The position numbers and the translations under genes were made by a program. The notes under the pieces were generated by a model that ran no database searches, was not told where the DNA came from, and was given only the letters and a program-made list of their open reading frames with translations. 64,000 nt of DNA, from positions 16,636,420-16,700,419 of the forward strand of contig OX422183.1 in assembly GCA_949130485.1 (NCBI GenBank), given 5' to 3'. This document shows, piece after piece, positions 1-64,000 of this stretch (the stretch's first letter is position 1; the number at the start of each line of letters is the position of its first letter). Origin of the DNA: Agelas oroides (taxonomy: Eukaryota; Porifera; Demospongiae; Agelasida; Agelasidae).

Positions 1-592
1 TACGGGCCTAGTTACAGGAAACTAAATTTCAGAAGTACATGAGTCAAGAACAATCATATCTCGAGAACCACACAACGCAAGAAGATGAGACTTGCACCGT
101 TACGTTTGTAAGGACCTGTGGATTCCAATGATACTAGTATTGTTTGCCTATTGCATAGCTGGGGGTGTCCACGGCAAAAAAAAATCCGTAAATCCACTGT
201 CCGATCATTGATAGAGCAACCCACTCAATTTTCGGCAACACCCCTCAGCGCCCAAGGCAGCTACGGGGTCGAATATCAGGCGTGCAGCAGCAGGGTCTTG
301 CAGCTTTCCAACAGTGCTGAAATCTTGCCGAAAGTTGCTTCAGAAAGGGAGCAGGAAGCGGCGTCCAAAAACACAATATTTTATCCGATTATCGAATGGT
401 CCGAAATTTTATGTTAATCACCCCTAGCGCAAGCGGGGATTGACGATCGAGCTCCATTTTTCAGTCGCTGGATACGGTGGACTCCACCTTCCTTTCAGTG
501 GCATAACCCAGTATCTGCGTGGCTTAGTCTCTGTGTACGAGCGTCCGATTATCGCTGGTGTCCGAATATTGATAGTTTCCTCTATTACTGTA
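1..592. mobile_element. Tigger/pogo-like non-autonomous element, left part outside window
   Basis: The segment ends at 592 with an inverted-repeat terminus (558-592) whose complement starts TACAGTAATAGAGG and runs into ATCAATATTCGGACACC. The same terminus in the other orientation opens the element at 42226. Internal blocks (about 240-420) match 42320-42500 and 48950-49140, so this is a three-copy dispersed family. A TA target and a CAGT terminus are typical of Tc1/pogo/Tigger elements; the superfamily is inferred. Open frames here (118-417) lie wholly in the repeat and are not treated as genes. Confidence 0.6.
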
Positions 593-1189
593 CAAGAGAA
601 TCCATGGATTGTTAGTGTGAATAGCTTCATTTGCAGAAAAGTTAAGAAGCAAATCTGTGCCTGAAGTTGCACTTGACAATGTGTGCAGTTTTCAAAATGT
701 ACGTACTTCCTCGTGTACTCATGTATTAGGTTATCACAAGAGTTTATTGTCTTGGTTATCAGTATACACCTCATGTGTGCTGCTGTATAGCTGTATCTGT
801 TCTTATTAAAGTAAGAGTACATAATTCATGTTTGATACACTCTTTCCTTTGCAGATATTTGGTTTTCTTCTCCTGGTTTGGGTAAGTTAATTCATGCATG
901 ACAAAGTACACTATATACAGTTGTCTTGATCAAGAAATGTATCGCTGGATTGCACTACAACCATCCTTCATTCACTGCAGGCTCTGGTGTTGGTCATCGT
1001 AACAGTGGCTCAGAGAGTGTTGAAATCAGTGACATGCTGGGGACATAACAAGAGTACTAAACAGTGATCATTGCATGTTGTAATAGAGTTGAACCACTCG
1101 AGTTGCACTTTTGTGTATTGCCACTGGCTGTTTTCTGATTTGTGCAAGAAAATTTGATGGTCAAAAAGGACTCAAAGAATATTGAGATC

Positions 1190-1252
1190 TAGCCAGGACT
1201 CGAAACCTAGATAGTCTGAATTCTGGTCAGATGCTCTCACCAGCTGGAGCTC
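1190..1252 (-). pseudogene. tRNA-like / tRNA-derived sequence, copy A
   Basis: On the minus strand a D-arm-like segment (AGCTGGTGAGAGCATCTGACC) is followed by an anticodon-like stem-loop (TCTGA, 7-nt loop, TCAGA) and a T arm. The T-loop/B-box here reads GGTTTCGAGTCC, one base longer than the consensus GGTTCGANTCC; copy B has the exact consensus. The acceptor stem does not close, so this is a tRNA pseudogene or the head of a tRNA-derived SINE, not a functional tRNA. Confidence 0.5.
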
Positions 1253-2175
1253 TGGCATTGGAAGAGAGGATAGATGGTATACATCCATAGCCACAGTTCA
1301 ATTTTGAAGCTGGATCTCTTTTAGGCTTGGTATTAACTCTGCAGGAAAAGTACAAAACTAACCAAGCAAACCAACAAATAAACAACCCAAAAATACATCA
1401 TTGATATATTAACAGGCATAAACACTTTGTATGGCTTTTGTTCAGAAAGAGAAATATTTCTGGTCAGCCCCTAAAGGGAAGCTGGAGTTTGGTACTGAAG
1501 ACAATCTTTGCTTGCTGTTGTGTCTCAGAAAAGTAATTTGCACATGTAAAAAATGTTGAAAATTAATGTGAATAAATGTTGGCTAACTGTATGGACGAGT
1601 GACTTAGTTAAAAAAGTATAGCAGTTATCATCTACCACCCATGCATCCAAACTTCAGAACACAATTGTTAGTACTTCCACAGTATACAGTAATGGTTTGG
1701 TGTGCATTTAATGATAATGAGTTCATGATCACATACATGATGAGCGGCATCACCCTTCAATTATTGTTCAGACATGATGGCCATAGGTAGAGATGGTATA
1801 TCTTTACCATCCATGTACATATACTCAAACAAGAAAATCCAGTGTAACTATTGCACTAAATGTGACTAACTCAAGTTAGAGCTATCTGAAGCAGTTTCAA
1901 TGACAGCTTATATATATAGAGCTTCCTGCATTCACATACTGGAATGGACTAGTTGACTAGACTCACTGACTAGTGACTAAGTCGTAATGAATTTTTTTTT
2001 TTTTTTTTTTACATTCTCCATACTCACCTGATGCAATGTCTATGTCAAAAACACTAATGTTCCTTCAACCACATTTTTAGGTTGTCTCAGTTGCATCAGT
2101 GTGACCAAGAATGCTACCAAATAGGTTTTCTTGAAAGTTCATTTAGGATCTTCTTTAGTTACAATAGCTAGTCTC
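1253..2175. other. Non-coding stretch of copy A
   Basis: No supported gene. It matches 11463-12420 in copy B at about the level of the rest of the duplication. It contains a poly-T run near 1990-2010. Nothing else is recognisable. Confidence 0.5.
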
Positions 2176-3010
2176 TTATTGCAGAAGACCTACGTATTTG
2201 ACTACATTCCTGGCATTTCTATCACAACCATGCAACCAAGGAACTCTCCAGGGGCAGATGTATAAGATCAGAGAAACAACATGGAATTCTTCACTGTTGA
2301 TGATCATAATGTTCTCTGCTGGAAATTGCATAGCCAGTTCATTACTTGTGGATAGTAAAATCCAACTGTAGATAAGAGTTGTACGACAATGCATGCAGCA
2401 CACTTTATTCCAGTCATGAGTTGCATTTTTAATTTTCCATTTAGGATACTTTTTAACTTCAGTGCTAACAAAGCTTTCAAGTGGCAATTTAATGCCTTTT
2501 CTCATTCTTTCCATGACGTAAAAGGAGATAATTCTGAATAGGAATCCAGGTGGGAAATACCTCATGTATTTATCCCATGCAGTCTTATAATAGAAATTCG
2601 TAAGGTAATTGAATTCACCTTTTGAAAAATCTTTGCTCTGCAATTCAGCACCTTCGAAGTCAGGATGCACTGAAACAAACTCTAACATGGATGTATGCTT
2701 CCCCTTTAGGCGTATGTACCAACTACAAACAATTTAGGACAGTCAGCATCCTTGGGTACCATGTGACTTACATTATGGCTAATAATGACATTTCTTGGGA
2801 TCAAAATGTCTTATGTCACTTCACAGTGTTTCGGTCTTGCCTTGTAACTTGGTGATTTCTGATTGTGATGATTGCGGGAAATCCACCTTCAAGTTCTTAC
2901 ACACTTTTGTATTCAGTATAGTGTAAGGATCGCAAAAAAGAAAAAGAGCTCAGAGCTGCAGGAATCACTGTTTTCATGATCAGATGTGACGGGTTGACTT
3001 AACACCATAC
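2176..3010 (-). pseudogene. Sulfotransferase-like pseudogene, copy A
   Basis: Minus-strand reading, open for 170 residues from 2688 to 2176, contains a block FNYLTNFYYKTAWDKYMRYF of the kind that precedes the PAPS-dependent core in Golgi carbohydrate sulfotransferases. It is followed by a C-terminal-like block with FPAENIMIINSEEF. Compared with copy B, about 100 bp holding the VTGES and LxNPVHRITS segment (3'-phosphate binding region) is missing, so the catalytic domain is broken. Upstream sequence (2700-3010) matches the Cys-rich N-terminal part of copy B but carries frame disruptions. The family call rests on the copy B motifs. Not functional as it stands. Confidence 0.6.
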
Positions 3011-3952
3011 ATACTATTACTACCACCGATCTACATGACTATACTGCCGCCGGTCAGTATTTACATGGAAATGCCAAATGAGTATGGGAACCCCCAATTT
3101 TGGATCCCCATAACTTATACATAGAGATGAGAACCCTATCCCCATATCGCTCTTTGGTAAAATTGAGGACACCATTTCCATGTAGCTAGCTACATAGAGT
3201 TTGTGCATATTGATACACCAGTATCACAGAATAGAGACTAAATTAGATTACTAGATTCTCATCCACCTGGCTTCCTGTTCCTGGAGCGGCGGGCGGTTGT
3301 TTATAATTTATTGTTTTATCTGTTGCTATAGGTGATGACCTGCCTTCGAGGAAAACATTCAAAGACAGGAAATTAGTACTTGATTGTATACCCACTGTGG
3401 CGGACCGAAGCAGCACGCTCAACGCCAAAATCGAAACTGCTTCCTGGACTCGCGCGCGATTGGGCCCGTATTTGGCAGATAACACCATCTTTCTCTCTGT
3501 CAGTTGCTAGCACGAGCGTTTGCAAACGTAGTCTTGACCGCATCAAAATAAGCAGACCAGCTCACAAAAGTTGATGCGGGCAGGGATGAGAATCTAACAA
3601 TTAAATTTATGTGGCCTAAAGTAGAAGCTTTTAAATACAATTTTGAACTCTTGATCCCCTGAACTTCATGCATGCAAATGCAATTGAGTAGTACTGGGAG
3701 CTGTTGGTCCCTAGTATCTCTGGAGTGGGTCCCCAATATAAATAATGCCCATATCATGTCAAAACCAGTGTATACGGAACCTTGTTGCAAACAGACACAC
3801 AAGCTTGCTAGCCTGAGGAATAGCTACCATAGAGTTGGTACATGCACCGTGTCAGTCTCTGCGCACCTCCTTTGGATCCTTTTCTACTTTGGTGCTTCTG
3901 AGTGCTCACTCTCAAATCTTTTAGCATACTGGCTAGGACTCAGAACTAGATT
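3011..3952. other. Copy A-specific unmatched block
   Basis: This stretch replaces about 13155-13668 of copy B with unrelated sequence. Several short open frames occur on both strands; none shows a recognisable domain or convincing splice structure. No gene is called. Confidence 0.4.
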
Positions 3953-6191
3953 AATTGGGCTATGATCTACTCAATGTAAATAATAACTTGCTGGCCGTGA
4001 CTGTACTATTAACCTGTATGGTTACAAATACTTGACTTATTTCTCAAATTACAAACTTCCAGGAGCTCCTAATCATTCTAAAGTGATGTTTGTTGTTGTA
4101 AGGTAACATGATAACCCAAGACATAAACTGGGTCCTCACAGTATAGCTGGTGCTTGGTTGGTTTTGTCAAAAAACACACAAACAAACAAACACAAAAAGC
4201 ATGCCCTGCACATGCAGAGGGTAAACAGACGTGCTTATTAACAAAGACATTGCATGTGCATTGACTCTTGATACCATGGTGCTATGAGGAGTTAAAGCTT
4301 AGCAACAGAAGCTGAGCATTTACGGAGCTCCAGGAAGTTTGTAACCTAATTTTGCTGCATGAGGGCTGGTTTTGCCAGAAACGTGCCTTGCACATATGCA
4401 ATGGATACCCTACAAAACATCAACAGGTGTACATGTTGTCCATTCATATCATGGTGAGTGTGGGGAGTGAAACGTAACAACAGAATCATTCTGTCTGACT
4501 GTAAATATGTACATATGACTTAGGAACTAAGGAAGTTCGTGATTTGAGATCATTCAACTCTAACCCTAAATGGTTTGCATACGGCTAGCAAATAACAATC
4601 ACATACCTGCAGCAAGCTGTCTAGTTAACATTGCCAGTATTTACACTGAGTGAATTAAAACTTGAGTTCTTAATTTAATCTAATCATTTAAGCCATGAAG
4701 TAGGATGTACATCTGCTAGACATTCTGTCACTTTCCGGAGTGTGAGAGATCAATACTTGATAGACTAGTACAATAAATAAAGTAAGAAAGCAGTATGTAT
4801 ACTAGTGGTTTATACGTATTCATGGCATTGACATCTCTTTGTTTGTGGTGTTCTTTTTTCTGTTGATTTTCCAGTTTGATGATGCAGCCTTCTTCATAGA
4901 ACTGTATATGAATTGCACAATCCAATAGAAAATGTCTCAGATTGTCTTATATAATTCCAGAATGTCTAATCCCAAGATGTCTAACCGAGTAGCTATTACA
5001 TACACACAGCTGTACTATAGGAATGTGTAGGATATGCTATGATTATATGTGCTTCTGCAGCCACGAAGCTGGCCATGCAAGATATTGATATACAAATACA
5101 TTTTACAGATATCATTTTCACTAGGTTTGGACCTGTGTGAGTTTTGTTGGGCTCGTGATTTTCAGAGTTGTTATATGTAACATCCTTAGGTTCTCAGTAC
5201 AATACAGTCTCATGTAGTTACATGTATTGCAATGGTGGCCTATTATAATGGTTGAGGGTGAAATGTGTCTCTACAAACTGAGGAATGAAGTATGTACCAC
5301 TGTGAATATTTATAGGATACCTTCTGGAAAAATGGCACTGAAGGAAATTAGCAATAAGTGTAATTGAATTTATGTACAAACCTTTTTCTGTATTCTGCAG
5401 GTAACATGATTGCTACTGTGTTTTCACTATATAAGCAAGTTTCATATGAAGCAAACGAGTGGACACTGCACTACATCCTTGCTGAATGACATCTAACTGT
5501 AATTGTTCACACCAACTCCAATCATGCCTCAGAGGATAATGATACTAGGGCAAAATAGCCACGGAGTAAACCAAGTTGTTGGGAGAGGAAGCCGACAAAA
5601 CAGTAGGTATATACGTTATTGGAGTGTTACTAGGTGGTTGATATATACATTTGCTGGTACCCACAATGTGCACATCTATGCTGACATAGCAATATTTCCC
5701 TATGCAACCACAGTGTCGTAATTGTTGACTCATTATAGGTCACTTTAAGTTATATCTTCCTTAGGCATTTGCATGGGTATTGGACTCCAATGTCTGACAC
5801 CCATATTGTGTAAAATGACCATCCCAAGGGGAGGAATATATAATTGTAACCTATCACCTAGGCAACACCTAGAAGAGAGATATGAGCAACATTTTCTATG
5901 AATCCATGTGATGCATAAGTAATTAAATTTTCTTCCATTAACTGCATGAAAGTTCGTGGGTCAAAATTTCCTTGAATGTGTACAGCTGTTAAGGATATAA
6001 AAAAAAATTCAGTGATATATAAGCAGCTGTGTTCAGTTAGTGGCATTACACATGTTGTACATTAACTGCTCCACTTAAAAACTTAAGCGAAGACTGCATG
6101 TGTGCCAAAATTGGGTGAAACTTTTGTTAATTAGTTACAAATCAACAATAAAAACACTAACACAACAAAAAGTGTACGTTAACTGCTCATC
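3953..6191. other. Non-coding stretch of copy A
   Basis: Collinear with 13669-15804 of copy B. Contains an A/C-rich CAAACA tract near 4175-4195 and one X-box-type element (5848-5905). No gene recognised. Confidence 0.5.
5848..5905. repeat. X-box-type small repeat, copy A
   Basis: Contains CACCTAGGCAAC followed by a segment like AGAAGAGAGATATGAGCAAC. The same arrangement occurs at 15452, 19762 and 29603. Only one terminus is well preserved here. Confidence 0.45.
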
Positions 6192-6260
6192 TCAAGAGTT
6201 ATGTAAGTGCAGGCCTACTATCTTGCCACCAACAGCTTTGAAACTGCCTTGTAGATCATA
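6192..6260 (-). pseudogene. Duplicate of the receptor terminal exon (copy A)
   Basis: The minus strand shows a pyrimidine-rich tract and CCCACAG acceptor followed by a 69-bp open frame ending in TGA. It differs at only three of 22 residues from the predicted last exon of the ankyrin receptor at 15805-15873 (E to K, D to G and one silent-context change nearby). No upstream receptor exons accompany it in copy A, so it is an orphan exon unless spliced to something unseen. Confidence 0.5.
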
Positions 6261-6340
6261 CTGTGGGAGTAAAAGGAAAAAACCACCATCTGAGTAAAAC
6301 GGGTTTGTGTTTTCAACCAAACTACGTAAGCCTAACTACC

Positions 6341-6891
6341 AATGTTTAAGGTTACAGGTACATGTTCATGAATAAAATTAGTATGTCACAATCTTGCCTG
6401 TGTAACATTTTCTACCAAAAAGCTACCGGTTTTTGCAACAACCAGTCCGTACAGAGGGCATTCGGCTATAGTTCGGCATAATACTAACTTTGCTAGAGTA
6501 CACAGTCAAGTGACAGTAGGCGGTTGCTCGGTGGAGTATGAGTACAAATTTCTACGTCAGTTTACTACGACGGTAGGAGGAACTAAATGCCATTTATGAC
6601 TTAAGCAGAGCCAGAGCAACTCAATCACTGCAGGGCCACACAAAGCGTTTTTCTACATTTCGGAATAGAACAGAGTGACAGTAGCTGAAAGGCTACTGAA
6701 TACTCGCAAAATGGGTACAAAGGAACTACCTACACAGGGAGTGTTTAGGTCCTATTATTGACGGTGCACTTGTTTACAAAGTGGGCTTCCGGAGGACAGC
6801 AGCAGTGAGTTGTGTTGTCACATTTGTACTTGTATCACAGTTCATGTATCTGAAAACCTTCCATGTTCAGCAAAAAGACAGCTTTACTTGA
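6341..6891. other. Intergenic, nothing recognised
   Basis: No supported coding exon, RNA gene or clear repeat was seen between copy A and the Tigger-like element that follows. Confidence 0.4.
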
Positions 6892-7342
6892 TACACTCTA
6901 TTACGGACACCATTGGGAACCAAAATTTTGTCCTTTATAGCAAGGTGTCCCTAACTCAGGGGCTTCTGGTATATTTCTGGTAGGCATGGTACTGCGTAAT
7001 TGGGCTGTTGAGCACAACGTGGCTTTCCCTTGCTACACACTGGCAGGGAAGGCTAACCAGAGGCTATAGTACTATACTATGAGTAACAGCACTAATCTAA
7101 TGTCAAGTTGTTAACTACAGCAGCGATGGTGGACAATCTTGCTGAAAAGTTCGACGAGTGTCTGCTAATCAGGGTCGTTAAGTATTGTTTGCGTACAATT
7201 GGGATCGCAAAAACTGTGGAGTAGCAGGGTATCTGCTATTCAGGGTATTGAAGTGAATGGAAGGACAGTCAGGACTTTCAGAATTGTCAGTTATATTGTG
7301 AGTGTCTGCTGTTGAGGGGTGTCCGTTAAGTGGGGTTCTGTA
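6892..7342. mobile_element. Tigger/pogo-like non-autonomous element
   Basis: Left end TACACTCTATTACGGACACC and right end complement TACAGAACCCC...ACGGACACCCC form imperfect TIRs with a TA at the border. The body is about 450 bp and has no transposase frame. Its right end sits exactly where similarity between copies A and B begins. Confidence 0.5.
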
Positions 7343-7690
7343 CAAGTAAAGAATCCATGGCTTGTTAGTGTGAATAGCTTCATCTGCAGAAAAAGTTAAG
7401 ATGCAAATCTGTGCATACAGTTGCACTTGACAATGTGTGCAGTTTTCAAAATCTACCTCCTCGTGTACTTGTGTATTAGGTTATCACAAGAGTTTATTGT
7501 CTTGGTTATCAGTATACACCTCATGTGTGCAGCTGTATAGCTATATCTGTTCTTAGTAAAATAAGTATGTAATTCATGTTTGATGCGCTCTTTCCTTTGC
7601 AGATATTTGGTTTTCTTCTCCTGGTTTGGGTAAGTTAATTCATGCATGACTAAGTACACTATATACTGTTGACTTGATCAAGAAATGTAT
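7343..7690. repeat. Segmental duplication, copy B, first part
   Basis: Matches 593-942 of copy A, ending at AAGAAATGTAT. In copy A the next bases are CGCTGG, which in copy B occur only at 10283. This marks an insertion between them. Confidence 0.85.
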
Positions 7691-7782
7691 ATACACTGCA
7701 AAAACAAGTTGGTTGTTTTAACCACAACCAGGGTAACCATTCTGTGGTTACTAAAACAACCAATTCGTTTTTGCAGTATATA
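7688..7782. repeat. Hairpin MITE at left end of the GCNT insert
   Basis: A near-perfect 95-bp palindrome. The left arm starts ATACACTGCAAAAAC and continues through TTGGTTGTTTTA; the right arm is its complement, ending GTTTTTGCAGTATAT. A degenerate single arm ending CTTACAGTGTAT lies at the other end of the insert (10235-10282). Confidence 0.7.
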
Positions 7783-7910
7783 TTATATAGCTACATGGTC
7801 TGCATGTGTGCCATAATCCAGAACTGTGCTGGTGATCATCTGATGACAATAGCTAGATCTAGTGGCAAATAAAGAAATCAGTAAGTGACACTGTATAAAT
7901 GTAAAAATAG

Positions 7911-9344
7911 GTGCATGCTACAATGAAAGGCAAGTCTTCAACTTCACTCCTACCTCATGTATTCAAGCACTTGAAGCCGATACATACAGCAGTTCTGCTG
8001 ATCATCTTCATTGAACTGGTATGTCTAAGCTACTATATCTCCTTGCTGATATCACATCAGAGACCTGCATCCAAATTTGTTGCTGCACATAACTTTTCAA
8101 AACCGTCAGTGCAATATACTCCCTGCCAATCAAGCCCAACAAGCTGGAGCAGCCGAAACCATCGCAATGTGACTGGTTATAAATCTTGGGAGAATGGGTT
8201 GGTGACCCTTCTTCAGCCCAGGATAAAGGTCAACTGTGAGGCATTTAGGACAGGTGATGGGAGACAGTTAATTATGGTGAAGAAACAGCTCAAAACTTGG
8301 GTCAGTGCTGAGTCAGACAAGGAATTTCTAGAGAGCCTTAACAACTGTTCTCACATAATTGAAGAATACTCTAATAACTTCTATGTGTCTTCTGAAGAGG
8401 AGAGTTTCCCTCTGGCATACATCCTTGTTGTGTACACCAATGTGAGACAGGTGCTTAGATTACTAAAAGTCATTTACCGACCCCATAACTTGTACTGTAT
8501 CCACCCAGATGCAAAACAAGAATTGCACTTCATAAGGGCATTTCAAGCCATCTCCAGATGTATAAGCAATGTGTTTATTGCTTCTAAGTTGGAGAAGGTG
8601 TACTATAGACATCATAGTATTATGGATGCTCAGTTGAACTGTATGCAAGACTTGATGAGATTCAAACCCTCGAGGTGGAGGTATGCCATCAACTTATGTG
8701 GTCGAGAACTACCACTGAAAACAAACAGAGAGATAGTACAGAGTCTCATGAGGTTGAATGGATCATCTGCCATAAATTCTGGTGAATTGCCAAACAGAGA
8801 CAGAGTAGAACGCTTTCTCTTCAAAGCTAATTTATCTGGTGGGCACAATGTGATGACGCAGACTAAACTAGGACCTGTGCCTCACAATCTTAAACTTTAT
8901 AAATCATCGAACTACATGGCTGTTGCCAGGTCATTTGTGTCATTTCTTCTCACAAACAATACTGCTGTAGCACTCAGAGAGTACCTAAAAGATGTCGATG
9001 TTCCAGAAGAACACTTTTATTCAACCTTATACCAACCAGATGTACCTGGTGGTCCTCCCCAAAATGCTAATGTGGTACCAGTTGTTAATGAATGCATATG
9101 GATAAATAATGACTATGCCAGGCAACACAAACAAGAGTTGTGTAAGGGAAATACTGTTCATTCTGTTTGTATCTTGAGCAGTGGTGACCTACCCACAGTG
9201 TACAGCAAGGGGGCCAATGCACAGCATCCAACCTTCTTCTTCAACAAGTACTATATGGAATGGGATCATTTGATTATGGACTGCATGGAGGAAAGGCTAG
9301 TTGAACAAAACAAGCTAGAGTATAAAAATGACTGTTTGATATAG
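7911..9344 (+). CDS. Core-2/I-branching beta-1,6-N-acetylglucosaminyltransferase (GCNT family)
   Basis: 477 codons in one uninterrupted exon. Members transfer GlcNAc from UDP-GlcNAc in beta-1,6 linkage to make core-2 O-glycan or I-antigen branches in the Golgi lumen. Type II topology is visible: a short basic N-terminus, a membrane segment at residues 26-49, a stem with N-glycosylation sites (N61, N86, N145), then a glycosyltransferase-14 domain from about 167 to 465. Family hallmarks are LAYILVVYTNVRQVLRLL, LYCIHPDAK, CISNVFIASKLEKVYY, LNCMQDL, YAINLCGRELPLKTNREIV and HSVCILSSGDLP. Glu367 in VPEEHFYSTL aligns with the proposed catalytic Glu of C2GnT1 (SPDEY). The first ATG is chosen; a second lies at codon 5. 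Length is near the family's 400-450. Single-exon coding is common in this family. The gene sits wholly inside the copy B-specific insert. Acceptor specificity (core 2, core 4 or I) cannot be told. Confidence 0.93.
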   Translation: MHATMKGKSSTSLLPHVFKHLKPIHTAVLLIIFIELVCLSYYISLLISHQRPASKFVAAHNFSKPSVQYTPCQSSPTSWSSRNHRNVTGYKSWENGLVTLLQPRIKVNCEAFRTGDGRQLIMVKKQLKTWVSAESDKEFLESLNNCSHIIEEYSNNFYVSSEEESFPLAYILVVYTNVRQVLRLLKVIYRPHNLYCIHPDAKQELHFIRAFQAISRCISNVFIASKLEKVYYRHHSIMDAQLNCMQDLMRFKPSRWRYAINLCGRELPLKTNREIVQSLMRLNGSSAINSGELPNRDRVERFLFKANLSGGHNVMTQTKLGPVPHNLKLYKSSNYMAVARSFVSFLLTNNTAVALREYLKDVDVPEEHFYSTLYQPDVPGGPPQNANVVPVVNECIWINNDYARQHKQELCKGNTVHSVCILSSGDLPTVYSKGANAQHPTFFFNKYYMEWDHLIMDCMEERLVEQNKLEYKNDCLI

Positions 9345-9510
9345 CAATGCACTTGTGTATTTATTGATTCACTATAATATCTAGGAATGGTTTTTTAACA
9401 GTGAGATGTGGTTCACTGTTGTTGTTTTTTTACGCATAGAATATTGCCTGTACTTTGTAGTTATAATTTGCAGTTGTGCAGTGATTGCTTCACAGAAGTA
9501 GTGTAACACA

Positions 9511-9516
9511 AATAAA
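9511..9516 (+). promoter_or_regulatory. Candidate polyadenylation signal for GCNT
   Basis: AATAAA 167 nt after the stop codon; the first good hexamer downstream. Confidence 0.5.
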
Positions 9517-9654
9517 GGAGAGATCATGTATGTGTCTAGATTGAAAAGGTGAATAAGTTATGCAATAGAAGCAATAGACAATAAATTGTCACTGTGTCTA
9601 GAGTACCAGTAATGAAAATCCAATTCTAGGGATGATAACTCCTGATAGCAAACT

Positions 9655-9897
9655 CCGATTTTAATGAAACTAGTATCAGTATATAAAGCGTTAAAAGAGC
9701 TACAAAATGGTACCCTTTTTGTCAGCAAGCTGTTGCAGTAGCTAGTAAAATTTACTGTGCAATATCTTAAAGTACCGGTAGCTACTTGAAGCATTTGTAT
9801 TTGTTTTTACAGCACAGCCTAAACAAAATGATCATTTTGTAGCTCTTTTAATTAACACTCTATCTACTGATACTAGTTTCATGAATAAAATTATTGG
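9655..9897. repeat. Hairpin repeat downstream of GCNT
   Basis: About 65-bp inverted arms. The left arm reads GAAACTAGTATCAGTATATA ... AAAAGAGCTACAAAATG; the right arm is its complement ending CTGATACTAGTTTCATG. A loop of about 110 bp separates them. Looks like a MITE. Confidence 0.6.
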
Positions 9898-10146
9898 TCC
9901 ACATGGGTCAAGATTGTGATGCCACTGTAGGAGTAAATGACACCACGTATATATATAGTAGTACGGATGTAACAAATATTTGATATGCAGCAAATTATAT
10001 GCAAAAATGTATCTACGACCTGAACTAATTGTGCAAGAGGAAGATGATGCACTGTAGGTTGTTCTGACTCAATTTGGTTACCTCATTTTTCTTTTAATTG
10101 TGTGCATTGTTAAACACAGTGGAGTCACTCCAAACAGATTAAGAAC

Positions 10147-10235
10147 TTGATTAGGCTTTTCAGAACATTAGTAGATGTCATGGGAAATACTTTGCTAATG
10201 AAATTGTCCAATCACATGGAAAAAGGTATGAAACT
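10147..10235 (+). pseudogene. Possible fragment of a death-domain C-terminus
   Basis: The plus-strand frame reads FRTLVDVMGNTLLMKLSNHM. This resembles the last helix of metazoan death domains and the nearby remnant (TLVDALHSMKENTLLMK at 10743). It is short and has no accompanying helices, so it is weakly supported. Confidence 0.25.
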
Positions 10236-10540
10236 GAATAACCAAAATGGGTTAAAACTACCCACTTTTTCTTACAGTGTATCGCTGGATTGCACTACAG
10301 CCATCCTTCATTCATTGCAGGTCATGGTAACAGTGGCTCAGAGAGTGTTGAAATCAGTGACATGCTGGAGACATAACAAGAGTAGTAAACAGTGATCATT
10401 GCATGTTGTAATGGAGTTGAACCACTCGAGTTGCACTTGTGTCTTGCCACTGGCTGTTTTCTGATTTGTGCAAGAAAATTTGATGGTCAAAAAGAAAATT
10501 GAGATCTAGCCAGGACTCGAACCTAGATCATCTCTTTCCC

Positions 10541-10810
10541 ATGGGCATTAAGGATCTAATGCAGCACTTGGAGAGCATTGTGAAGAACTGGTTCCAGCTG
10601 GGGATGAAACTTGGCCTACCCATGAGCAAGCTGGAGGAGATTGAGTGCAATAATCTCAGTAATGTTTGAGATGCAAGCGACTGATGCTGCAAGAGTGGCA
10701 GAGGCGACCATTGTCGACCAACTCTGAAACCCTCCTGGTGCACTCTGGTGGATGCTCTACATAGTATGAAGGAGAACACTCTGCTGATGAAATATCACAA
10801 CAGTTCAGTG
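10541..10810 (+). pseudogene. Death-domain remnant with two frameshifts
   Basis: Frame 1 (10541-10669) reads a typical death-domain helix 2-4 pattern: KNWFQLGMKLGLPMSKLEEI followed by EC. A shift of -1 near 10666 continues as CKRLMLQEWQRRPLSTNS. A second shift near 10735 returns to the first frame with TLVDALHSMKENTLLMK. The three parts are collinear with a full death domain (Trp-x2-LG..LG.P...L..IE ... ML..W ... LVDAL....N.L). No partner domains were identified around it. Likely a decayed exon of an adaptor or NLR-like gene. Confidence 0.6.
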
Positions 10811-10835
10811 AGTTCTATTTTAGCTCAACTGAGCT

Positions 10836-10944
10836 TAGTCTCGGTCCCAGATCCAATACCAACCCCAGCGCAGATCGCTTTCAATATCCTGTGTGTTATA
10901 CTGGAAGCAATATACACACTGGATGAGGTCTGGGGATGAGACTA
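10836..10944. mobile_element. Small TAGTCTCG-family element
   Basis: Ends TAGTCTCGGTCCCAGA and TCTGGGGATGAGACTA are inverted repeats. Flanks AACTGAGCT (10827-10835) and AACCCAGCT (10945-10953) match at 7 of 9 positions, consistent with an old 9-bp target duplication. Confidence 0.65.
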
Positions 10945-11462
10945 AACCCAGCTAGGTAGACCTTTCGTTTACACTGCTGCTACTCTCCCACCAAGACTCA
11001 TTTCACTAGATGTGCCTCAAGATGAGGTCATGCTACTTAGATCCACCGGCATTTCTAGGATGAATTACATCGGGGGGGGGGGGGGGGCAAAATGTACCTC
11101 GGGGGGGGGCACACTCCCCGGGAAATGTTTTCATTTTTGAGTTTGTGAGAAGTGATCTGAGGCCACTTTCATACACTACATGGCGAGTTGGTTTGCGTGC
11201 ATGAAACATAAAAAAGTATGTGTGCTGCATGCGTTACCCCACAGTGCACACCACGCTACTGCAAGTTGCAAAAATTACTACCAAGGTGTACGATATATAC
11301 TACATACACTAGCTCAGACTAAAGTCTCGATCATCTCGGGACCTTTGCTACTAAACTAGTCATGTTACTCAATACTTGTGATCAACCTAGCCAGATGAAG
11401 TCAGAATTAGACATGCATGGCGTACGTGTAATTTACGCAATCTCACCAGCTGGAGCTCTGGC

Positions 11463-12546
11463 ATTGGAAGAGAGGATAGACGGTATATATCCATAGCCAC
11501 AGTTCAATTCTCAAGCTGGATCTCTTTTAGGCTTGGTATTAACTCTGCAGTTAAAGTACAAAACGCACTCTACAAAAAACAAAAAACAAAAAAAACAACA
11601 ACAAACAAACAAACCAAAAATACGCCATTGATATTAACAGGCATAAACACTTTTGTATGGTTTATTCAGAAAGAGAAACATTTTCTGTCATCCCCTAAAG
11701 GGAAGCTGGGGTTTGGTACTGAAGACAATCTTTGTTTGCTGTTGTGTCTCAGAAAAGTAATAATTTGCACATGTGAAAAACATTGTTGAAATCTGAATAA
11801 ATGTCGGCTAACTGTTCCAAATGTATGGACGAGCGATTTGGTTCAAAAAGTTTGCCACCCATGCATGCAAACTTCAGAACACAACTGTTAGTACTACGTA
11901 CTTCCACAATACAAAACTGTATACAGTAATGGTTTGGTGTGCATTTAATGAGTTCATGATCACATACATGATAAGTTGCATCACCCTTCAATTAATGTTC
12001 AGACATGATGGCCATATGTAGCTATTAGATAGATGGTGTATCTTTACCATCCATGTACATATACTCAAACAAGAAAATCCGGTATAACTATTGCACTAAA
12101 TGTGACCAACTCGAGTTAGAGCTATCTGAAGCAGTGTCAGTGACAGCCTATGTATGTACAGCTTCCTGCATTCACATACTGGACTGGAGTAGTTGACTAG
12201 ACTCACAGACTAGTGACTGAGTCGTATTGAATTTTCTTTACACTCTCCATACTCATGCACTTGATGCAATATCTATATATTCAAAAACACTTATGTTACT
12301 TCAATCACATTTTCAAGTTATCTCAGTTGCATCAGTGTGACCAAGAATGCTACCAAATAGGTTTTCTTGAAAGTTCATTTAGGATCTTCTTCAGTTACAT
12401 TAGCTAGTCTCTTGTTTTGTTTCAGAAGACCCATTTGACTACATTCCTGGCATTTCTATCACAACCATGCAACCAAGGAACTCTCCAGGGGCGGATGTAT
12501 AAGATCAGAAAAACAACATGGAATTCTTCACTGTACTAATTGACGA
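11463..12546. other. Non-coding stretch of copy B
   Basis: Collinear with 1253-2175 of copy A. Contains a CAAAAA-rich tract at about 11570-11615. No gene recognised. Confidence 0.45.
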
Positions 12547-13130
12547 TCATAATGAAAAATTGCATAGCCAGTTCACTACTTGTGGATAATTTTTAACATT
12601 CCATTTCAGATACTTGTTTACTTCAGGGCTAACAAAGTTTTCAAGTGGCAATTTAGTGCCATTTCTCATTCTTTCCATGTCGTGAAAGGAGGTAATTCTG
12701 TGAACAGGGTTTTGTAACAACATTGGCTTTTCTACCACATGATCAAATAACCTTTTTGGGACATCACAATCAGACAGATATTGTGAAGTTGACTCACCGG
12801 TAACAACACCAGTTGGGAAACACCTCATTTATTTATCCCATGCAGTCTTATAATAGAGTTTTGTAAAGTAATTCAATTCACCTTGGGTACCATGCAACTT
12901 ACATTATGGCTAATAATGGATCCGGGAGGACATTTCTTGAGATCAAAGTGTCTAAGGTCACTTCCCAGTCTTGTCAACGTTTCAGTCTTGCCTTGTAACT
13001 TGGCGATTTTTGATTGTGACGGTTGCGGGAAATCTACTTTCAAGTTTTTACACGTTTTTGTATGAGGATCACAACAAAAGAAACCAGAGCTGCAGGAATC
13101 GCTGGTTTCATGATCAGACGGGTTGACTCA
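12547..13130 (-). pseudogene. Sulfotransferase-like pseudogene, copy B
   Basis: Minus-strand sequence gives a Cys-rich N-terminal part (13125-12885: CDPHTKTCKNLKVDFPQ and KKCPPGSIISHNVSCMVPK), then YYKTAWDK, a nonsense TAA where copy A has TAC, then FPTGVVTGESTSQYL, DVPKRLFDHV and NPVHRITSFHDMERMRNG. VTGE(S/T)xxYL and (R)NPVxRxxS are conserved around the PAPS site of carbohydrate sulfotransferases. A frame change separates the N-terminal part from the core, and the C-terminal third kept in copy A is missing. The parent was probably a Golgi type II sulfotransferase. The gene is broken; the acceptor is unknown. Confidence 0.65.
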
Positions 13131-15451
13131 GCACCATACATACTACCACCACCGATCTACATGCATTTTCACACCATATAATTATAACCCATGGGGATTG
13201 TTTAAAGTATTCATTGTCCAAATGACACACCTAAATTTCTAGCAATAGTGTCAATGCTGATATCAGAAGGGAGGTATTTATGAGTGGAATGTGGTCTTCA
13301 TATGGAATAATTCGATTCAGAGTTACTGAAAGAAATTCAAAGGTTTTTTTTTTTTATGTTTTCTAAGCCTGAAATTGCACTATAGCAGGAAATGTTGTGC
13401 TAATTGTAGTCCAACTGTAGGTTTATTTTTTCTCAAACTTCTTAATATCTTGTTGATCAGTAGCACTAGTGTCACAAGCAAGCTAGATCATCTCTCACCC
13501 ACCTCCAGAAAAGTGAAATTGATGTCATTGGTATTCATACCAATCAGATTGTACGGATCAATTTTTAACTGGTAGTAACACCTAAAAGTTAAGGCTTTAG
13601 TACATGTGAAGTGCAGTTGTAGGGTTCCTGGAAGTATGTAGCAGATTGAACAAAGGAGTCACAACTAGATTAATTAGGCTACAATCTACTTGCATAAATA
13701 ATAACTTTCTGGCTGTGACTGTACTATTAACCTGTATGTTTACAAATACTTGACTCATTTCTCAAATTACAAACTTCCAAGAGCTCCTAAAGTGATGTTT
13801 GTCATTGTAAGGTAACAAGATAACCCAAGACATAAATTTGGTCGTATAACTCATACATGAGGCCTAGTAACAAACACACAAACACACAAACAAACAAACA
13901 AACAAACATGCCCTGCACATGCAGAGGGTACAGACGTGCTTATTAACAAAGACATGTGCATTGACTCTTGATTCCATGGTGATATGAGGAGTGAAAGCTT
14001 AGCAACAGAAGCTAAGCATTTACGAAGCTCCAGGAAGTTTGTAACCTAATTTTGCTACATGAGGTCTGGTTTTGCCCGAAAGATTCCCTTGCACATATGC
14101 AGTGGATACCCTACAAAACATCAACAAGTGTACATGTTGTGTGTTCATATTATGGTGAGTGTGGGGAGTGAAACCGTAACAAGAGAATCATTCTGACTGA
14201 CTGTAAATACATATGACTTAGGAACTAAGAAGCATTATAGGAGCTCAAGGAAGTTTGTAATTTGAGAAGAGTCAACTCTAATCCTAAATGGTTTGCATAC
14301 GGCTAGCAAATAACAGTCACATACCTGCACCAAGCTGTCTAGTTAACATTGCCAGTATTTACACTGAGTGAATTAAAATTTGAGTTCTTAATTTTATCTA
14401 ATCATTTAAGCCATGAAGTATAAATACTAAAATACATACATCTGCTAGACATTCTGTCACTTTTCATGTGAGAGATCATGGTCTAACTTGATGGACTGGT
14501 ATAGCACAAGTAAGGAAGTGGTATATATGCTAGTGGTTTTATATGTATTCGTGGTATTGACATTTTTTTTGTTTGTTGTGCTCTATTTTCTGTTGATTTT
14601 TCTGTTTGATGATGCAGCTCTTCTTCATGTATCATGAATTGCACAATTCAATAGAAAATGTTTCAATGTTTTTTCACAAAATACCTAATCCCAAGATGTC
14701 TAACTGAATAGCTATTACATATACACAGCTCTATTAGGATATGCCATGAATATACGTACTTCTGCAGTCACAAACTGCATGGCCATTTAACAGATATCAT
14801 TTTCACTAGCTTTGGACCTGTGTGATTGAATTAAGTTTTGTTGGGCTTGTGGCTTTCCGAGTTGTTACATGTAACATCTTGCTTGTCACATCCATGCAGG
14901 TTAGCTTCTCAGTACAATACAGTCTCATGTATATAGCAACGGTAGCCTATTATGAAGGTTGAGGGTGAAATTTGTCTCTACAGACTGAGGAATGAACAAT
15001 GTATATAGGATACCTTCTGGAAAAATGGTGCTGAAGGAAATTAGCAATAAGTGTAATTGAAGTTATCTGTCACTGTGTTTTCACTATATAAGCAAGTTTC
15101 ATATGAAATAAACGAGTGGACACTGCACTACATCCTTGTTCACACCAACTCCATTCATGCCTCAGAGGATAATGAGAGGGTAAAATAGACATGGAGCAAC
15201 CCAAGTTGTTGGAAGAGGAACCCAACAAAACAGCAGGTATGTTATTGAGTGTTACTAAGTGATTGATATATAATTATGTACATTGCTGGTACCCACAATG
15301 TGCACATCTATGCTGACATAGCAATATTTCCTTATGCAACCACAGTGTCGTAATTGTTGACTCATTATAGGTCACTTAAGTTACTGGATATTGGAATCCA
15401 ATGCCTGATACCCATGTGTAAAATGACCATCCCAGAGGAAGAAATATATAA
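13131..15451. other. Non-coding stretch of copy B
   Basis: From 13669 it matches 3953-5850 of copy A. Contains a CAAA-rich tract near 13875-13910. No supported gene. Confidence 0.45.
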
Positions 15452-15505
15452 TTATAACCAGTCACCTAGGCAACACCTAGAAGAGAGATGTGAGCAACAT
15501 TTTCT
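15452..15505. repeat. X-box-type small repeat, copy B
   Basis: CACCTAGGCAACACCTAG followed by AGAAGAGAGATGTGAGCAAC, collinear with 5848-5905 and related to 19762-19848 and 29603-29680. Confidence 0.45.
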
Positions 15506-15804
15506 GTACGATGCACAAGTAATTAAATTTCTTCCATTAACTGCATGAAGGTTATTGGGTCAAAATTTCCTTGATTGTGTATATACAGCTGTTGATGATA
15601 TAAAAAAATGTTGTTCAATGATATATAAGCAGCTGTGTTTAGTTAGCGGCATTATACATGTTGTATATTAACTACTCAAATTAAAAACTTAAACGAAGAC
15701 TACATATTTGCCAAAATTGGGTGAAACTTTTGTTAATTAGTTAATCAAGACAAAAATTTACAAATCAACAATAAAAACACTAACACAGCGTGTAATTGTT
15801 CATC

Positions 15805-15873
15805 TCAAGAGTTATGTAAGTGCAGGCCTACTATTTTGTCACCAACAGCTTCAAAACTGCCTTGTAGATCATA
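15805..15873 (-). CDS. Receptor terminal exon
   Basis: The CCCACAG acceptor is preceded by a good pyrimidine tract. 69 bp in phase 0 encode YDLQGSFEAVGDKIVGLHLH, two more residues and TGA. It lies at the distal end of duplication copy B; its twin is at 6192-6260. Assignment to this gene rests on strand, spacing and phase. Confidence 0.5.
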   Translation of the reverse strand, partial: YDLQGSFEAVGDKIVGLHLHNS

Positions 15874-18800
15874 CTGTGGGAGTAAAAGGAAAAAGTCACC
15901 ATCATGGGTAGTTATGGTATGTTCATGAGTCACACTAATAATATAATACCTAAAATAACTGTGAGTCTACATGCGTGCAAGCATCACACGTCACATACAT
16001 GGAAGTATGTACATTAATAGTGCCAGGAATAGCGCGATGGAAGATTAGGCAGGCTGAATGATGAGGGTGTACATAAGCATACCGCACTTGGGGGGATCTT
16101 GGAGCATGCCCACCCTATTTAAATTTACTCCCAACTATTAATTTTAGTGCCACAGCTGTGCTTTTTTGAGTTAGTTATACATGCTACAGGATGTCAAGCA
16201 AGCATAACTAGCTAAGATGCCCAAGAGGGACCTTCTCTGAAAATCAAATTCAATGTTTACCTGCCAATCATGTTAACTTGTATTGTTACAGAACAGCTTG
16301 TACCTAATGTGCTACTGGCTCTACAGAATTGTTAATTATCAGAACAACAGTGAAAATATATCTTCAGTGGAAGCTATGGCACAATTTTTCAGTGGTTTCC
16401 ACTTCCATTGTAACTTATTCAGACTTCACTGTCAACTTGTATGAAAACTTCCTGAGTAAAGCAGATTTGTTTTTTCACCAAACTAAGCCTAACCACCAAT
16501 ATTTAAACTCAGTTAGTTTATACGGCATGCAACACAATGTGTACCATTGCCAATTGATTCATGCTTCATGTTTAGTATTTGTTTTGCTAGCATCTTCAAA
16601 CCTTTTCGTAGCCATCTCAATGAAAACAGAGTTAAGACAATAAAATTTAGATCCCCACCAACTTTGTGCTTGTTGGCCTGTTGCCATGGTAACACTTGTT
16701 AATATAGTGACTGTTTAGTTAAACAATGTACTTTTTCTTCAGCAGCAGTTTTTCTGAATACTTTTCACCCTTTTTTTGCTAGCATTCACTTTTGGATTGA
16801 GTGCCACAATGATTATTACCTGCTTAGCAACTTACCATTGTTTCATTATCTTCATACACCGTCATACGAATGTTGTCTCCCTCCTTCCACACCTTCATTC
16901 CCTATAAAATAATAATGTAACACAAGTCGAGAAAAGTAATGCAAAGACTACGATGTAAAATAAAAGACCAATGCAATAGGCCAGGGAAATCATTGGGGAG
17001 TGCCTATTAGTTAGTGCCATAGTATACCTACCCAAGAAATCAATTACCAACAAGCAGACATAAAAGTTAATGAGAGCCATATCTTTGTCCATTTGTTCTC
17101 CACAGGGCTATTCCTTTGACAAGGGATCTGCAGTTATTGGAAAGTTTCTAGCTATTGTACAGTTGCGGCAACAGAGCAATAAATTTTAAAATGTGTGGAG
17201 TAGTCAATACATGAACAATCAACGAACCACATCTCCCTTATAAAACAGGCCTAGATGTTATGCAAAGTCACCCACTGCGCAGGACGCGTTTCGGCCAATA
17301 CCAGGCCTCATCAGCTACGCTGGGGTGACCGGGAGATGGGGACTGCCATATCATGCATAGAATGACAGTCTTGTGTAGAAATCTAAGATTGTTTTTGAAT
17401 GCAAATTTGGTGTGGTTCTTTTTTTGCTGAAACAAACCCTATTTTCAAGGTTGAGAAACGACCAATCAGAAACCTATCTAGCCATAATGCTAGCTGGAGC
17501 ATGTTTATGCAGCACGCAGACATAAAAGACCTGCTTTCAGAAGCTATAATGTAATATGCACGTTGCTTTACCACCCTCTAGCTAAACAATGGATTCAACC
17601 TTTGCTGTGCATGTGATATTAGGTCATTAGATGGCAGGTTTGTTTTGATATTAGGCTATAACATATTTATCGAGCTTCTCATACACCTTGATAGATATTG
17701 GTAATGTATCTCATTAGCCACACACACAAGATTTAACAGTTGCTCCTGTACAACTACAATTGTATGTGAGTCAGAAAATTGCAAATGCAGGCCTCAAAAC
17801 TGTTTATGCAATTTTTATTTATTCTTTTTTATCTGAAGTCCGTGCCTGTCTGGGAAGCCAGAATGCATTACATGCACACGCACAACTTTTTATGGATTGT
17901 AGGCTTTTTAGCATAAGCACAATAATTTATGTGGTTGAATAAGTCACATTATGTGAGTAAGTATCTGTGCACGTGTAAATAGGGGGTGTGGCTTGCTTAT
18001 CTGCTGCATATTGTAAAGCCCACATATAAAAATTGTAGCATTACAGTACACACTTTACAGAAACCAGAAAGATTTTGGACTATGTATTTAATATGGCTGC
18101 CATTAGTGCACAGATTGAATTCAGTAGAAAAGACTATGAGAACAAATAGGTCATTTATGTTTGAGAATGAAATGAAACCACATGCTTTACACAAACCAGG
18201 GTTTCTTCTATGTGTCAGGGAATGATGCTAGCTAAAACTCAGATCAGCAGTACCAATGTACTGCTAACAGCACACTTACATCCATCATGTTAATATTTCT
18301 GGGGAATTCAGCAATCTTCTCAGGGCTTCTTTCTTCTTCCAGAAATGTCTTTATGTTCACATGGCCACTTTCATCTGCCAAGTCCCGGGGAGTCATCTGA
18401 TGTAAATAAAGAAACATCTAACTCAAACAAAACGCAAATGGTTCGAAATATATTAACTGACTTCCACATTCTCTTACCATGATGCCTCCTACATCAGAGC
18501 AAACTGGTATTTCAGGCATTAACACAATCCTTGGCAAGCAGCTTAGCAATTGTGATAGTTACATTATGAAGATATACTGAGTGGGTGCATCCCAGGTGTA
18601 CACTTGAATCATGGTTTATTTCATTAAGATCAGTGCATGGGGGAAATGACTTAATTGGTACTTAACCAAAAATTCGGGAAATAAATGCCTCCACTCTTGT
18701 TTTGTTCTCAGAGCAGTCAATGGGTCAAAGAATATAGTGTGTTTAAAGGGTCCACTTTTTTGACCCGCACTTGCAGTATTCAAAAAAGAGGGAGAAGGCC

Positions 18801-21800
18801 TTAAAACAATCTGTTGCACACTAATGTCACAGCAAAGTCGTCACTATTCTCAGCTACAAATAAGTTAGAGAAATTAGGCAAATTCCAGCCAAGGCAGGTC
18901 CTACCTCTAAACATATGTGACAGTCTGGTGTAGAAATCAAAGATGTGTATTTCGAACACATTGCCATGTTCAAGTGCTGAGGGCTCACACACACTTTGGT
19001 TTCTACATGTGACTGCCACAGATCTGAGTTGAAGCATAATCACTGAAGGGTGACTGTGATATAAGTTAACTCTGAAAGTTTTTTCACACCCATACTAAAC
19101 ATTTCCACCACTGAATAGTTTAGGCATGCGTTAGGCTAGACATTTTGGGCAACAGTGGCATACTGCAGATCATGTGGTAAGAACCCCCAAGCCTTCTCCC
19201 TTTATTCTTGCATACTCAAAAAGTGGTAAGTCCTGCTAGATTAGTGCACACAACTGCTTTCACAAAAGCTTATGGTGAACTCGAGGTGGCCATTCATTCT
19301 TGTCATACCAATTGGATCAACTTTTTTTGTGGGCACTACAATAGCTCTACTACCCTGTCACCATGGCTAGCTCTTTCCAGATAAAAACAGCTGCATACGT
19401 ATGTGCACACTCCTAGAGCTAATATCATGAAATGGGCATTGAGTAGTGCAAATTAACAGTGGGCACAAGGTTACTCAAACAATATCACCAGTAAGAATCT
19501 ACCTAGCCCTCAGTAGTGTAATCACTTACCCTAGCATCATCTTTGATGCTGATATCAGCTCCTTTCTTAACAAGGGTCCTCACTGAGTACTCATGGCCTT
19601 CTTTAGCTGCAATGTGTATGGGTGTCCGCTGATAGAAAGAAAGCCAGTAGTAATTTCAGTGTGTAGGCCAAATAGTGTTACAGACTTGGTATAACCTGTA
19701 TATAGCTAGTACCAAGGCACACATTAGAATGCTTTTTTTATCTCACTTATAGGTAGGTACCAGAAGTTACCTAGGTAACACTATATTAGCAGATGCTGTT
19801 GTTCATCTCTCTCTTGCACCTGCATAGGTAACAGGTTCTTTTACACCATTCCACAATTCTCAACTTTTAACCCCATATTACCCTATTTTGCTTGAAATTA
19901 TGCTCACTCAATAGTGGTCTTTCTTCAATATATGTAACTATGGTATCAATGTGGTTGGCAATGGTGACAAAATAGTGTGACACTTGCACTCAGAGGATGT
20001 AGTTGCTGGCTGTTGACCACCCGATTTATTATTGGCTGAGCTGGAGCTCATGTTGTAGTGTCGTCAGTGACTAACAGGTAGCCTCACATGATAAAACTGT
20101 ATTGTGCTAATGGCTACTCATTACTCTCAAAATTATGCTGGCATAATGTAAGCCTCCCTCCCCCCTTCTTTCACAGGGAGGAATAAATTTATGATAGTAG
20201 GCTGTTTGGTGTTGATAATACAGTCAAAAATAACTTTACCCCATAACTATCTGTGACATTGATATCAGCTCCTTTGTTAAGCAGGTATTTCATTATGTTA
20301 ATGCGGTCTCCTCGTTCAACTGCCACATGCAGGGGAGTCATCTGAAAAGGGAAAGAAAGAAAATGTAAAAGTAAAGTAACTTCCAGAAAAGTTAGTATTC
20401 AGACTGATTCTACATATTTCTGATGGTGGATATAAAGTGGCTCCTCTAATGCAATATTTCTGGTGGTGGTACTCAGACCCTGCATTTGCCATTGGGTACT
20501 AACAAGTTGAAATAACAAAATTATGAGTACACACACTTTACACCATCATTCCTAAGCCACTCCTACAAAATACCAAAGTCATGGCAGTCTTGTGTAGAAA
20601 TCTAAGAGTGTTTTGGAATGCAGGATTGGTGTAGTTTTATTGCTTAATCCATTAAAATGTACATGCACATGCGCAACTTTGCATGAATGGCAGGCTTCTT
20701 AGCAAAAGCACATATATGGCTGAAGGAGCTGGACTACTTGTCATGAATATTGAAAATGTCAATATGCAGCATACAAGCAAGCCACGCCCTCTTTTTTACA
20801 CAGCTGCACAGATACTTTGGAGTTTATAAAAGCTGATGACCTCTCAAACAACACAAGTTGACTGATGTGCTTCCAGGCTGGTTTGCATAACAGACTGATT
20901 TATAAAATGAAAATGTACATTGTAAAAGTAGTGAATATAGGGTCTTACTTACTCCATCAATATCGTTGCTGTTGATATCAGCTTCAAACTTTTCAACAAG
21001 GGATTCCACTGTGCACTCTTGGCCTTCTTCAACTGCAACATGCAGGGGAGTCCGCTGACGGAGAAATTGAAAAATAAATTAAGACAGTTGATGCAATACA
21101 AGTCATTGGGATTTGACTCTGTATATATATGTATTTATAGTGTAGCAGACTACTGTTGTGAAATATGTGGCACCACTTATGTGATACACAGCTGAGGGTG
21201 GCAGTCCCGTGTGGAAATTATTCTATTGCATATTTTGATCACATTACTGTATTTAGAACAGTGCATCACTGAACATCTATTAACCGATTACACACTAAGT
21301 TCGTTGGAATGCAATTAACCTCAAACGCGGGTAATTTTGGTGTCACGTGAGGTCAACATTATAAAAACGTATATCTAAAATTTTAAGCATCTGAGATCTG
21401 AAAGAAAACTCTACAGACGGAGGAATACAGATGGAGAAAGGTTCTACGCGGTTAATTTGTACATAGGTAAGTTGTTACGAAGCATACAGTACCACTTTGC
21501 GGGGAACGCTTACTTGTTGATAGTTGTGAGTAGCGTCTTTGGCTTTTCTCGTTGATAGCAAGGCGCAATCCCAGAGCTGCTTTGATATGTATAAAGCCTA
21601 AGGCCCGCTGCACCTTCGTAGGTAGCGTTGTATCTCTGCTTACAGGCGTTGAGAAGAAAACGTGGCTAATAACCGACTTTCACGATCGAGCCGAACGACG
21701 ATCGTCATGGCTTCTGGCATTCACTACGCTCCGCCCCTTGAGGGCTTCTAGACCAACCCCCACCTATTACTAGGGGAGGCCCCAACCTAACCACAGACCG

Positions 21801-24800
21801 GATATCAAAGCTGTTGCTAATAGCCTAGGGCTGTGATAAAACTCAAATGCAGCTGTGACGCGTATACGCGTCTACCGCATATAATGCATTGTTCCATGGT
21901 GACGCGTATACGCGTCTATCGCGTATAATCAGCGGGTGGAGCTAGCTTATAAACACTGTGAAGATACAGTGATTATCTATGAGGCATGTGTAATCCCACC
22001 CTTGCAGCACTTCAAAAGTGGCAGCACTTCAAATGTGACAACACAATCACAATACAGATTTCCACCTGGTAGCTACTATAACATACAGCACTTACCCCAT
22101 CCTCATCTTTGATGTTGATACATGTAGCACCTCCTTTGTCAATAAGAAGTCCCAAAACTTTTTCACAACGTCCTCTTTTAGCTGCCGCATGAAACGGAGT
22201 CATCTGATGGGGAGAAACATCAAGAGCAAACATAAACTGACTTCAAGGCATGTTGTCTATAGAATCATATTGCCAATGGTAAATATTAAGTAACCCCTTA
22301 GACCTAAAATTTCTGAAGACAACTGTTTTACCAACTCCCAAATCAAAATAATAGCAAGCATCAAAGTAAGCTGCTGGGCACTGCATGCATTATGTAACTG
22401 TATGCAAATTCAAGTGCTATCTATTAAATGCCTAACAGTTCACTTCGCCAGAGAATGTCGCATGCATCTGAAAGCAGCACAATTTCATACAATGTTTACA
22501 TCACTGAATACTCATCTCTGAAGAGTACAATTTGAACCGATACTGTATACACAGTGCCCTTCATAACAGCAGTTATCCAAACAGTCTCTGATCCTGGAAG
22601 CCCGACATTACCATCAGCAAGTAGTATATATACGTACTTACCCCACAATAATCTTGGATGGTTAAATCAGCTCCACGATTAACAAGGAATTCCACTGTGC
22701 ACTCTAGGCCTCCTCTAACTGCAACATGCAAGGGAGTCCGCTGATGGAGAAATTGAAACAAATGTTAAGACAGTACATGCAATACTATAGTCATAACAAT
22801 TCAGAAGTTGACTGACTTTGTCAATATAGTACAGATTGAAAGTATATACAAATTCCCAAATAAGGGATATACTTGAAGCAGCACTCAAATTCCTCAGAAA
22901 GCATAAGAAATGAACAATAGACCATGCTTTCTCACAACTGCCTGGAAATGAGGATAACTCAAACTCAAATCTCCAGTACTACTCTACCCTCAGTAGTGTA
23001 GTCACATAATTATAGCACTTACCCCATCCTCATCTGTGATGTTCATAGATTTATCCCCTCCTTTGTCTATAAGGTATCCCAGGATTTCTTCACAACGCCC
23101 TCTCTCAGCTGCCACGTGAAAGGGAGTCATCTGATGGAGAAAGACAGACCACATAAATAAACTGGATTGAAGGCTGGGTAGCATATTCAGACTCATTGGC
23201 CTATTTTATACACAGTTGTGTGTAAACAATATTGAAGTTACTATAAACACTTGCACATATACAGATGTGTTTACAGTAATAACAACAAAGGACTAATCAG
23301 GAAGGATACATAATAGTTATAGCACAGGTGGCTAGGGATTTATGGCTATAGTAAACAAACCTCGTCCTCGGGCTATGCCCTTAGACTCAGTCTGCTATGA
23401 CTATAACATAATCATTACCATGATTATGCTAATTTGCTCTAGATCATGTAATAATACATAATACATTGATTCACAGCTTTCTGTACTACCATGGTGAGTT
23501 CCGACACTGTTTGACTGTTTCCCGCTCTACTGTGGCTGCTTTCTACTTTACTGCAGCTGTTCAATGCTGGAGTCTCATGGTGTTGGAACAATTTCCGCAG
23601 TGGAGTGCCTTTATGGGCCACCCTAAAGATCAGCAGTTCTAATCTACCTTCATTAGCATTACGTATATAGGCCAACAGGAACTTGCAAAATGAAAACCTG
23701 TAAATTGATTTACATCATGGCCCAAAAGCTATGTAGTTGGCATTTCGAAGAGCAAAGGAATTTAAAAGGATAGCTAATTTACAAGGTAATGTTGACCCAC
23801 AATGGCTCCATACATATATATTTACCCCATTGTCATCCTTGATGGTGATATCAGCTTCTCTGTCAACAAGGTATTTCACTATTTCAGTGCGGGTTCTTTC
23901 AACTGCAACGTGCAAGGCAGTCCTCTGATGGAGAGAAATAAAGTACAGAAATACTCATGTTCTGTAGGTCAAAGCTGGCAATCTCTTCTTTTCAAACAAC
24001 ACAAACTCCCCAAAATACAACTCAGAACCAGTAAGGCCTGTCTGGTAAAAGCATTTCACTTGTCTGGTGAAAGTATTTCACACTTGCCACTTGTCATCAA
24101 GTTCTGTAATGTTTTGAATACCAAAGTGTACAGCTAACCTCACACCCAGGCATTAGTGTGTGGGTAGAGAAGAGAGAGTTTAGTACACCCTGTTTGCACA
24201 TATGTATGCTCAGTTCTCCCAGGATTTCTTGAAATTTTTGTAAAAACTATTCTGTTACACTAACTTCTGTTAGTCAGCCAATTTCTTTAGTGTGTAATAT
24301 GCTTGACATTGACCGTGCTTTGCGTGAATGATAACAAGGAAGCAAAGAAAGCACTCAGCTCTTCACTTGCAGGAATCATCAACACATTCATTCATTCAAT
24401 AATTGTATATACAGGCCCATTTATTCATTCTAGCTAAATACTACAGCATGTAAATGATGCAATCTTTATCTTCGAAGATCACCAACTACCTTGAACAAAA
24501 CATTGTAGACTGTTAGCATCCAAATGATGGCACTTCAGACTACAAAAAAAGGCACATTTGAAATGTGCCTCATAGGAAACATGACCCTGCAGTGCAGCAG
24601 GTAAACTCAAGAAAACTTGACACATGAACAAACAGAGTGTACAAGCTATGCTCTTTTTTCTCCTCCCCACATGAGAGCCTGGGAATAAGGTTAACTTTTA
24701 GTTAGCCATTTGGGCAAAGCATCTTGCAACCCTCATAAAATGTAAAGTCTAATGTATGTACTTATACCTCATTATTATCTTTGATGTTGATATCAGCTCC

Positions 24801-27800
24801 TTCGTCAACAAGCCGCTTCACTTTATCCAGATTACCTTTCTTGGCTGCCATGTGTAAGGGATATTCCTAATGGAGAGAAAGAAAATATTAGTGATTGGTT
24901 GACTTCTAGGCAGGTTATTGTGCACAAGAACTTGATGGTTAGAGTACTGTTTGGCCAATTCAGATCTACATAACATTTTGAGAATGGGTACCCTCAGGTG
25001 GTTCATATGGTGGCTGGGGTTATACCATTGAAAGAATTAAGTCCCTGATCTTATTTCTAGTTTTCACAAGGGACTTTTTCACATGTTTTGCATGCAAGTA
25101 AAGAATCATTAGTGAGCAACTCACATTTGAATTTGAGTGCTACTTCTAACTGTCTAAACTCCAATAGAAGTCTTTCCTGTCAGAGAGTGTACATTTGACA
25201 GGCTGCTGCTCAAGCCAATTGGAAATCGAAGTACTACTATAAGCATAAAGATAGATGGTAGCGCACGAGTGATTGCCCTTCCTCCGATGCCCCCCCCCCC
25301 CCCCCCCCCCTCTTCTATCCCCTGGATCTGCCCCATTGACCTGTATCAGATATAAGCTAACAACTGGACTTACAGTTGCTCCAGATGTTATTGAACCAGA
25401 CAAGGCAGGAGAACTTTCTGGCACATCCTTATCCTAATGCAAAGTGGAGGGGAAGAGAGTGTAATGGCCAGTGAGTGAACATGAGAGGTGGATGAATACT
25501 GCATGTATGCATATTGATCTGAGGTACAGTCTAGCACCCACTCCTCTCTTGAGTTACATACATTCAGCCTACAGGTGCTTAATACATTACATAATTTGTT
25601 ATCTGAAGCTTGAACTTGTGAAGTGTTCACAGATGCACACCATCTACATACACTGAAAAGGGACAAATACAGCATTTCTTTGATCACATGCCACGGCTAC
25701 TTTTGTTCATTTCACTGTTCATTTTTGTGTAGCTACTATTCGAGTGCAGCATTTAGAAAGCCTGCGTACATCAATGATGGCTGAAAAGGTACGTATGAGC
25801 AACACAACTAGGCCTAGGGCTATGGAGCCATTTGCACTGCTGGGCAGACATTTGACTTCTCTGCAGCTGAATACAAGGTGACAACTGATAGATGCTGGCA
25901 GTAGTACACACAGCCTCTCAGTCCTACTTGCAGCTGTGGAAACGAATCGTAGAACATGTACAGCCCTAGTACTAGCTCAGTGATTGCTGTCAGCAATTAT
26001 TTGTGGACATGTTGATGTACCACATATACTAACCATGGGTACTATTTGAGGGTGGCATTTATTTTGCTCCGAGTTTCTGACTGTACGACTTCTATTCAAG
26101 GGCAATGACTGCTCGAGCATCTGATCAAAGTAATATGGTTTGTAACAGACTGGTTGGAGAACACTATTTACCACAGCAGATAACGTACTCCACACTGTTT
26201 ACCTGCAATAAAATGTGCCTTCTTCTACGAGACCTCTGCATATACAAATACAATGTATGTGAATAGACATAATGACGTTGTATATATAATAGAAAGCACA
26301 ACATATGTATATACTAAATGTCATTGACTGCAGAACAATGTGAGGGAGTGCCTGAATGTTTTCACACAGCGTCAGGCCAAGGATCCCACAGCTAAGACAG
26401 ACCTTACCAGACAACATACATGACTTGTGAGATGATTTATCATTGTGGGGTGAGTCTGAGTGAGCAAACAGTGCATAACAGTGCAAGATGTGTTACTGTC
26501 TGCTGTTTCTCCAGCCAAGGCAGCTACTGCGGCAACACATGCATGGGCTAAGCTTCACAGCTAAGCTGTAGTCTTGCGGCCATTCTGACCTTTTCAAGTA
26601 CATCTCTGAGCTAGAAGGAAACTCCCCTCCCGCACCCCTCCCCTACGGCTGCTATAAGCGGCCACCGTGCTACAACTGTGCCCCCCCCAAATTCGAAGTG
26701 CTTCCGGCACCTATGCATGAATAATATGCTCATTAGAACATGGCCACAAGCAAACAACTATACCCACACACATGTGCAATGTAGTCTTGCTAGTTTGAGG
26801 CTCACTCAGGCTTTCCCCAATTATTACACTGCACAGAATTCTACACACTAATCACAGCTGCCCTGTGTTTTCTGTGACCAGTCTGGCTTGTCTGCTGCAA
26901 GTAGTCTTGCATAGCAAGACTATTTGCTATTTGTTAGGATTGCACATACTCCATATCATATAGCCGTAAAATTTGACAGGGAATTTAATTTGGCGATTTG
27001 CCGGTTCAATGACGACACAACCAAACTAAATTCCGCTAATAATTATTCAATTTTTGGTAGGTATGGTTGACTATTTTGCTTGAGGATGGTGCTGCTAATT
27101 TTGAGATTCGAGAAAGTCTTCCAGTGAGTGGTTTCCTCTTTGTTAGAGAAAGAAACAAATGCAAGTGTGAGCACTCACTGGAGCTGCAAAATCCAAGGCA
27201 AGTTGTATAGAGGAATCGCAATCAAGCTGCCAAAATTTTTCTCAGGACATGCGTCACACAACTGAGTTTAATTCTTCGCTGAACTGCCACCGCGGTACTT
27301 TTCCCAACAACAGAGTTCATGTATTCTTGTGTATATGTTCCGCGCAATCTGAGAATTTGCGCAATCTCGAGATTGCGTTGCGCATTCTCAGAATCCCGAG
27401 ATTGCGTTCTAATCTCGAGATTGCGCACTATACTTGCGCAATCTCGAGATTGCGCACTACATTGCGCTAACTCGAGATTGCGCAAGTATAGTGCGCAATC
27501 TCTTTTACCCCAACGCGCATGTGCAGAAACCATCTCGAGAAGCTACTAAAAAATGGCGACTTTGTGTAGTGTTGATTCATAATTTGCGTTATATCTTGTA
27601 AAATAGCAGAGTTCAGGCAATGATAGTTTGGCTTAGCTTGGTTGAAAACAAACCTGCCTTACTCAGGACGTAGTCAGGAGTCCTGCTAGTAAAGTCGGAA
27701 TAAGCTACAATGGTGGAAACGCGGGTACCCGCTGTGTACCTGAAAATGACCAATAATACACGCAAAAGATGGCTGACAGTTTCAGCGAAGGTACGTTTCA

Positions 27801-30800
27801 ACTGTCGCTGACACAATTAGATAGTATACACTCGATTGAACCAGTAGCGTGTGGCATATAAGCTGACTGTGGCCAACTACGATCGACAGGCAAACTTCGA
27901 ACGCGACCTTCTCTTCTGTTGCTCATCAATACACAGCATTACTCACTCTTCCAGATCGCAGTATGCCTCCTATGGAGGTAGACGCCGCTTATCAAGGATG
28001 TCTTCCATCCTGCGAGCTACACAGTAGATCACTCACTGTCGGGCGTACAGGCAAAGTTCGTAGATTGCGCACACGTGTTACGCAATCTCCAGATTGCGCA
28101 CACGTGTTACGCAATCTCCAGATTGCCTGCGCAATCTCGAGATTAGAACGCAATCTCGGGATTCTGAGAATGCGCAACGCAATCTCGAGATTGCGCAAAT
28201 TCTCAGATTGCGCGGAACATATACACCGATGGCCTCAAACACAACTTTCAAGTTGAAACTCTTCGACTTTGCACTGTTCACACTGTTCATCTGATTCGCA
28301 CTGTTCGAGATCCACGTGCAGACTTCCAAATATGAATGCACAATGACGTAATAAAATTTGTCTGCACAATTGCCAACTACCACATTGGAGGCCATTTCTC
28401 CAAATTTAATTACTGCCAAATTTTGCAGCTATAGCATACTTCACAGACAGGTTTGCAAAACCTGAGCTCAGTTGCCCTTCATGCTGTGAATGTGATCAAG
28501 CTACACCAAAGGATCTCACAATTGCATGCCCAGTCTAGTCTAGCATCCTTATCCAGTATGCATGGATTTTGTCAACTACATACACATGTATGTACGAATC
28601 ATGTCGGACGCACTAACAAAAAGTTCTATGTAGTGTGGGGCTTGCTCAAGCTTACCCCAATTATAAAACAGAATTTTGTGTGTATCCACATTTAAAACAC
28701 TTCTTGTGTGTTCAAATTAAGGGACATAATAATATGTGTGGGGAATAATTTCAGTTACCTTTCTTGCTCTCTCATGTATCCTCTTTATTTTTTCCTGCAC
28801 ATACAAATACGTATAACACAGTATAGTATAAACAACATTCTATTAGGAATGTATACATTACATATGTGCTTCAATATCAGTATTAAAACTGACCAAAATC
28901 CTCTCTTTGCTCCTGATCTCTAGCACCATTGTTATAGTGTGGCAGTAGCCACACACATTGTTATAGTGTGGCAGTAGCCACACTTACTCAGTAGGTTCAC
29001 ACACAAAACCAGTGTAAAATGTCAAATTCATCCATTTGAAATCGGTAGTGTAGCCATACCTGGGCATACATGGGCATGTGCCCGGGTAACTTTCCACACT
29101 GCTGTCAAAAGGCTACAAATGGCTTATGTCTAGCTATCTTGGTCTCTAAAGTGCTCCTAACCAGCTTCACCCTTCAGCCACCTCATGCATTGCTGTCTCA
29201 GGTGGAGAAACCTATTGCACACATGTACTAGCAAAAGCATTTGGATAGAAAGTGCTCTTGATTCAAGACAGATAGTAGCTAGCTTCAACAGATTACATTC
29301 AGAACCTAACTGAAAGGCTTCAAAATTTCAAACTTTCCTAGGGAGAGCATGCCTCTGGACAGTGGTGGTTCCAGACCTGGGCAAGCCCGGGCATTGCCTG
29401 GATAAAATTATGATCAATCATGATTATTGCTTACGGAAACTGTGACATAGTGGCTCTACCATGTGTGTCGCCTGCCTGGGTAATCTGGCAGCTCTGCCAA
29501 TGCCTCTACCACTCCCACCCCCATTTTGCACACTTTCAATGGGGCAGCCATTTTTGGGGGAGCTACCCTACATATAGAGTACTACTGTACTCCATGGTTA
29601 TATAACCTGTTACCTAGGCAACATCACTGTAGAAGAGAGATATGAGCAACATTCTTATATGTTGCCTAGGTAACAATGTTTTATTCCAAGTGAAAAACAG
29701 CATCATGTTTACCTTCAATGCCTGAAGTTCTCTCTCATGTTCTTCCTGTACACAAAAAGGTAAAAATAGCATAGCATAACATACATAAGGTGATCTACAT
29801 CATGTAGTAATGCAGTATCACTAATTGTATGGTGACAGTCATTTCCTGACATAAAAGGAGACAAGTATCTGCAGACCTTCTTATTATGCCACCTCCAAAT
29901 TGTACTATTCATGGGGCCGGGGCAGCAATGCGTGGTACTTGCTGTAATGCTACAAAATATTGCAAGACAATGATTTCGGGATTTTTAACGCTATGAAAAA
30001 CTACTTATGGTACATCATATAGCCATTGCAATGAAGTAATAGCAATGAGACTACTGCTAAAGTTGACCGATTGCATGACTAGTCTGCGCTTACAAACGGA
30101 CCAACTGCCCTCCACTGTTGACTGAAAAAGGTACCAACTGCTCAAAGTGCTAAAGGAAGTTTGTCATGACGTGGTCTGAACCAGGGCAATTGTTCCCAGA
30201 TTGTAGCCTGTAGTCTGACTGTGAAGTTGTATCTCTAAGGTGCCTGAACTCCTGTATTGCCGCTACTACTCCTGGGACAGCTAGCTACAGCGTAGTCTAT
30301 GATGAAACCCCACCCACTAAGTGTGCCCATTTTGGTGGCTGCTAACTATTTGCAACTTTTAAGATATTGTAATTCTACACTAATCGCATTAATCACATTA
30401 AACACTCGCATTATTTTGTAGCTTTACATGAAGTACCAGCAATCAATTAGTAGCTTGCTTTTGCCTACGATGAAAGGCCTTCGAGTATAGGAAGAGTACG
30501 CTTCACCTGCATTTGGAAAGCATCCCATCTTTTATTGCTGTCTGCACGAACATGTGTTGATTTTGTTACATAAAAAAATGGTTGAAAAAGTCACCAAGGT
30601 GTGACAATAGTATTATATGACAAACAACGTTGTGTTTACCTTCAATATCCAAAGTTCTTCTTCCTGTACAGTATGGTAGTATAGGGTAAGAGTCACATAG
30701 TATAGTGCATACATGTATTAACTAATACGCCCTCTATTTTCTTATGCTAGCTTGAGTCTGAAGTGGGGAGGGGGCTTTTACAACAATAGCCTCCACCCTC

Positions 30801-33800
30801 CCACAGAACTGCTCGATTAGTGCAGCAACTTTTTAAGCCCTACTCCATCCGAAATCTTCAAGTACATGTATCATAGTTCTAAATGTATCATAGTAGTACA
30901 TTGTTCTATATCGTTCCCAAACCCAACCTGATAGGCATAGCGCTATAGTATTGCAACTATTTTATAGTCGGTTCTCAAACCAACCACCAGAAAGAAGAGT
31001 GAGAAATCTTTAGATGGCCTAAAGATTTCTGTATGAGAAATCATACACCACCTCACAAAGGATGTTACGTTACGTATCTGGAAAGAGAATGATGCTACAA
31101 CAGTATGCTTACCTTTTCTGTTGGTTGTCTTCTCTGCTTCGGATCCTGTATATATACACAATTACATTGGATATGTGATTAGACTCTCTATGTAGGGATG
31201 GTGCGGATGCATAATATATGGAATACTTAACCCTTTAGGTCCTAAAATTACTTGCAAAATTTACTCCACATGGTATAGCTGCTGACAGACTGTGTTTCAA
31301 CAGCATGTAGCGCTGCTCAATACACCCTACGACGATAATTACAGCATTCAACAGCCTCGGGGGTATGCCCCGACGGTTATTTATAATGATTATTGCTCTG
31401 GGCAGGAAGAGGTGGGATGCAAGGGGCGGGGCCATCTCCGAGGTAGCCACGTGGTAAGCGTGTTAGTCGTAGCTTTCTGAAACTGTTTGTTTTCACGTTT
31501 CCTGCCGCTAATCGCTTCACTGCTGGAGAGAAGAGGTTCATAGTAACTCACAACAGGAGCGCTACTCCAGGTAAGCTCGGAACAAAGGCCGTTTTACTAG
31601 AGCCTGAGAGAGAGGAAGTACTAATAAACCAACTGTAATAATGTCAGTGCTTGGGCAAAAAGCGTTGCAAAGAGAGAAGCCACAAAATAGTTCAATGTCA
31701 AAATAGTTCAATGTCAAAATGTTGCAGATCTGCAACATTCGGACTTAAAGGGTTAAGCAATAGCTGTATAACTTGACCACAAATACGCTAAAAGCTTATT
31801 TAAGTGCCCAGCTTTTCTCTTTGAGCAGTTTTATGATCAGCAAGACTCATATAGTTGCCAAAAAGCCTCGTGGAAGACAGCCAAATACAAAAGTGTGCGG
31901 TAGCGAAAGTGCCATTTTCTCATTCTTTCTTTCTTTCTTGTTATGACCACAACATGATACCTCGAAAACAGTTTAAGTACGTACTCATTTTAACATGAAA
32001 CTGATGCTTTTCACGGTGCAACCACTCAGCGTCTTTATAGCTTCAAGTTCACTCTGGTCAATAAAAGCCGTTCAAAACACTCCGTGGCTGCTGTCCGTTG
32101 CGTAGGATGCCATTTTCTAATTTTGTACGCATGTGCACATGTAGTCTCATTCCCAGAGCAAAGACCTCTGTCATTGGTCTGAGAGCAAGACTAGTGCACA
32201 CACGAAATTGTGAGTTGACCAGCACACGGCTGGCACGGTCTCTTCCTGTAGTAGTGGGCAAGGCTTATGCCACGCACACCACCTATATAGGTAAGACGCT
32301 GCATTCAGCTGCTTACTTATAGCTATGCTAAAATAAATAGCCTACTCACAGCTTTAGTAAAGCTAGGGTGGTCAGTTATCATGTGAAAGAAATCAGGAAA
32401 TCATTTACCGTATAGCGGGAAACTTTCGAGGGAGAAAACTTTCGCGAATTAGCGAAAATAAGATTTTCGAGGGAGAAAAGTTTCGCGAATTAGCGAAAAA
32501 TAAGATTTTCGTGGAGAAAACTTTCACAGATTGCTCGCTAGTGTCCAGCCAAAAGACACCATGCCCCTCAATTTCACGGAGAAAACTTTTGCGAATAGCT
32601 ACAAAACCTCAAAATTCACGAAAGTTTTCTCCCTCAAAAGTTTCCCGCTATACGGTATACATGCTTGGAACCACTACTAAACTGCCAATGCCGTTTCAAG
32701 TTCTGGGGTGGTGGTTATATTCATGCACATGTGGCAGTCCTGGACAGAAATCAAATATTATTCTGTCACGTATTTCGAGCGCATCACCAAGTTTGACGCG
32801 CTATAGCGCTGAACTTCCGTAGGGATGATATAAATTGAAGGAAAATATACAAAGCCCTATCCCTACATCTTTTTACACTAGAGTTGCAAACTAGTTTGAA
32901 AACATTGGAGGGATAAGAGTTTGTATACTTTATATCATCCCTACCTTGTTTGCATACTTTTTGGTGTGCCATCCCTACATCTTATTATGTTTTTATTTTC
33001 TTGTACACAAATTTATAGTAGTGTAGGATTAATGAGTCAATAGCATTTCTTGATTCTACCCCCTGAAAAGATCCACAGATCTTCAAACTGAAATAATGTT
33101 ATCTTTATCTCCGATGAGAGGAGAAATGGTTTGTTTACCTGTACTTCCTGAAGTCTTCTCTGATGATCACCCTGAAATTACAACAGAGGAGAACTGAGCA
33201 TAGTATAACAGTCAGCACAACACAATTGATCCTCCAATGGAAGAACATTGTTAGGTTGGTTCGCTTACCTCCTTACAACGGAGAACATAGCATAGTATGT
33301 ATGTATAACAGGGCACAACACAACTGATTCAAGGTACGTCCCATTTTCAATAGAAGAACAATGTTACAAAGCATTGCTTACCTCCAATGTCTGCAGTTCC
33401 TTCTCATGATCTTCCTTCATTTTCACCTGCACAGGCAATTACAACAGAGAACATAGCATACCACAACAGGGCACAACACAAGTGATTCATTGTCTCCAAT
33501 GGAAGAATGATGTTACAAAGCTTTGCTTACCTTCAATGTCTGCAGTTCCTTCTCATGATCTTCCTTCATTTTCACCTGCACAGGCAATTACAACAGAGAA
33601 CATAGCATACCACAACAGGGCACAACACAAGTGATTCATTGTCTCCAATGGAAGAACGATGTTACAAAGCTTTGCTTACCTTCAATGTCTGCAGTTCCTT
33701 CTCATGATCTTCCTTCATTTTCACCTGCACAGGCAATTACAACAGAGAACATAGCATACCACAACAGGGCACAACACAAGTGATTCATTGTCTCCAATGG

Positions 33801-36800
33801 AAGAACGATGTTACAAAGCTTTGCTTACCTTCAATGTCTGCAGTTCCTTCTCATGATCTTCCTTCATTTTCACCTGCACAGGCAATTACAACAGAGAACA
33901 TAGCATACCACAACAGGGCACAACACAAGTGATTCATAGTCTCCAATGGAAGAACGATGTTACAAAGCTTTGCTTACCTTCAATGTCTGCAGTTCCTTCT
34001 CATGATCTTCCTTCATTTTCACCTGCACAGGCAATTACAACAGAGAACATAGCATAGCACAACACAAGTAGTTTTTCCTCCATTTCATCATGTACACCAG
34101 TTACAACAGAGGTGAACACAGCAAATTAAAACAATATAGGTGATTTAAATTGTGTAGCATTACTGACTGCATGATGACAGGCATAATATTTCTTGACTTA
34201 GCACCATCACAAAAATCTGTGTCTAATTTCTTACATAACAACTTCAGTTACAATGTAGGTTTGTGAGAGTTTCTCAACAATGAACACTAAGACAGCAGAC
34301 ACTCTAGAGACGTATATAATTAGGTTGTGCAGGGCCCTAGGAACAGGTCTGGCAGGTTCGGCAGCCGCTGGACCAATATTTGGCCAACCAACATGCGCAA
34401 AAATACCGTATGAGCTTCGGTGTGTTGTTCATTTCTTGCTCAAACAGTACACTAGCAGGGATCTCGGAAGATAACTGCATGTCATCCAAAAGATTTCTGT
34501 TGGGGGCTGGAGGTAAGCACACTTTGTCGCCCGAATAAAGTCCCCGGCGAAGTGTAAGATACACGTTCCATTACGGCAGCAAAGACAAGATACACGTGCC
34601 ATTACAGCAGCTAAGACAAGATACACATTACATTACGGCAGCGAGGACAAGATACATGTGCCATTACGGCAGCGAGGACAAGATACACATGCCATTACGG
34701 CAGCGAAGACAATAAAGAATGCAGGCAGCAATGCCTCATTCGCAAGCGCAACCGAATCATTCGGATTCAACGACAACAGCTCCTAAAAAGGAAGTTGATC
34801 ATGAGAGCAGAACAATTTGTTAACATTTTCTAAGGGTGGGGTGCCGGGTGGTGGAAGGGGAGGTGGGGCATGCCCCAGAACATTATGCGTGTGCTTTGCG
34901 CTACAATACAGCCGGACCATTTCAAATTTCACGGTAAAAATAGAGGAATGTGATAAACCAGTACCCACTGGGAGTAAAGCACAGGTCTCGTAGCAAGTCG
35001 GGCAAGTGGAAAACACTGAAGGTGGAAACCGAAGTACGAAAACTGAAGTACGGAAACGGAAGTACGGAAGTGAGAAGAAAAGCAATCTATCAGTGTCTAG
35101 TGCCTTACTGACACATGACTGTGTGTGTTGAAGCCTTGTAGCCAAAGCGTGACTGCCTCCCAGTGATGTGAGATCTGGATCCTGGGGTCTTGGACTGCAG
35201 CGATCATTCCTATCATGATGCCATGGTGAGTTTAAGCGGCCAGACCAAATCCAAGACTAACGGTGAGCAGGTCAAGCATGCAGGCTCTATGCTCCTGATG
35301 CTCTCATGGCAGTAATATACAGATGCGAGTGTTGTCATAGTTTGTCACTGAGAATCTTCGCCAGACTAAATTTGGCTCAATCAGTTACTCCTAAAATACC
35401 AGCAAATAGTCATCATAGTCTCAGCCAAGACAACTTGGCGTCTCATGCTAAACGAATGTGTTAGTGCTTGCTGGAGTCCGAGGTCCCAGTACCTGGCTCT
35501 CACATCACTTAGAGACAGTCACCCTTTGCATACAAGGCACTGTCGTGAGTTGGTAAGGCACAAGACACTGATAGGCAGCTTTTCTTCTCACTTACATAGT
35601 TACTGTCTCCCGTTTCCACACTTCAGTATTTTCCACTTGACCGAAAGCGTCACAAAGATGTGATAATGATATTATTTGCAGAACAGTGTTGTGTTTACTT
35701 CAATATTCAAAGTGCTTCTTCCTATGCAATGCACATGTCACATACAATATAGTAGCATATGGTAACATTCACATGGTACAGTATATACACATCTGTATTA
35801 ATTATGCCTGATTTCTTATGCTAGCTTGTCAATGAGTCTGAGGGGCTACAAATTAACAATAACCTCCCCTCCCCCCCTCCCTCCCACAGGACTGCTCTTT
35901 CAGTGTGACAAATTTTTAAGCCATGCCCCAACCAAAACCCACAAGTAATACATATCACTATTTCATAGTCAGTTCTTGAACTAACCCGAAGCAAGAAAGC
36001 AGCAAGACATCTTCAGGCCCTCTGATTTATCATACACCACCTCCAAAATGATGTTACATTACGTATCTTCAATGGAAAGGGAACGATGCTACAACAGTAT
36101 GTTTACCTTTTCAGTACGATGACTTCTCTGCTCCAGATCCTGTATAAAAAATTACATTAGATGTGTGATTCACACAGTAGTACACTATAGCGGTGTAGGA
36201 TTAATACGTAATAAGCACTCCTTGATTCCACCCCCTAGCAAAAGGAGAGAAGATATTCATCCACCTCCATCTCAAGGGCAATGTCTAATCATGGAAGCAT
36301 GGGTATTGTATTCCAGGTTGCAAAATGTGAAGAGCAATGATACTGCTTACCTCCACTGCTTGAAGTTCATAAACAGAATCCTGTACACAAAATTACAACA
36401 GAGTTGAACATAGTACATGTGACAATCTGGTGTAGAAACTGTGAAGATTATTCTGCTGCATATTTTAATTGCATTTGAAGCAGGGGCAGGGCTCATATAT
36501 ACATACTACATAAATGCTTCAGATACTCATGCATCTACAAAGCACATGTCGTTAATGAAAATTCAGCAATAAAACACTTTCAACACAGCAAACTACACAA
36601 CAGAATAATCTACATGGGACTATCACACACAAGCTGTGTTTACACGTAGTACTTAAGCTGGTTCCCAAGCTGGTTTCTATTGAACCGGTTTGGAAACTCC
36701 CAGGTGTAAACGTGCTAAACCGATTTAGAAACCGGTTAGCAAACCGTACGCAAACCACTTCAGGGGGGGTGGTTTGAAGCTGGCCTCAATGTGGCTTATG

Positions 36801-39800
36801 CATGCACGTGGTGTGTGTAAGTGGCGGCTGAGCGGGTTCTGTGTCTGTGCAATTGCTGTATAACGATTTGACGCAATGAATCTATTCGGTTGTATGAAGC
36901 AGTAAGAGGATAGACCAGACCTGATTTGCATTAGCGTTGTTCCCAGGCCTTCCCATCGTCCAGTTTTTGATCTCTTCTAGCACATAAAAACTGGAAGCGA
37001 TCAAAAATGGACGGTGGGAAGGCCTGGTAACAAGGCTAATTTGCAGCACATGCAGTGGAAGTCAAGTTCTCCCTCGATGTTGTCTTGGTTTCTCTCTCCT
37101 CGTGCTGAACTCTATTTAAAGCAGTGACTTTTAATCAGATTACAAACCACTTAGTGTTTACACGATGAATACAATCAAGCCAGCTTAACGCCTCTTGTGT
37201 AAACGCATCGCATGCACATTCACAAAAAAGGTAGCAGCTACGTATAGCGAATAACATGATGCAACAGTTAGGCAGTAAAAAAAGGAGCTTTGTACACAGT
37301 TGCACATCATATAGTTCCCTTATAATTAATTGGTAACCTAACTTGCGCACTACACTGTATGTAGTACACCCTCCAAGCAAAACTGTCCATTCCAGCTACT
37401 ATACCTACGTAAATGCTCCAGAATAATGCAACAATTCTTCGATGATGCAGACTGTTACCATGAAAGTTATGTTTTAACCACTCAAATTTGCTTCACAGGG
37501 AATGTAATGCAGTGTGGCTTTTAAAAGCAGGCAAACTGAAAATGCCATAATTTTAGTGTGAGGGTCTTTAGTACCGATGTTACTAGCTATGAATCAATTT
37601 TATGACCAACTATGTATATGTCTTTATTTTGACACACATGAGGTGATTGGGAAGGTTGTAGAAATCCTAGAGGAAACTGAGCTATGGAAACAATGTGTAC
37701 CATGGAAGGCTAAGATTATTCACACATGCTGTATAACCACAGTCATTTCCTGACCCAGAAAGATAGAATCTGTGGACTGGTTAGTATCGTTCCTGGGCCT
37801 TCACTGCTTCCAATATGACTATGCAAATACAGAGGGGAAAGCTGTCATGTGCAGTGATGTCATGCATCATTAGCTGGACAGAAAGTAAACATGCATCTAA
37901 CGTCAGACTCTGTCCTAGGACTGGAAGCCTGAACATTCATAAGGTAGTGTATATACAGCTCATTGTTTGGTATCAGGACTGATCAATGCAGAATTACAAC
38001 ACATAAGACACTGCTCCCCAGGTGTCTACTTTCTGACTGCCTAATGTGATGTGATCTCCTAGGCCTCTCCCTCTCTGTATTTGAAAGGCTTGCTTCTTTA
38101 TTACACACAATTCACCAAGTAGTCTTCTACGTATTAGCAGCTGGATGTATCGATATATGGCAAAGGTGCATGCAGTATGTACACATAATTATGGTCCAAT
38201 TTGAATGCTGATTTAGTGTCCAAATGTGTATGTTTTACTGTTTGCACAACTATCAAGACGTACGTATACTCCCTTATAAAATCAAGTTTCCTGACCTTTT
38301 TCTTCTTCTTCCTGTAGCAAGCAATACACACAGCAACAAAAATTGCACCAGCAACAGCACCAACAACAGCACTGCCAATAGCAGCACCAACAAGTGCACC
38401 AACAATAGTAGCAGCATATGCTAGAAAAGGGTTATGATGTGTGATTTTATGATAAATAAAACTGATAAAGATTGGGTGATACAATATACATAAGCACATA
38501 CAAACATTATGGAATGAGTATGATATTCAGAACAAGATTTACTGCTTGCACTACCAAGGTCTCTCTAGCTGCAGTTGGCACCAGCAACATGATCGAGTGT
38601 TGCCCAGAAGAGGGAGGACATTATGTCACATTGTAGCAACATTACAATCACAGGGGACAATTCTAACTGCCAAACATCTTCAGCTTTGCTGAAAAGCATG
38701 CATGCCCATTGTGTCCTAAAATTGCTGAAATTTAATTATGAATTATTAGGCTATGTTGAACGCAAAGATCAGAAAGGGCTGATGCTGGCGACTGTCTCAG
38801 TTTTGTTTACACAAGTTGCACAAAACTCTTAAATTTCTCAGCCAGTGTAAGGTTGTCATGCAATTTCTCTATACAACATTGTAAATTTACAGAACATGGT
38901 ACATGTACAACGCAAATAAATAAATGGCAAATACGTATCATACTTGGAGTTTCAGGTGGTGGATCAGTAGTGGCTCTAGGTTCACACACTGCAAATAATG
39001 AAAACAAACAAATGCAACACTCAAAGTTAGTCCTGTTCCAAAAATCTTTCTGCCTCAATTTTTACAGTAATGCAAACACTAACATGGCATGGTACACTTA
39101 TTTTTTGTACTAGATAACCAGATCAATAAAGACAAGATGAAACTTGATTTGCGTATACAGTGGAACCCTGCCTTAAGAACACACCCTGAAAAGCGGCCAT
39201 GTATGATACTGTGGACACTTCGTTTGGTCCTGAATGCATTTACATGTTTGTGCACAATCAAAACCCCTGAATGTGGAAACTCCTGTTTTCCGTAAAGCAC
39301 CTGAAATCCGGATTATCGTTTACCGCTTCTATAAAATTGTGTGCACATCTCGAGGAGTCAGCAAATCACTACGAATAGACTGAGGCAGTTTCCAGAAGTC
39401 AGCTTGTCATTCATTTGGTATTGGTCATCTTTCTGTTTATACGTACTACAGTAACCTACGTAACATAGGATTCGACAATTAAGCTGTCAGTATAGCTTAA
39501 CCAGTCACCGCAAAGGAACAACTAAGCAGAAGTACGTAGGAAACAACGGCTAGAACATGGTCAAAAAAGTCATGTGATTATTACACAAACCACAAAACCA
39601 CATGCGGCGTGCGTATGCAAAACAGTGCGCACACAAGAAAAACGGGTCCAGGCGTTAAGTCCCCTGAGTGTATTAACTGTTGCTAATCATTCTCAACCTC
39701 GTATGGCAACAAAAGTGCATTACCATGCCCACCGGAAGTATACTGGAAGCCCCTGAAATACAGATACCTCCATATTACGGACACACAGCGGTGGTCCCAA

Positions 39801-42800
39801 CGGTGTCTGCTTTATAGGAGCTCCACTGTATATGAAGCCCTAAGCTATATGCATGGTACGTAGCTGCATTTGTGGGCGTGCACCACTAATATCAAATATA
39901 TCGTCAAAGATGGACAGAAGACGACAGTTGCTCGCTACCAAACTTGCTATACAAATTCAACTGAAGGTACTAACTAGCAGTGTACCAGCTCACTCCTACA
40001 GTATTCCTGCATGAATCTTAAATACTGGATAGTGGTGAGGCACTACGCACACTACAGAAGCACCACCACCAACAAGCTTACATTCCAGAAATTTTTGGTA
40101 TTAATTTTTCTGATGGTAAGCAATCCTTCGAGTCATGTCTGATTGTTTTGTTTGGCGTTCTTCTGTTCTGGCTTGACACAAACAGTTCTCATGTCCACGG
40201 TCAGCAGTAGACAATACAAAGGTCACTTGCAGTTAAAGCGCTCAACCGCTGAACATACTTCTCTGTCCTATGTATAGCTTTGAGGCCACAGAACACATTC
40301 ACAGTGATACAACAACAATATAGTTGTAGAGCACGATGCAGAAAGCCACAATATATACCTCGCTCACATTGTATGGTTATGCCAATTTCTTTTAGTCACA
40401 TGTGATCTTTACATTGAGATTACATTAAAATTGAATCCCATGCCTTAATTGCCCTGAGAAAGTAGGGGGTAATCTAGTGAAGCAGAGTCGTGCAGACACA
40501 ATGTACAAGTCATGGGGGTAAGTGCTCAATACATCCCAGTGTGATTAAAAGGAGTGGAAACATTGCTCATCTACTCATCTACATACATGTGGCAAAATAG
40601 TACAAGAATTGAGTCAGGAATCACCTAAAGCTCTCAGGATGAAAATCTGAATATTCACTTCTGTTTTATAAGTATCACTTATCAAATTTGTATACCTGGA
40701 TGAATTGAAAGTGTAGTGCTGTCAGATCCACAATCATTTGACACTGTCAGCGATGCAGTATACTCCAAACCATCCATCAGAGTGATGTTCAGAATTCTCT
40801 CCCCTGGGCTAAGAAACATGGGACACTCTTCCAGTGCACAGCCATCAGAGGATGACACATTCAGCTTGTAGGTCAGTGGGGCTACATCTTGTATTTCCTC
40901 AATCTCAATTGTAACTGAAACATTTGGACAGCTTTCCTGACTATTTGAAAAATAATGTTGCAGTGACCTTTCTGTAACTGGTGGTGTATCTGTATATAGG
41001 AATAATGTAAAAAAAACTTACCTACATATATGTACATACGTACATACGTAGTAGTTTTAACTCTCTAGCTCATGAATAGTCACTATTCTCAAAGTGAATT
41101 GCAATGCAGTTTGGAAATGAGAATGCACACAAGACAGATACGTATGTAGATATTTCAGACAAGATGAAAAAAAGGTCCAGCCATGGCCTGACCAGCTTTA
41201 CTGGTTCCAGCATGTATACCTGACAGTATATTGACACCATATATATTATACTAGGCTATGCCTGGTCCTGATCATCACGAGAAAAGTTGCAACTTTCTGG
41301 AAGAGGGCTCACATAAGTAAGGGAAGCTGTCAAGGTTGGTCTCACCCAGCAATCTTTGTAGCTAAATGTGCAATATTACCAATAGTGGTCCATTTGGCTG
41401 CATGGTAAATAGATTCATGCTGTTTTAGCTATCCACTGGGTAGATTCACTCAGAAACATACCTAACTAAGCAAGATGGTGAACTTTCGCTGCTCCGTATG
41501 TAGTTTAATTCTTCCACCCATTGCAATTTTCAATGCTCACAAACATGGCTTCTACATTATACAATGTACAAGACAAAAAGAAACTCCTAGAAGTTTTGCA
41601 CATAGTGACAATAACTTCTCACTGTCTTTGTGCAGCAATCATCACTTAACATGCTGCCCATACCCATGACTTTGTGTGGAGCCAAAGTTTGAACTTTACC
41701 CATATATATATATTCATAGACTGCTGGATACTTAAGATGAACAATAGTAGAGGCTACACAATTTGTTTACCAGCTAAACATGTCATAGCTCGTAGCCAGG
41801 TGTTTTTGTTTTGTAAGCTATATAATGCATATGAGGTAGGCAGCTTTGCGTAGACAGACGTAGCTAATGCAGCATGCACAGTGAGTTACATTGCCATGCT
41901 CACACCGTCACAGTGACATCACGAGTGCCATTCAGTGCCATCAGGCTTGGACTTCAAAGCCGGTGGTGGCTCTATTTTCTGTCAAATTGTTTGCTTTGAG
42001 GGCATTGAGTCGCTATAAACATGACATGGGAGCTCTTTTGTAGTTAAATGCATAAACACTCAAAAGAGCGCCCACCCCCTCTTTGATGGATTTGTAAGAT
42101 GCATAAGCACTCTTTTGCGAGACTAGAGTACTATGAAATATTCACCACTTCACCCTTGTTTCTATAGTAGTAGGTAAGCATTATTTTCCATATACTGACA
42201 GAAAGTTGTCAATTCTGTTTCATATACAGTAAACCATCAATATTCGGACACCTGTGATAATTGGACGTTTGTAAACGGAGGATAAGCCACACAGTTACTC
42301 TGCCACAAAAAGGAAGGTGAAGTCCACCGTAGCACCCAAGGCAGCTACAGTGACCGATATCAGGCGTGCAGCAGCAGGGTCATGCGGCTCCCCAACAGTG
42401 CGGAAATCCTGCTGAGAGTAACTTAAGAAAAGGAACAGGAAGCGGAATCCAAAAATACATCAGTTTAGCCAATTATCGAATGTTTCAGATTGTTACTCTA
42501 ATCAACTCTAGTGCAAGGGGGAATTGACACTCAAGTTCCTTGTTTACAGTGCAATGTTTTTGGCAATGTTTTAATATTCTCAGTTACATGTATAGTATAA
42601 ACACTATAACAAGTGCAATCACAACCTCATAATTTGAAAACAGTACCCACAGTTAATTATTGTTCATGCAAGTCCAAGCTTGTAACCGTGGCATGTACAG
42701 GTAGTTTGGACTCCATACCCAACAGTACAGGCCGGCTTTAATCCACCTTGCTTTCAATGTTCCAGAGCTTCATTCTAGCTTTTGAAAGCATGGAGTACAC

Positions 42801-45800
42801 TATTCTTATAAACTGTCAAGGCCTACGTAGTGTCTTACAGTGAAACAAACAGTGGAAACAAGGCTGTACTAGTGATGGAAAGCTGACAAGGGGCCTGGGA
42901 ATGATTTATGATATAGCAGTCAGCTGTACCTTACCTATGCAGTGTCAATAGCATTGTGCATCATCCTCTGTCTTGGGGGCAGAATCGCATGCGCTAGCTA
43001 TAGTCTCACTCTCAGACCAAATGCAGCAATGGAACAAGACAATGTGTACGTATGTGTACAAAATCACGAAATGGCAATGGACAGCAGCTGCAGGTGTCTA
43101 GAGCTTACCATGTTTTCAGTATAATATCATTGATAATTTCTCTACCTCTTCCAAATATTACTTTGATAGAGAAGGCAAAGTTATACACAACATTACACTT
43201 GCCTGTAACATTGACAGTGTGTTCAGCTTCAGTGCTAGGGCAAAGTGACAGTTGATCTCCACATACAACTGTTACACTGTCCATGGATCTAGCCGGAGTG
43301 AATGTAAGGACTGAGCGGAGGTTTGAAGAACTTTGTGCAACAGGAACCAGGTGGGAATGATAGGAACCTCTTGTTCTTGTTTCTCCTTCATCATCACCCA
43401 TTGTATAACCAAGAGGCCTGTTACAAGGAATGTCAGGTTCAGAAACCCACTGTAAGCTAATTCCATTTATCACTTCACAACTGAATTCTATTTCTTCACT
43501 ATGACAGACATAGGGTGGGTCCCGTGTACTAGTTAAACTCAGGACAACAGACGTCCTCATGCCAGCAGGCGTCCTTTCACATGAATTTGGAGCACATCCA
43601 CCATGAATGTGTACTGCAGGAACAAAAAAAAGAACACCTTAAACAACACAATACGGGTATACAGGGTATATAATGACATCTCCCCCTCCTCCTACCACAC
43701 ATGCAGCATATGTACATCCTTCCTGTGGGTAACATTACTTTCAACACCATGCACAAGGAACTACAAAAGGCTCTTCTCCACATGCTTCATTTGCTCTGTA
43801 GCTTATACAGCTATACATACATGTAGTCACTGACACTGCAATCACCAAGATGAACAACATGTTACAGGGGTATCACACTGAATTATGAAGCCCAGCTATG
43901 CTACCATAAGGGTGATAGAAGTTCAAACTTACAGCTAGGCAGATGAAATACTAGTGTACGGGAAGTGTTGTCATGGACAGCTTAGTACGTGTTCTTCAAA
44001 CGGGCAAGTGGAAAACGCTGAAGTGCGGAAACCAAAGTACGGAAATGGAAGTACTGAAACTGAAATACGGAAGTGAAAAGCTGCCTATCGGTGTTTAGTG
44101 CCTTACTGACTCCAAATGTGTGTTGAGGACATGCAGCCAAAGATTGACCATTTCCCAGCGATGTGAGAGCTGGATCTTGGGCTCTAGGACTGCAGCGAGT
44201 GTTGCTATCACAAAGCATGTGACTGCCAGTGAGTGTGGCCGATCCAAACTGAGACTAACGGTGAGTAGGCCAATCATGTGGGCTCTATGCTCCTGATGTT
44301 CTCTGACAATGATGCGGATGTAGGTGTTGTCATAGTTTTGAAACTACTCCAGAGACACTAGCAAATAGTCACCGTAGTCTCAAATTGAGACCACGACAAG
44401 ACTATACTCACCGTGTCATGCTAAACAACCTTGTTACTGCTCACTGGAGTCCAATGTGTCAGCACTCACTGAGACAGTCACCTTTGGCTATAAGGCACAG
44501 TCGTGAGTCAGTATGTATATATATCAGAGAGTCAGTAGACTCTCTATGTAGGGATGGCGCGGATGCGCAATATATGCAATACTTAAGCAAAAGCCGTATA
44601 ACTTCACCACAAACACGCTAAAAGCTTATTTAAGTGCCCAGGCTTCCTCCTTGAGTGTCCTTGTGATCAGCAAAGTTCATATAAGTGGCCAAAAGCCACA
44701 CGGAAGACAGCTAAACACAAAAGTATGCGGTCATGAAAGTGCCATTTTTCGTATTCTTCTTTCTTTCTGGTTAAGACCACTATGTTCAACAATGATATCT
44801 CGAAAACGGTTTAAGTGCTCACCGTCATTTTAGCACGAAACTGATTCTTATCACAGCGCGGAGTTCTACGACCACTCAGCGTCTTCATAGTTTCAAATTC
44901 ACCCGGGTCAATAAAAGCTATTCACAACACTCTGTGGTTGCTGTCCGTTGTGAAGGACGCCGTTTTCTAATTTTGTACGCATGTCTCGTTCCCAGGCCAA
45001 ATACCACGCTCATTGGTCTGGGAGCGAGACTAGTACACAAACAAAATCGCGAGTTGACCACGTGCACGGCTGGCACGGTCTCTTCCCGTAGTAGTGGGCA
45101 TGGTTTATGAACACCACATACAGGTAAGGCGCTGCATTCAGCTGCCAACTTATAGCTACACTAAATAAAGTAGCTACTCATAGCTTTAGTAAACTGTGAT
45201 GCTAAGATGGTCAGTTGTCAGTATAGTTTTCTGTGCTGCAGCGGTCAGTTGTCATGTGATTGAAAATTCAGGAGATTGGTTTCAAAAAGTTTGGTACGGA
45301 GCTCCAGAGAGTGGTTGGCCTTCATCAGATTCTAGCTGGCAATGGTGTTACATGCTTGGAACCACTGCAAAATTGTTGTTTCAAGTTCTGGGGTTGTAGT
45401 TACACTTGAAAGAAATATTCTTTTCTTAGGCTTAGGCCTAACTGTAACTGAGATTAACATCAAAAAAAAAGTACAGAAACAAGACTTAAAAAACATTAAA
45501 AATGTAAAAGTTATAGGGATGGTATGCCAAAAAGTATGCAAAGAAGGTAGGGATGATATAATAGTGAAGATAAATCCCTATCCCTACATCTTTTTACATT
45601 ACAGTTGCAAACTAATGTGAAAACGATGCAGGGATGAGGCTTTGTAAATTTACCTTCACTATTATATCATCCCTACCTTGTTTGCATACTTTTTGGCATG
45701 CCATCCCTACATCTTTTTACATTTTTAATGTTTTTTAAGTCTTGTATATATATATAGACAATTTCCCATTTCGTCCCAATTAGTTGACTCGTCAGTACCT

Positions 45801-45847
45801 GGAAAAAGGCTTGCAATAAGATTCAGCACAGTAGTGATGTGCAAGAT
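15805..45847 (-). CDS. Putative Ig-FN3-transmembrane-ankyrin receptor (whole gene span; first exon not found)
   Basis: Assembled by eye from about 30 exons with canonical splice sites and fully compatible phases; about 840 residues without the first exon. Order: hydrophobic leader (45799-45847), Ig-like domain (43203-43613), FN3-like domain (40696-40989), Pro/Thr stalk (38944-38988), membrane helix (38296-38420), charged spacer from 14 exons of 24-60 bp (36380 down to 25374), nine ankyrin units (24866 down to 18280), two short tail exons, stop at 15805. Extracellular joints are phase 1, cytoplasmic joints phase 0. The layout predicts a single-pass surface receptor whose cytoplasmic ankyrin stack binds a partner protein. 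Ligand and function are unknown. It could instead be two neighbouring genes (Ig/FN3/TM and ankyrin) split somewhere in the spacer; continuous strand and phase argue against that. No transcript evidence is available. Confidence 0.7.
16385..16505 (+). repeat. Dispersed repeat with a conserved reading
   Basis: Shares a block with the complement of 27624-27735; the tail also matches 6300-6345. Both longer copies read VST(S)IV.YSDFT and LSKA.LF in an open frame, so an old coding exon or a transposon body is possible. Not recognised. Confidence 0.4.
16680..16693. promoter_or_regulatory. RFX X-box match
   Basis: GTTGCCATGGTAAC fits the RFX consensus GTNRCC-N2-RGYAAC perfectly and is a near-palindrome. 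It lies in the intron or 3' region of the receptor gene. Function is unknown; chance or repeat origin is possible. Confidence 0.35.
16836..16901 (-). CDS. Receptor tail exon
   Basis: 66 bp, phase 0, with acceptor TTTTATAG and donor GTAAGTTG. Encodes MKVWKEGDNIRMTVYEDNET with one flanking residue each side. No known domain. Confidence 0.55.
17200..17345. repeat. Dispersed repeat (pair with 48494-48626)
   Basis: Contains GCCAATACCAGGCCTCATCA followed by GCTACGCTGGGGTGACC, almost identical to 48580-48620; the flanking ACAATCAACGAACCACATCT also matches. Lies in a receptor intron. Confidence 0.55.
17361..18060. repeat. Dispersed element with GACAGTCTTGTGTAGAAATC end
   Basis: Starts GACAGTCTTGTGTAGAAATC and ends with a GGGTGTGGCTTGC segment. 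The parts recur at 20581-20820. Isolated starts occur near 18917, 21195, 32733 and 36420. No coding potential seen. Confidence 0.4.
18280..18396 (-). CDS. Receptor exon: degenerate ninth ankyrin unit
   Basis: 117 bp, phase 0, donor GTAAGTGTG. Reads MTPRDLADESGHVNIKTFLE and continues with a charged tail instead of a second full helix pair. This is typical of a capping repeat at the end of an ankyrin stack. Confidence 0.75.
19530..19628 (-). CDS. Receptor exon: ankyrin repeat 8
   Basis: 99 bp = 33 residues, donor GTAAGTGA. RTPIHIAAKEGHEYSVRTLV then KKGADISIKDDAR. TPxHxAA and GADI are ankyrin signatures. Confidence 0.85.
19762..19848. repeat. X-box-ended small element
   Basis: One end is a perfect palindrome GTTACCTAGGTAAC (19766-19779); the other reads GCATAGGTAACAGG. 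The interior, on the minus strand, contains AAGAGAGAGATGAACAAC, as in 29603-29680. Intronic. Confidence 0.5.
20240..20341 (-). CDS. Receptor exon: ankyrin repeat 7
   Basis: 102 bp = 34 residues. MTPLHVAVERGDRINIMKYL then LNKGADINVTDSYG. Donor GTAAAGTT is weaker than its neighbours'. Confidence 0.85.
20953..21054 (-). CDS. Receptor exon: ankyrin repeat 6
   Basis: 102 bp = 34 residues, donor GTAAGTAAG. RTPLHVAVEEGQECTVESLV then EKFEADINSNDIDG. The usual GAD is replaced by EAD. Closely related to the exon at 22642. Confidence 0.85.
21296..21940. mobile_element. Possible piggyBac-like remnant with tandem palindromes
   Basis: TTAACCTCAAACGCGGG near 21316 resembles the end of the 45912-46578 element. 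The far part carries two copies of the 16-bp palindrome GACGCGTATACGCGTC (21857-21872 and 21901-21916). The right terminus is not resolved. GC-richer than its surroundings. Confidence 0.3.
22096..22203 (-). CDS. Receptor exon: ankyrin repeat 5
   Basis: 108 bp = 36 residues, donor GTAAGTGC. MTPFHAAAKRGRCEKVLGLL then IDKGGATCINIKDEDG. Three residues longer than the 33-residue consensus, as in its sister exon at 23023. Confidence 0.88.
22642..22740 (-). CDS. Receptor exon: ankyrin repeat 4
   Basis: 99 bp = 33 residues, donor GTAAGTACG. RTPLHVAVRGGLECTVEFLV then NRGADLTIQDYCG; consensus ankyrin positions are intact. Confidence 0.88.
23023..23130 (-). CDS. Receptor exon: ankyrin repeat 3
   Basis: 108 bp = 36 residues. 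MTPFHVAAERGRCEEILGYL then IDKGGDKSMNITDEDG. Sister of the exon at 22096, pointing to a two-exon duplication. Confidence 0.88.
23826..23924 (-). CDS. Receptor exon: ankyrin repeat 2
   Basis: 99 bp = 33 residues. RTALHVAVERTRTEIVKYLV then DREADITIKDDNG. Gly of the first turn is Thr and GAD is EAD; otherwise canonical. Confidence 0.85.
24768..24866 (-). CDS. Receptor exon: ankyrin repeat 1
   Basis: 99 bp = 33 residues, donor GTATAAG, acceptor ATTAG. EYPLHMAAKKGNLDKVKRLV then DEGADINIKDNNE. First unit of the stack after the spacer. Confidence 0.85.
25374..25433 (-). CDS. Receptor spacer exon before the ankyrin stack
   Basis: 60 bp, phase 0, donor GTAAGTCC. DKDVPESSPALSGSITSGAT: a Ser/Pro/Thr-rich linker, a possible phosphorylation-rich hinge. 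A poly-C run lies in the downstream intron (about 25290-25310). Confidence 0.6.
26203..26235 (-). CDS. Receptor spacer exon, basic
   Basis: 33 bp, phase 0, donor GTAAACAG, acceptor TATATGCAG. RSRRRRHILLQ. Very basic; its length equals the other 11-residue spacer exons. Moderately supported. Confidence 0.45.
27329..28226. mobile_element. Element with TIRs made of GCGCAATCTCGAGATTGCGC palindromes
   Basis: About 100-bp TIRs: left end GTGTATATGTTCCGCGCAAT, right end its complement. Both arms and inner flanks contain repeated units centred on CTCGAG. One perfect 20-bp palindrome GCGCAATCTCGAGATTGCGC lies at 27436-27455, and a 30-bp unit with ACACGTGTTACGCAATC is doubled at about 28067-28127. The unique middle holds an ATG-starting 30-codon frame (27770) without recognisable function. 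Lies in a receptor intron. Target duplication not identified. Confidence 0.7.
28759..28794 (-). CDS. Receptor spacer microexon
   Basis: 36 bp, phase 0, donor GTAACTG, acceptor TGTGCAG. EKIKRIHERARK, helical and charged. Confidence 0.6.
28925..28985. repeat. Tandem duplication of about 30 bp
   Basis: ATTGTTATAGTGTGGCAGTA followed by GCCACAC occurs twice head to tail. The unit contains the small inverted pair GTGTGGC/GCCACAC. Confidence 0.7.
29603..29680. repeat. X-box-ended small element (best copy)
   Basis: Inverted ends GTTACCTAGGCAAC (29609-29622) and GTTGCCTAGGTAAC (29661-29674) each fit the RFX X-box consensus. The interior holds AGAAGAGAGATATGAGCAAC. Members also at 5848, 15452 and 19762. 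Confidence 0.6.
29713..29745 (-). CDS. Receptor spacer microexon
   Basis: 33 bp, phase 0. EEHERELQALK, closely related to the VKMKEDHEKELQTLK exons of the 149-bp array; potential coiled coil. Confidence 0.65.
30640..30663 (-). CDS. Receptor spacer microexon (24 bp)
   Basis: 24 bp, phase 0, donor GTAAACAC, acceptor CTGTACAG. EEELWILK. A decayed duplicate lies at 35699-35721. Confidence 0.5.
31113..31145 (-). CDS. Receptor spacer microexon
   Basis: 33 bp, phase 0, donor GTAAGCAT. DPKQRRQPTEK. Paralogue of the exon at 36107 (DLEQRSHRTEK), within an intragenic duplication of about 550 bp (30576-31165 with 35641-36165). Confidence 0.6.
31227..31756. mobile_element. piggyBac-like non-autonomous element
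   Basis: TTAA at 31227-31230 and 31753-31756. Inner ends CCCTTTAGGTCC and complement CCCTTTAAGTCC form TIRs. The paralogous sequence at 44583-44586 keeps a single TTAA (GCAATACTTAAGCAAAAG), so it is a true empty site. About 522 bp, no transposase. It carries a tandem pair of ATAGTTCAATGTCAAA near its right end. Confidence 0.88.
32142..32193. mobile_element. Small TAGTCTC-family element
   Basis: TAGTCTCATTCCCAGA and TCTGAGAGCAAGACTA ends. Flanks GTGCACATG and GTGCACACA agree at 7 of 9 positions. A relative lacking the left TAG sits at 44983-45033 in the paired repeat. Confidence 0.55.
32408..32655. mobile_element. MITE with CCGTATAGCGGGAAACTTT ends
   Basis: Inverted ends CCGTATAGCGGGAAACTTT at left and the complement at right, with TA on both sides (Tc1/mariner-type target). 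The interior repeats GAGAAAACTTTCGCGAAT three to four times. Confidence 0.8.
33139..33171 (-). CDS. Receptor spacer microexon
   Basis: 33 bp, phase 0, acceptor AATTTCAG, donor GTAAACAA. GDHQRRLQEVQ, related to the array exons (DHEKELQTL). Confidence 0.6.
33382..33426 (-). CDS. Receptor spacer exon, array unit 1
   Basis: 45 bp, phase 0, donor GTAAGCAA, acceptor GTGCAG. VKMKEDHEKELQTLE; differs from the other units only in the last residue (E for K). Confidence 0.75.
33531..33575 (-). CDS. Receptor spacer exon, array unit 2
   Basis: VKMKEDHEKELQTLK, with intact splice sites. Highly charged and alpha-helical, heptad-compatible. Confidence 0.75.
33680..33724 (-). CDS. Receptor spacer exon, array unit 3
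   Basis: Same 15 residues as unit 2 and same splice sites. Confidence 0.75.
33829..33873 (-). CDS. Receptor spacer exon, array unit 4
   Basis: Same 15 residues as unit 2 and same splice sites. Confidence 0.75.
33978..34022 (-). CDS. Receptor spacer exon, array unit 5
   Basis: Same 15 residues as unit 2. The upstream intron diverges from the array after about 34055. Confidence 0.75.
34551..34713. repeat. 31-bp minisatellite, about five copies
   Basis: Unit like GACAAGATACACGTGCCATT followed by ACGGCAGCGAG. Unit starts at about 34584, 34615, 34646, 34677 and 34708. Intronic. Confidence 0.8.
34999..35643. mobile_element. TIR element with CGGGCAAGTGGAAAA ends
   Basis: Left CGGGCAAGTGGAAAACACTG and right complement CGGTCAAGTGGAAAATACTG. 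A related, right-truncated copy lies at 43998-44520 in the same orientation. Repeated GGAAACGGAAGTACGGAAGT motifs follow the left end. No transposase seen; target duplication unclear. Confidence 0.65.
35699..35721 (-). pseudogene. Dead duplicate of the 24-bp microexon
   Basis: Aligned with the exon at 30640-30663. It has lost one base next to the donor and contains an in-frame TGA (EEAL then stop). It can only be skipped if the gene is active. Confidence 0.6.
36107..36139 (-). CDS. Receptor spacer microexon
   Basis: 33 bp, phase 0, donor GTAAACAT. DLEQRSHRTEK; paralogue of 31113-31145. Confidence 0.6.
36351..36380 (-). CDS. First spacer microexon after the membrane helix
   Basis: 30 bp, phase 0, donor GTAAGCAG, acceptor TTGTGTACAG. 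DSVYELQAVE. Holds the only Tyr among the spacer microexons identified. Confidence 0.55.
36923..37046. mobile_element. TAGCGTTGTTCCCAG-ended element
   Basis: Inverted ends AGCGTTGTTCCCAGGCCTTC / GAAGGCCTGGTAACAAGGCT enclose a second inverted pair around GACGGTGGGAAGG. Flanks GATTTGCAT and AATTTGCAG share 7 of 9 bases. Variant of the TAGTCTCG family. Confidence 0.5.
37050..38295. other. Receptor intron, nothing else recognised
   Basis: No convincing exon on either strand and no clear repeat boundaries. Confidence 0.4.
38296..38420 (-). CDS. Receptor transmembrane exon
   Basis: 125 bp; enters in phase 1 and leaves in phase 0 (donor GTCAGG, slightly unusual). About 30 small hydrophobic residues (YAATIVGALVGAAIGSAVVG, then AVAGAIFVAVCIAC) are followed by YRKKKKK, the expected stop-transfer on the cytoplasmic side. 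GxxxGxxxG spacing recurs through the helix. Confidence 0.85.
38944..38988 (-). CDS. Receptor stalk exon
   Basis: 45 bp, phase 1 to 1. CEPRATTDPPPETP, a Pro/Thr-rich juxtamembrane stalk. Phases fit both neighbours exactly. Confidence 0.7.
39156..39830. mobile_element. Tigger/pogo-like non-autonomous element
   Basis: Ends TACAGTGGAACCCTGCC and complement TACAGTGGAGCTCC, flanked by TA. The CAGTGGA(A/G)C terminus is characteristic of Tigger/pogo. About 675 bp, no transposase frame. Intronic. Confidence 0.75.
39889..40461 (+). repeat. Arm of a dispersed inverted pair (with 47013-47515)
   Basis: Complementary to 47013-47515 in order: GCTCGCTACCAAACTTGCTA (39948), TCTGATGGTAAGCAATCC (40109), CACTTGCAGTTAAAGCGCTC (40225), AATCCCATGCCTTAAT (40433). 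About 75-80% similar, and decayed frames in both. Origin not recognised. Confidence 0.6.
40696..40989 (-). CDS. Receptor FN3-like exon
   Basis: 294 bp, phase 1 to 1, 97 complete codons. Begins TPPVTERSL; contains VSVTIEIEEIQDVAPLTYKL, a Cys-rich loop (DGCALEECPMF) and a final LEYTASLTVSNDCGSDSTT strand pair. The LxY/ASLTVSNxxG ending resembles the F-G strands of fibronectin III domains. Two extra Cys pairs are atypical, so an Ig-related fold is an alternative. Several N-glycosylation sequons are present (NVS, NIT). Confidence 0.75.
41000..42225. other. Receptor intron, nothing else recognised
   Basis: No exon passed a splice-site, phase and domain test here. Confidence 0.4.
42226..42545. mobile_element. 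Tigger/pogo-like element, second copy
   Basis: Starts TACAGTAAACCATCAATATT then CGGACACC, the counterpart of the terminus at 558-592; the interior matches 240-420. The right end is not clear. Confidence 0.6.
43203..43613 (-). CDS. Receptor Ig-like exon with GC donor
   Basis: 411 bp, phase 1 to 1, 136 complete codons. N-terminal Cys pair (GGCAPNSCERTP), then an Ig pattern: PPYVCHSEEIEFSCEV (B strand Cys), ISLQWVSEPD (C strand Trp), SNLRSVLTFTPA (E strand), DSVTVVCGDQ (F strand Cys). The exon must end at ACAG to keep phase, which makes the donor GCAAGT: a GC-AG intron with the strong AG|GCAAGT context usual for that class. The usual DxAxYxC Tyr is Thr. Confidence 0.8.
43998..44520. mobile_element. 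CGGGCAAGTGGAAAA element, truncated copy
   Basis: Direct-orientation relative of 34999-35643 lacking the right terminus; it runs into the long repeat that starts at 44537. Confidence 0.6.
44537..45270. repeat. Long dispersed repeat, copy with empty piggyBac site
   Basis: Pairs with 31183-32350. The unoccupied TTAA is at 44583-44586. Confidence 0.7.
45479..45745. mobile_element. MITE with about 97-bp TIRs
   Basis: The left arm starts ACAAGACTTAAAAAACATTA and includes AGGGATGGTATGCCAAAAAG; the right arm is its complement. A relative with only the right part lies at about 32815-32985. Confidence 0.75.
45799..45847 (-). CDS. Receptor leader exon (signal-peptide core)
   Basis: 49 bp: 16 codons plus one base, matching the phase-1 entry of the Ig exon. 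ILHITTVLNLIASLFP is a hydrophobic core with a plausible cleavage region. It has no ATG, so an upstream exon must supply the start; none could be assigned. Acceptor TTTTGTTCCATACAG and donor GTACTGAC are acceptable. Confidence 0.55.
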
Positions 45848-45911
45848 CTGTATGGAACAAAACACATTAAAAATTCATATACACTTATAATGGCAAAAAA
45901 CAGTTTAGCAA

Positions 45912-46578
45912 TTAACCCTTTGAACGCGGAAGTGATTTTATTCATGACAGTTTATTAACTCGGAAGTTGTTCCATATCAACGTTATTGACTCGAACGGTT
46001 TTAGTGACAAGCGTGCTAACAGTAAAAAGTCTTTGGCTGTTCTAGTGGCTTGATTTGTATAGATAGGGTGCAAATAGGCTGCAATAGTTTATCTAAATGG
46101 CTGATAAGTGCGTAGTAAGTCATTTCTACTTGTTTGAAGCCATTTTGTGCTGACTATACATTGTAGCTTCGAGCGGTTGGAAATGTTGCCGATTTTCTCA
46201 CCTGATACCCCCAGCCACGGTAAAATCAGCCGATTTACAAGTTATTTGAAGCTATTACTCCTACCTGAAGTCAAATATGGAGAACGCTTGCTCCCTGTGG
46301 GCGAGAAAAAGCTTCGTGTGTTTGGCAGCCCTCGGCTCATTGACGATACCCAGCGAATAAGTACCGCCTCTTCCTGTCTTTCTAGCCGATGATATCAGTC
46401 AAAAGGTGTGGCCTAGCCTCATTAGCACTTATCATGGAGGGGCCTACCCTCAAATCTCGTTAAGCTTCTTAGCTTCGCGAGGAAAGCGCACGAACTTATT
46501 GTGAGCATATATGGTCGCCGCGACGACCGGAAGTTTAATGTGACCATATATATATGGTCACCGCGTTCAGAAGGTTAA
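45912..46578. mobile_element. piggyBac-like non-autonomous element
   Basis: TTAA at both borders (45912-45915 and 46575-46578), with TIRs CCCTTTGAACGCGG and complement CCTTCTGAACGCGG. Subterminal repeats near the right end carry ATATGGTCGCCGCGACGACC and ATATATATATGGTCACCGCG. No transposase. Confidence 0.8.
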
Positions 46579-47012
46579 ACCCCCAAATGTTACAGAATGC
46601 CGTAGTCCATTGCAAGAAGCTCACCATAGCAGAGCTCCTATGGCTTACATGTTCACCAAAGAGGGGGTTGGGCACACTTTTTAAGTGTTTATGCATTCAT
46701 CCATGGAAGAGTACCCTCCTTTAATTGTCAGCTGCAAACACTTGTTGCAAGCTTCTTGATTAGGCACATCTGTTTATGTAGCAGTAAAGCACTATTACGC
46801 TCTTATGGTACCTTGGTGTTTCTAGCTCATTAGGATGCAAAGGTGGACAACACATGATTGTGCACTAAGCCTCTAGGAATGTCATTTGGTGCTGCAATAA
46901 GTAACGTGGCCTTGCTCCAACCTGCCATGCAGTGTGCTGAAGCAAATACATTGGGCAGACAACATTATTACAAACCTGCCAGCCCTTGAATGATGTCCTG
47001 GCAAAACTCAGC
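46579..47012. other. Intergenic, nothing recognised
   Basis: Possible location of the missing receptor first exon; no exon could be justified. Confidence 0.35.
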
Positions 47013-47515
47013 ACTCAGGGCGATTAAGGCATGGGATTTAATTTTCATGTAACCACAATGTAAAGCCCATGTGACTAATGGAAGTGGGGGCAACCATAAA
47101 ATGTGAGCGAGGTAATCCGGCTTTCTATATTGTTCTCTGCAACTATATCGTTGTAATATCCCAGTGATTGAGTTCCACAGCCTACGTATGTAGGACACAG
47201 AAGCGTAGTCTTTATATGCCGTTCAGCGATCGAGCGCTTCAACTGCAAGTGAGCTTTGTAGTCTCTACTGCCAACCATGCGCATGAGGATTGCTTACCAT
47301 CAGACAATACCAAAACTTTCTGGAAGAAGGTAAGCTTGTTGTTGTTGGTGTTTCAATTCTGTAGCATGCGTACTGTCTTGTCGTTATCCAATGTTTATGA
47401 TACTGTATAGTACCTTCAGTTGAATTTGTATAGCAAGTTTGGTAGCGAGCAAACGTCCTCTTCTGTCCCACCTTTGACGATATATTCTCAAATATTAGCA
47501 TAATTGATATTAGTG
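47013..47515 (-). repeat. Arm of a dispersed inverted pair (with 39889-40461)
   Basis: Minus-strand frames of 60-80 codons survive here (e.g. LQLKRSIAERHIKTTLL) but are not conserved in the partner, so no gene is called. Confidence 0.55.
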
Positions 47516-48491
47516 GTAATTGATAGCCATGACCACAAATGCAGTTTCCATGGTATCGTTCATCTAGCCTAGTTTTATCTGATTTCCATACACATTATTG
47601 ATTTTTATAAATACCTGTGTATCTAATGCATAAATGACATGTCCCATGCCTTAGTTCGCCTGAGCACTTCGAATGTAGGGCTGAATTGCATCTCTAGAAG
47701 TTTTGCATGGGGAACTTCGACTCCCAATTTGGCAAAGGGAAGATATAATACGTATGTAGAAAATAAAAGGAAGTGGCTATTCGAGTGTATGATCAAGTGC
47801 TGTCCTTGTTTGCTGTTTAGTGGTGGGTATTTATTCAAGTGAACTTTGAGCCTATGCAGGAAGCTGAACAAAATGTTGGGGATGGGTACTCTTTAGCAAG
47901 GCTATGGTAGAGTTCTGCATGCATACATTTTGTATACTGCATGCACCTGACAAGGCCCAGTTAGACTGAAACTGTGGTCATGCATTAGTGAAATTGAAGT
48001 GTTTGCACACCAAACTGAGTGATGTGGCTATAATGAAGCACCATTCTGAAAGCAATCTTTACACCAGTCCTAGAATGCATGGCTTAATCCAAACCATACA
48101 ACATGGATTCTAGACTACATGTTAGTCCAAAATTTGAGGTGCTTGTATCACAGGAACAAACTTGCCTTGTGTTGCTGCTGTGTACATATTTCGATTGCCC
48201 ACCCATACTTTCAGTTTCAAACTCAGATTTCTCCATACATGGGTATATAAACCATGCACAAACACTAGCAAGTCTGAAAAAGGGACTACATCCCAAAAAT
48301 ACGCTACGCTATATATAGCAATGCTCATTTTCTGCATCTACGCACCATTTTGATGATGATGATGATGTAGATGAGATGTTGGAAACTGATATCGGATGTT
48401 GGAGACTTGTGGCAGCTACCTCAGCCTGCAAAACAATATAGGATAGTTCAGTGGTATCCAATTTCAATACCAGTGAATAACATACAATTAA
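47516..48491. other. Intergenic, nothing recognised
   Basis: Short overlapping frames on both strands; no domain or splice support. A short GATGAT run lies near 48354. Confidence 0.35.
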
Positions 48492-49330
48492 GTGAATTTA
48501 TTCCATGCACGAACAATCAATGAACCACATCTCCCTGAAATAAAAATGGCAGGCCTAGAAGTATGTGCAGAATGCTTGTTAGCCAATACCAGGCCTCATC
48601 AGCTGCGCTGGGGTGACCAGAAGATGCTATCTCACGCACAAATGCAGTCAGGTGACAGGCCTTATCCTTGCAACAGGTAGAAGCTCCTTGATATAATTGT
48701 CATGTGTTGTATAAGCGAGATATTGCACGATATCGTTTGAACTCACCTATTTATGCTGCACATAAATCAACCAGCGTAGTTTATGGAAAGAAACATGAAA
48801 TATATTTATATCTCGAGAACTACTCAACACACAAACTCCGGACAAGTACCAGCATGTAGCCAAGAGCCTGTAGATTCTACTGATGCTAATATGGTGGAGA
48901 CTTCAACTTGTTTGGAGACAACACAGCAAGAAATGACAAATTTCACCGTCCGATATCGATCGAATCGGACTGGTCCATGTTCAGCTGCGCCCCTGAGTGT
49001 TCAAAGCAGCTACCGCTACCAAAATGTATTGCGAATTGGGGAGGTCTTGGGGCATCGTATCGATGCTAAAATCTCTCCAAAAGCAGCTTCAGAGAAGGCA
49101 CAAACAACAGTGTCTGATAATACATACACTTTTCCGAATATTGATGTTTTTCGGACGACCATTTTATCGCTTCTAGCGCCAACAGGAAACAATGCGCGGG
49201 CGTCATTTTTGGCACACCAGGTACCACGTACCTCAGCTACAGTCTTGTGGTATTGCCGAATGTTTACGCAGTTTTCCCTCCACGTTTGAGTGTCCGAATA
49301 CACCTGTCGTCCAATGATTGCTAACTTACT
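48492..49330 (+). mobile_element. Composite repeat with zinc-finger-like remnant and Tigger-like body
   Basis: The first part (48494-48626) pairs with 17200-17345. It is followed by a reading LSHAQMQSGDRPYPCN, which resembles a C2H2 finger linker (H...H-TGERPYxC) with the second His replaced. The later part (48783-49330) matches the interior of the elements at 1-592 and 42226-42545. A 168-codon frame crosses it but follows the repeat, not a domain. Confidence 0.4.
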
Positions 49331-49624
49331 CTACAAACCTGACCACTGCAACCATTATGCAATATACATATCCACTTGTAACAAGTGTCAAAAAAAAGCT
49401 AACCTAGCTAGCTGTCACAAAATTGTGAGCACAGTACAGAGTCGAAATTGTCAAAGATAACATGTGGAAACACACCCCACTCACCAAGCTACCCTGGCCA
49501 AATAGACTAAACTGAAGGATCAAACATACTTGACAAACCAAACATGCTATAAAGTTTAGAAACCATACACCAATATACAGCCAGCCTGGCTGTACCTTCA
49601 ACAGGTAGCTTGGAATGTGAACTG

Positions 49625-50011
49625 TGTGCGGGCTAGTCTCGTCCCCAGACACCAAATTTTTCGCGCGTGCCCTGCGGCCTTGTCGAAAAATAGGGTCTGG
49701 ACACGTTCACTGGTAAAACTGGGGCGTAATCATACGGACGTATTGGCATGTTGTCGCACCAATCAGATTGTTCAGGTAAAGTAAATTGCGTTATGCGTCA
49801 TCACAAATAGCCAGCTTGCAAATTTTTTGGTGCCAAAGCAAACGCTGCCGGTAGCTGATAATATAATTAACACCTACAATTACCCAATTTACTGACCGCC
49901 GTATGTAAACTTGCCCCAGTTTTCGTAGTGAAAGTGTCCAGACCCTATTTTTCGATGAGTCCGCAGGGCGCGTGCGAAAAATTTGGTCTGGGGATGAGAC
50001 TATGTGCGGGC
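49625..50011. mobile_element. TAGTCTCG-family element with perfect 9-bp target duplication
   Basis: Element 49634-50002 with ends TAGTCTCGTCCCCAGAC and complement TAGTCTCATCCCCAGAC. The TIRs extend about 110 bp (through AAAATAGGGTCTGGACAC). TGTGCGGGC flanks both sides (49625-49633 and 50003-50011). Confidence 0.88.
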
Positions 50012-50292
50012 ATTTGTGTGAGCGTGTAAGAGTAGGGGGGGTCTTGGGGCATGCTCCCCCACCCCCCCCCCCCCCCCACGAAATTTTTTAAAAATTAGAC
50101 ACTCAAACTGTATCCAACAAAGGCTATGACTATTCACGAACCATCCACAAGGCTACAAACGGTTGGTAAGGGAAGGAGGAAGGTCTGGTACTTAACAAGT
50201 CAGGGAAAGCATGTGTACCTACTGTTGAACAATGCAATTTTCATATATTATTATGATATATCAGTCGTACGTATTCCGCATTGTATTGGTAG

Positions 50293-50469
50293 GGTCAAAG
50301 TTCTAGCAGCCATACACTCGCACTGGGACTGACTTCTGTTGCCATTAATGAGTCAGAGCTTGAGGATCCTGAAATCTATACTGAAGAAATTGGTGACTAC
50401 ACCATTGCGAAGGAGGATGAGGAATTTACTGATGAGACCATTTTGCTGACACTGATCAGTTTACTCTAA
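50293..50469 (+). CDS. Unrecognised acidic open-frame fragment
   Basis: An open frame without a clear start reads SELEDPEIYTEEIGDYTIAK then EDEEFTDETILLTLISLL and a stop. Strongly acidic and unlike the surrounding composition; could be a gene or transposon fragment. No domain recognised and no partner exons found. Confidence 0.2.
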   Translation, partial: GQSSSSHTLALGLTSVAINESELEDPEIYTEEIGDYTIAKEDEEFTDETILLTLISLL

Positions 50470-50524
50470 TCAATGAAGAACTACTCACAGGTGTGGCAGC
50501 AGCAAGTCAAAGGTGGTCAGGCCA

Positions 50525-50905
50525 TTATACCATATTTCTTCGAATAAACGCTGCCCTCAAATAGTAGCCGTACAATCCGAAGCTCTTGAACAAGATAAAT
50601 GCCTCCAATAGTAGCCGCGGCTAGTAAATGTGGCACGTACACGTGTGTGAATGATTTCTGACGATGGTCACCATGCTAGCGCTAGGACTGTTTGCATTAT
50701 ACAAGTCATTCCCACGGCTGACAGCAAGACTGAGAGGCTGCGCGTACTACTGACAGCGTCTAGCAACTGTCACCATCTCACTCGTACGTACCTTCTCCAC
50801 CCATCGTTCCAAAGAAATAAATGCCGCCCTTGAATAGTAGCCGCACAAAACGAGCAGCGAAAAAAATAGTAACTGCGGCATCTGATCGACGAAATAAAGT
50901 ATATG
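50525..50905. mobile_element. Probable MITE with AATAAATGCCGCC..TAGTAGCCG repeats
   Basis: TTTCTTCGAATAAACGCTGC...AATAGTAGCCG, GATAAATGCCTCCAATAGTAG and AAATAAATGCCGCCCTTGAA repeat the same theme at both ends in the same orientation. Element type and borders unresolved. Confidence 0.45.
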
Positions 50906-52338
50906 ACAGAAAGAGAAAATGAATTGACAAACTTCTTTTTTTTTTAGCACACCCTCACCGACTCAGTGAAGATCTACTCGCTGAATATTTGCTGATAGAT
51001 TAAAACCAAGACTCCAGCATATATAATGACAAGGTTACAACAAAAAGCTCCATGGATTTCTGTATTCTTCTCTGCTTCTTTATAATTCTTCATGATAATA
51101 TGAAATCATATGGTGGAGTCAGCTACATGTATATCCACAGTCCACAAATTTAAGTGGAGTCTTTTGTAGGTTAATTAATGGCTTTCAGAAAAGCCAGTTT
51201 AGAGAATAGGCAAGTGTTGGGAGGTCGACATGCCTAATTTTTCAAGCCTAACTACAAAGCACCATTCCCACAAAGTAGTACTAAGACACATGACACGCCT
51301 CCAGTAGCACTCCTGTTGTGCTCACAAGGGATGTGGACTAATACTACCTCTTCCCTTCACACAGCACAAAGCAAAATGGCCGCAACTGTTTCTCTTCTCA
51401 TGTGATACAAATCTAATTTGGTCTTGGCACACAGCAGGGTTTGTCACTGTCTACTGTTACATGAGCATAAATAAGCCAAACATAACAAGTTGTAGCCATT
51501 TCTCCAGTCAGGGCTACACATGCATGGACTGAATTTCTGGTGTTTCGGAATATCGTTTTAATATGCATGGCCCTTACCCGAAGCGACCTCAACCACTGTC
51601 ATGACCGTCCATATTAAATTTGTACTGCCTGTCAGTAACCTGCCTTTGATGATCCGCAGCAGCACAAACCAGAAGTAAGTTGCCATGCATGCTTCAACTT
51701 CAGCTGTCTTCGCTGCATTTTGTACATTACATAGCAAAAATTAATGGCGAAGAAAACACTCCAACAGCAGAAGTCAGAAGATCAGTGTTCTTCAGTTAAA
51801 AGGTTAGTAGTTTTGCCCTTCAAGCTAACTTGTAAGTGTAAGCTTTCATGCGAACCCCCCCTGCCATACCCACACACAAGTTTTTGCATGCCACTTTGTG
51901 CCACATTATTTCAGTGCCTACCTAATTCATGTACCTAGCTTCCTCCCCCCCCTTCCGGGTATTATCCGTCCACAAAACTACCTCACATTGTGATATGGGA
52001 TAGCCAAGTGTAACGTTTCTGTTGTCAAAAGTGATGTTAGTAACTTGTCGGTCTACCTATAATGAGCGTAGAAGATCACCCACGAATTATTTTAGTGGCA
52101 AAGTGGCAACTTGGTTACTATATGATTCATGCCACACAGTTTACCCGTTTGATTATAGAAAACAACACACTTTCTATAACATTAGTAAGACATAAAATTG
52201 CTTATATTTCCCTGTATACTGTGTACAGATAATGATTTCTGAATCCCCAACCTAGTTACCAATAGTGTCATGTTATTACCTCTACCCATTCCACTGTGTC
52301 ATTGACGCCCAAAGATTTGGTTGCTAAGAACATCCAAT
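50906..52338. other. Mostly featureless; one possible 5' exon
   Basis: At 51744-51802 an ATG-led 59-bp frame (MAKKTLQQQKSEDQCSSVK) runs into AAAAG|GTTAGT and could be a first coding exon on the plus strand. No following exon was recognised, so it is not called as a gene. Confidence 0.25.
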
Positions 52339-52340
52339 GT

Positions 52341-52372
<32 letters not shown>

Positions 52373-52487
52373 TACACACACACACTTGCACACACACACA
52401 AACACACACACACATACACACACACACTTGTACACACACATGCACACACACACACACACATACACACATACACACACATACACATCC
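52339..52487. repeat. (CA)n microsatellite
   Basis: CA tract interrupted by AAA, ATA and TTG variants that repeat as a higher-order unit of about 50 bp. Confidence 0.95.
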
Positions 52488-53800
52488 ATTAGTGGACAGT
52501 GAGGCTTCCCTTGGCTTGGTCTTTCAGGCCCGTAGGCAGGGGGGGTTCGAGGGGGTTCGGTCGAACCCCCCTTTTGGCCTCCAAAAGATTTCATATGCAC
52601 CGCTTAACTGTACATTTAAAGTGCCCTACCGTTTGAAATTGGTCCACTAGCCTCGATGTTATTGAGAATCACTGCAGTCAAAACAATTGTGGTCGCAGCT
52701 ATGCGAGTTCGTTGATGGAGGACCAGCGCGGAACGCTCGCGTAAGTTGTTTACGCCGCTGCGATGAAAGGACGCACGTAAATACGTGCGTAAATAAATTG
52801 CTATTTCAGGCGTTCGAGAGTTCACCAGTTGTCTTCCCAGTGATGTCACCCAACCTGCTGTTCTGCCAACCTTAGTAGCTTCTCTCTTGGAAATTCAAAG
52901 TCATGTGGACAGACAAAAATTTCTCCGCGAGCCATGTAGCTACTACGGCTCAGCTTCTGTCCCAAAATGGCCTCAGAAGCAATCTCAGAGCATCTAATTT
53001 CTAAAATTTTCCTGGGGGAGCATCCCCCAGACCCCCCTGCTCTTGCATTCTTATGCATGCATACATACACATCTGACACCCATGTAACCCCCCTTCTAAA
53101 AATCCTGGCTACGGGCCTGTCTTTCCAGATCAGCTGCAGTTAAAATGGAGAGATGTTGCAACTGTAAGCTAAGAATGAGATTTCAGGATGACCAGTGGCG
53201 GCGAAACATGATCGGGATTGGGGGGGCTGAGACATTGTAGCCACCTAGTTACGGCTGTGCAGCGGCCATGGGGGGTGGGTACGAATCTTGATCTGAGTTT
53301 GAATCCGACTCAGTACTCAGTGGTGAATAGCCCACCTCGCCACTTGAAAGATCGACTTTCAAATTTTTGGGGGTAAAAAAAACCCTTCAATACCAACTTG
53401 CCTGACTTGCCTACCAGTCGCCATAATTTTGCCATTACTTTTAATGACGTCCACGTGGGTAATTAAGTTACACACGCAGAGGAGGGGCATACACGGTGCA
53501 ATTTTGGGGTGGCTGAGCCCCCGTAGCCCCCCCCCCCCCCCCCCGCCACTGAGGATGACACTCACATCTGTCACATGACGGATGTGAGTGTCATCCTGAA
53601 GTCTCACTCCTACCCTGGTTACACTCTCCCTGGGCTCATCTGTCACAAAATTCTCATGTACGACGTACTGCACAGTGCATGCACAACCCCTGGTGTATTC
53701 ACTACACTTATCCCTAGTAATACTTGGCTGTTTGCATGCTCAGGCTTTAGTAGCGGTCCACACACACCTCTTTAACTTCCAAGGCTATTTTTAAAACAGA
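52488..53800. other. Repeat-rich, no gene recognised
   Basis: Contains runs of G or C (near 53030 and 53528), which are risky for assembly. Remnants with TACGGGCCTG-type ends occur near 52530 and 53100; ATGACACTCACATC and its complement face each other around 53555-53598. Confidence 0.4.
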
Positions 53801-53802
53801 TT

Positions 53803-54445
53803 GCGCCAGCTGTTAACATGCGGCCAAAGTCAGATGCATATATGCATCATCGTTATGGTAGTTAAAGGGTTTTAACCTGGGAAAGATGTTAGGCACATAT
53901 ATGTGTCATCGGTGGTTAAAAGGTTAAATGAAGAAATGTAGAGCTAAAAGCACTCTGGCCACCCAGTTTTTGCACTAGCAAAAAAAGGTGGGATAGGGGG
54001 AGGTGGGCAGGCATATAGTCATGACATGCTGTGCACATGGCGGGTGCCTTGGCTGGTCGTAGAATTGCCTTGGTCAGCACTAGCTGGACCATTTCTCACC
54101 TTGTTGGCACAAACGGGTGTAGAAACCACTCCTTTCCCCCTGTAGGGGCACCATTTCTGGTACTGTAGGCAGTTTCCAGTCAGGAGCTAGGAGCATTCGC
54201 TAGTCAGAGAGTTGAAAGCTCACTAATGAGTGTCTGTGGTCAAGGTCATGAACCCCCCCCCCCCCCCCCAGAGAATGGCTCAAAGAAGCTTTGGCGCATT
54301 AGGCCACTATCAGGTGTAGCAGACAAGAAATTTCACGGGTGCATTTGGCCGCTATCGGGTGTAATGGGTTAACCATTTAACCACCAATGACACATGTATG
54401 CATCATCTGACTTTGGCCGCATATTATCTGTCGGCACAATCCATA
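53803..54445. mobile_element. Element with inverted ends holding GATGCATATATGCATC
   Basis: The left arm (ATTGCGCCAGCTGTTAACAT then GCGGCCAAAGTCAGATGCAT) is the complement of the right arm ending CGCATATTATCTGTCGGCAC. The arms are about 80-130 bp and end inside TTAACC-type sequence. piggyBac kinship is possible but not proven. Confidence 0.55.
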
Positions 54446-54456
54446 TATAGGTTTTG

Positions 54457-55151
54457 CACTAGCAAAAAGGGTGTGATAGGGGAAATAAGGCTAGTGGACT
54501 GCACTAGCTAAAAGGGTGGGATAGGGGAAATAAGGCTAGTGGACTGCACTAGCTAAAAGGGTGTGATAGGGGAAATAAGGCTAGTGGACTGCACTAGCTA
54601 AAAGGGTGTGATAGGGGAAATAAGGCTAGTGGACTGCACTAGCTAAAAGGGTGGGATAGGGGAAATAAGGCTAGTGGACTGCACTAGCTAAAAGGGTGGG
54701 ATAGGGGAAATAAGGCTAGTGGACTGCACTAGCTAAAAGGGTGTGATAGGGGAAATAAGGCTAGTGGACTGCACTAGCTAAAAGGGTGTGATAGGGGAAA
54801 TAAGGCTAGTGGACTGCACTAGCTAAAAGGGTGTGATAGGGGAAATAAGGCTAGTGGACTGCACTAGCTAAAAGGGTGTGATAGGGGAAATAAGGCTAGT
54901 GGACTGCACTAGCTAAAAGGGTGTGATAGGGGAAATAAGGCTAGTGGACTGCACTAGCTAAAAGGGTGTAATAGGGGAAATAAGGCTAGTGGACTGCACT
55001 AGCTAAAAGGGTGTGATAGGGGAAATAAGGCTAGTGGACTGCACTAGCTAAAAGGGTGTGATAGGGGAAATAAGGCTAGTGGACTGCACTAGCTAAAAAG
55101 GGTGTGATAGGGGAAATAAGGCTAGTGGACTGCACTAGCTAAAAGGGTGTG
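54457..55151. repeat. 45-bp minisatellite, about 15 copies
   Basis: Unit GGACTGCACTAGCTAAAAGG then GTGTGATAGGGGAAATAAGGCTAGT. Units differ mainly at one base (GTGTGATAG, GTGGGATAG, GTGTAATAG); one has an extra A. A single ancestral-looking unit (GCACTAGCAAAAAAAGGTGG) stands alone at about 53976. Confidence 0.95.
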
Positions 55152-55243
55152 GTCAAGGTTATGAACCCCCCAGAGAATCACTCAGCTTTGGCTCAAGTTT
55201 CCAGTGCTAGCTCCAAACAAAGGTGGAAATACTGACAAAAGAA

Positions 55244-55868
55244 GGTTTATAGTAGCCTCGTTCCCAGGCTCTCCCCTTGCCCCGACGAAAATAAAAACAG
55301 AGGGGGAGAGCCTGGGACCGATTCGCACGTGATATCGTGGCACAACGACCTAGGACTAACTATTAAATAACCTGAAACGTCACTCACGTGAAGACCGCGA
55401 AGGAGCCGCGAAGTACTCTCAGCTCAGGAGTTTGTTACTACGACTTGTTTATTGTTGTGTAGCTATGTTGGAGCTTTAAAATGTGGTTGTGAGTTTATTT
55501 TGTACGCCAGAGTGTAGCGCTAGCCAACTAAAGTCTTTCTTCATAGCCTCATAGCAATTTTTTAAAGTGGAACATGGTAACAGTAAATAGGCAAAGTTTT
55601 TCCTATGTACTGGGTATTTCTCCGCCGTCACTGCTGTTTGACCCGTGCCGAGGTCTCACCGACGCAGTCACAGCTCACTTGTTTCAGTAGCATATTGTAG
55701 CTGATCGAGTCAACCAATCACGTGGCTGCATAATTGCGTCATGACTTTTGTAATTATTGCTGTGACGTCGTGCCGCGATATCACGTGCGAATCGGTCCCA
55801 GGCTCCCCCCTCCGTTTTTATTTTTTGTCGGGCGAGGGGAGAGTCTGGGAACGAGGCTAGGCTCATAG
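55244..55868. mobile_element. TAGCCTCG-family element, about 607 bp
   Basis: Element 55253-55859 with ends TAGCCTCGTTCCCAGGCTCT and complement TAGCCTCGTTCCCAGACTCT, and about 95-bp arms reaching GATTCGCACGTGATATCG. Flanks GGTTTATAG and GGCTCATAG match at 7 of 9. Confidence 0.8.
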
Positions 55869-57373
55869 CCTAAAGACTTATAGTGAATGGGTTGGGTTAA
55901 AGTAGTCCAATCCAATGAATAGTGATAGCTAGCCCAGCAGGTGGAAACACAGATCAAAGAATGGAATTCAGTGGATGAATACAAACTGTTTATAGTAGTA
56001 GTGAGCCACTACCCACATCAATTGCTGACCCCCTTGATCCCTGACCCCCCTCCCCCAAAATTAGGGGAAGTCTTTGGGATTTCCCCTGCCTTTTCCATAT
56101 GTAAGTAAACAAGGTAAATTTAATATAGTGCACTTGCTTTGACAACTATGAATGTACTTATGTGTGTATTGAAGTGTGCAGTTGTGAGAAGAAACCACAG
56201 TTGCCTAGCAACAACCCTCACATCCTGTGTTGCACTCTGGTATAGTACACACAAACTGAAACATGCACGTCTTAAGCATAAACATATGAAGTCACCTGGT
56301 TTCAGTATTAGGCAACATATACAATGTACCATAATATTACTGCTACAATTGTGATTGTTTTATGTGATTAATGCAAATAGCGTAGAATTGCAATATTTCA
56401 AATCAAAAACAACCACTTAATGGGGTGAACTATTTGTTGGATGTTGCTTAGCAACCAAAGTTTAAACTTCGATAATGTGTTCCGCAATCTGATTGGGAAG
56501 CGCCCTGTCTGAGCCACCGGAAGTCAACAGTTTGAACCCCCCAATGTTACCAGGCTCCTCTTTCCTCCCGCATGCAGAAAGAGGAAATGAGCCTGGGGAT
56601 GAGGCTAGGCAGTGAGTTGCTAAGGGGTAACATTCAACAAATAAGTTGCATTCCCCAGACAGAACAGCATTCACCCTTCTAGCACCAATAATACATACCA
56701 CTTCAAAAGACCCAAACAGGCTCACCCAGATCATACAGTTCTTGGAAATAAAGTGAGGATGCTTGACCTTGCTCACTGGAACAATGCCTGTGAGTAGAGG
56801 CCAGATTGGATTCACACTAAATTTGCAGAAATCTGCTGTAGTACTTTTTGTTATCATTACTTGGAAACGAGGCTAGTTTTTCCAGGTAAGGTTGTTCCCC
56901 AGTCCTATTTGAGATTTGAACTACAACTACTGCAGAAAACTATTTAAGGCCTGTACAGTATTAAAGCTGCACGCTAAATTTACAGTATACAATCCAAGTA
57001 GGCAAAGTTCACATACACCGTATAGTTTACAATAAATTGTTGCCAGCAAGCTACATGTATACATAAATGCACCGTTTAGAATTTATGCAACTTACAGTAA
57101 ATCAAGCTATTTTTAGCAAAATAAGTTGTTCCGTGCAAGGATATAAAAATTTAGCCAGGTGCTGAGCTAACCTTCGACTGAAGATCAACACTAGGGCCAC
57201 AATCAAGTGACCAGTTTAGTTGCACTGCAGTACACACCGCCTCGTATCAACAAACAGCCAAGTTGACAGCGCCAAAATATATGCGTGAAGTTACTTGGCG
57301 TATTTTTGTAGTTAGAATCTGTTGTATCACGAACCCGTCTTCTTCTCGTCAACAGTCGAGGAGTCGAGGACCG
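55869..57373. other. No gene recognised
   Basis: A solitary element end with GAGCCTGGGGATGAGGCTA lies near 56592. GTTGCCTAGCAAC and GTTGCTTAGCAAC near-X-box palindromes occur near 56199 and 56444. Confidence 0.4.
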
Positions 57374-57651
57374 TTCTCCGACGGGATACGCTAAATTCAC
57401 CCAGTTTGAAACCTTATGAATAATTAATCAGTACGTTTAACCCCTTTGATACGAGTAAGCAAATGTCATGAAGAAAGCTGTATCAGTCACAGAACGAGAT
57501 TCACTTGCCATGTGTTGGTCTTCTCCATCTGCTATAATACTGGCACTGAGATAGCAGGTAAGGCTGTACAGGGAGGTGCTTTGAAATGGCCATTTTGAAG
57601 CCTCTGGGAATGGAATGGATCAGCTGGCTATACATATACTGTCTGTACATA

Positions 57652-58002
57652 TTACTTTGCACGCCCTGCACTATGGGAATTTGTAAAAACGATGGTGCAC
57701 ACTACAGAAACACAACATAAGTACCAGGCAAAGTTCAATTTGAGCTTGTAAATAGCAAACCTGCCCCAAGTTGTAATGAGAGATCTTGTGACATTGTCAT
57801 AGTCTTGCCGGACTTTGTTGTGGACAGCAGTGAACCTGCATAAAATTACACAAGGCCACCCCAAGTTGTACTTCTGTTTCTGCTCCTCCATTCTGGAGCA
57901 TTTCAGAATTCCTGTATAACTAGAGGTCTTCAGAGAAGACATACCCCACGCAAAATTCAAACTGAACTGTTTGTTACCCATGCGTGCCCATAACTGTTGC
58001 AT
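57652..58002 (-). CDS. Hypothetical frame overlapping the left arm
   Basis: 116 codons from ATG at 58002 (MQQLWARMGN...). The C-terminal half lies in the inverted arm: AVHNKVRQDYDNVTRSLITT, WGRFAIYKLKLNFAWYLCCV, then SVVCTIVF (a possible membrane segment) and a stop. The same reading is kept in the right arm on the plus strand. An acceptor-like TTTTATGCAG at about 57847 suggests only the second half may be an exon. No family recognised; it could be a captured host fragment. Confidence 0.3.
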   Translation of the reverse strand: MQQLWARMGNKQFSLNFAWGMSSLKTSSYTGILKCSRMEEQKQKYNLGWPCVILCRFTAVHNKVRQDYDNVTRSLITTWGRFAIYKLKLNFAWYLCCVSVVCTIVFTNSHSAGRAK

Positions 58003-58349
58003 ATTACACAGATTAAACGTTCATGGTATGCAGTGTACATCATATTACATAGGGTATCTACACTATAATATTAAAGCTGGTTGTAAGGATAAAATATCAA
58101 AGGATTTTCCAACTGAAGGTCTACTCTTGTGCCCAGCCTGCCACCACACCCCAGCCCCCTGATGGCTGTTAGCAAATACTTGCTGACCAACTTCGAATTC
58201 ATAGAGTAACTGACCAACCTCATCAAGCCCGCATAGGAGCGTTCGGCACTAATAACACGCCATATTTCACTCACCTGTCAAATGGTAGTCTCGTGCCCAG
58301 TCATTCACGAGATCGAGACTAGGCATAGACTATGGACTAGGTGAATGCG

Positions 58350-58406
58350 TAGCCTCGTTCCCAGCCCCCCGCACAGCTTTTCGCAATCCTGGGAATGAGG
58401 AGGCTG
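58350..58406. mobile_element. 57-bp TAGCCTCG-family element nested in the 3.6-kb element
   Basis: TAGCCTCGTTCCCAGC and complementary TGGGAATGAGGAGGCTG ends. Flanks GTGAATGCG (58341-58349) and GTGAACGTG (58407-58415) agree at 7 of 9. Confidence 0.55.
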
Positions 58407-60534
58407 GTGAACGTGAACACATACTTGGAGTCCGCATACTGTGCCCGGTCTCCACCGTATCCAAGTGGTTGACCGTATCAAAATGGTGGACAATACAAAT
58501 GTTAAATAGAAAATAGCTGGAAATGCAGAGGAGTGAACTGCTTTGGTCTCTATCAGGTACCCATACATATTTTTTTTTAGATTGCCATGTCATTGCCGTG
58601 TACAGCAATTGTTTAACCCAGTAAATGTGCTGATTTCAAAATTTTTCACCGGACTGACAAACTGACAGATGGACAAAACCAATTCCTTAACCCCTTCGCG
58701 CATGCGCGCGCGGGGTAATGAGCATGTGCAGAAGCAGTGCTCACTGGAATTTAAAGGGACTTCTGTGCAGGTGTTTATCTTATATTTCCAGCCTACCTGC
58801 TTTAAAGCGTTCACCTATAGAGCGTTTTCATCACGTGGACAAATTCCGTATACCAGAAATAAACCGCCATCTTGGTGTACAACTTGTACAGTATGTTATT
58901 AGCAGTATGTTATTAGCAGTATGCAATATCGATTAAAAAACCCACAGGTAAGCATTTATATAGCTGTTTTAACTTATGTAGCAATGGTATTTTGTCCGAT
59001 TCAACGATCTTCGCTATGATAGATATGGGGACTCCCCATCCCAATATCCATGGTAGATATGGGGACCCCTACCTATGTACCATTTTTTTTTTTGTTGTGC
59101 TATGGCTTTGGCTGTGCTTAACTGCATCATTTAGATTGTTTCCAAAGAGCGAGTTTGTCGTCTTTCTGGACTGTTTCAGGGTACTTTCCATGTTTGATGT
59201 AGCCGTAGATCTGTTGATAAGTGAATTTCCCCTCACTTTCAGCTTCCATTGCTTCAATTGATACATGTAGCTTCGAAGATAGCTTTCCCTAAGGCCTACA
59301 GATTTCATATCCTTGGGCTATTAGACTTCACTCAATCACGGTACAACTATTGACATCAATTTACATCAATTAACAGCGGGGTCCCTAAATCTATGCGGCA
59401 GTCCCCAAATTGACATAGAATTAGGGACAGGGTCCCCATATCTACGGGGTCCCCAATAAGACAACGGAAATAGCATATTTTTGTGATCCTGGTAATGATA
59501 CAGTTTTCTTATACAGTGATGTGTTTGTTGTACTGGCAAACGCATGATTGTTACTTGTGTTGCTTATGTACTGCCCACGTGCACAGTAGCAGGAAGTCCA
59601 GACCAGAAACAAAAGTACAGCTTCGAATGGTATTATTGTTACTACATTATGATCTCAGTGCACAGACAATTATAGTCACACTTTAACTTTACACAGCATA
59701 GTTGCTTTCGTCCGGGTCCACCAAATTTTGGCTTGTTAACACAAAAGGGACGTCACCACAACCTTCCACTAAACACCCTTCACACCCCCAACATTTTGAT
59801 ATCTTCTTGCCTATTAGCAGTAACAACTGTCTCCAGTGCGTGCATGTGACTTTCCTAATAAGCTGTAAAGCATGTTGGTTTCACTGGCTTCCGTATATCA
59901 GCTGTTGATGCTGCTGCCTCTATTCTGCCTCACCCTTAGCTTGATATGAGCATACAATGTAATACTCTTAATGAGACCAACAGACAAAGGCACAAAGTCC
60001 CTGCCCATCAGAACAGGGCTTATATTCAAGCAGACTGCCATTGTAAGGTAATGTAATCATATTGTAATACACTTCTGCTATCATTAGAGGCACAGGCAGC
60101 AAAATACCAAGTGTTAGTAAATAGGACTTCCAGTGAGATAACACTTTGATGAGTTGTACTTCTGCTAGCACTTATGAGCCACTTCACACTCCTAAAAGAG
60201 GCTGCTAAGAAGGCAAATACTGCCCCTGTCATCACCTCCTACTGAAATAGTGCCAGCAGCATCAATGGTTGACATATATATATACAGACGTCAACATGCT
60301 TTTACAGTTTAATGACAGGCACATGCATTCACTAAGAAAAGTCGCTACTTTTATAGGCAAGAAGGGAGAGCCTGGGAACAAGGCAAGGGGTGTGAAGGCT
60401 GTTTAGTGGAAGAGGACTGTCTCTTTTGTGCTGACAAGCCAAAATTTTGCTGGACCCAAACAATAGAAACATTGTTGTGCAAAGAGCAAGTGTGAGCAAA
60501 CAGTAATTGTCTGTGCACTGACACATTCACAATT

Positions 60535-60711
60535 GCTGTCCACAACAAAGTCCGGCAAGACTACAACAATGTCACAAGATCTCTCATTACAACTTGGGGC
60601 AGGTTTGCTATTTACAAGCTCAAATTGAACTTTGCCTGGTACTTATGTTGTGTTTCTGTAGTGTGCACCATCGTTTTTACAAATTCCCATAGTGCAGGGC
60701 GTGCAAAGTAA
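60535..60711 (+). CDS. Right-arm counterpart of the hypothetical C-terminal frame
   Basis: Reads AVHNKVRQDYNNVTRSLITT and onward to the same stop as the left-arm frame; the only visible residue change is D to N. No start codon in the arm. It is open over 58 codons because the arms are nearly identical; selection cannot be inferred. Confidence 0.25.
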   Translation, partial: AVHNKVRQDYNNVTRSLITTWGRFAIYKLKLNFAWYLCCVSVVCTIVFTNSHSAGRAK

Positions 60712-60989
60712 TATGTACAGACAGTATATGTATAGCCAGCTGATCCATTCCATTCCCAGAGGCTTCAAAATGGCCATTTCAAAGCACCTCCCTGTACAGC
60801 CTTACCTGCTATCTCAGTGCCAGTATTATAGCAGATGGAGAAGACCAACACATGGCAAGTGAATCTCGTTCTGTGACTGATACAGCTTTCTTCATGACAT
60901 TTGCTTACTCGTATCAAAGGGGTTAAACGTACTGATTAATTATTCATAAGGTTTCAAACCGGGTGAATTTAGCGTATCCCTTCTCCGAC

Positions 60990-61698
60990 ATGAAATAATT
61001 TTACACGCGCGCATTAGCTTTAACGTAAGCTTAATTAATTACATAGCCTTGGATGGCATAACGGCTCAGGAATGTAATTAAGTGCACATTGAATTCTATC
61101 CCTGAACCAACTGGTGTTTTCCCATAACAGAACTATCTTTGACCAATTAATTTTAATGTCTGGATGTTACAGTGAGTCAATACACATGCACTGTAGCAGC
61201 CCACCTATATTTCTGATATAAAACACAACTCAGTTTGAAGAAAAAGGATGAGCATCAAGTTTAGTGTACAAGGGCATAACCAGGAGCAATCATGCATGCT
61301 AATTGCAAAACGTGACACCATGTTTACATATCCGTGGGAATAAGGCAGGAAGTGAAAAACTGAACATCATGTCACTACAAAAATAATGATGTCTGCTTCT
61401 GCATGGTCATGAGTCAAGCCTTGCATTACAAGTGACTTGCATAGTTTGGGATGAGGCTAACTGCTGAACAAATTGACCTCGCTTTGTACAAGAGCTGCTA
61501 TTTTGGGCAAGTAGCAGGATCTTCTGGTATCACCAGACCTGAAGGCATTCCATCTTCATCGCATGGTATAGCTTGCTGTAACATTGAAGTCTCGTCCAAT
61601 ACATGCATTCTCGATCAATAGCTGCACTCCTAACAGAGTTTCAGTTCTAGGTGCTTGAGCAATCCTGTGAAGTCAATGTACATACATGTAGGTGCATG

Positions 61699-61699
<1 letters not shown>
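60990..61699. other. No gene recognised
   Basis: No repeat borders or coding exons seen. Confidence 0.35.

Positions 61700-61733
<34 letters not shown>
61700..61733. repeat. (GT)n microsatellite
   Basis: Uninterrupted TG repeats. Confidence 0.95.
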
Positions 61734-61885
61734 ATGTGTTTTTGTAACAATTATAATTATATGGACAGTCTATATGTGTGAATGGAGGAACATTTAGTCC
61801 TTGTAGTTAGCTACCATGTTACTATCAGTGAAATGTGTTCCCACTTCCCAGTGTATGTTTGATTCCTCCCTCCCAAACATACCCA

Positions 61886-62100
<215 letters not shown>

Positions 62101-62400
62101 CAAACAAACCGACACACACCACCATTCCCCAAAATTTAGGAATTTAGACTTCAAAGTCACTCAGGCTCCTACTCCTTGTTAGTGCTACTATGGACAGACC
62201 AAACATCACCAATATCAGGGTAATTTGTGGTCCCCAGGGAGTGTTGCTTGCAGTACTAAATTCCCAGAAGTGCCAGGGACTATTGTTCATACTTGCTTTG
62301 ATAAGAACATGTCTGGGTGCAACTACAACGCCTCTGCAGTGACTTCACAAGTGTTGTTAACCATCGGCGCGCATGCGCAGCGAGGGTTACAGTACTTTGT

Positions 62401-62440
62401 TTATCTGTCTGTCTGTCTGTATGTATGTATGTATGTCTGT
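62401..62440. repeat. (TCTG)n(TATG)n tetranucleotide tract
   Basis: CTGT units change into ATGT units. Confidence 0.9.
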
Positions 62441-62495
62441 TACAACTAGCTTGGCTCACCTGGTGGCTAAATCTCTGAAGTTTGGACACAGATAG

Positions 62496-62747
62496 GCTTC
62501 AAACCGAACGAGGATGTGTTTAAATTGAGCCGATTTCGCCAACAACGTTTCGTTCAAGAGTTATGCTGCGATTCGTTTGCTACGGCGAGCGCTAGTCGGC
62601 CATATTCTAGTCTGAGAACGAGTTCACACGCCCTGGTCTGGGATCCTGCCCCGGGATTACAGCGCAACGAATCGCAGCATAACTCTTGAACGAAACGTTC
62701 TTGGCGAAATCGGCTCAATTTAAACACATCCTCGTTCGGTTTGAAGC
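62496..62747. mobile_element. 252-bp element with about 80-bp near-perfect TIRs
   Basis: GCTTCAAACCGAACGAGGAT at left and its complement at right. One mismatch (CCAACAACG against CCAAGAACG) was seen over about 80 bp. Target duplication unclear. Immediately to the right, a 35-bp unit with GGTCAATACTGCTACAA is doubled (62753-62822). Confidence 0.85.
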
Positions 62748-63147
62748 ATATATGGTCAATACTGCTACAACATGTATGTACATGCATGGTCAATACTGCT
62801 ACAATATGTATGTACAGGCATGGTACATATCCAGGATTACCAGGGAATGTCCCACAGATTCCCTACTCACTACACATGCTCACTACATTAGGGAGGGGTT
62901 TGTTGGGGCAAGGTAAGGACAACTTGGGACACTGTTATCCTGTACGACTTTGTGTAGTCTCAGCTAGCTATCTAGTGTACCATCATACCACATGAATTTC
63001 CTTTGCGTACTTAGCTATGTCTTGTGACTCTGCATTAATACTATGCGCCGAGGGTTAAGCACTTCAGTGCTCTTCATTTGATAAGAAGTCATTTGTTAGG
63101 CAAATACACTCTAGTATTAGTCCGTTTCCAAGACCTCTACCCAACTA

Positions 63148-63519
63148 CAGGAGTTGGGCACATTCTCCATGTACCGTTCCTTACAATACATCATCGTTAC
63201 GTCACGTACAGTTGTTGTTCTTAGGCCATGAACGTCGCAGCTACCGTTAACATGCAAGATGAAGGTGTTTGTCACTTTTAACACGGCCAAAAAAAAAAAA
63301 AGAAGTGAAAAATTCCATTCCCTGGCCCTAGCCCTAACCTTAACCCTAACTGTAACACTAAGCCCTAACCATTCGGCTACGAGGGACTGCTGACGACGGT
63401 GGTGCACTGCACTGCTTTAACACACCAACCAACATTACAATATAATATTACACGACATAAAGTACATGATGTAAAGATGACGTATTCTAAGGAACGGTAC
63501 ATGAAGAATAACCCCTGTT
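63148..63519. mobile_element. TIR element containing degenerate telomere-like repeats
   Basis: Inverted ends around CATGTACCGTTCCTTA (63168) and TAAGGAACGGTACATG (63488). Between them lies CCCTAGCCCTAACCTTAACC, then CTAACTGTAACACTAAGCCC (63326-63370). Confidence 0.6.
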
Positions 63520-64000
63520 ACGTGCATACGCACATGCGTAGCAATAAATTAAGATATTGTAATTCCTAATTGAACGTATATATGCGCATGTGCTATTCAT
63601 TTTGAACTTTGAACTCGGCTGATATGGTACTAGTTATCGAACATTTTTGTAACCAAAAAATGTGGAGACTGATTTACAACTAGCTAAGACAGTGAAACTA
63701 CGCAAAAATACCGTACGAAGAGCAACTCGAAGCAGTTTTTGCAATATCGCCTTCTGTTGCAACGTTACAGCCCGTTGTTTCAAGGATACTTGGTAAGATG
63801 GTAGGTTTTTCTCATTCTATTTCGAGTACCATTTACCATATATAGCTGCAAAAACTTTTCGAGCCACCCTAGAGTTCATTAATGCGCATCTTCAACAGTG
63901 AGATTAAGTCGCTAGCATACTTCGTACTGTAGATTTTTGGTTAATAGTCCGCAGGGACACCTGTGTGCTTACTATGGCTACAAAGTGAGCTACTTCAACA
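63520..64000. other. No gene recognised
   Basis: Nothing supported to the window end. Confidence 0.35.

Follow-up and report, generated by a model that had tools for sequence, protein, structure and literature searches.

We favour a reading of this locus as a single gene, a member of a receptor cluster in which the tyrosine tail has been replaced by a phase-0 helix-ankyrin module, over a reading as two adjacent genes, and put its probability at roughly 55%. The window, which is the whole stretch of 64,000 nucleotides that was analyzed, corresponds to C1:16636420-16700419, where C1 is the window's own contig; the genome searched comprises 259 Mb. On the minus strand, 29 exons running from 43860 to 15805 were rebuilt, all of them open, and joined into 2463 nt encoding 820 amino acid residues, with the sole stop codon at the end. 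The exons encode, in order, a leader, a V-like Ig domain, an FN3-like domain, a Pro-rich stalk, a membrane helix, 13 charged microexons, nine ankyrin repeats, and a tail. Up to the membrane exon, the exons beginning with the leader join in phase 1; the membrane exon itself changes from phase 1 to 0, and every later exon is in phase 0. The domains, their order, and the change of phase at the membrane that the first-pass annotation had claimed thus hold, with no internal stop.

The splice-site weights were generic animal ones, and the scores are therefore only relative. Weak donors were found at the FN3 exon (0.4), the stalk exon (0.3), and the first ankyrin exon (-1.3), and weak acceptors at the membrane exon (0.3) and at microexon m5 (0.4). 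Codon usage was also tried as an exon test and discarded: the scores of the Ig exon (-0.11), the FN3 exon (-0.06), and the read-through tail of the membrane exon (-0.16), against an intron mean of -0.20, did not separate known exons from introns.

The leader exon (MLFILVIAVSVTT, positions 43821-43860, phase 0 to 1) has a weak donor (1.7) and was placed as in the paralogue L016; it lies 207 bp before the Ig exon, and the leader candidate of L016 lies 197 bp before its own Ig exon. The earlier placement of the leader near 45847 was given up in its favour, as no ATG is present there. In another paralogue, P2, the leader apparently lies inside the Ig exon.

The Ig exon (43203-43613, phase 1 to 1) is followed by a GC donor at 43201-43202, and a donor of the same kind was found in the four nearest paralogues, L010-L013. 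Its AlphaFold model (pLDDT 85) has an Ig beta-sandwich fold, and the nearest solved folds were T-cell-receptor V domains and NCAM Ig1. C45, W55, and C117, representing the B-strand Cys, the C-strand Trp, and the F-strand Cys, were invariant in alignments of 10 and 40 sequences. Pfam gave no Ig family at E<=1 for the exon itself; for the ten-member alignment, the best Ig E-values were 0.017 (ig, 1 of 10 members) and 0.12 (Ig_3, 3 of 10). The best match in a sequence-profile search of the PDB was an antibody chain at E 0.13, with nothing below E 0.1. The outer exon is accordingly predicted to be a V-like Ig domain by its modelled fold rather than by Pfam.

The FN3-like exon (40696-40989, phase 1 to 1) yielded a model with a pLDDT of 87 and an FN3 fold, matching the FNIII domains of integrin beta4 and gp130 with modest Foldseek E-values. 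By sequence, it gave weak PKD matches alone in Pfam (E 0.16-0.2) and a best E of 0.42 in the PDB profile search. Both ectodomain assignments, which had been made from the letters of the DNA, are now backed by predicted structure. In a public protein set, 227 relatives of the Ig exon, its own copy included, and 86 relatives of the FN3 exon were found at E<=0.001; proteins were eligible for this search only at 0.55-1.75 times the query length, and the short length of these matches is therefore uninformative. The FN3 profile had no match among viral contigs and four short matches of 20-32 residues among prokaryote contigs, in MAGs, which are probably unrelated. The stalk exon (CEPRATTDPPPETP, 38944-38988, phase 1 to 1) has a similar short phase-1 counterpart, CEVGPTSSPETP, in the paralogue P1. 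A full-length query over residues 1-330 of the 820, for which 7997 candidates were scored, found no long relative at E<=0.01.

The membrane exon (38296-38420) encodes a helix with three GxxxG motifs followed by YRKKKKK. It is the only exon of the gene with phase 1 to 0, the shape required to join the two halves, which would occur by chance in one of three cases. As a genome query, it gave two other weak matches (E 0.30 and 0.57) and no clear paralogue. If left unspliced, it reads through 53 codons to a stop near 38134, and an AATAAA lies about 30 nt further on, at 38102, as one of 16 on the minus strand in 31 kb.

Behind the membrane exon, and before the ankyrin exons, lie 13 charged phase-0 microexons. 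They measure 24-45 nt, in most cases 33 or 45 nt, and encode 8-15 residues each. The first of these, m1 (DSVYELQAVE, 36351-36380), starts 1.9 kb behind the membrane exon and is followed by m2 (DLEQRSHRTEK, 36107-36139). Five further microexons, VKMKEDHEKELQTL(K/E), start at 34022, 33873, 33724, 33575, and 33426 within a tandem array of 4.8 units of 149 bp (33348-34064). The remainder are m4 (GDHQRRLQEVQ, 33139-33171), m5 (DPKQRRQPTEK, 31113-31145), m6 (EEELWILK, 30640-30663), m7 (EEHERELQALK, 29713-29745), m8 (EKIKRIHERARK, 28759-28794), and m9 (RSRRRRHILLQ, 26203-26235), the least certain. Since most of them encode 11 or 15 residues, the chain would form a long helix, and it may form a coil. 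The units of the array match at 98%, and each contains an identical or nearly identical microexon; the predicted helix therefore appears to have been lengthened recently by exon duplication. Within the putative spacer introns, a minisatellite-like sequence of 28-29 bp occurs in facing copies at 27222-27542 (minus strand) and 27867-28256 (plus strand).

A microexon filter, set after the exons had been seen, passed 12 of the 13 microexons on the minus strand of the spacer (24.9-38.2 kb) and none on its plus strand. It passed none on either strand of 1-15000 and 46501-64000 of the window, and seven on both strands of 282 kb of neighbouring DNA, which corresponds to 0.33 expected per 13.3 kb. The same microexon was found at C1 19.61, 19.79, 19.87, and 29.14 Mb, and at all of these except 19.61 Mb an ankyrin array is no more than about 10 kb away; at 29.14 Mb it lies 8.4 kb before the array, and neither Ig query found an Ig exon there. 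The underlying pattern search gave 16 matches, and one in the control; four matches off C1, with one mismatch each, were taken as chance. The 5' flank of m1 resembles those of other microexons, namely the first microexon seen in the loci L052 (z 15-20) and L053 (z 8-13). A VYE..VE motif shared by m1 and the tail of P2 was dismissed, as the pattern had been drawn to fit both and gave 7 matches against 6 in the reversed control.

Nine ankyrin exons with one repeat each follow on the minus strand, at 24768-24866, 23826-23924, 23023-23130, 22642-22740, 22096-22203, 20953-21054, 20240-20341, 19530-19628, and 18280-18396, the last being degenerate and carrying an extension. When joined, they matched Pfam Ank (PF00023) at E 6.3e-71 in eight stretches, which bears out the ankyrin stack proposed earlier, with its ninth unit degenerate. 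The tail exon GMKVWKEGDNIRMTVYEDNETM (16836-16901) and the terminal exon YDLQGSFEAVGDKIVGLHLHNS with the stop codon (15805-15873) complete the chain. An exon-start pattern of one ankyrin repeat per phase-0 exon was found at 122 sites in the genome and at none in the reversed control. A genome query with the whole ankyrin part mainly returned ankyrin genes in long open frames and was uninformative for exon-split relatives.

The ectodomain is of the type found in a tandemly expanded IgSF receptor cluster, of which the window gene is one member. A genome search with the Ig exon gave 24 places at E<=0.01, counting the exon itself, and one with the exon of a distant paralogue gave 42, all on C1, which merge into 46 distinct places; the FN3 exon matched four places, itself included. 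The exon of P2 that encodes the membrane helix plus tyrosine tail gave 50 genome matches at E<=0.01, of which 49 were on C1; among these 49, two overlap, one contains a stop codon, and three end before the tyrosine motif is reached. The 46 related Ig exons and 49 tail matches surround the window at C1:14.5-23.4 Mb. For 23 of the 46 Ig exons, a tail match follows on the same strand at a distance of up to 15 kb, compared with 2 in the opposite-strand control; the tandem arrangement of the genes explains why the same-strand upstream control also gave 16. Three of the tails were read, PVYEEIDVEMLY... (P2), PVYEEIDVVYGPMQQ (P4), and PVYEDIVGQSQNIELKENVAYGPVQR (C1:17292430), and tyrosine motifs of such a type can bind SH2 domains. 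None of the 50 matches to the PVYE(E/D)I membrane-plus-tail exon falls in the window, and none lies within 30 kb downstream of the window gene, P1, or P3.

The paralogues differ in what follows their ectodomains. P2 (Ig 50%, FN3 48% identical) ends in a single exon for membrane helix plus tyrosine tail, and roughly 20 kb of sequence behind it yielded no ankyrin exon. P4 ends in membrane and tyrosine-tail exons, likewise with no ankyrin exon in the stretch searched; its Ig exon (C1:16067332-16067730) contains two stops and is pseudogene-like, adjoining an open tyrosine-tail exon. In P1 (Ig 57%, FN3 68%), phase-0 ankyrin exons follow on the same strand; the first is separated from the Ig exon by about 49 kb that contain no tyrosine-tail match. 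The stretches of P1 that were read lie outside C1:16220000-16238000, 18 kb in which its membrane exon might be located. Just before these ankyrin exons lie a charged phase-0 exon of 21 nt, DHVESLK, with strong splice sites, and a microexon-like frame, EEREDHEQNFKLFK, with no listed splice pair. The membrane exon of P3 may end at a phase-0 donor, which scores low (-0.4), and P3 has, behind this exon, one charged 33-nt phase-0 exon, which may be a chance match; over P1-P4, the charged-exon filter passed three exons on the gene strands and four on the other strands. Four of the 46 Ig exons are followed on their own strand by an ankyrin array no more than 120 kb away, and all four belong to the 23 that lack a tyrosine tail nearby; the count is not clearly above the chance value of about 2 estimated by hand. 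This count is confounded by strand, as every ankyrin array at 15-22 Mb is on the minus strand, whereas the Ig exons with a tail are mostly on the plus strand. Further Ig/ankyrin pairs lie at C1 21.36-21.38 and 15.90-15.98 Mb.

Whether the two halves belong together turns on the splice from the membrane exon to m1, which we infer. The open chain of 820 residues, the phase of the membrane exon, the flank of m1, the lack of a tyrosine-tail match in the window, and the arrangement in P1 all point to one gene. On a less probable reading, which nevertheless deserves weight, two genes lie side by side on the same strand. The first would be a receptor with Ig, FN3, and membrane parts whose end lies near 38134; the second would encode a cytosolic microexon-ankyrin protein and start between about 38.1 and 34 kb, perhaps at an ATG inside an m3-type microexon of the 149-bp array or from an untranslated first exon. 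The AATAAA at 38102 and the tyrosine tails of P2 and P4 agree with this reading. Against one gene, too, neither a long relative among the scored candidates nor a clear paralogue of the membrane exon was found. The loci L052 and L053 bear on the same question. In the 5.7 kb before the first microexon of L052, the filter detected no membrane exon. In L053 (C1 19.87 Mb), two microexons of the same kind come 1.5 kb after a domain exon with a phase-0 donor at its end, to which they would be spliced. This domain (3344-4117 of the locus; C1:19873843-19874616) comprises 258 residues, looks cytosolic, has no Pfam match at E<=0.1, and has 123 matches genome-wide; the microexon module is thus not necessarily part of a receptor. 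Upstream on the same strand, L053 also contains an ORF (9079-9531; C1:19879578-19880030) that encodes a Death domain (Pfam E 3.1e-12) and a hydrophobic stretch.

Against two genes, no copy of the L053 domain was found in the window, and between 43.2 and 36.4 kb the sole ATG exon with a phase-0 GT donor scoring at least 2.5 is the one that includes the membrane helix; a separate ankyrin gene therefore has no obvious start there. The read-through tail, moreover, scores like an intron in codon usage (-0.16 vs -0.20), although the Ig and FN3 exons score barely better. It is unlikely that the locus produces mixed forms, with alternative 3' ends or promoters giving a short receptor and a long or cytosolic ankyrin form, or that it is decaying. 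The poly(A)-like AATAAA that stands past the membrane exon, the in-frame ATG in the m3-type microexon, and the stops in the related Ig copy of P4 would fit these possibilities, and the open state of 29 of 29 exons speaks against them. The single receptor remains the favoured reading.

If the single receptor is correct, contact with a ligand or a partner cell might cluster it, with the GxxxG membrane helix favouring pairing. The microexon helix could then act as a spacer or oligomeriser of the inner part, and the ankyrin stack could recruit a cytoplasmic partner in place of SH2 proteins. One transcript would mean that, in a surface receptor, ankyrin repeats are linked directly to an Ig/FN3 ectodomain, and would show how exon shuffling can change the signalling route of a receptor cluster. 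Even with two genes, the cluster itself, with 46 Ig exons and 49 tyrosine-tail matches on one chromosome, is a concrete candidate for the means by which early animals recognise self or sense microbes, of which the molecular basis is little known. More tentatively, the locus may belong to a chromosome-scale IgSF complex of an early animal, probably a sponge, with dozens of V-like Ig genes, many of them bearing tyrosine-based tails, whose cytoplasmic modules were swapped by phase-matched exons, here a helix-ankyrin module for a tyrosine tail; the product would be a receptor type with no known named family and a candidate self/non-self or symbiont receptor.

Elsewhere in the window, a Core-2/I-branching glycosyltransferase lies in one open frame at 7911-9344 (plus strand; Pfam E 3.1e-36), and a Death-domain-like fragment interrupted by a stop lies at 10430-10663 (plus strand; tblastn E 6.6e-6, 36% identity). 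An ORF of 185 residues at 2176-2733 (minus strand) is reminiscent of a sulfotransferase but had no Pfam match at E<=0.1.

Notch is a single-pass receptor with cytoplasmic ankyrin repeats that carries EGF/LNR repeats and is cleaved. The window protein shares the single pass and the cytoplasmic ankyrins, whereas EGF/LNR repeats were not apparent in it on inspection. Ankyrin genes of the same genome have the same pattern of one repeat per phase-0 exon, and in L053 the microexons come after a domain exon instead of a membrane helix. Among the matches listed from the open-licence literature, titles and abstract openings described no Ig-FN3-membrane-ankyrin receptor. Ig receptors with other cytoplasmic domains, such as the sponge Ig-TIR receptors (PMC6208332), and IgSF clusters, as in Hydractinia (PMC11067881), are already known. 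For the Alr family of the Hydractinia allorecognition complex, the excerpts consulted mention no ankyrin or FN3 part. The sponge Ig-TIR receptors, or non-canonical TLRs, resemble the proposed receptor in combining extracellular Ig domains with a cytoplasmic interaction domain (PMC6208332, PMC8242945); they carry a TIR domain inside the cell, where the window gene would carry a helix plus ankyrin repeats.
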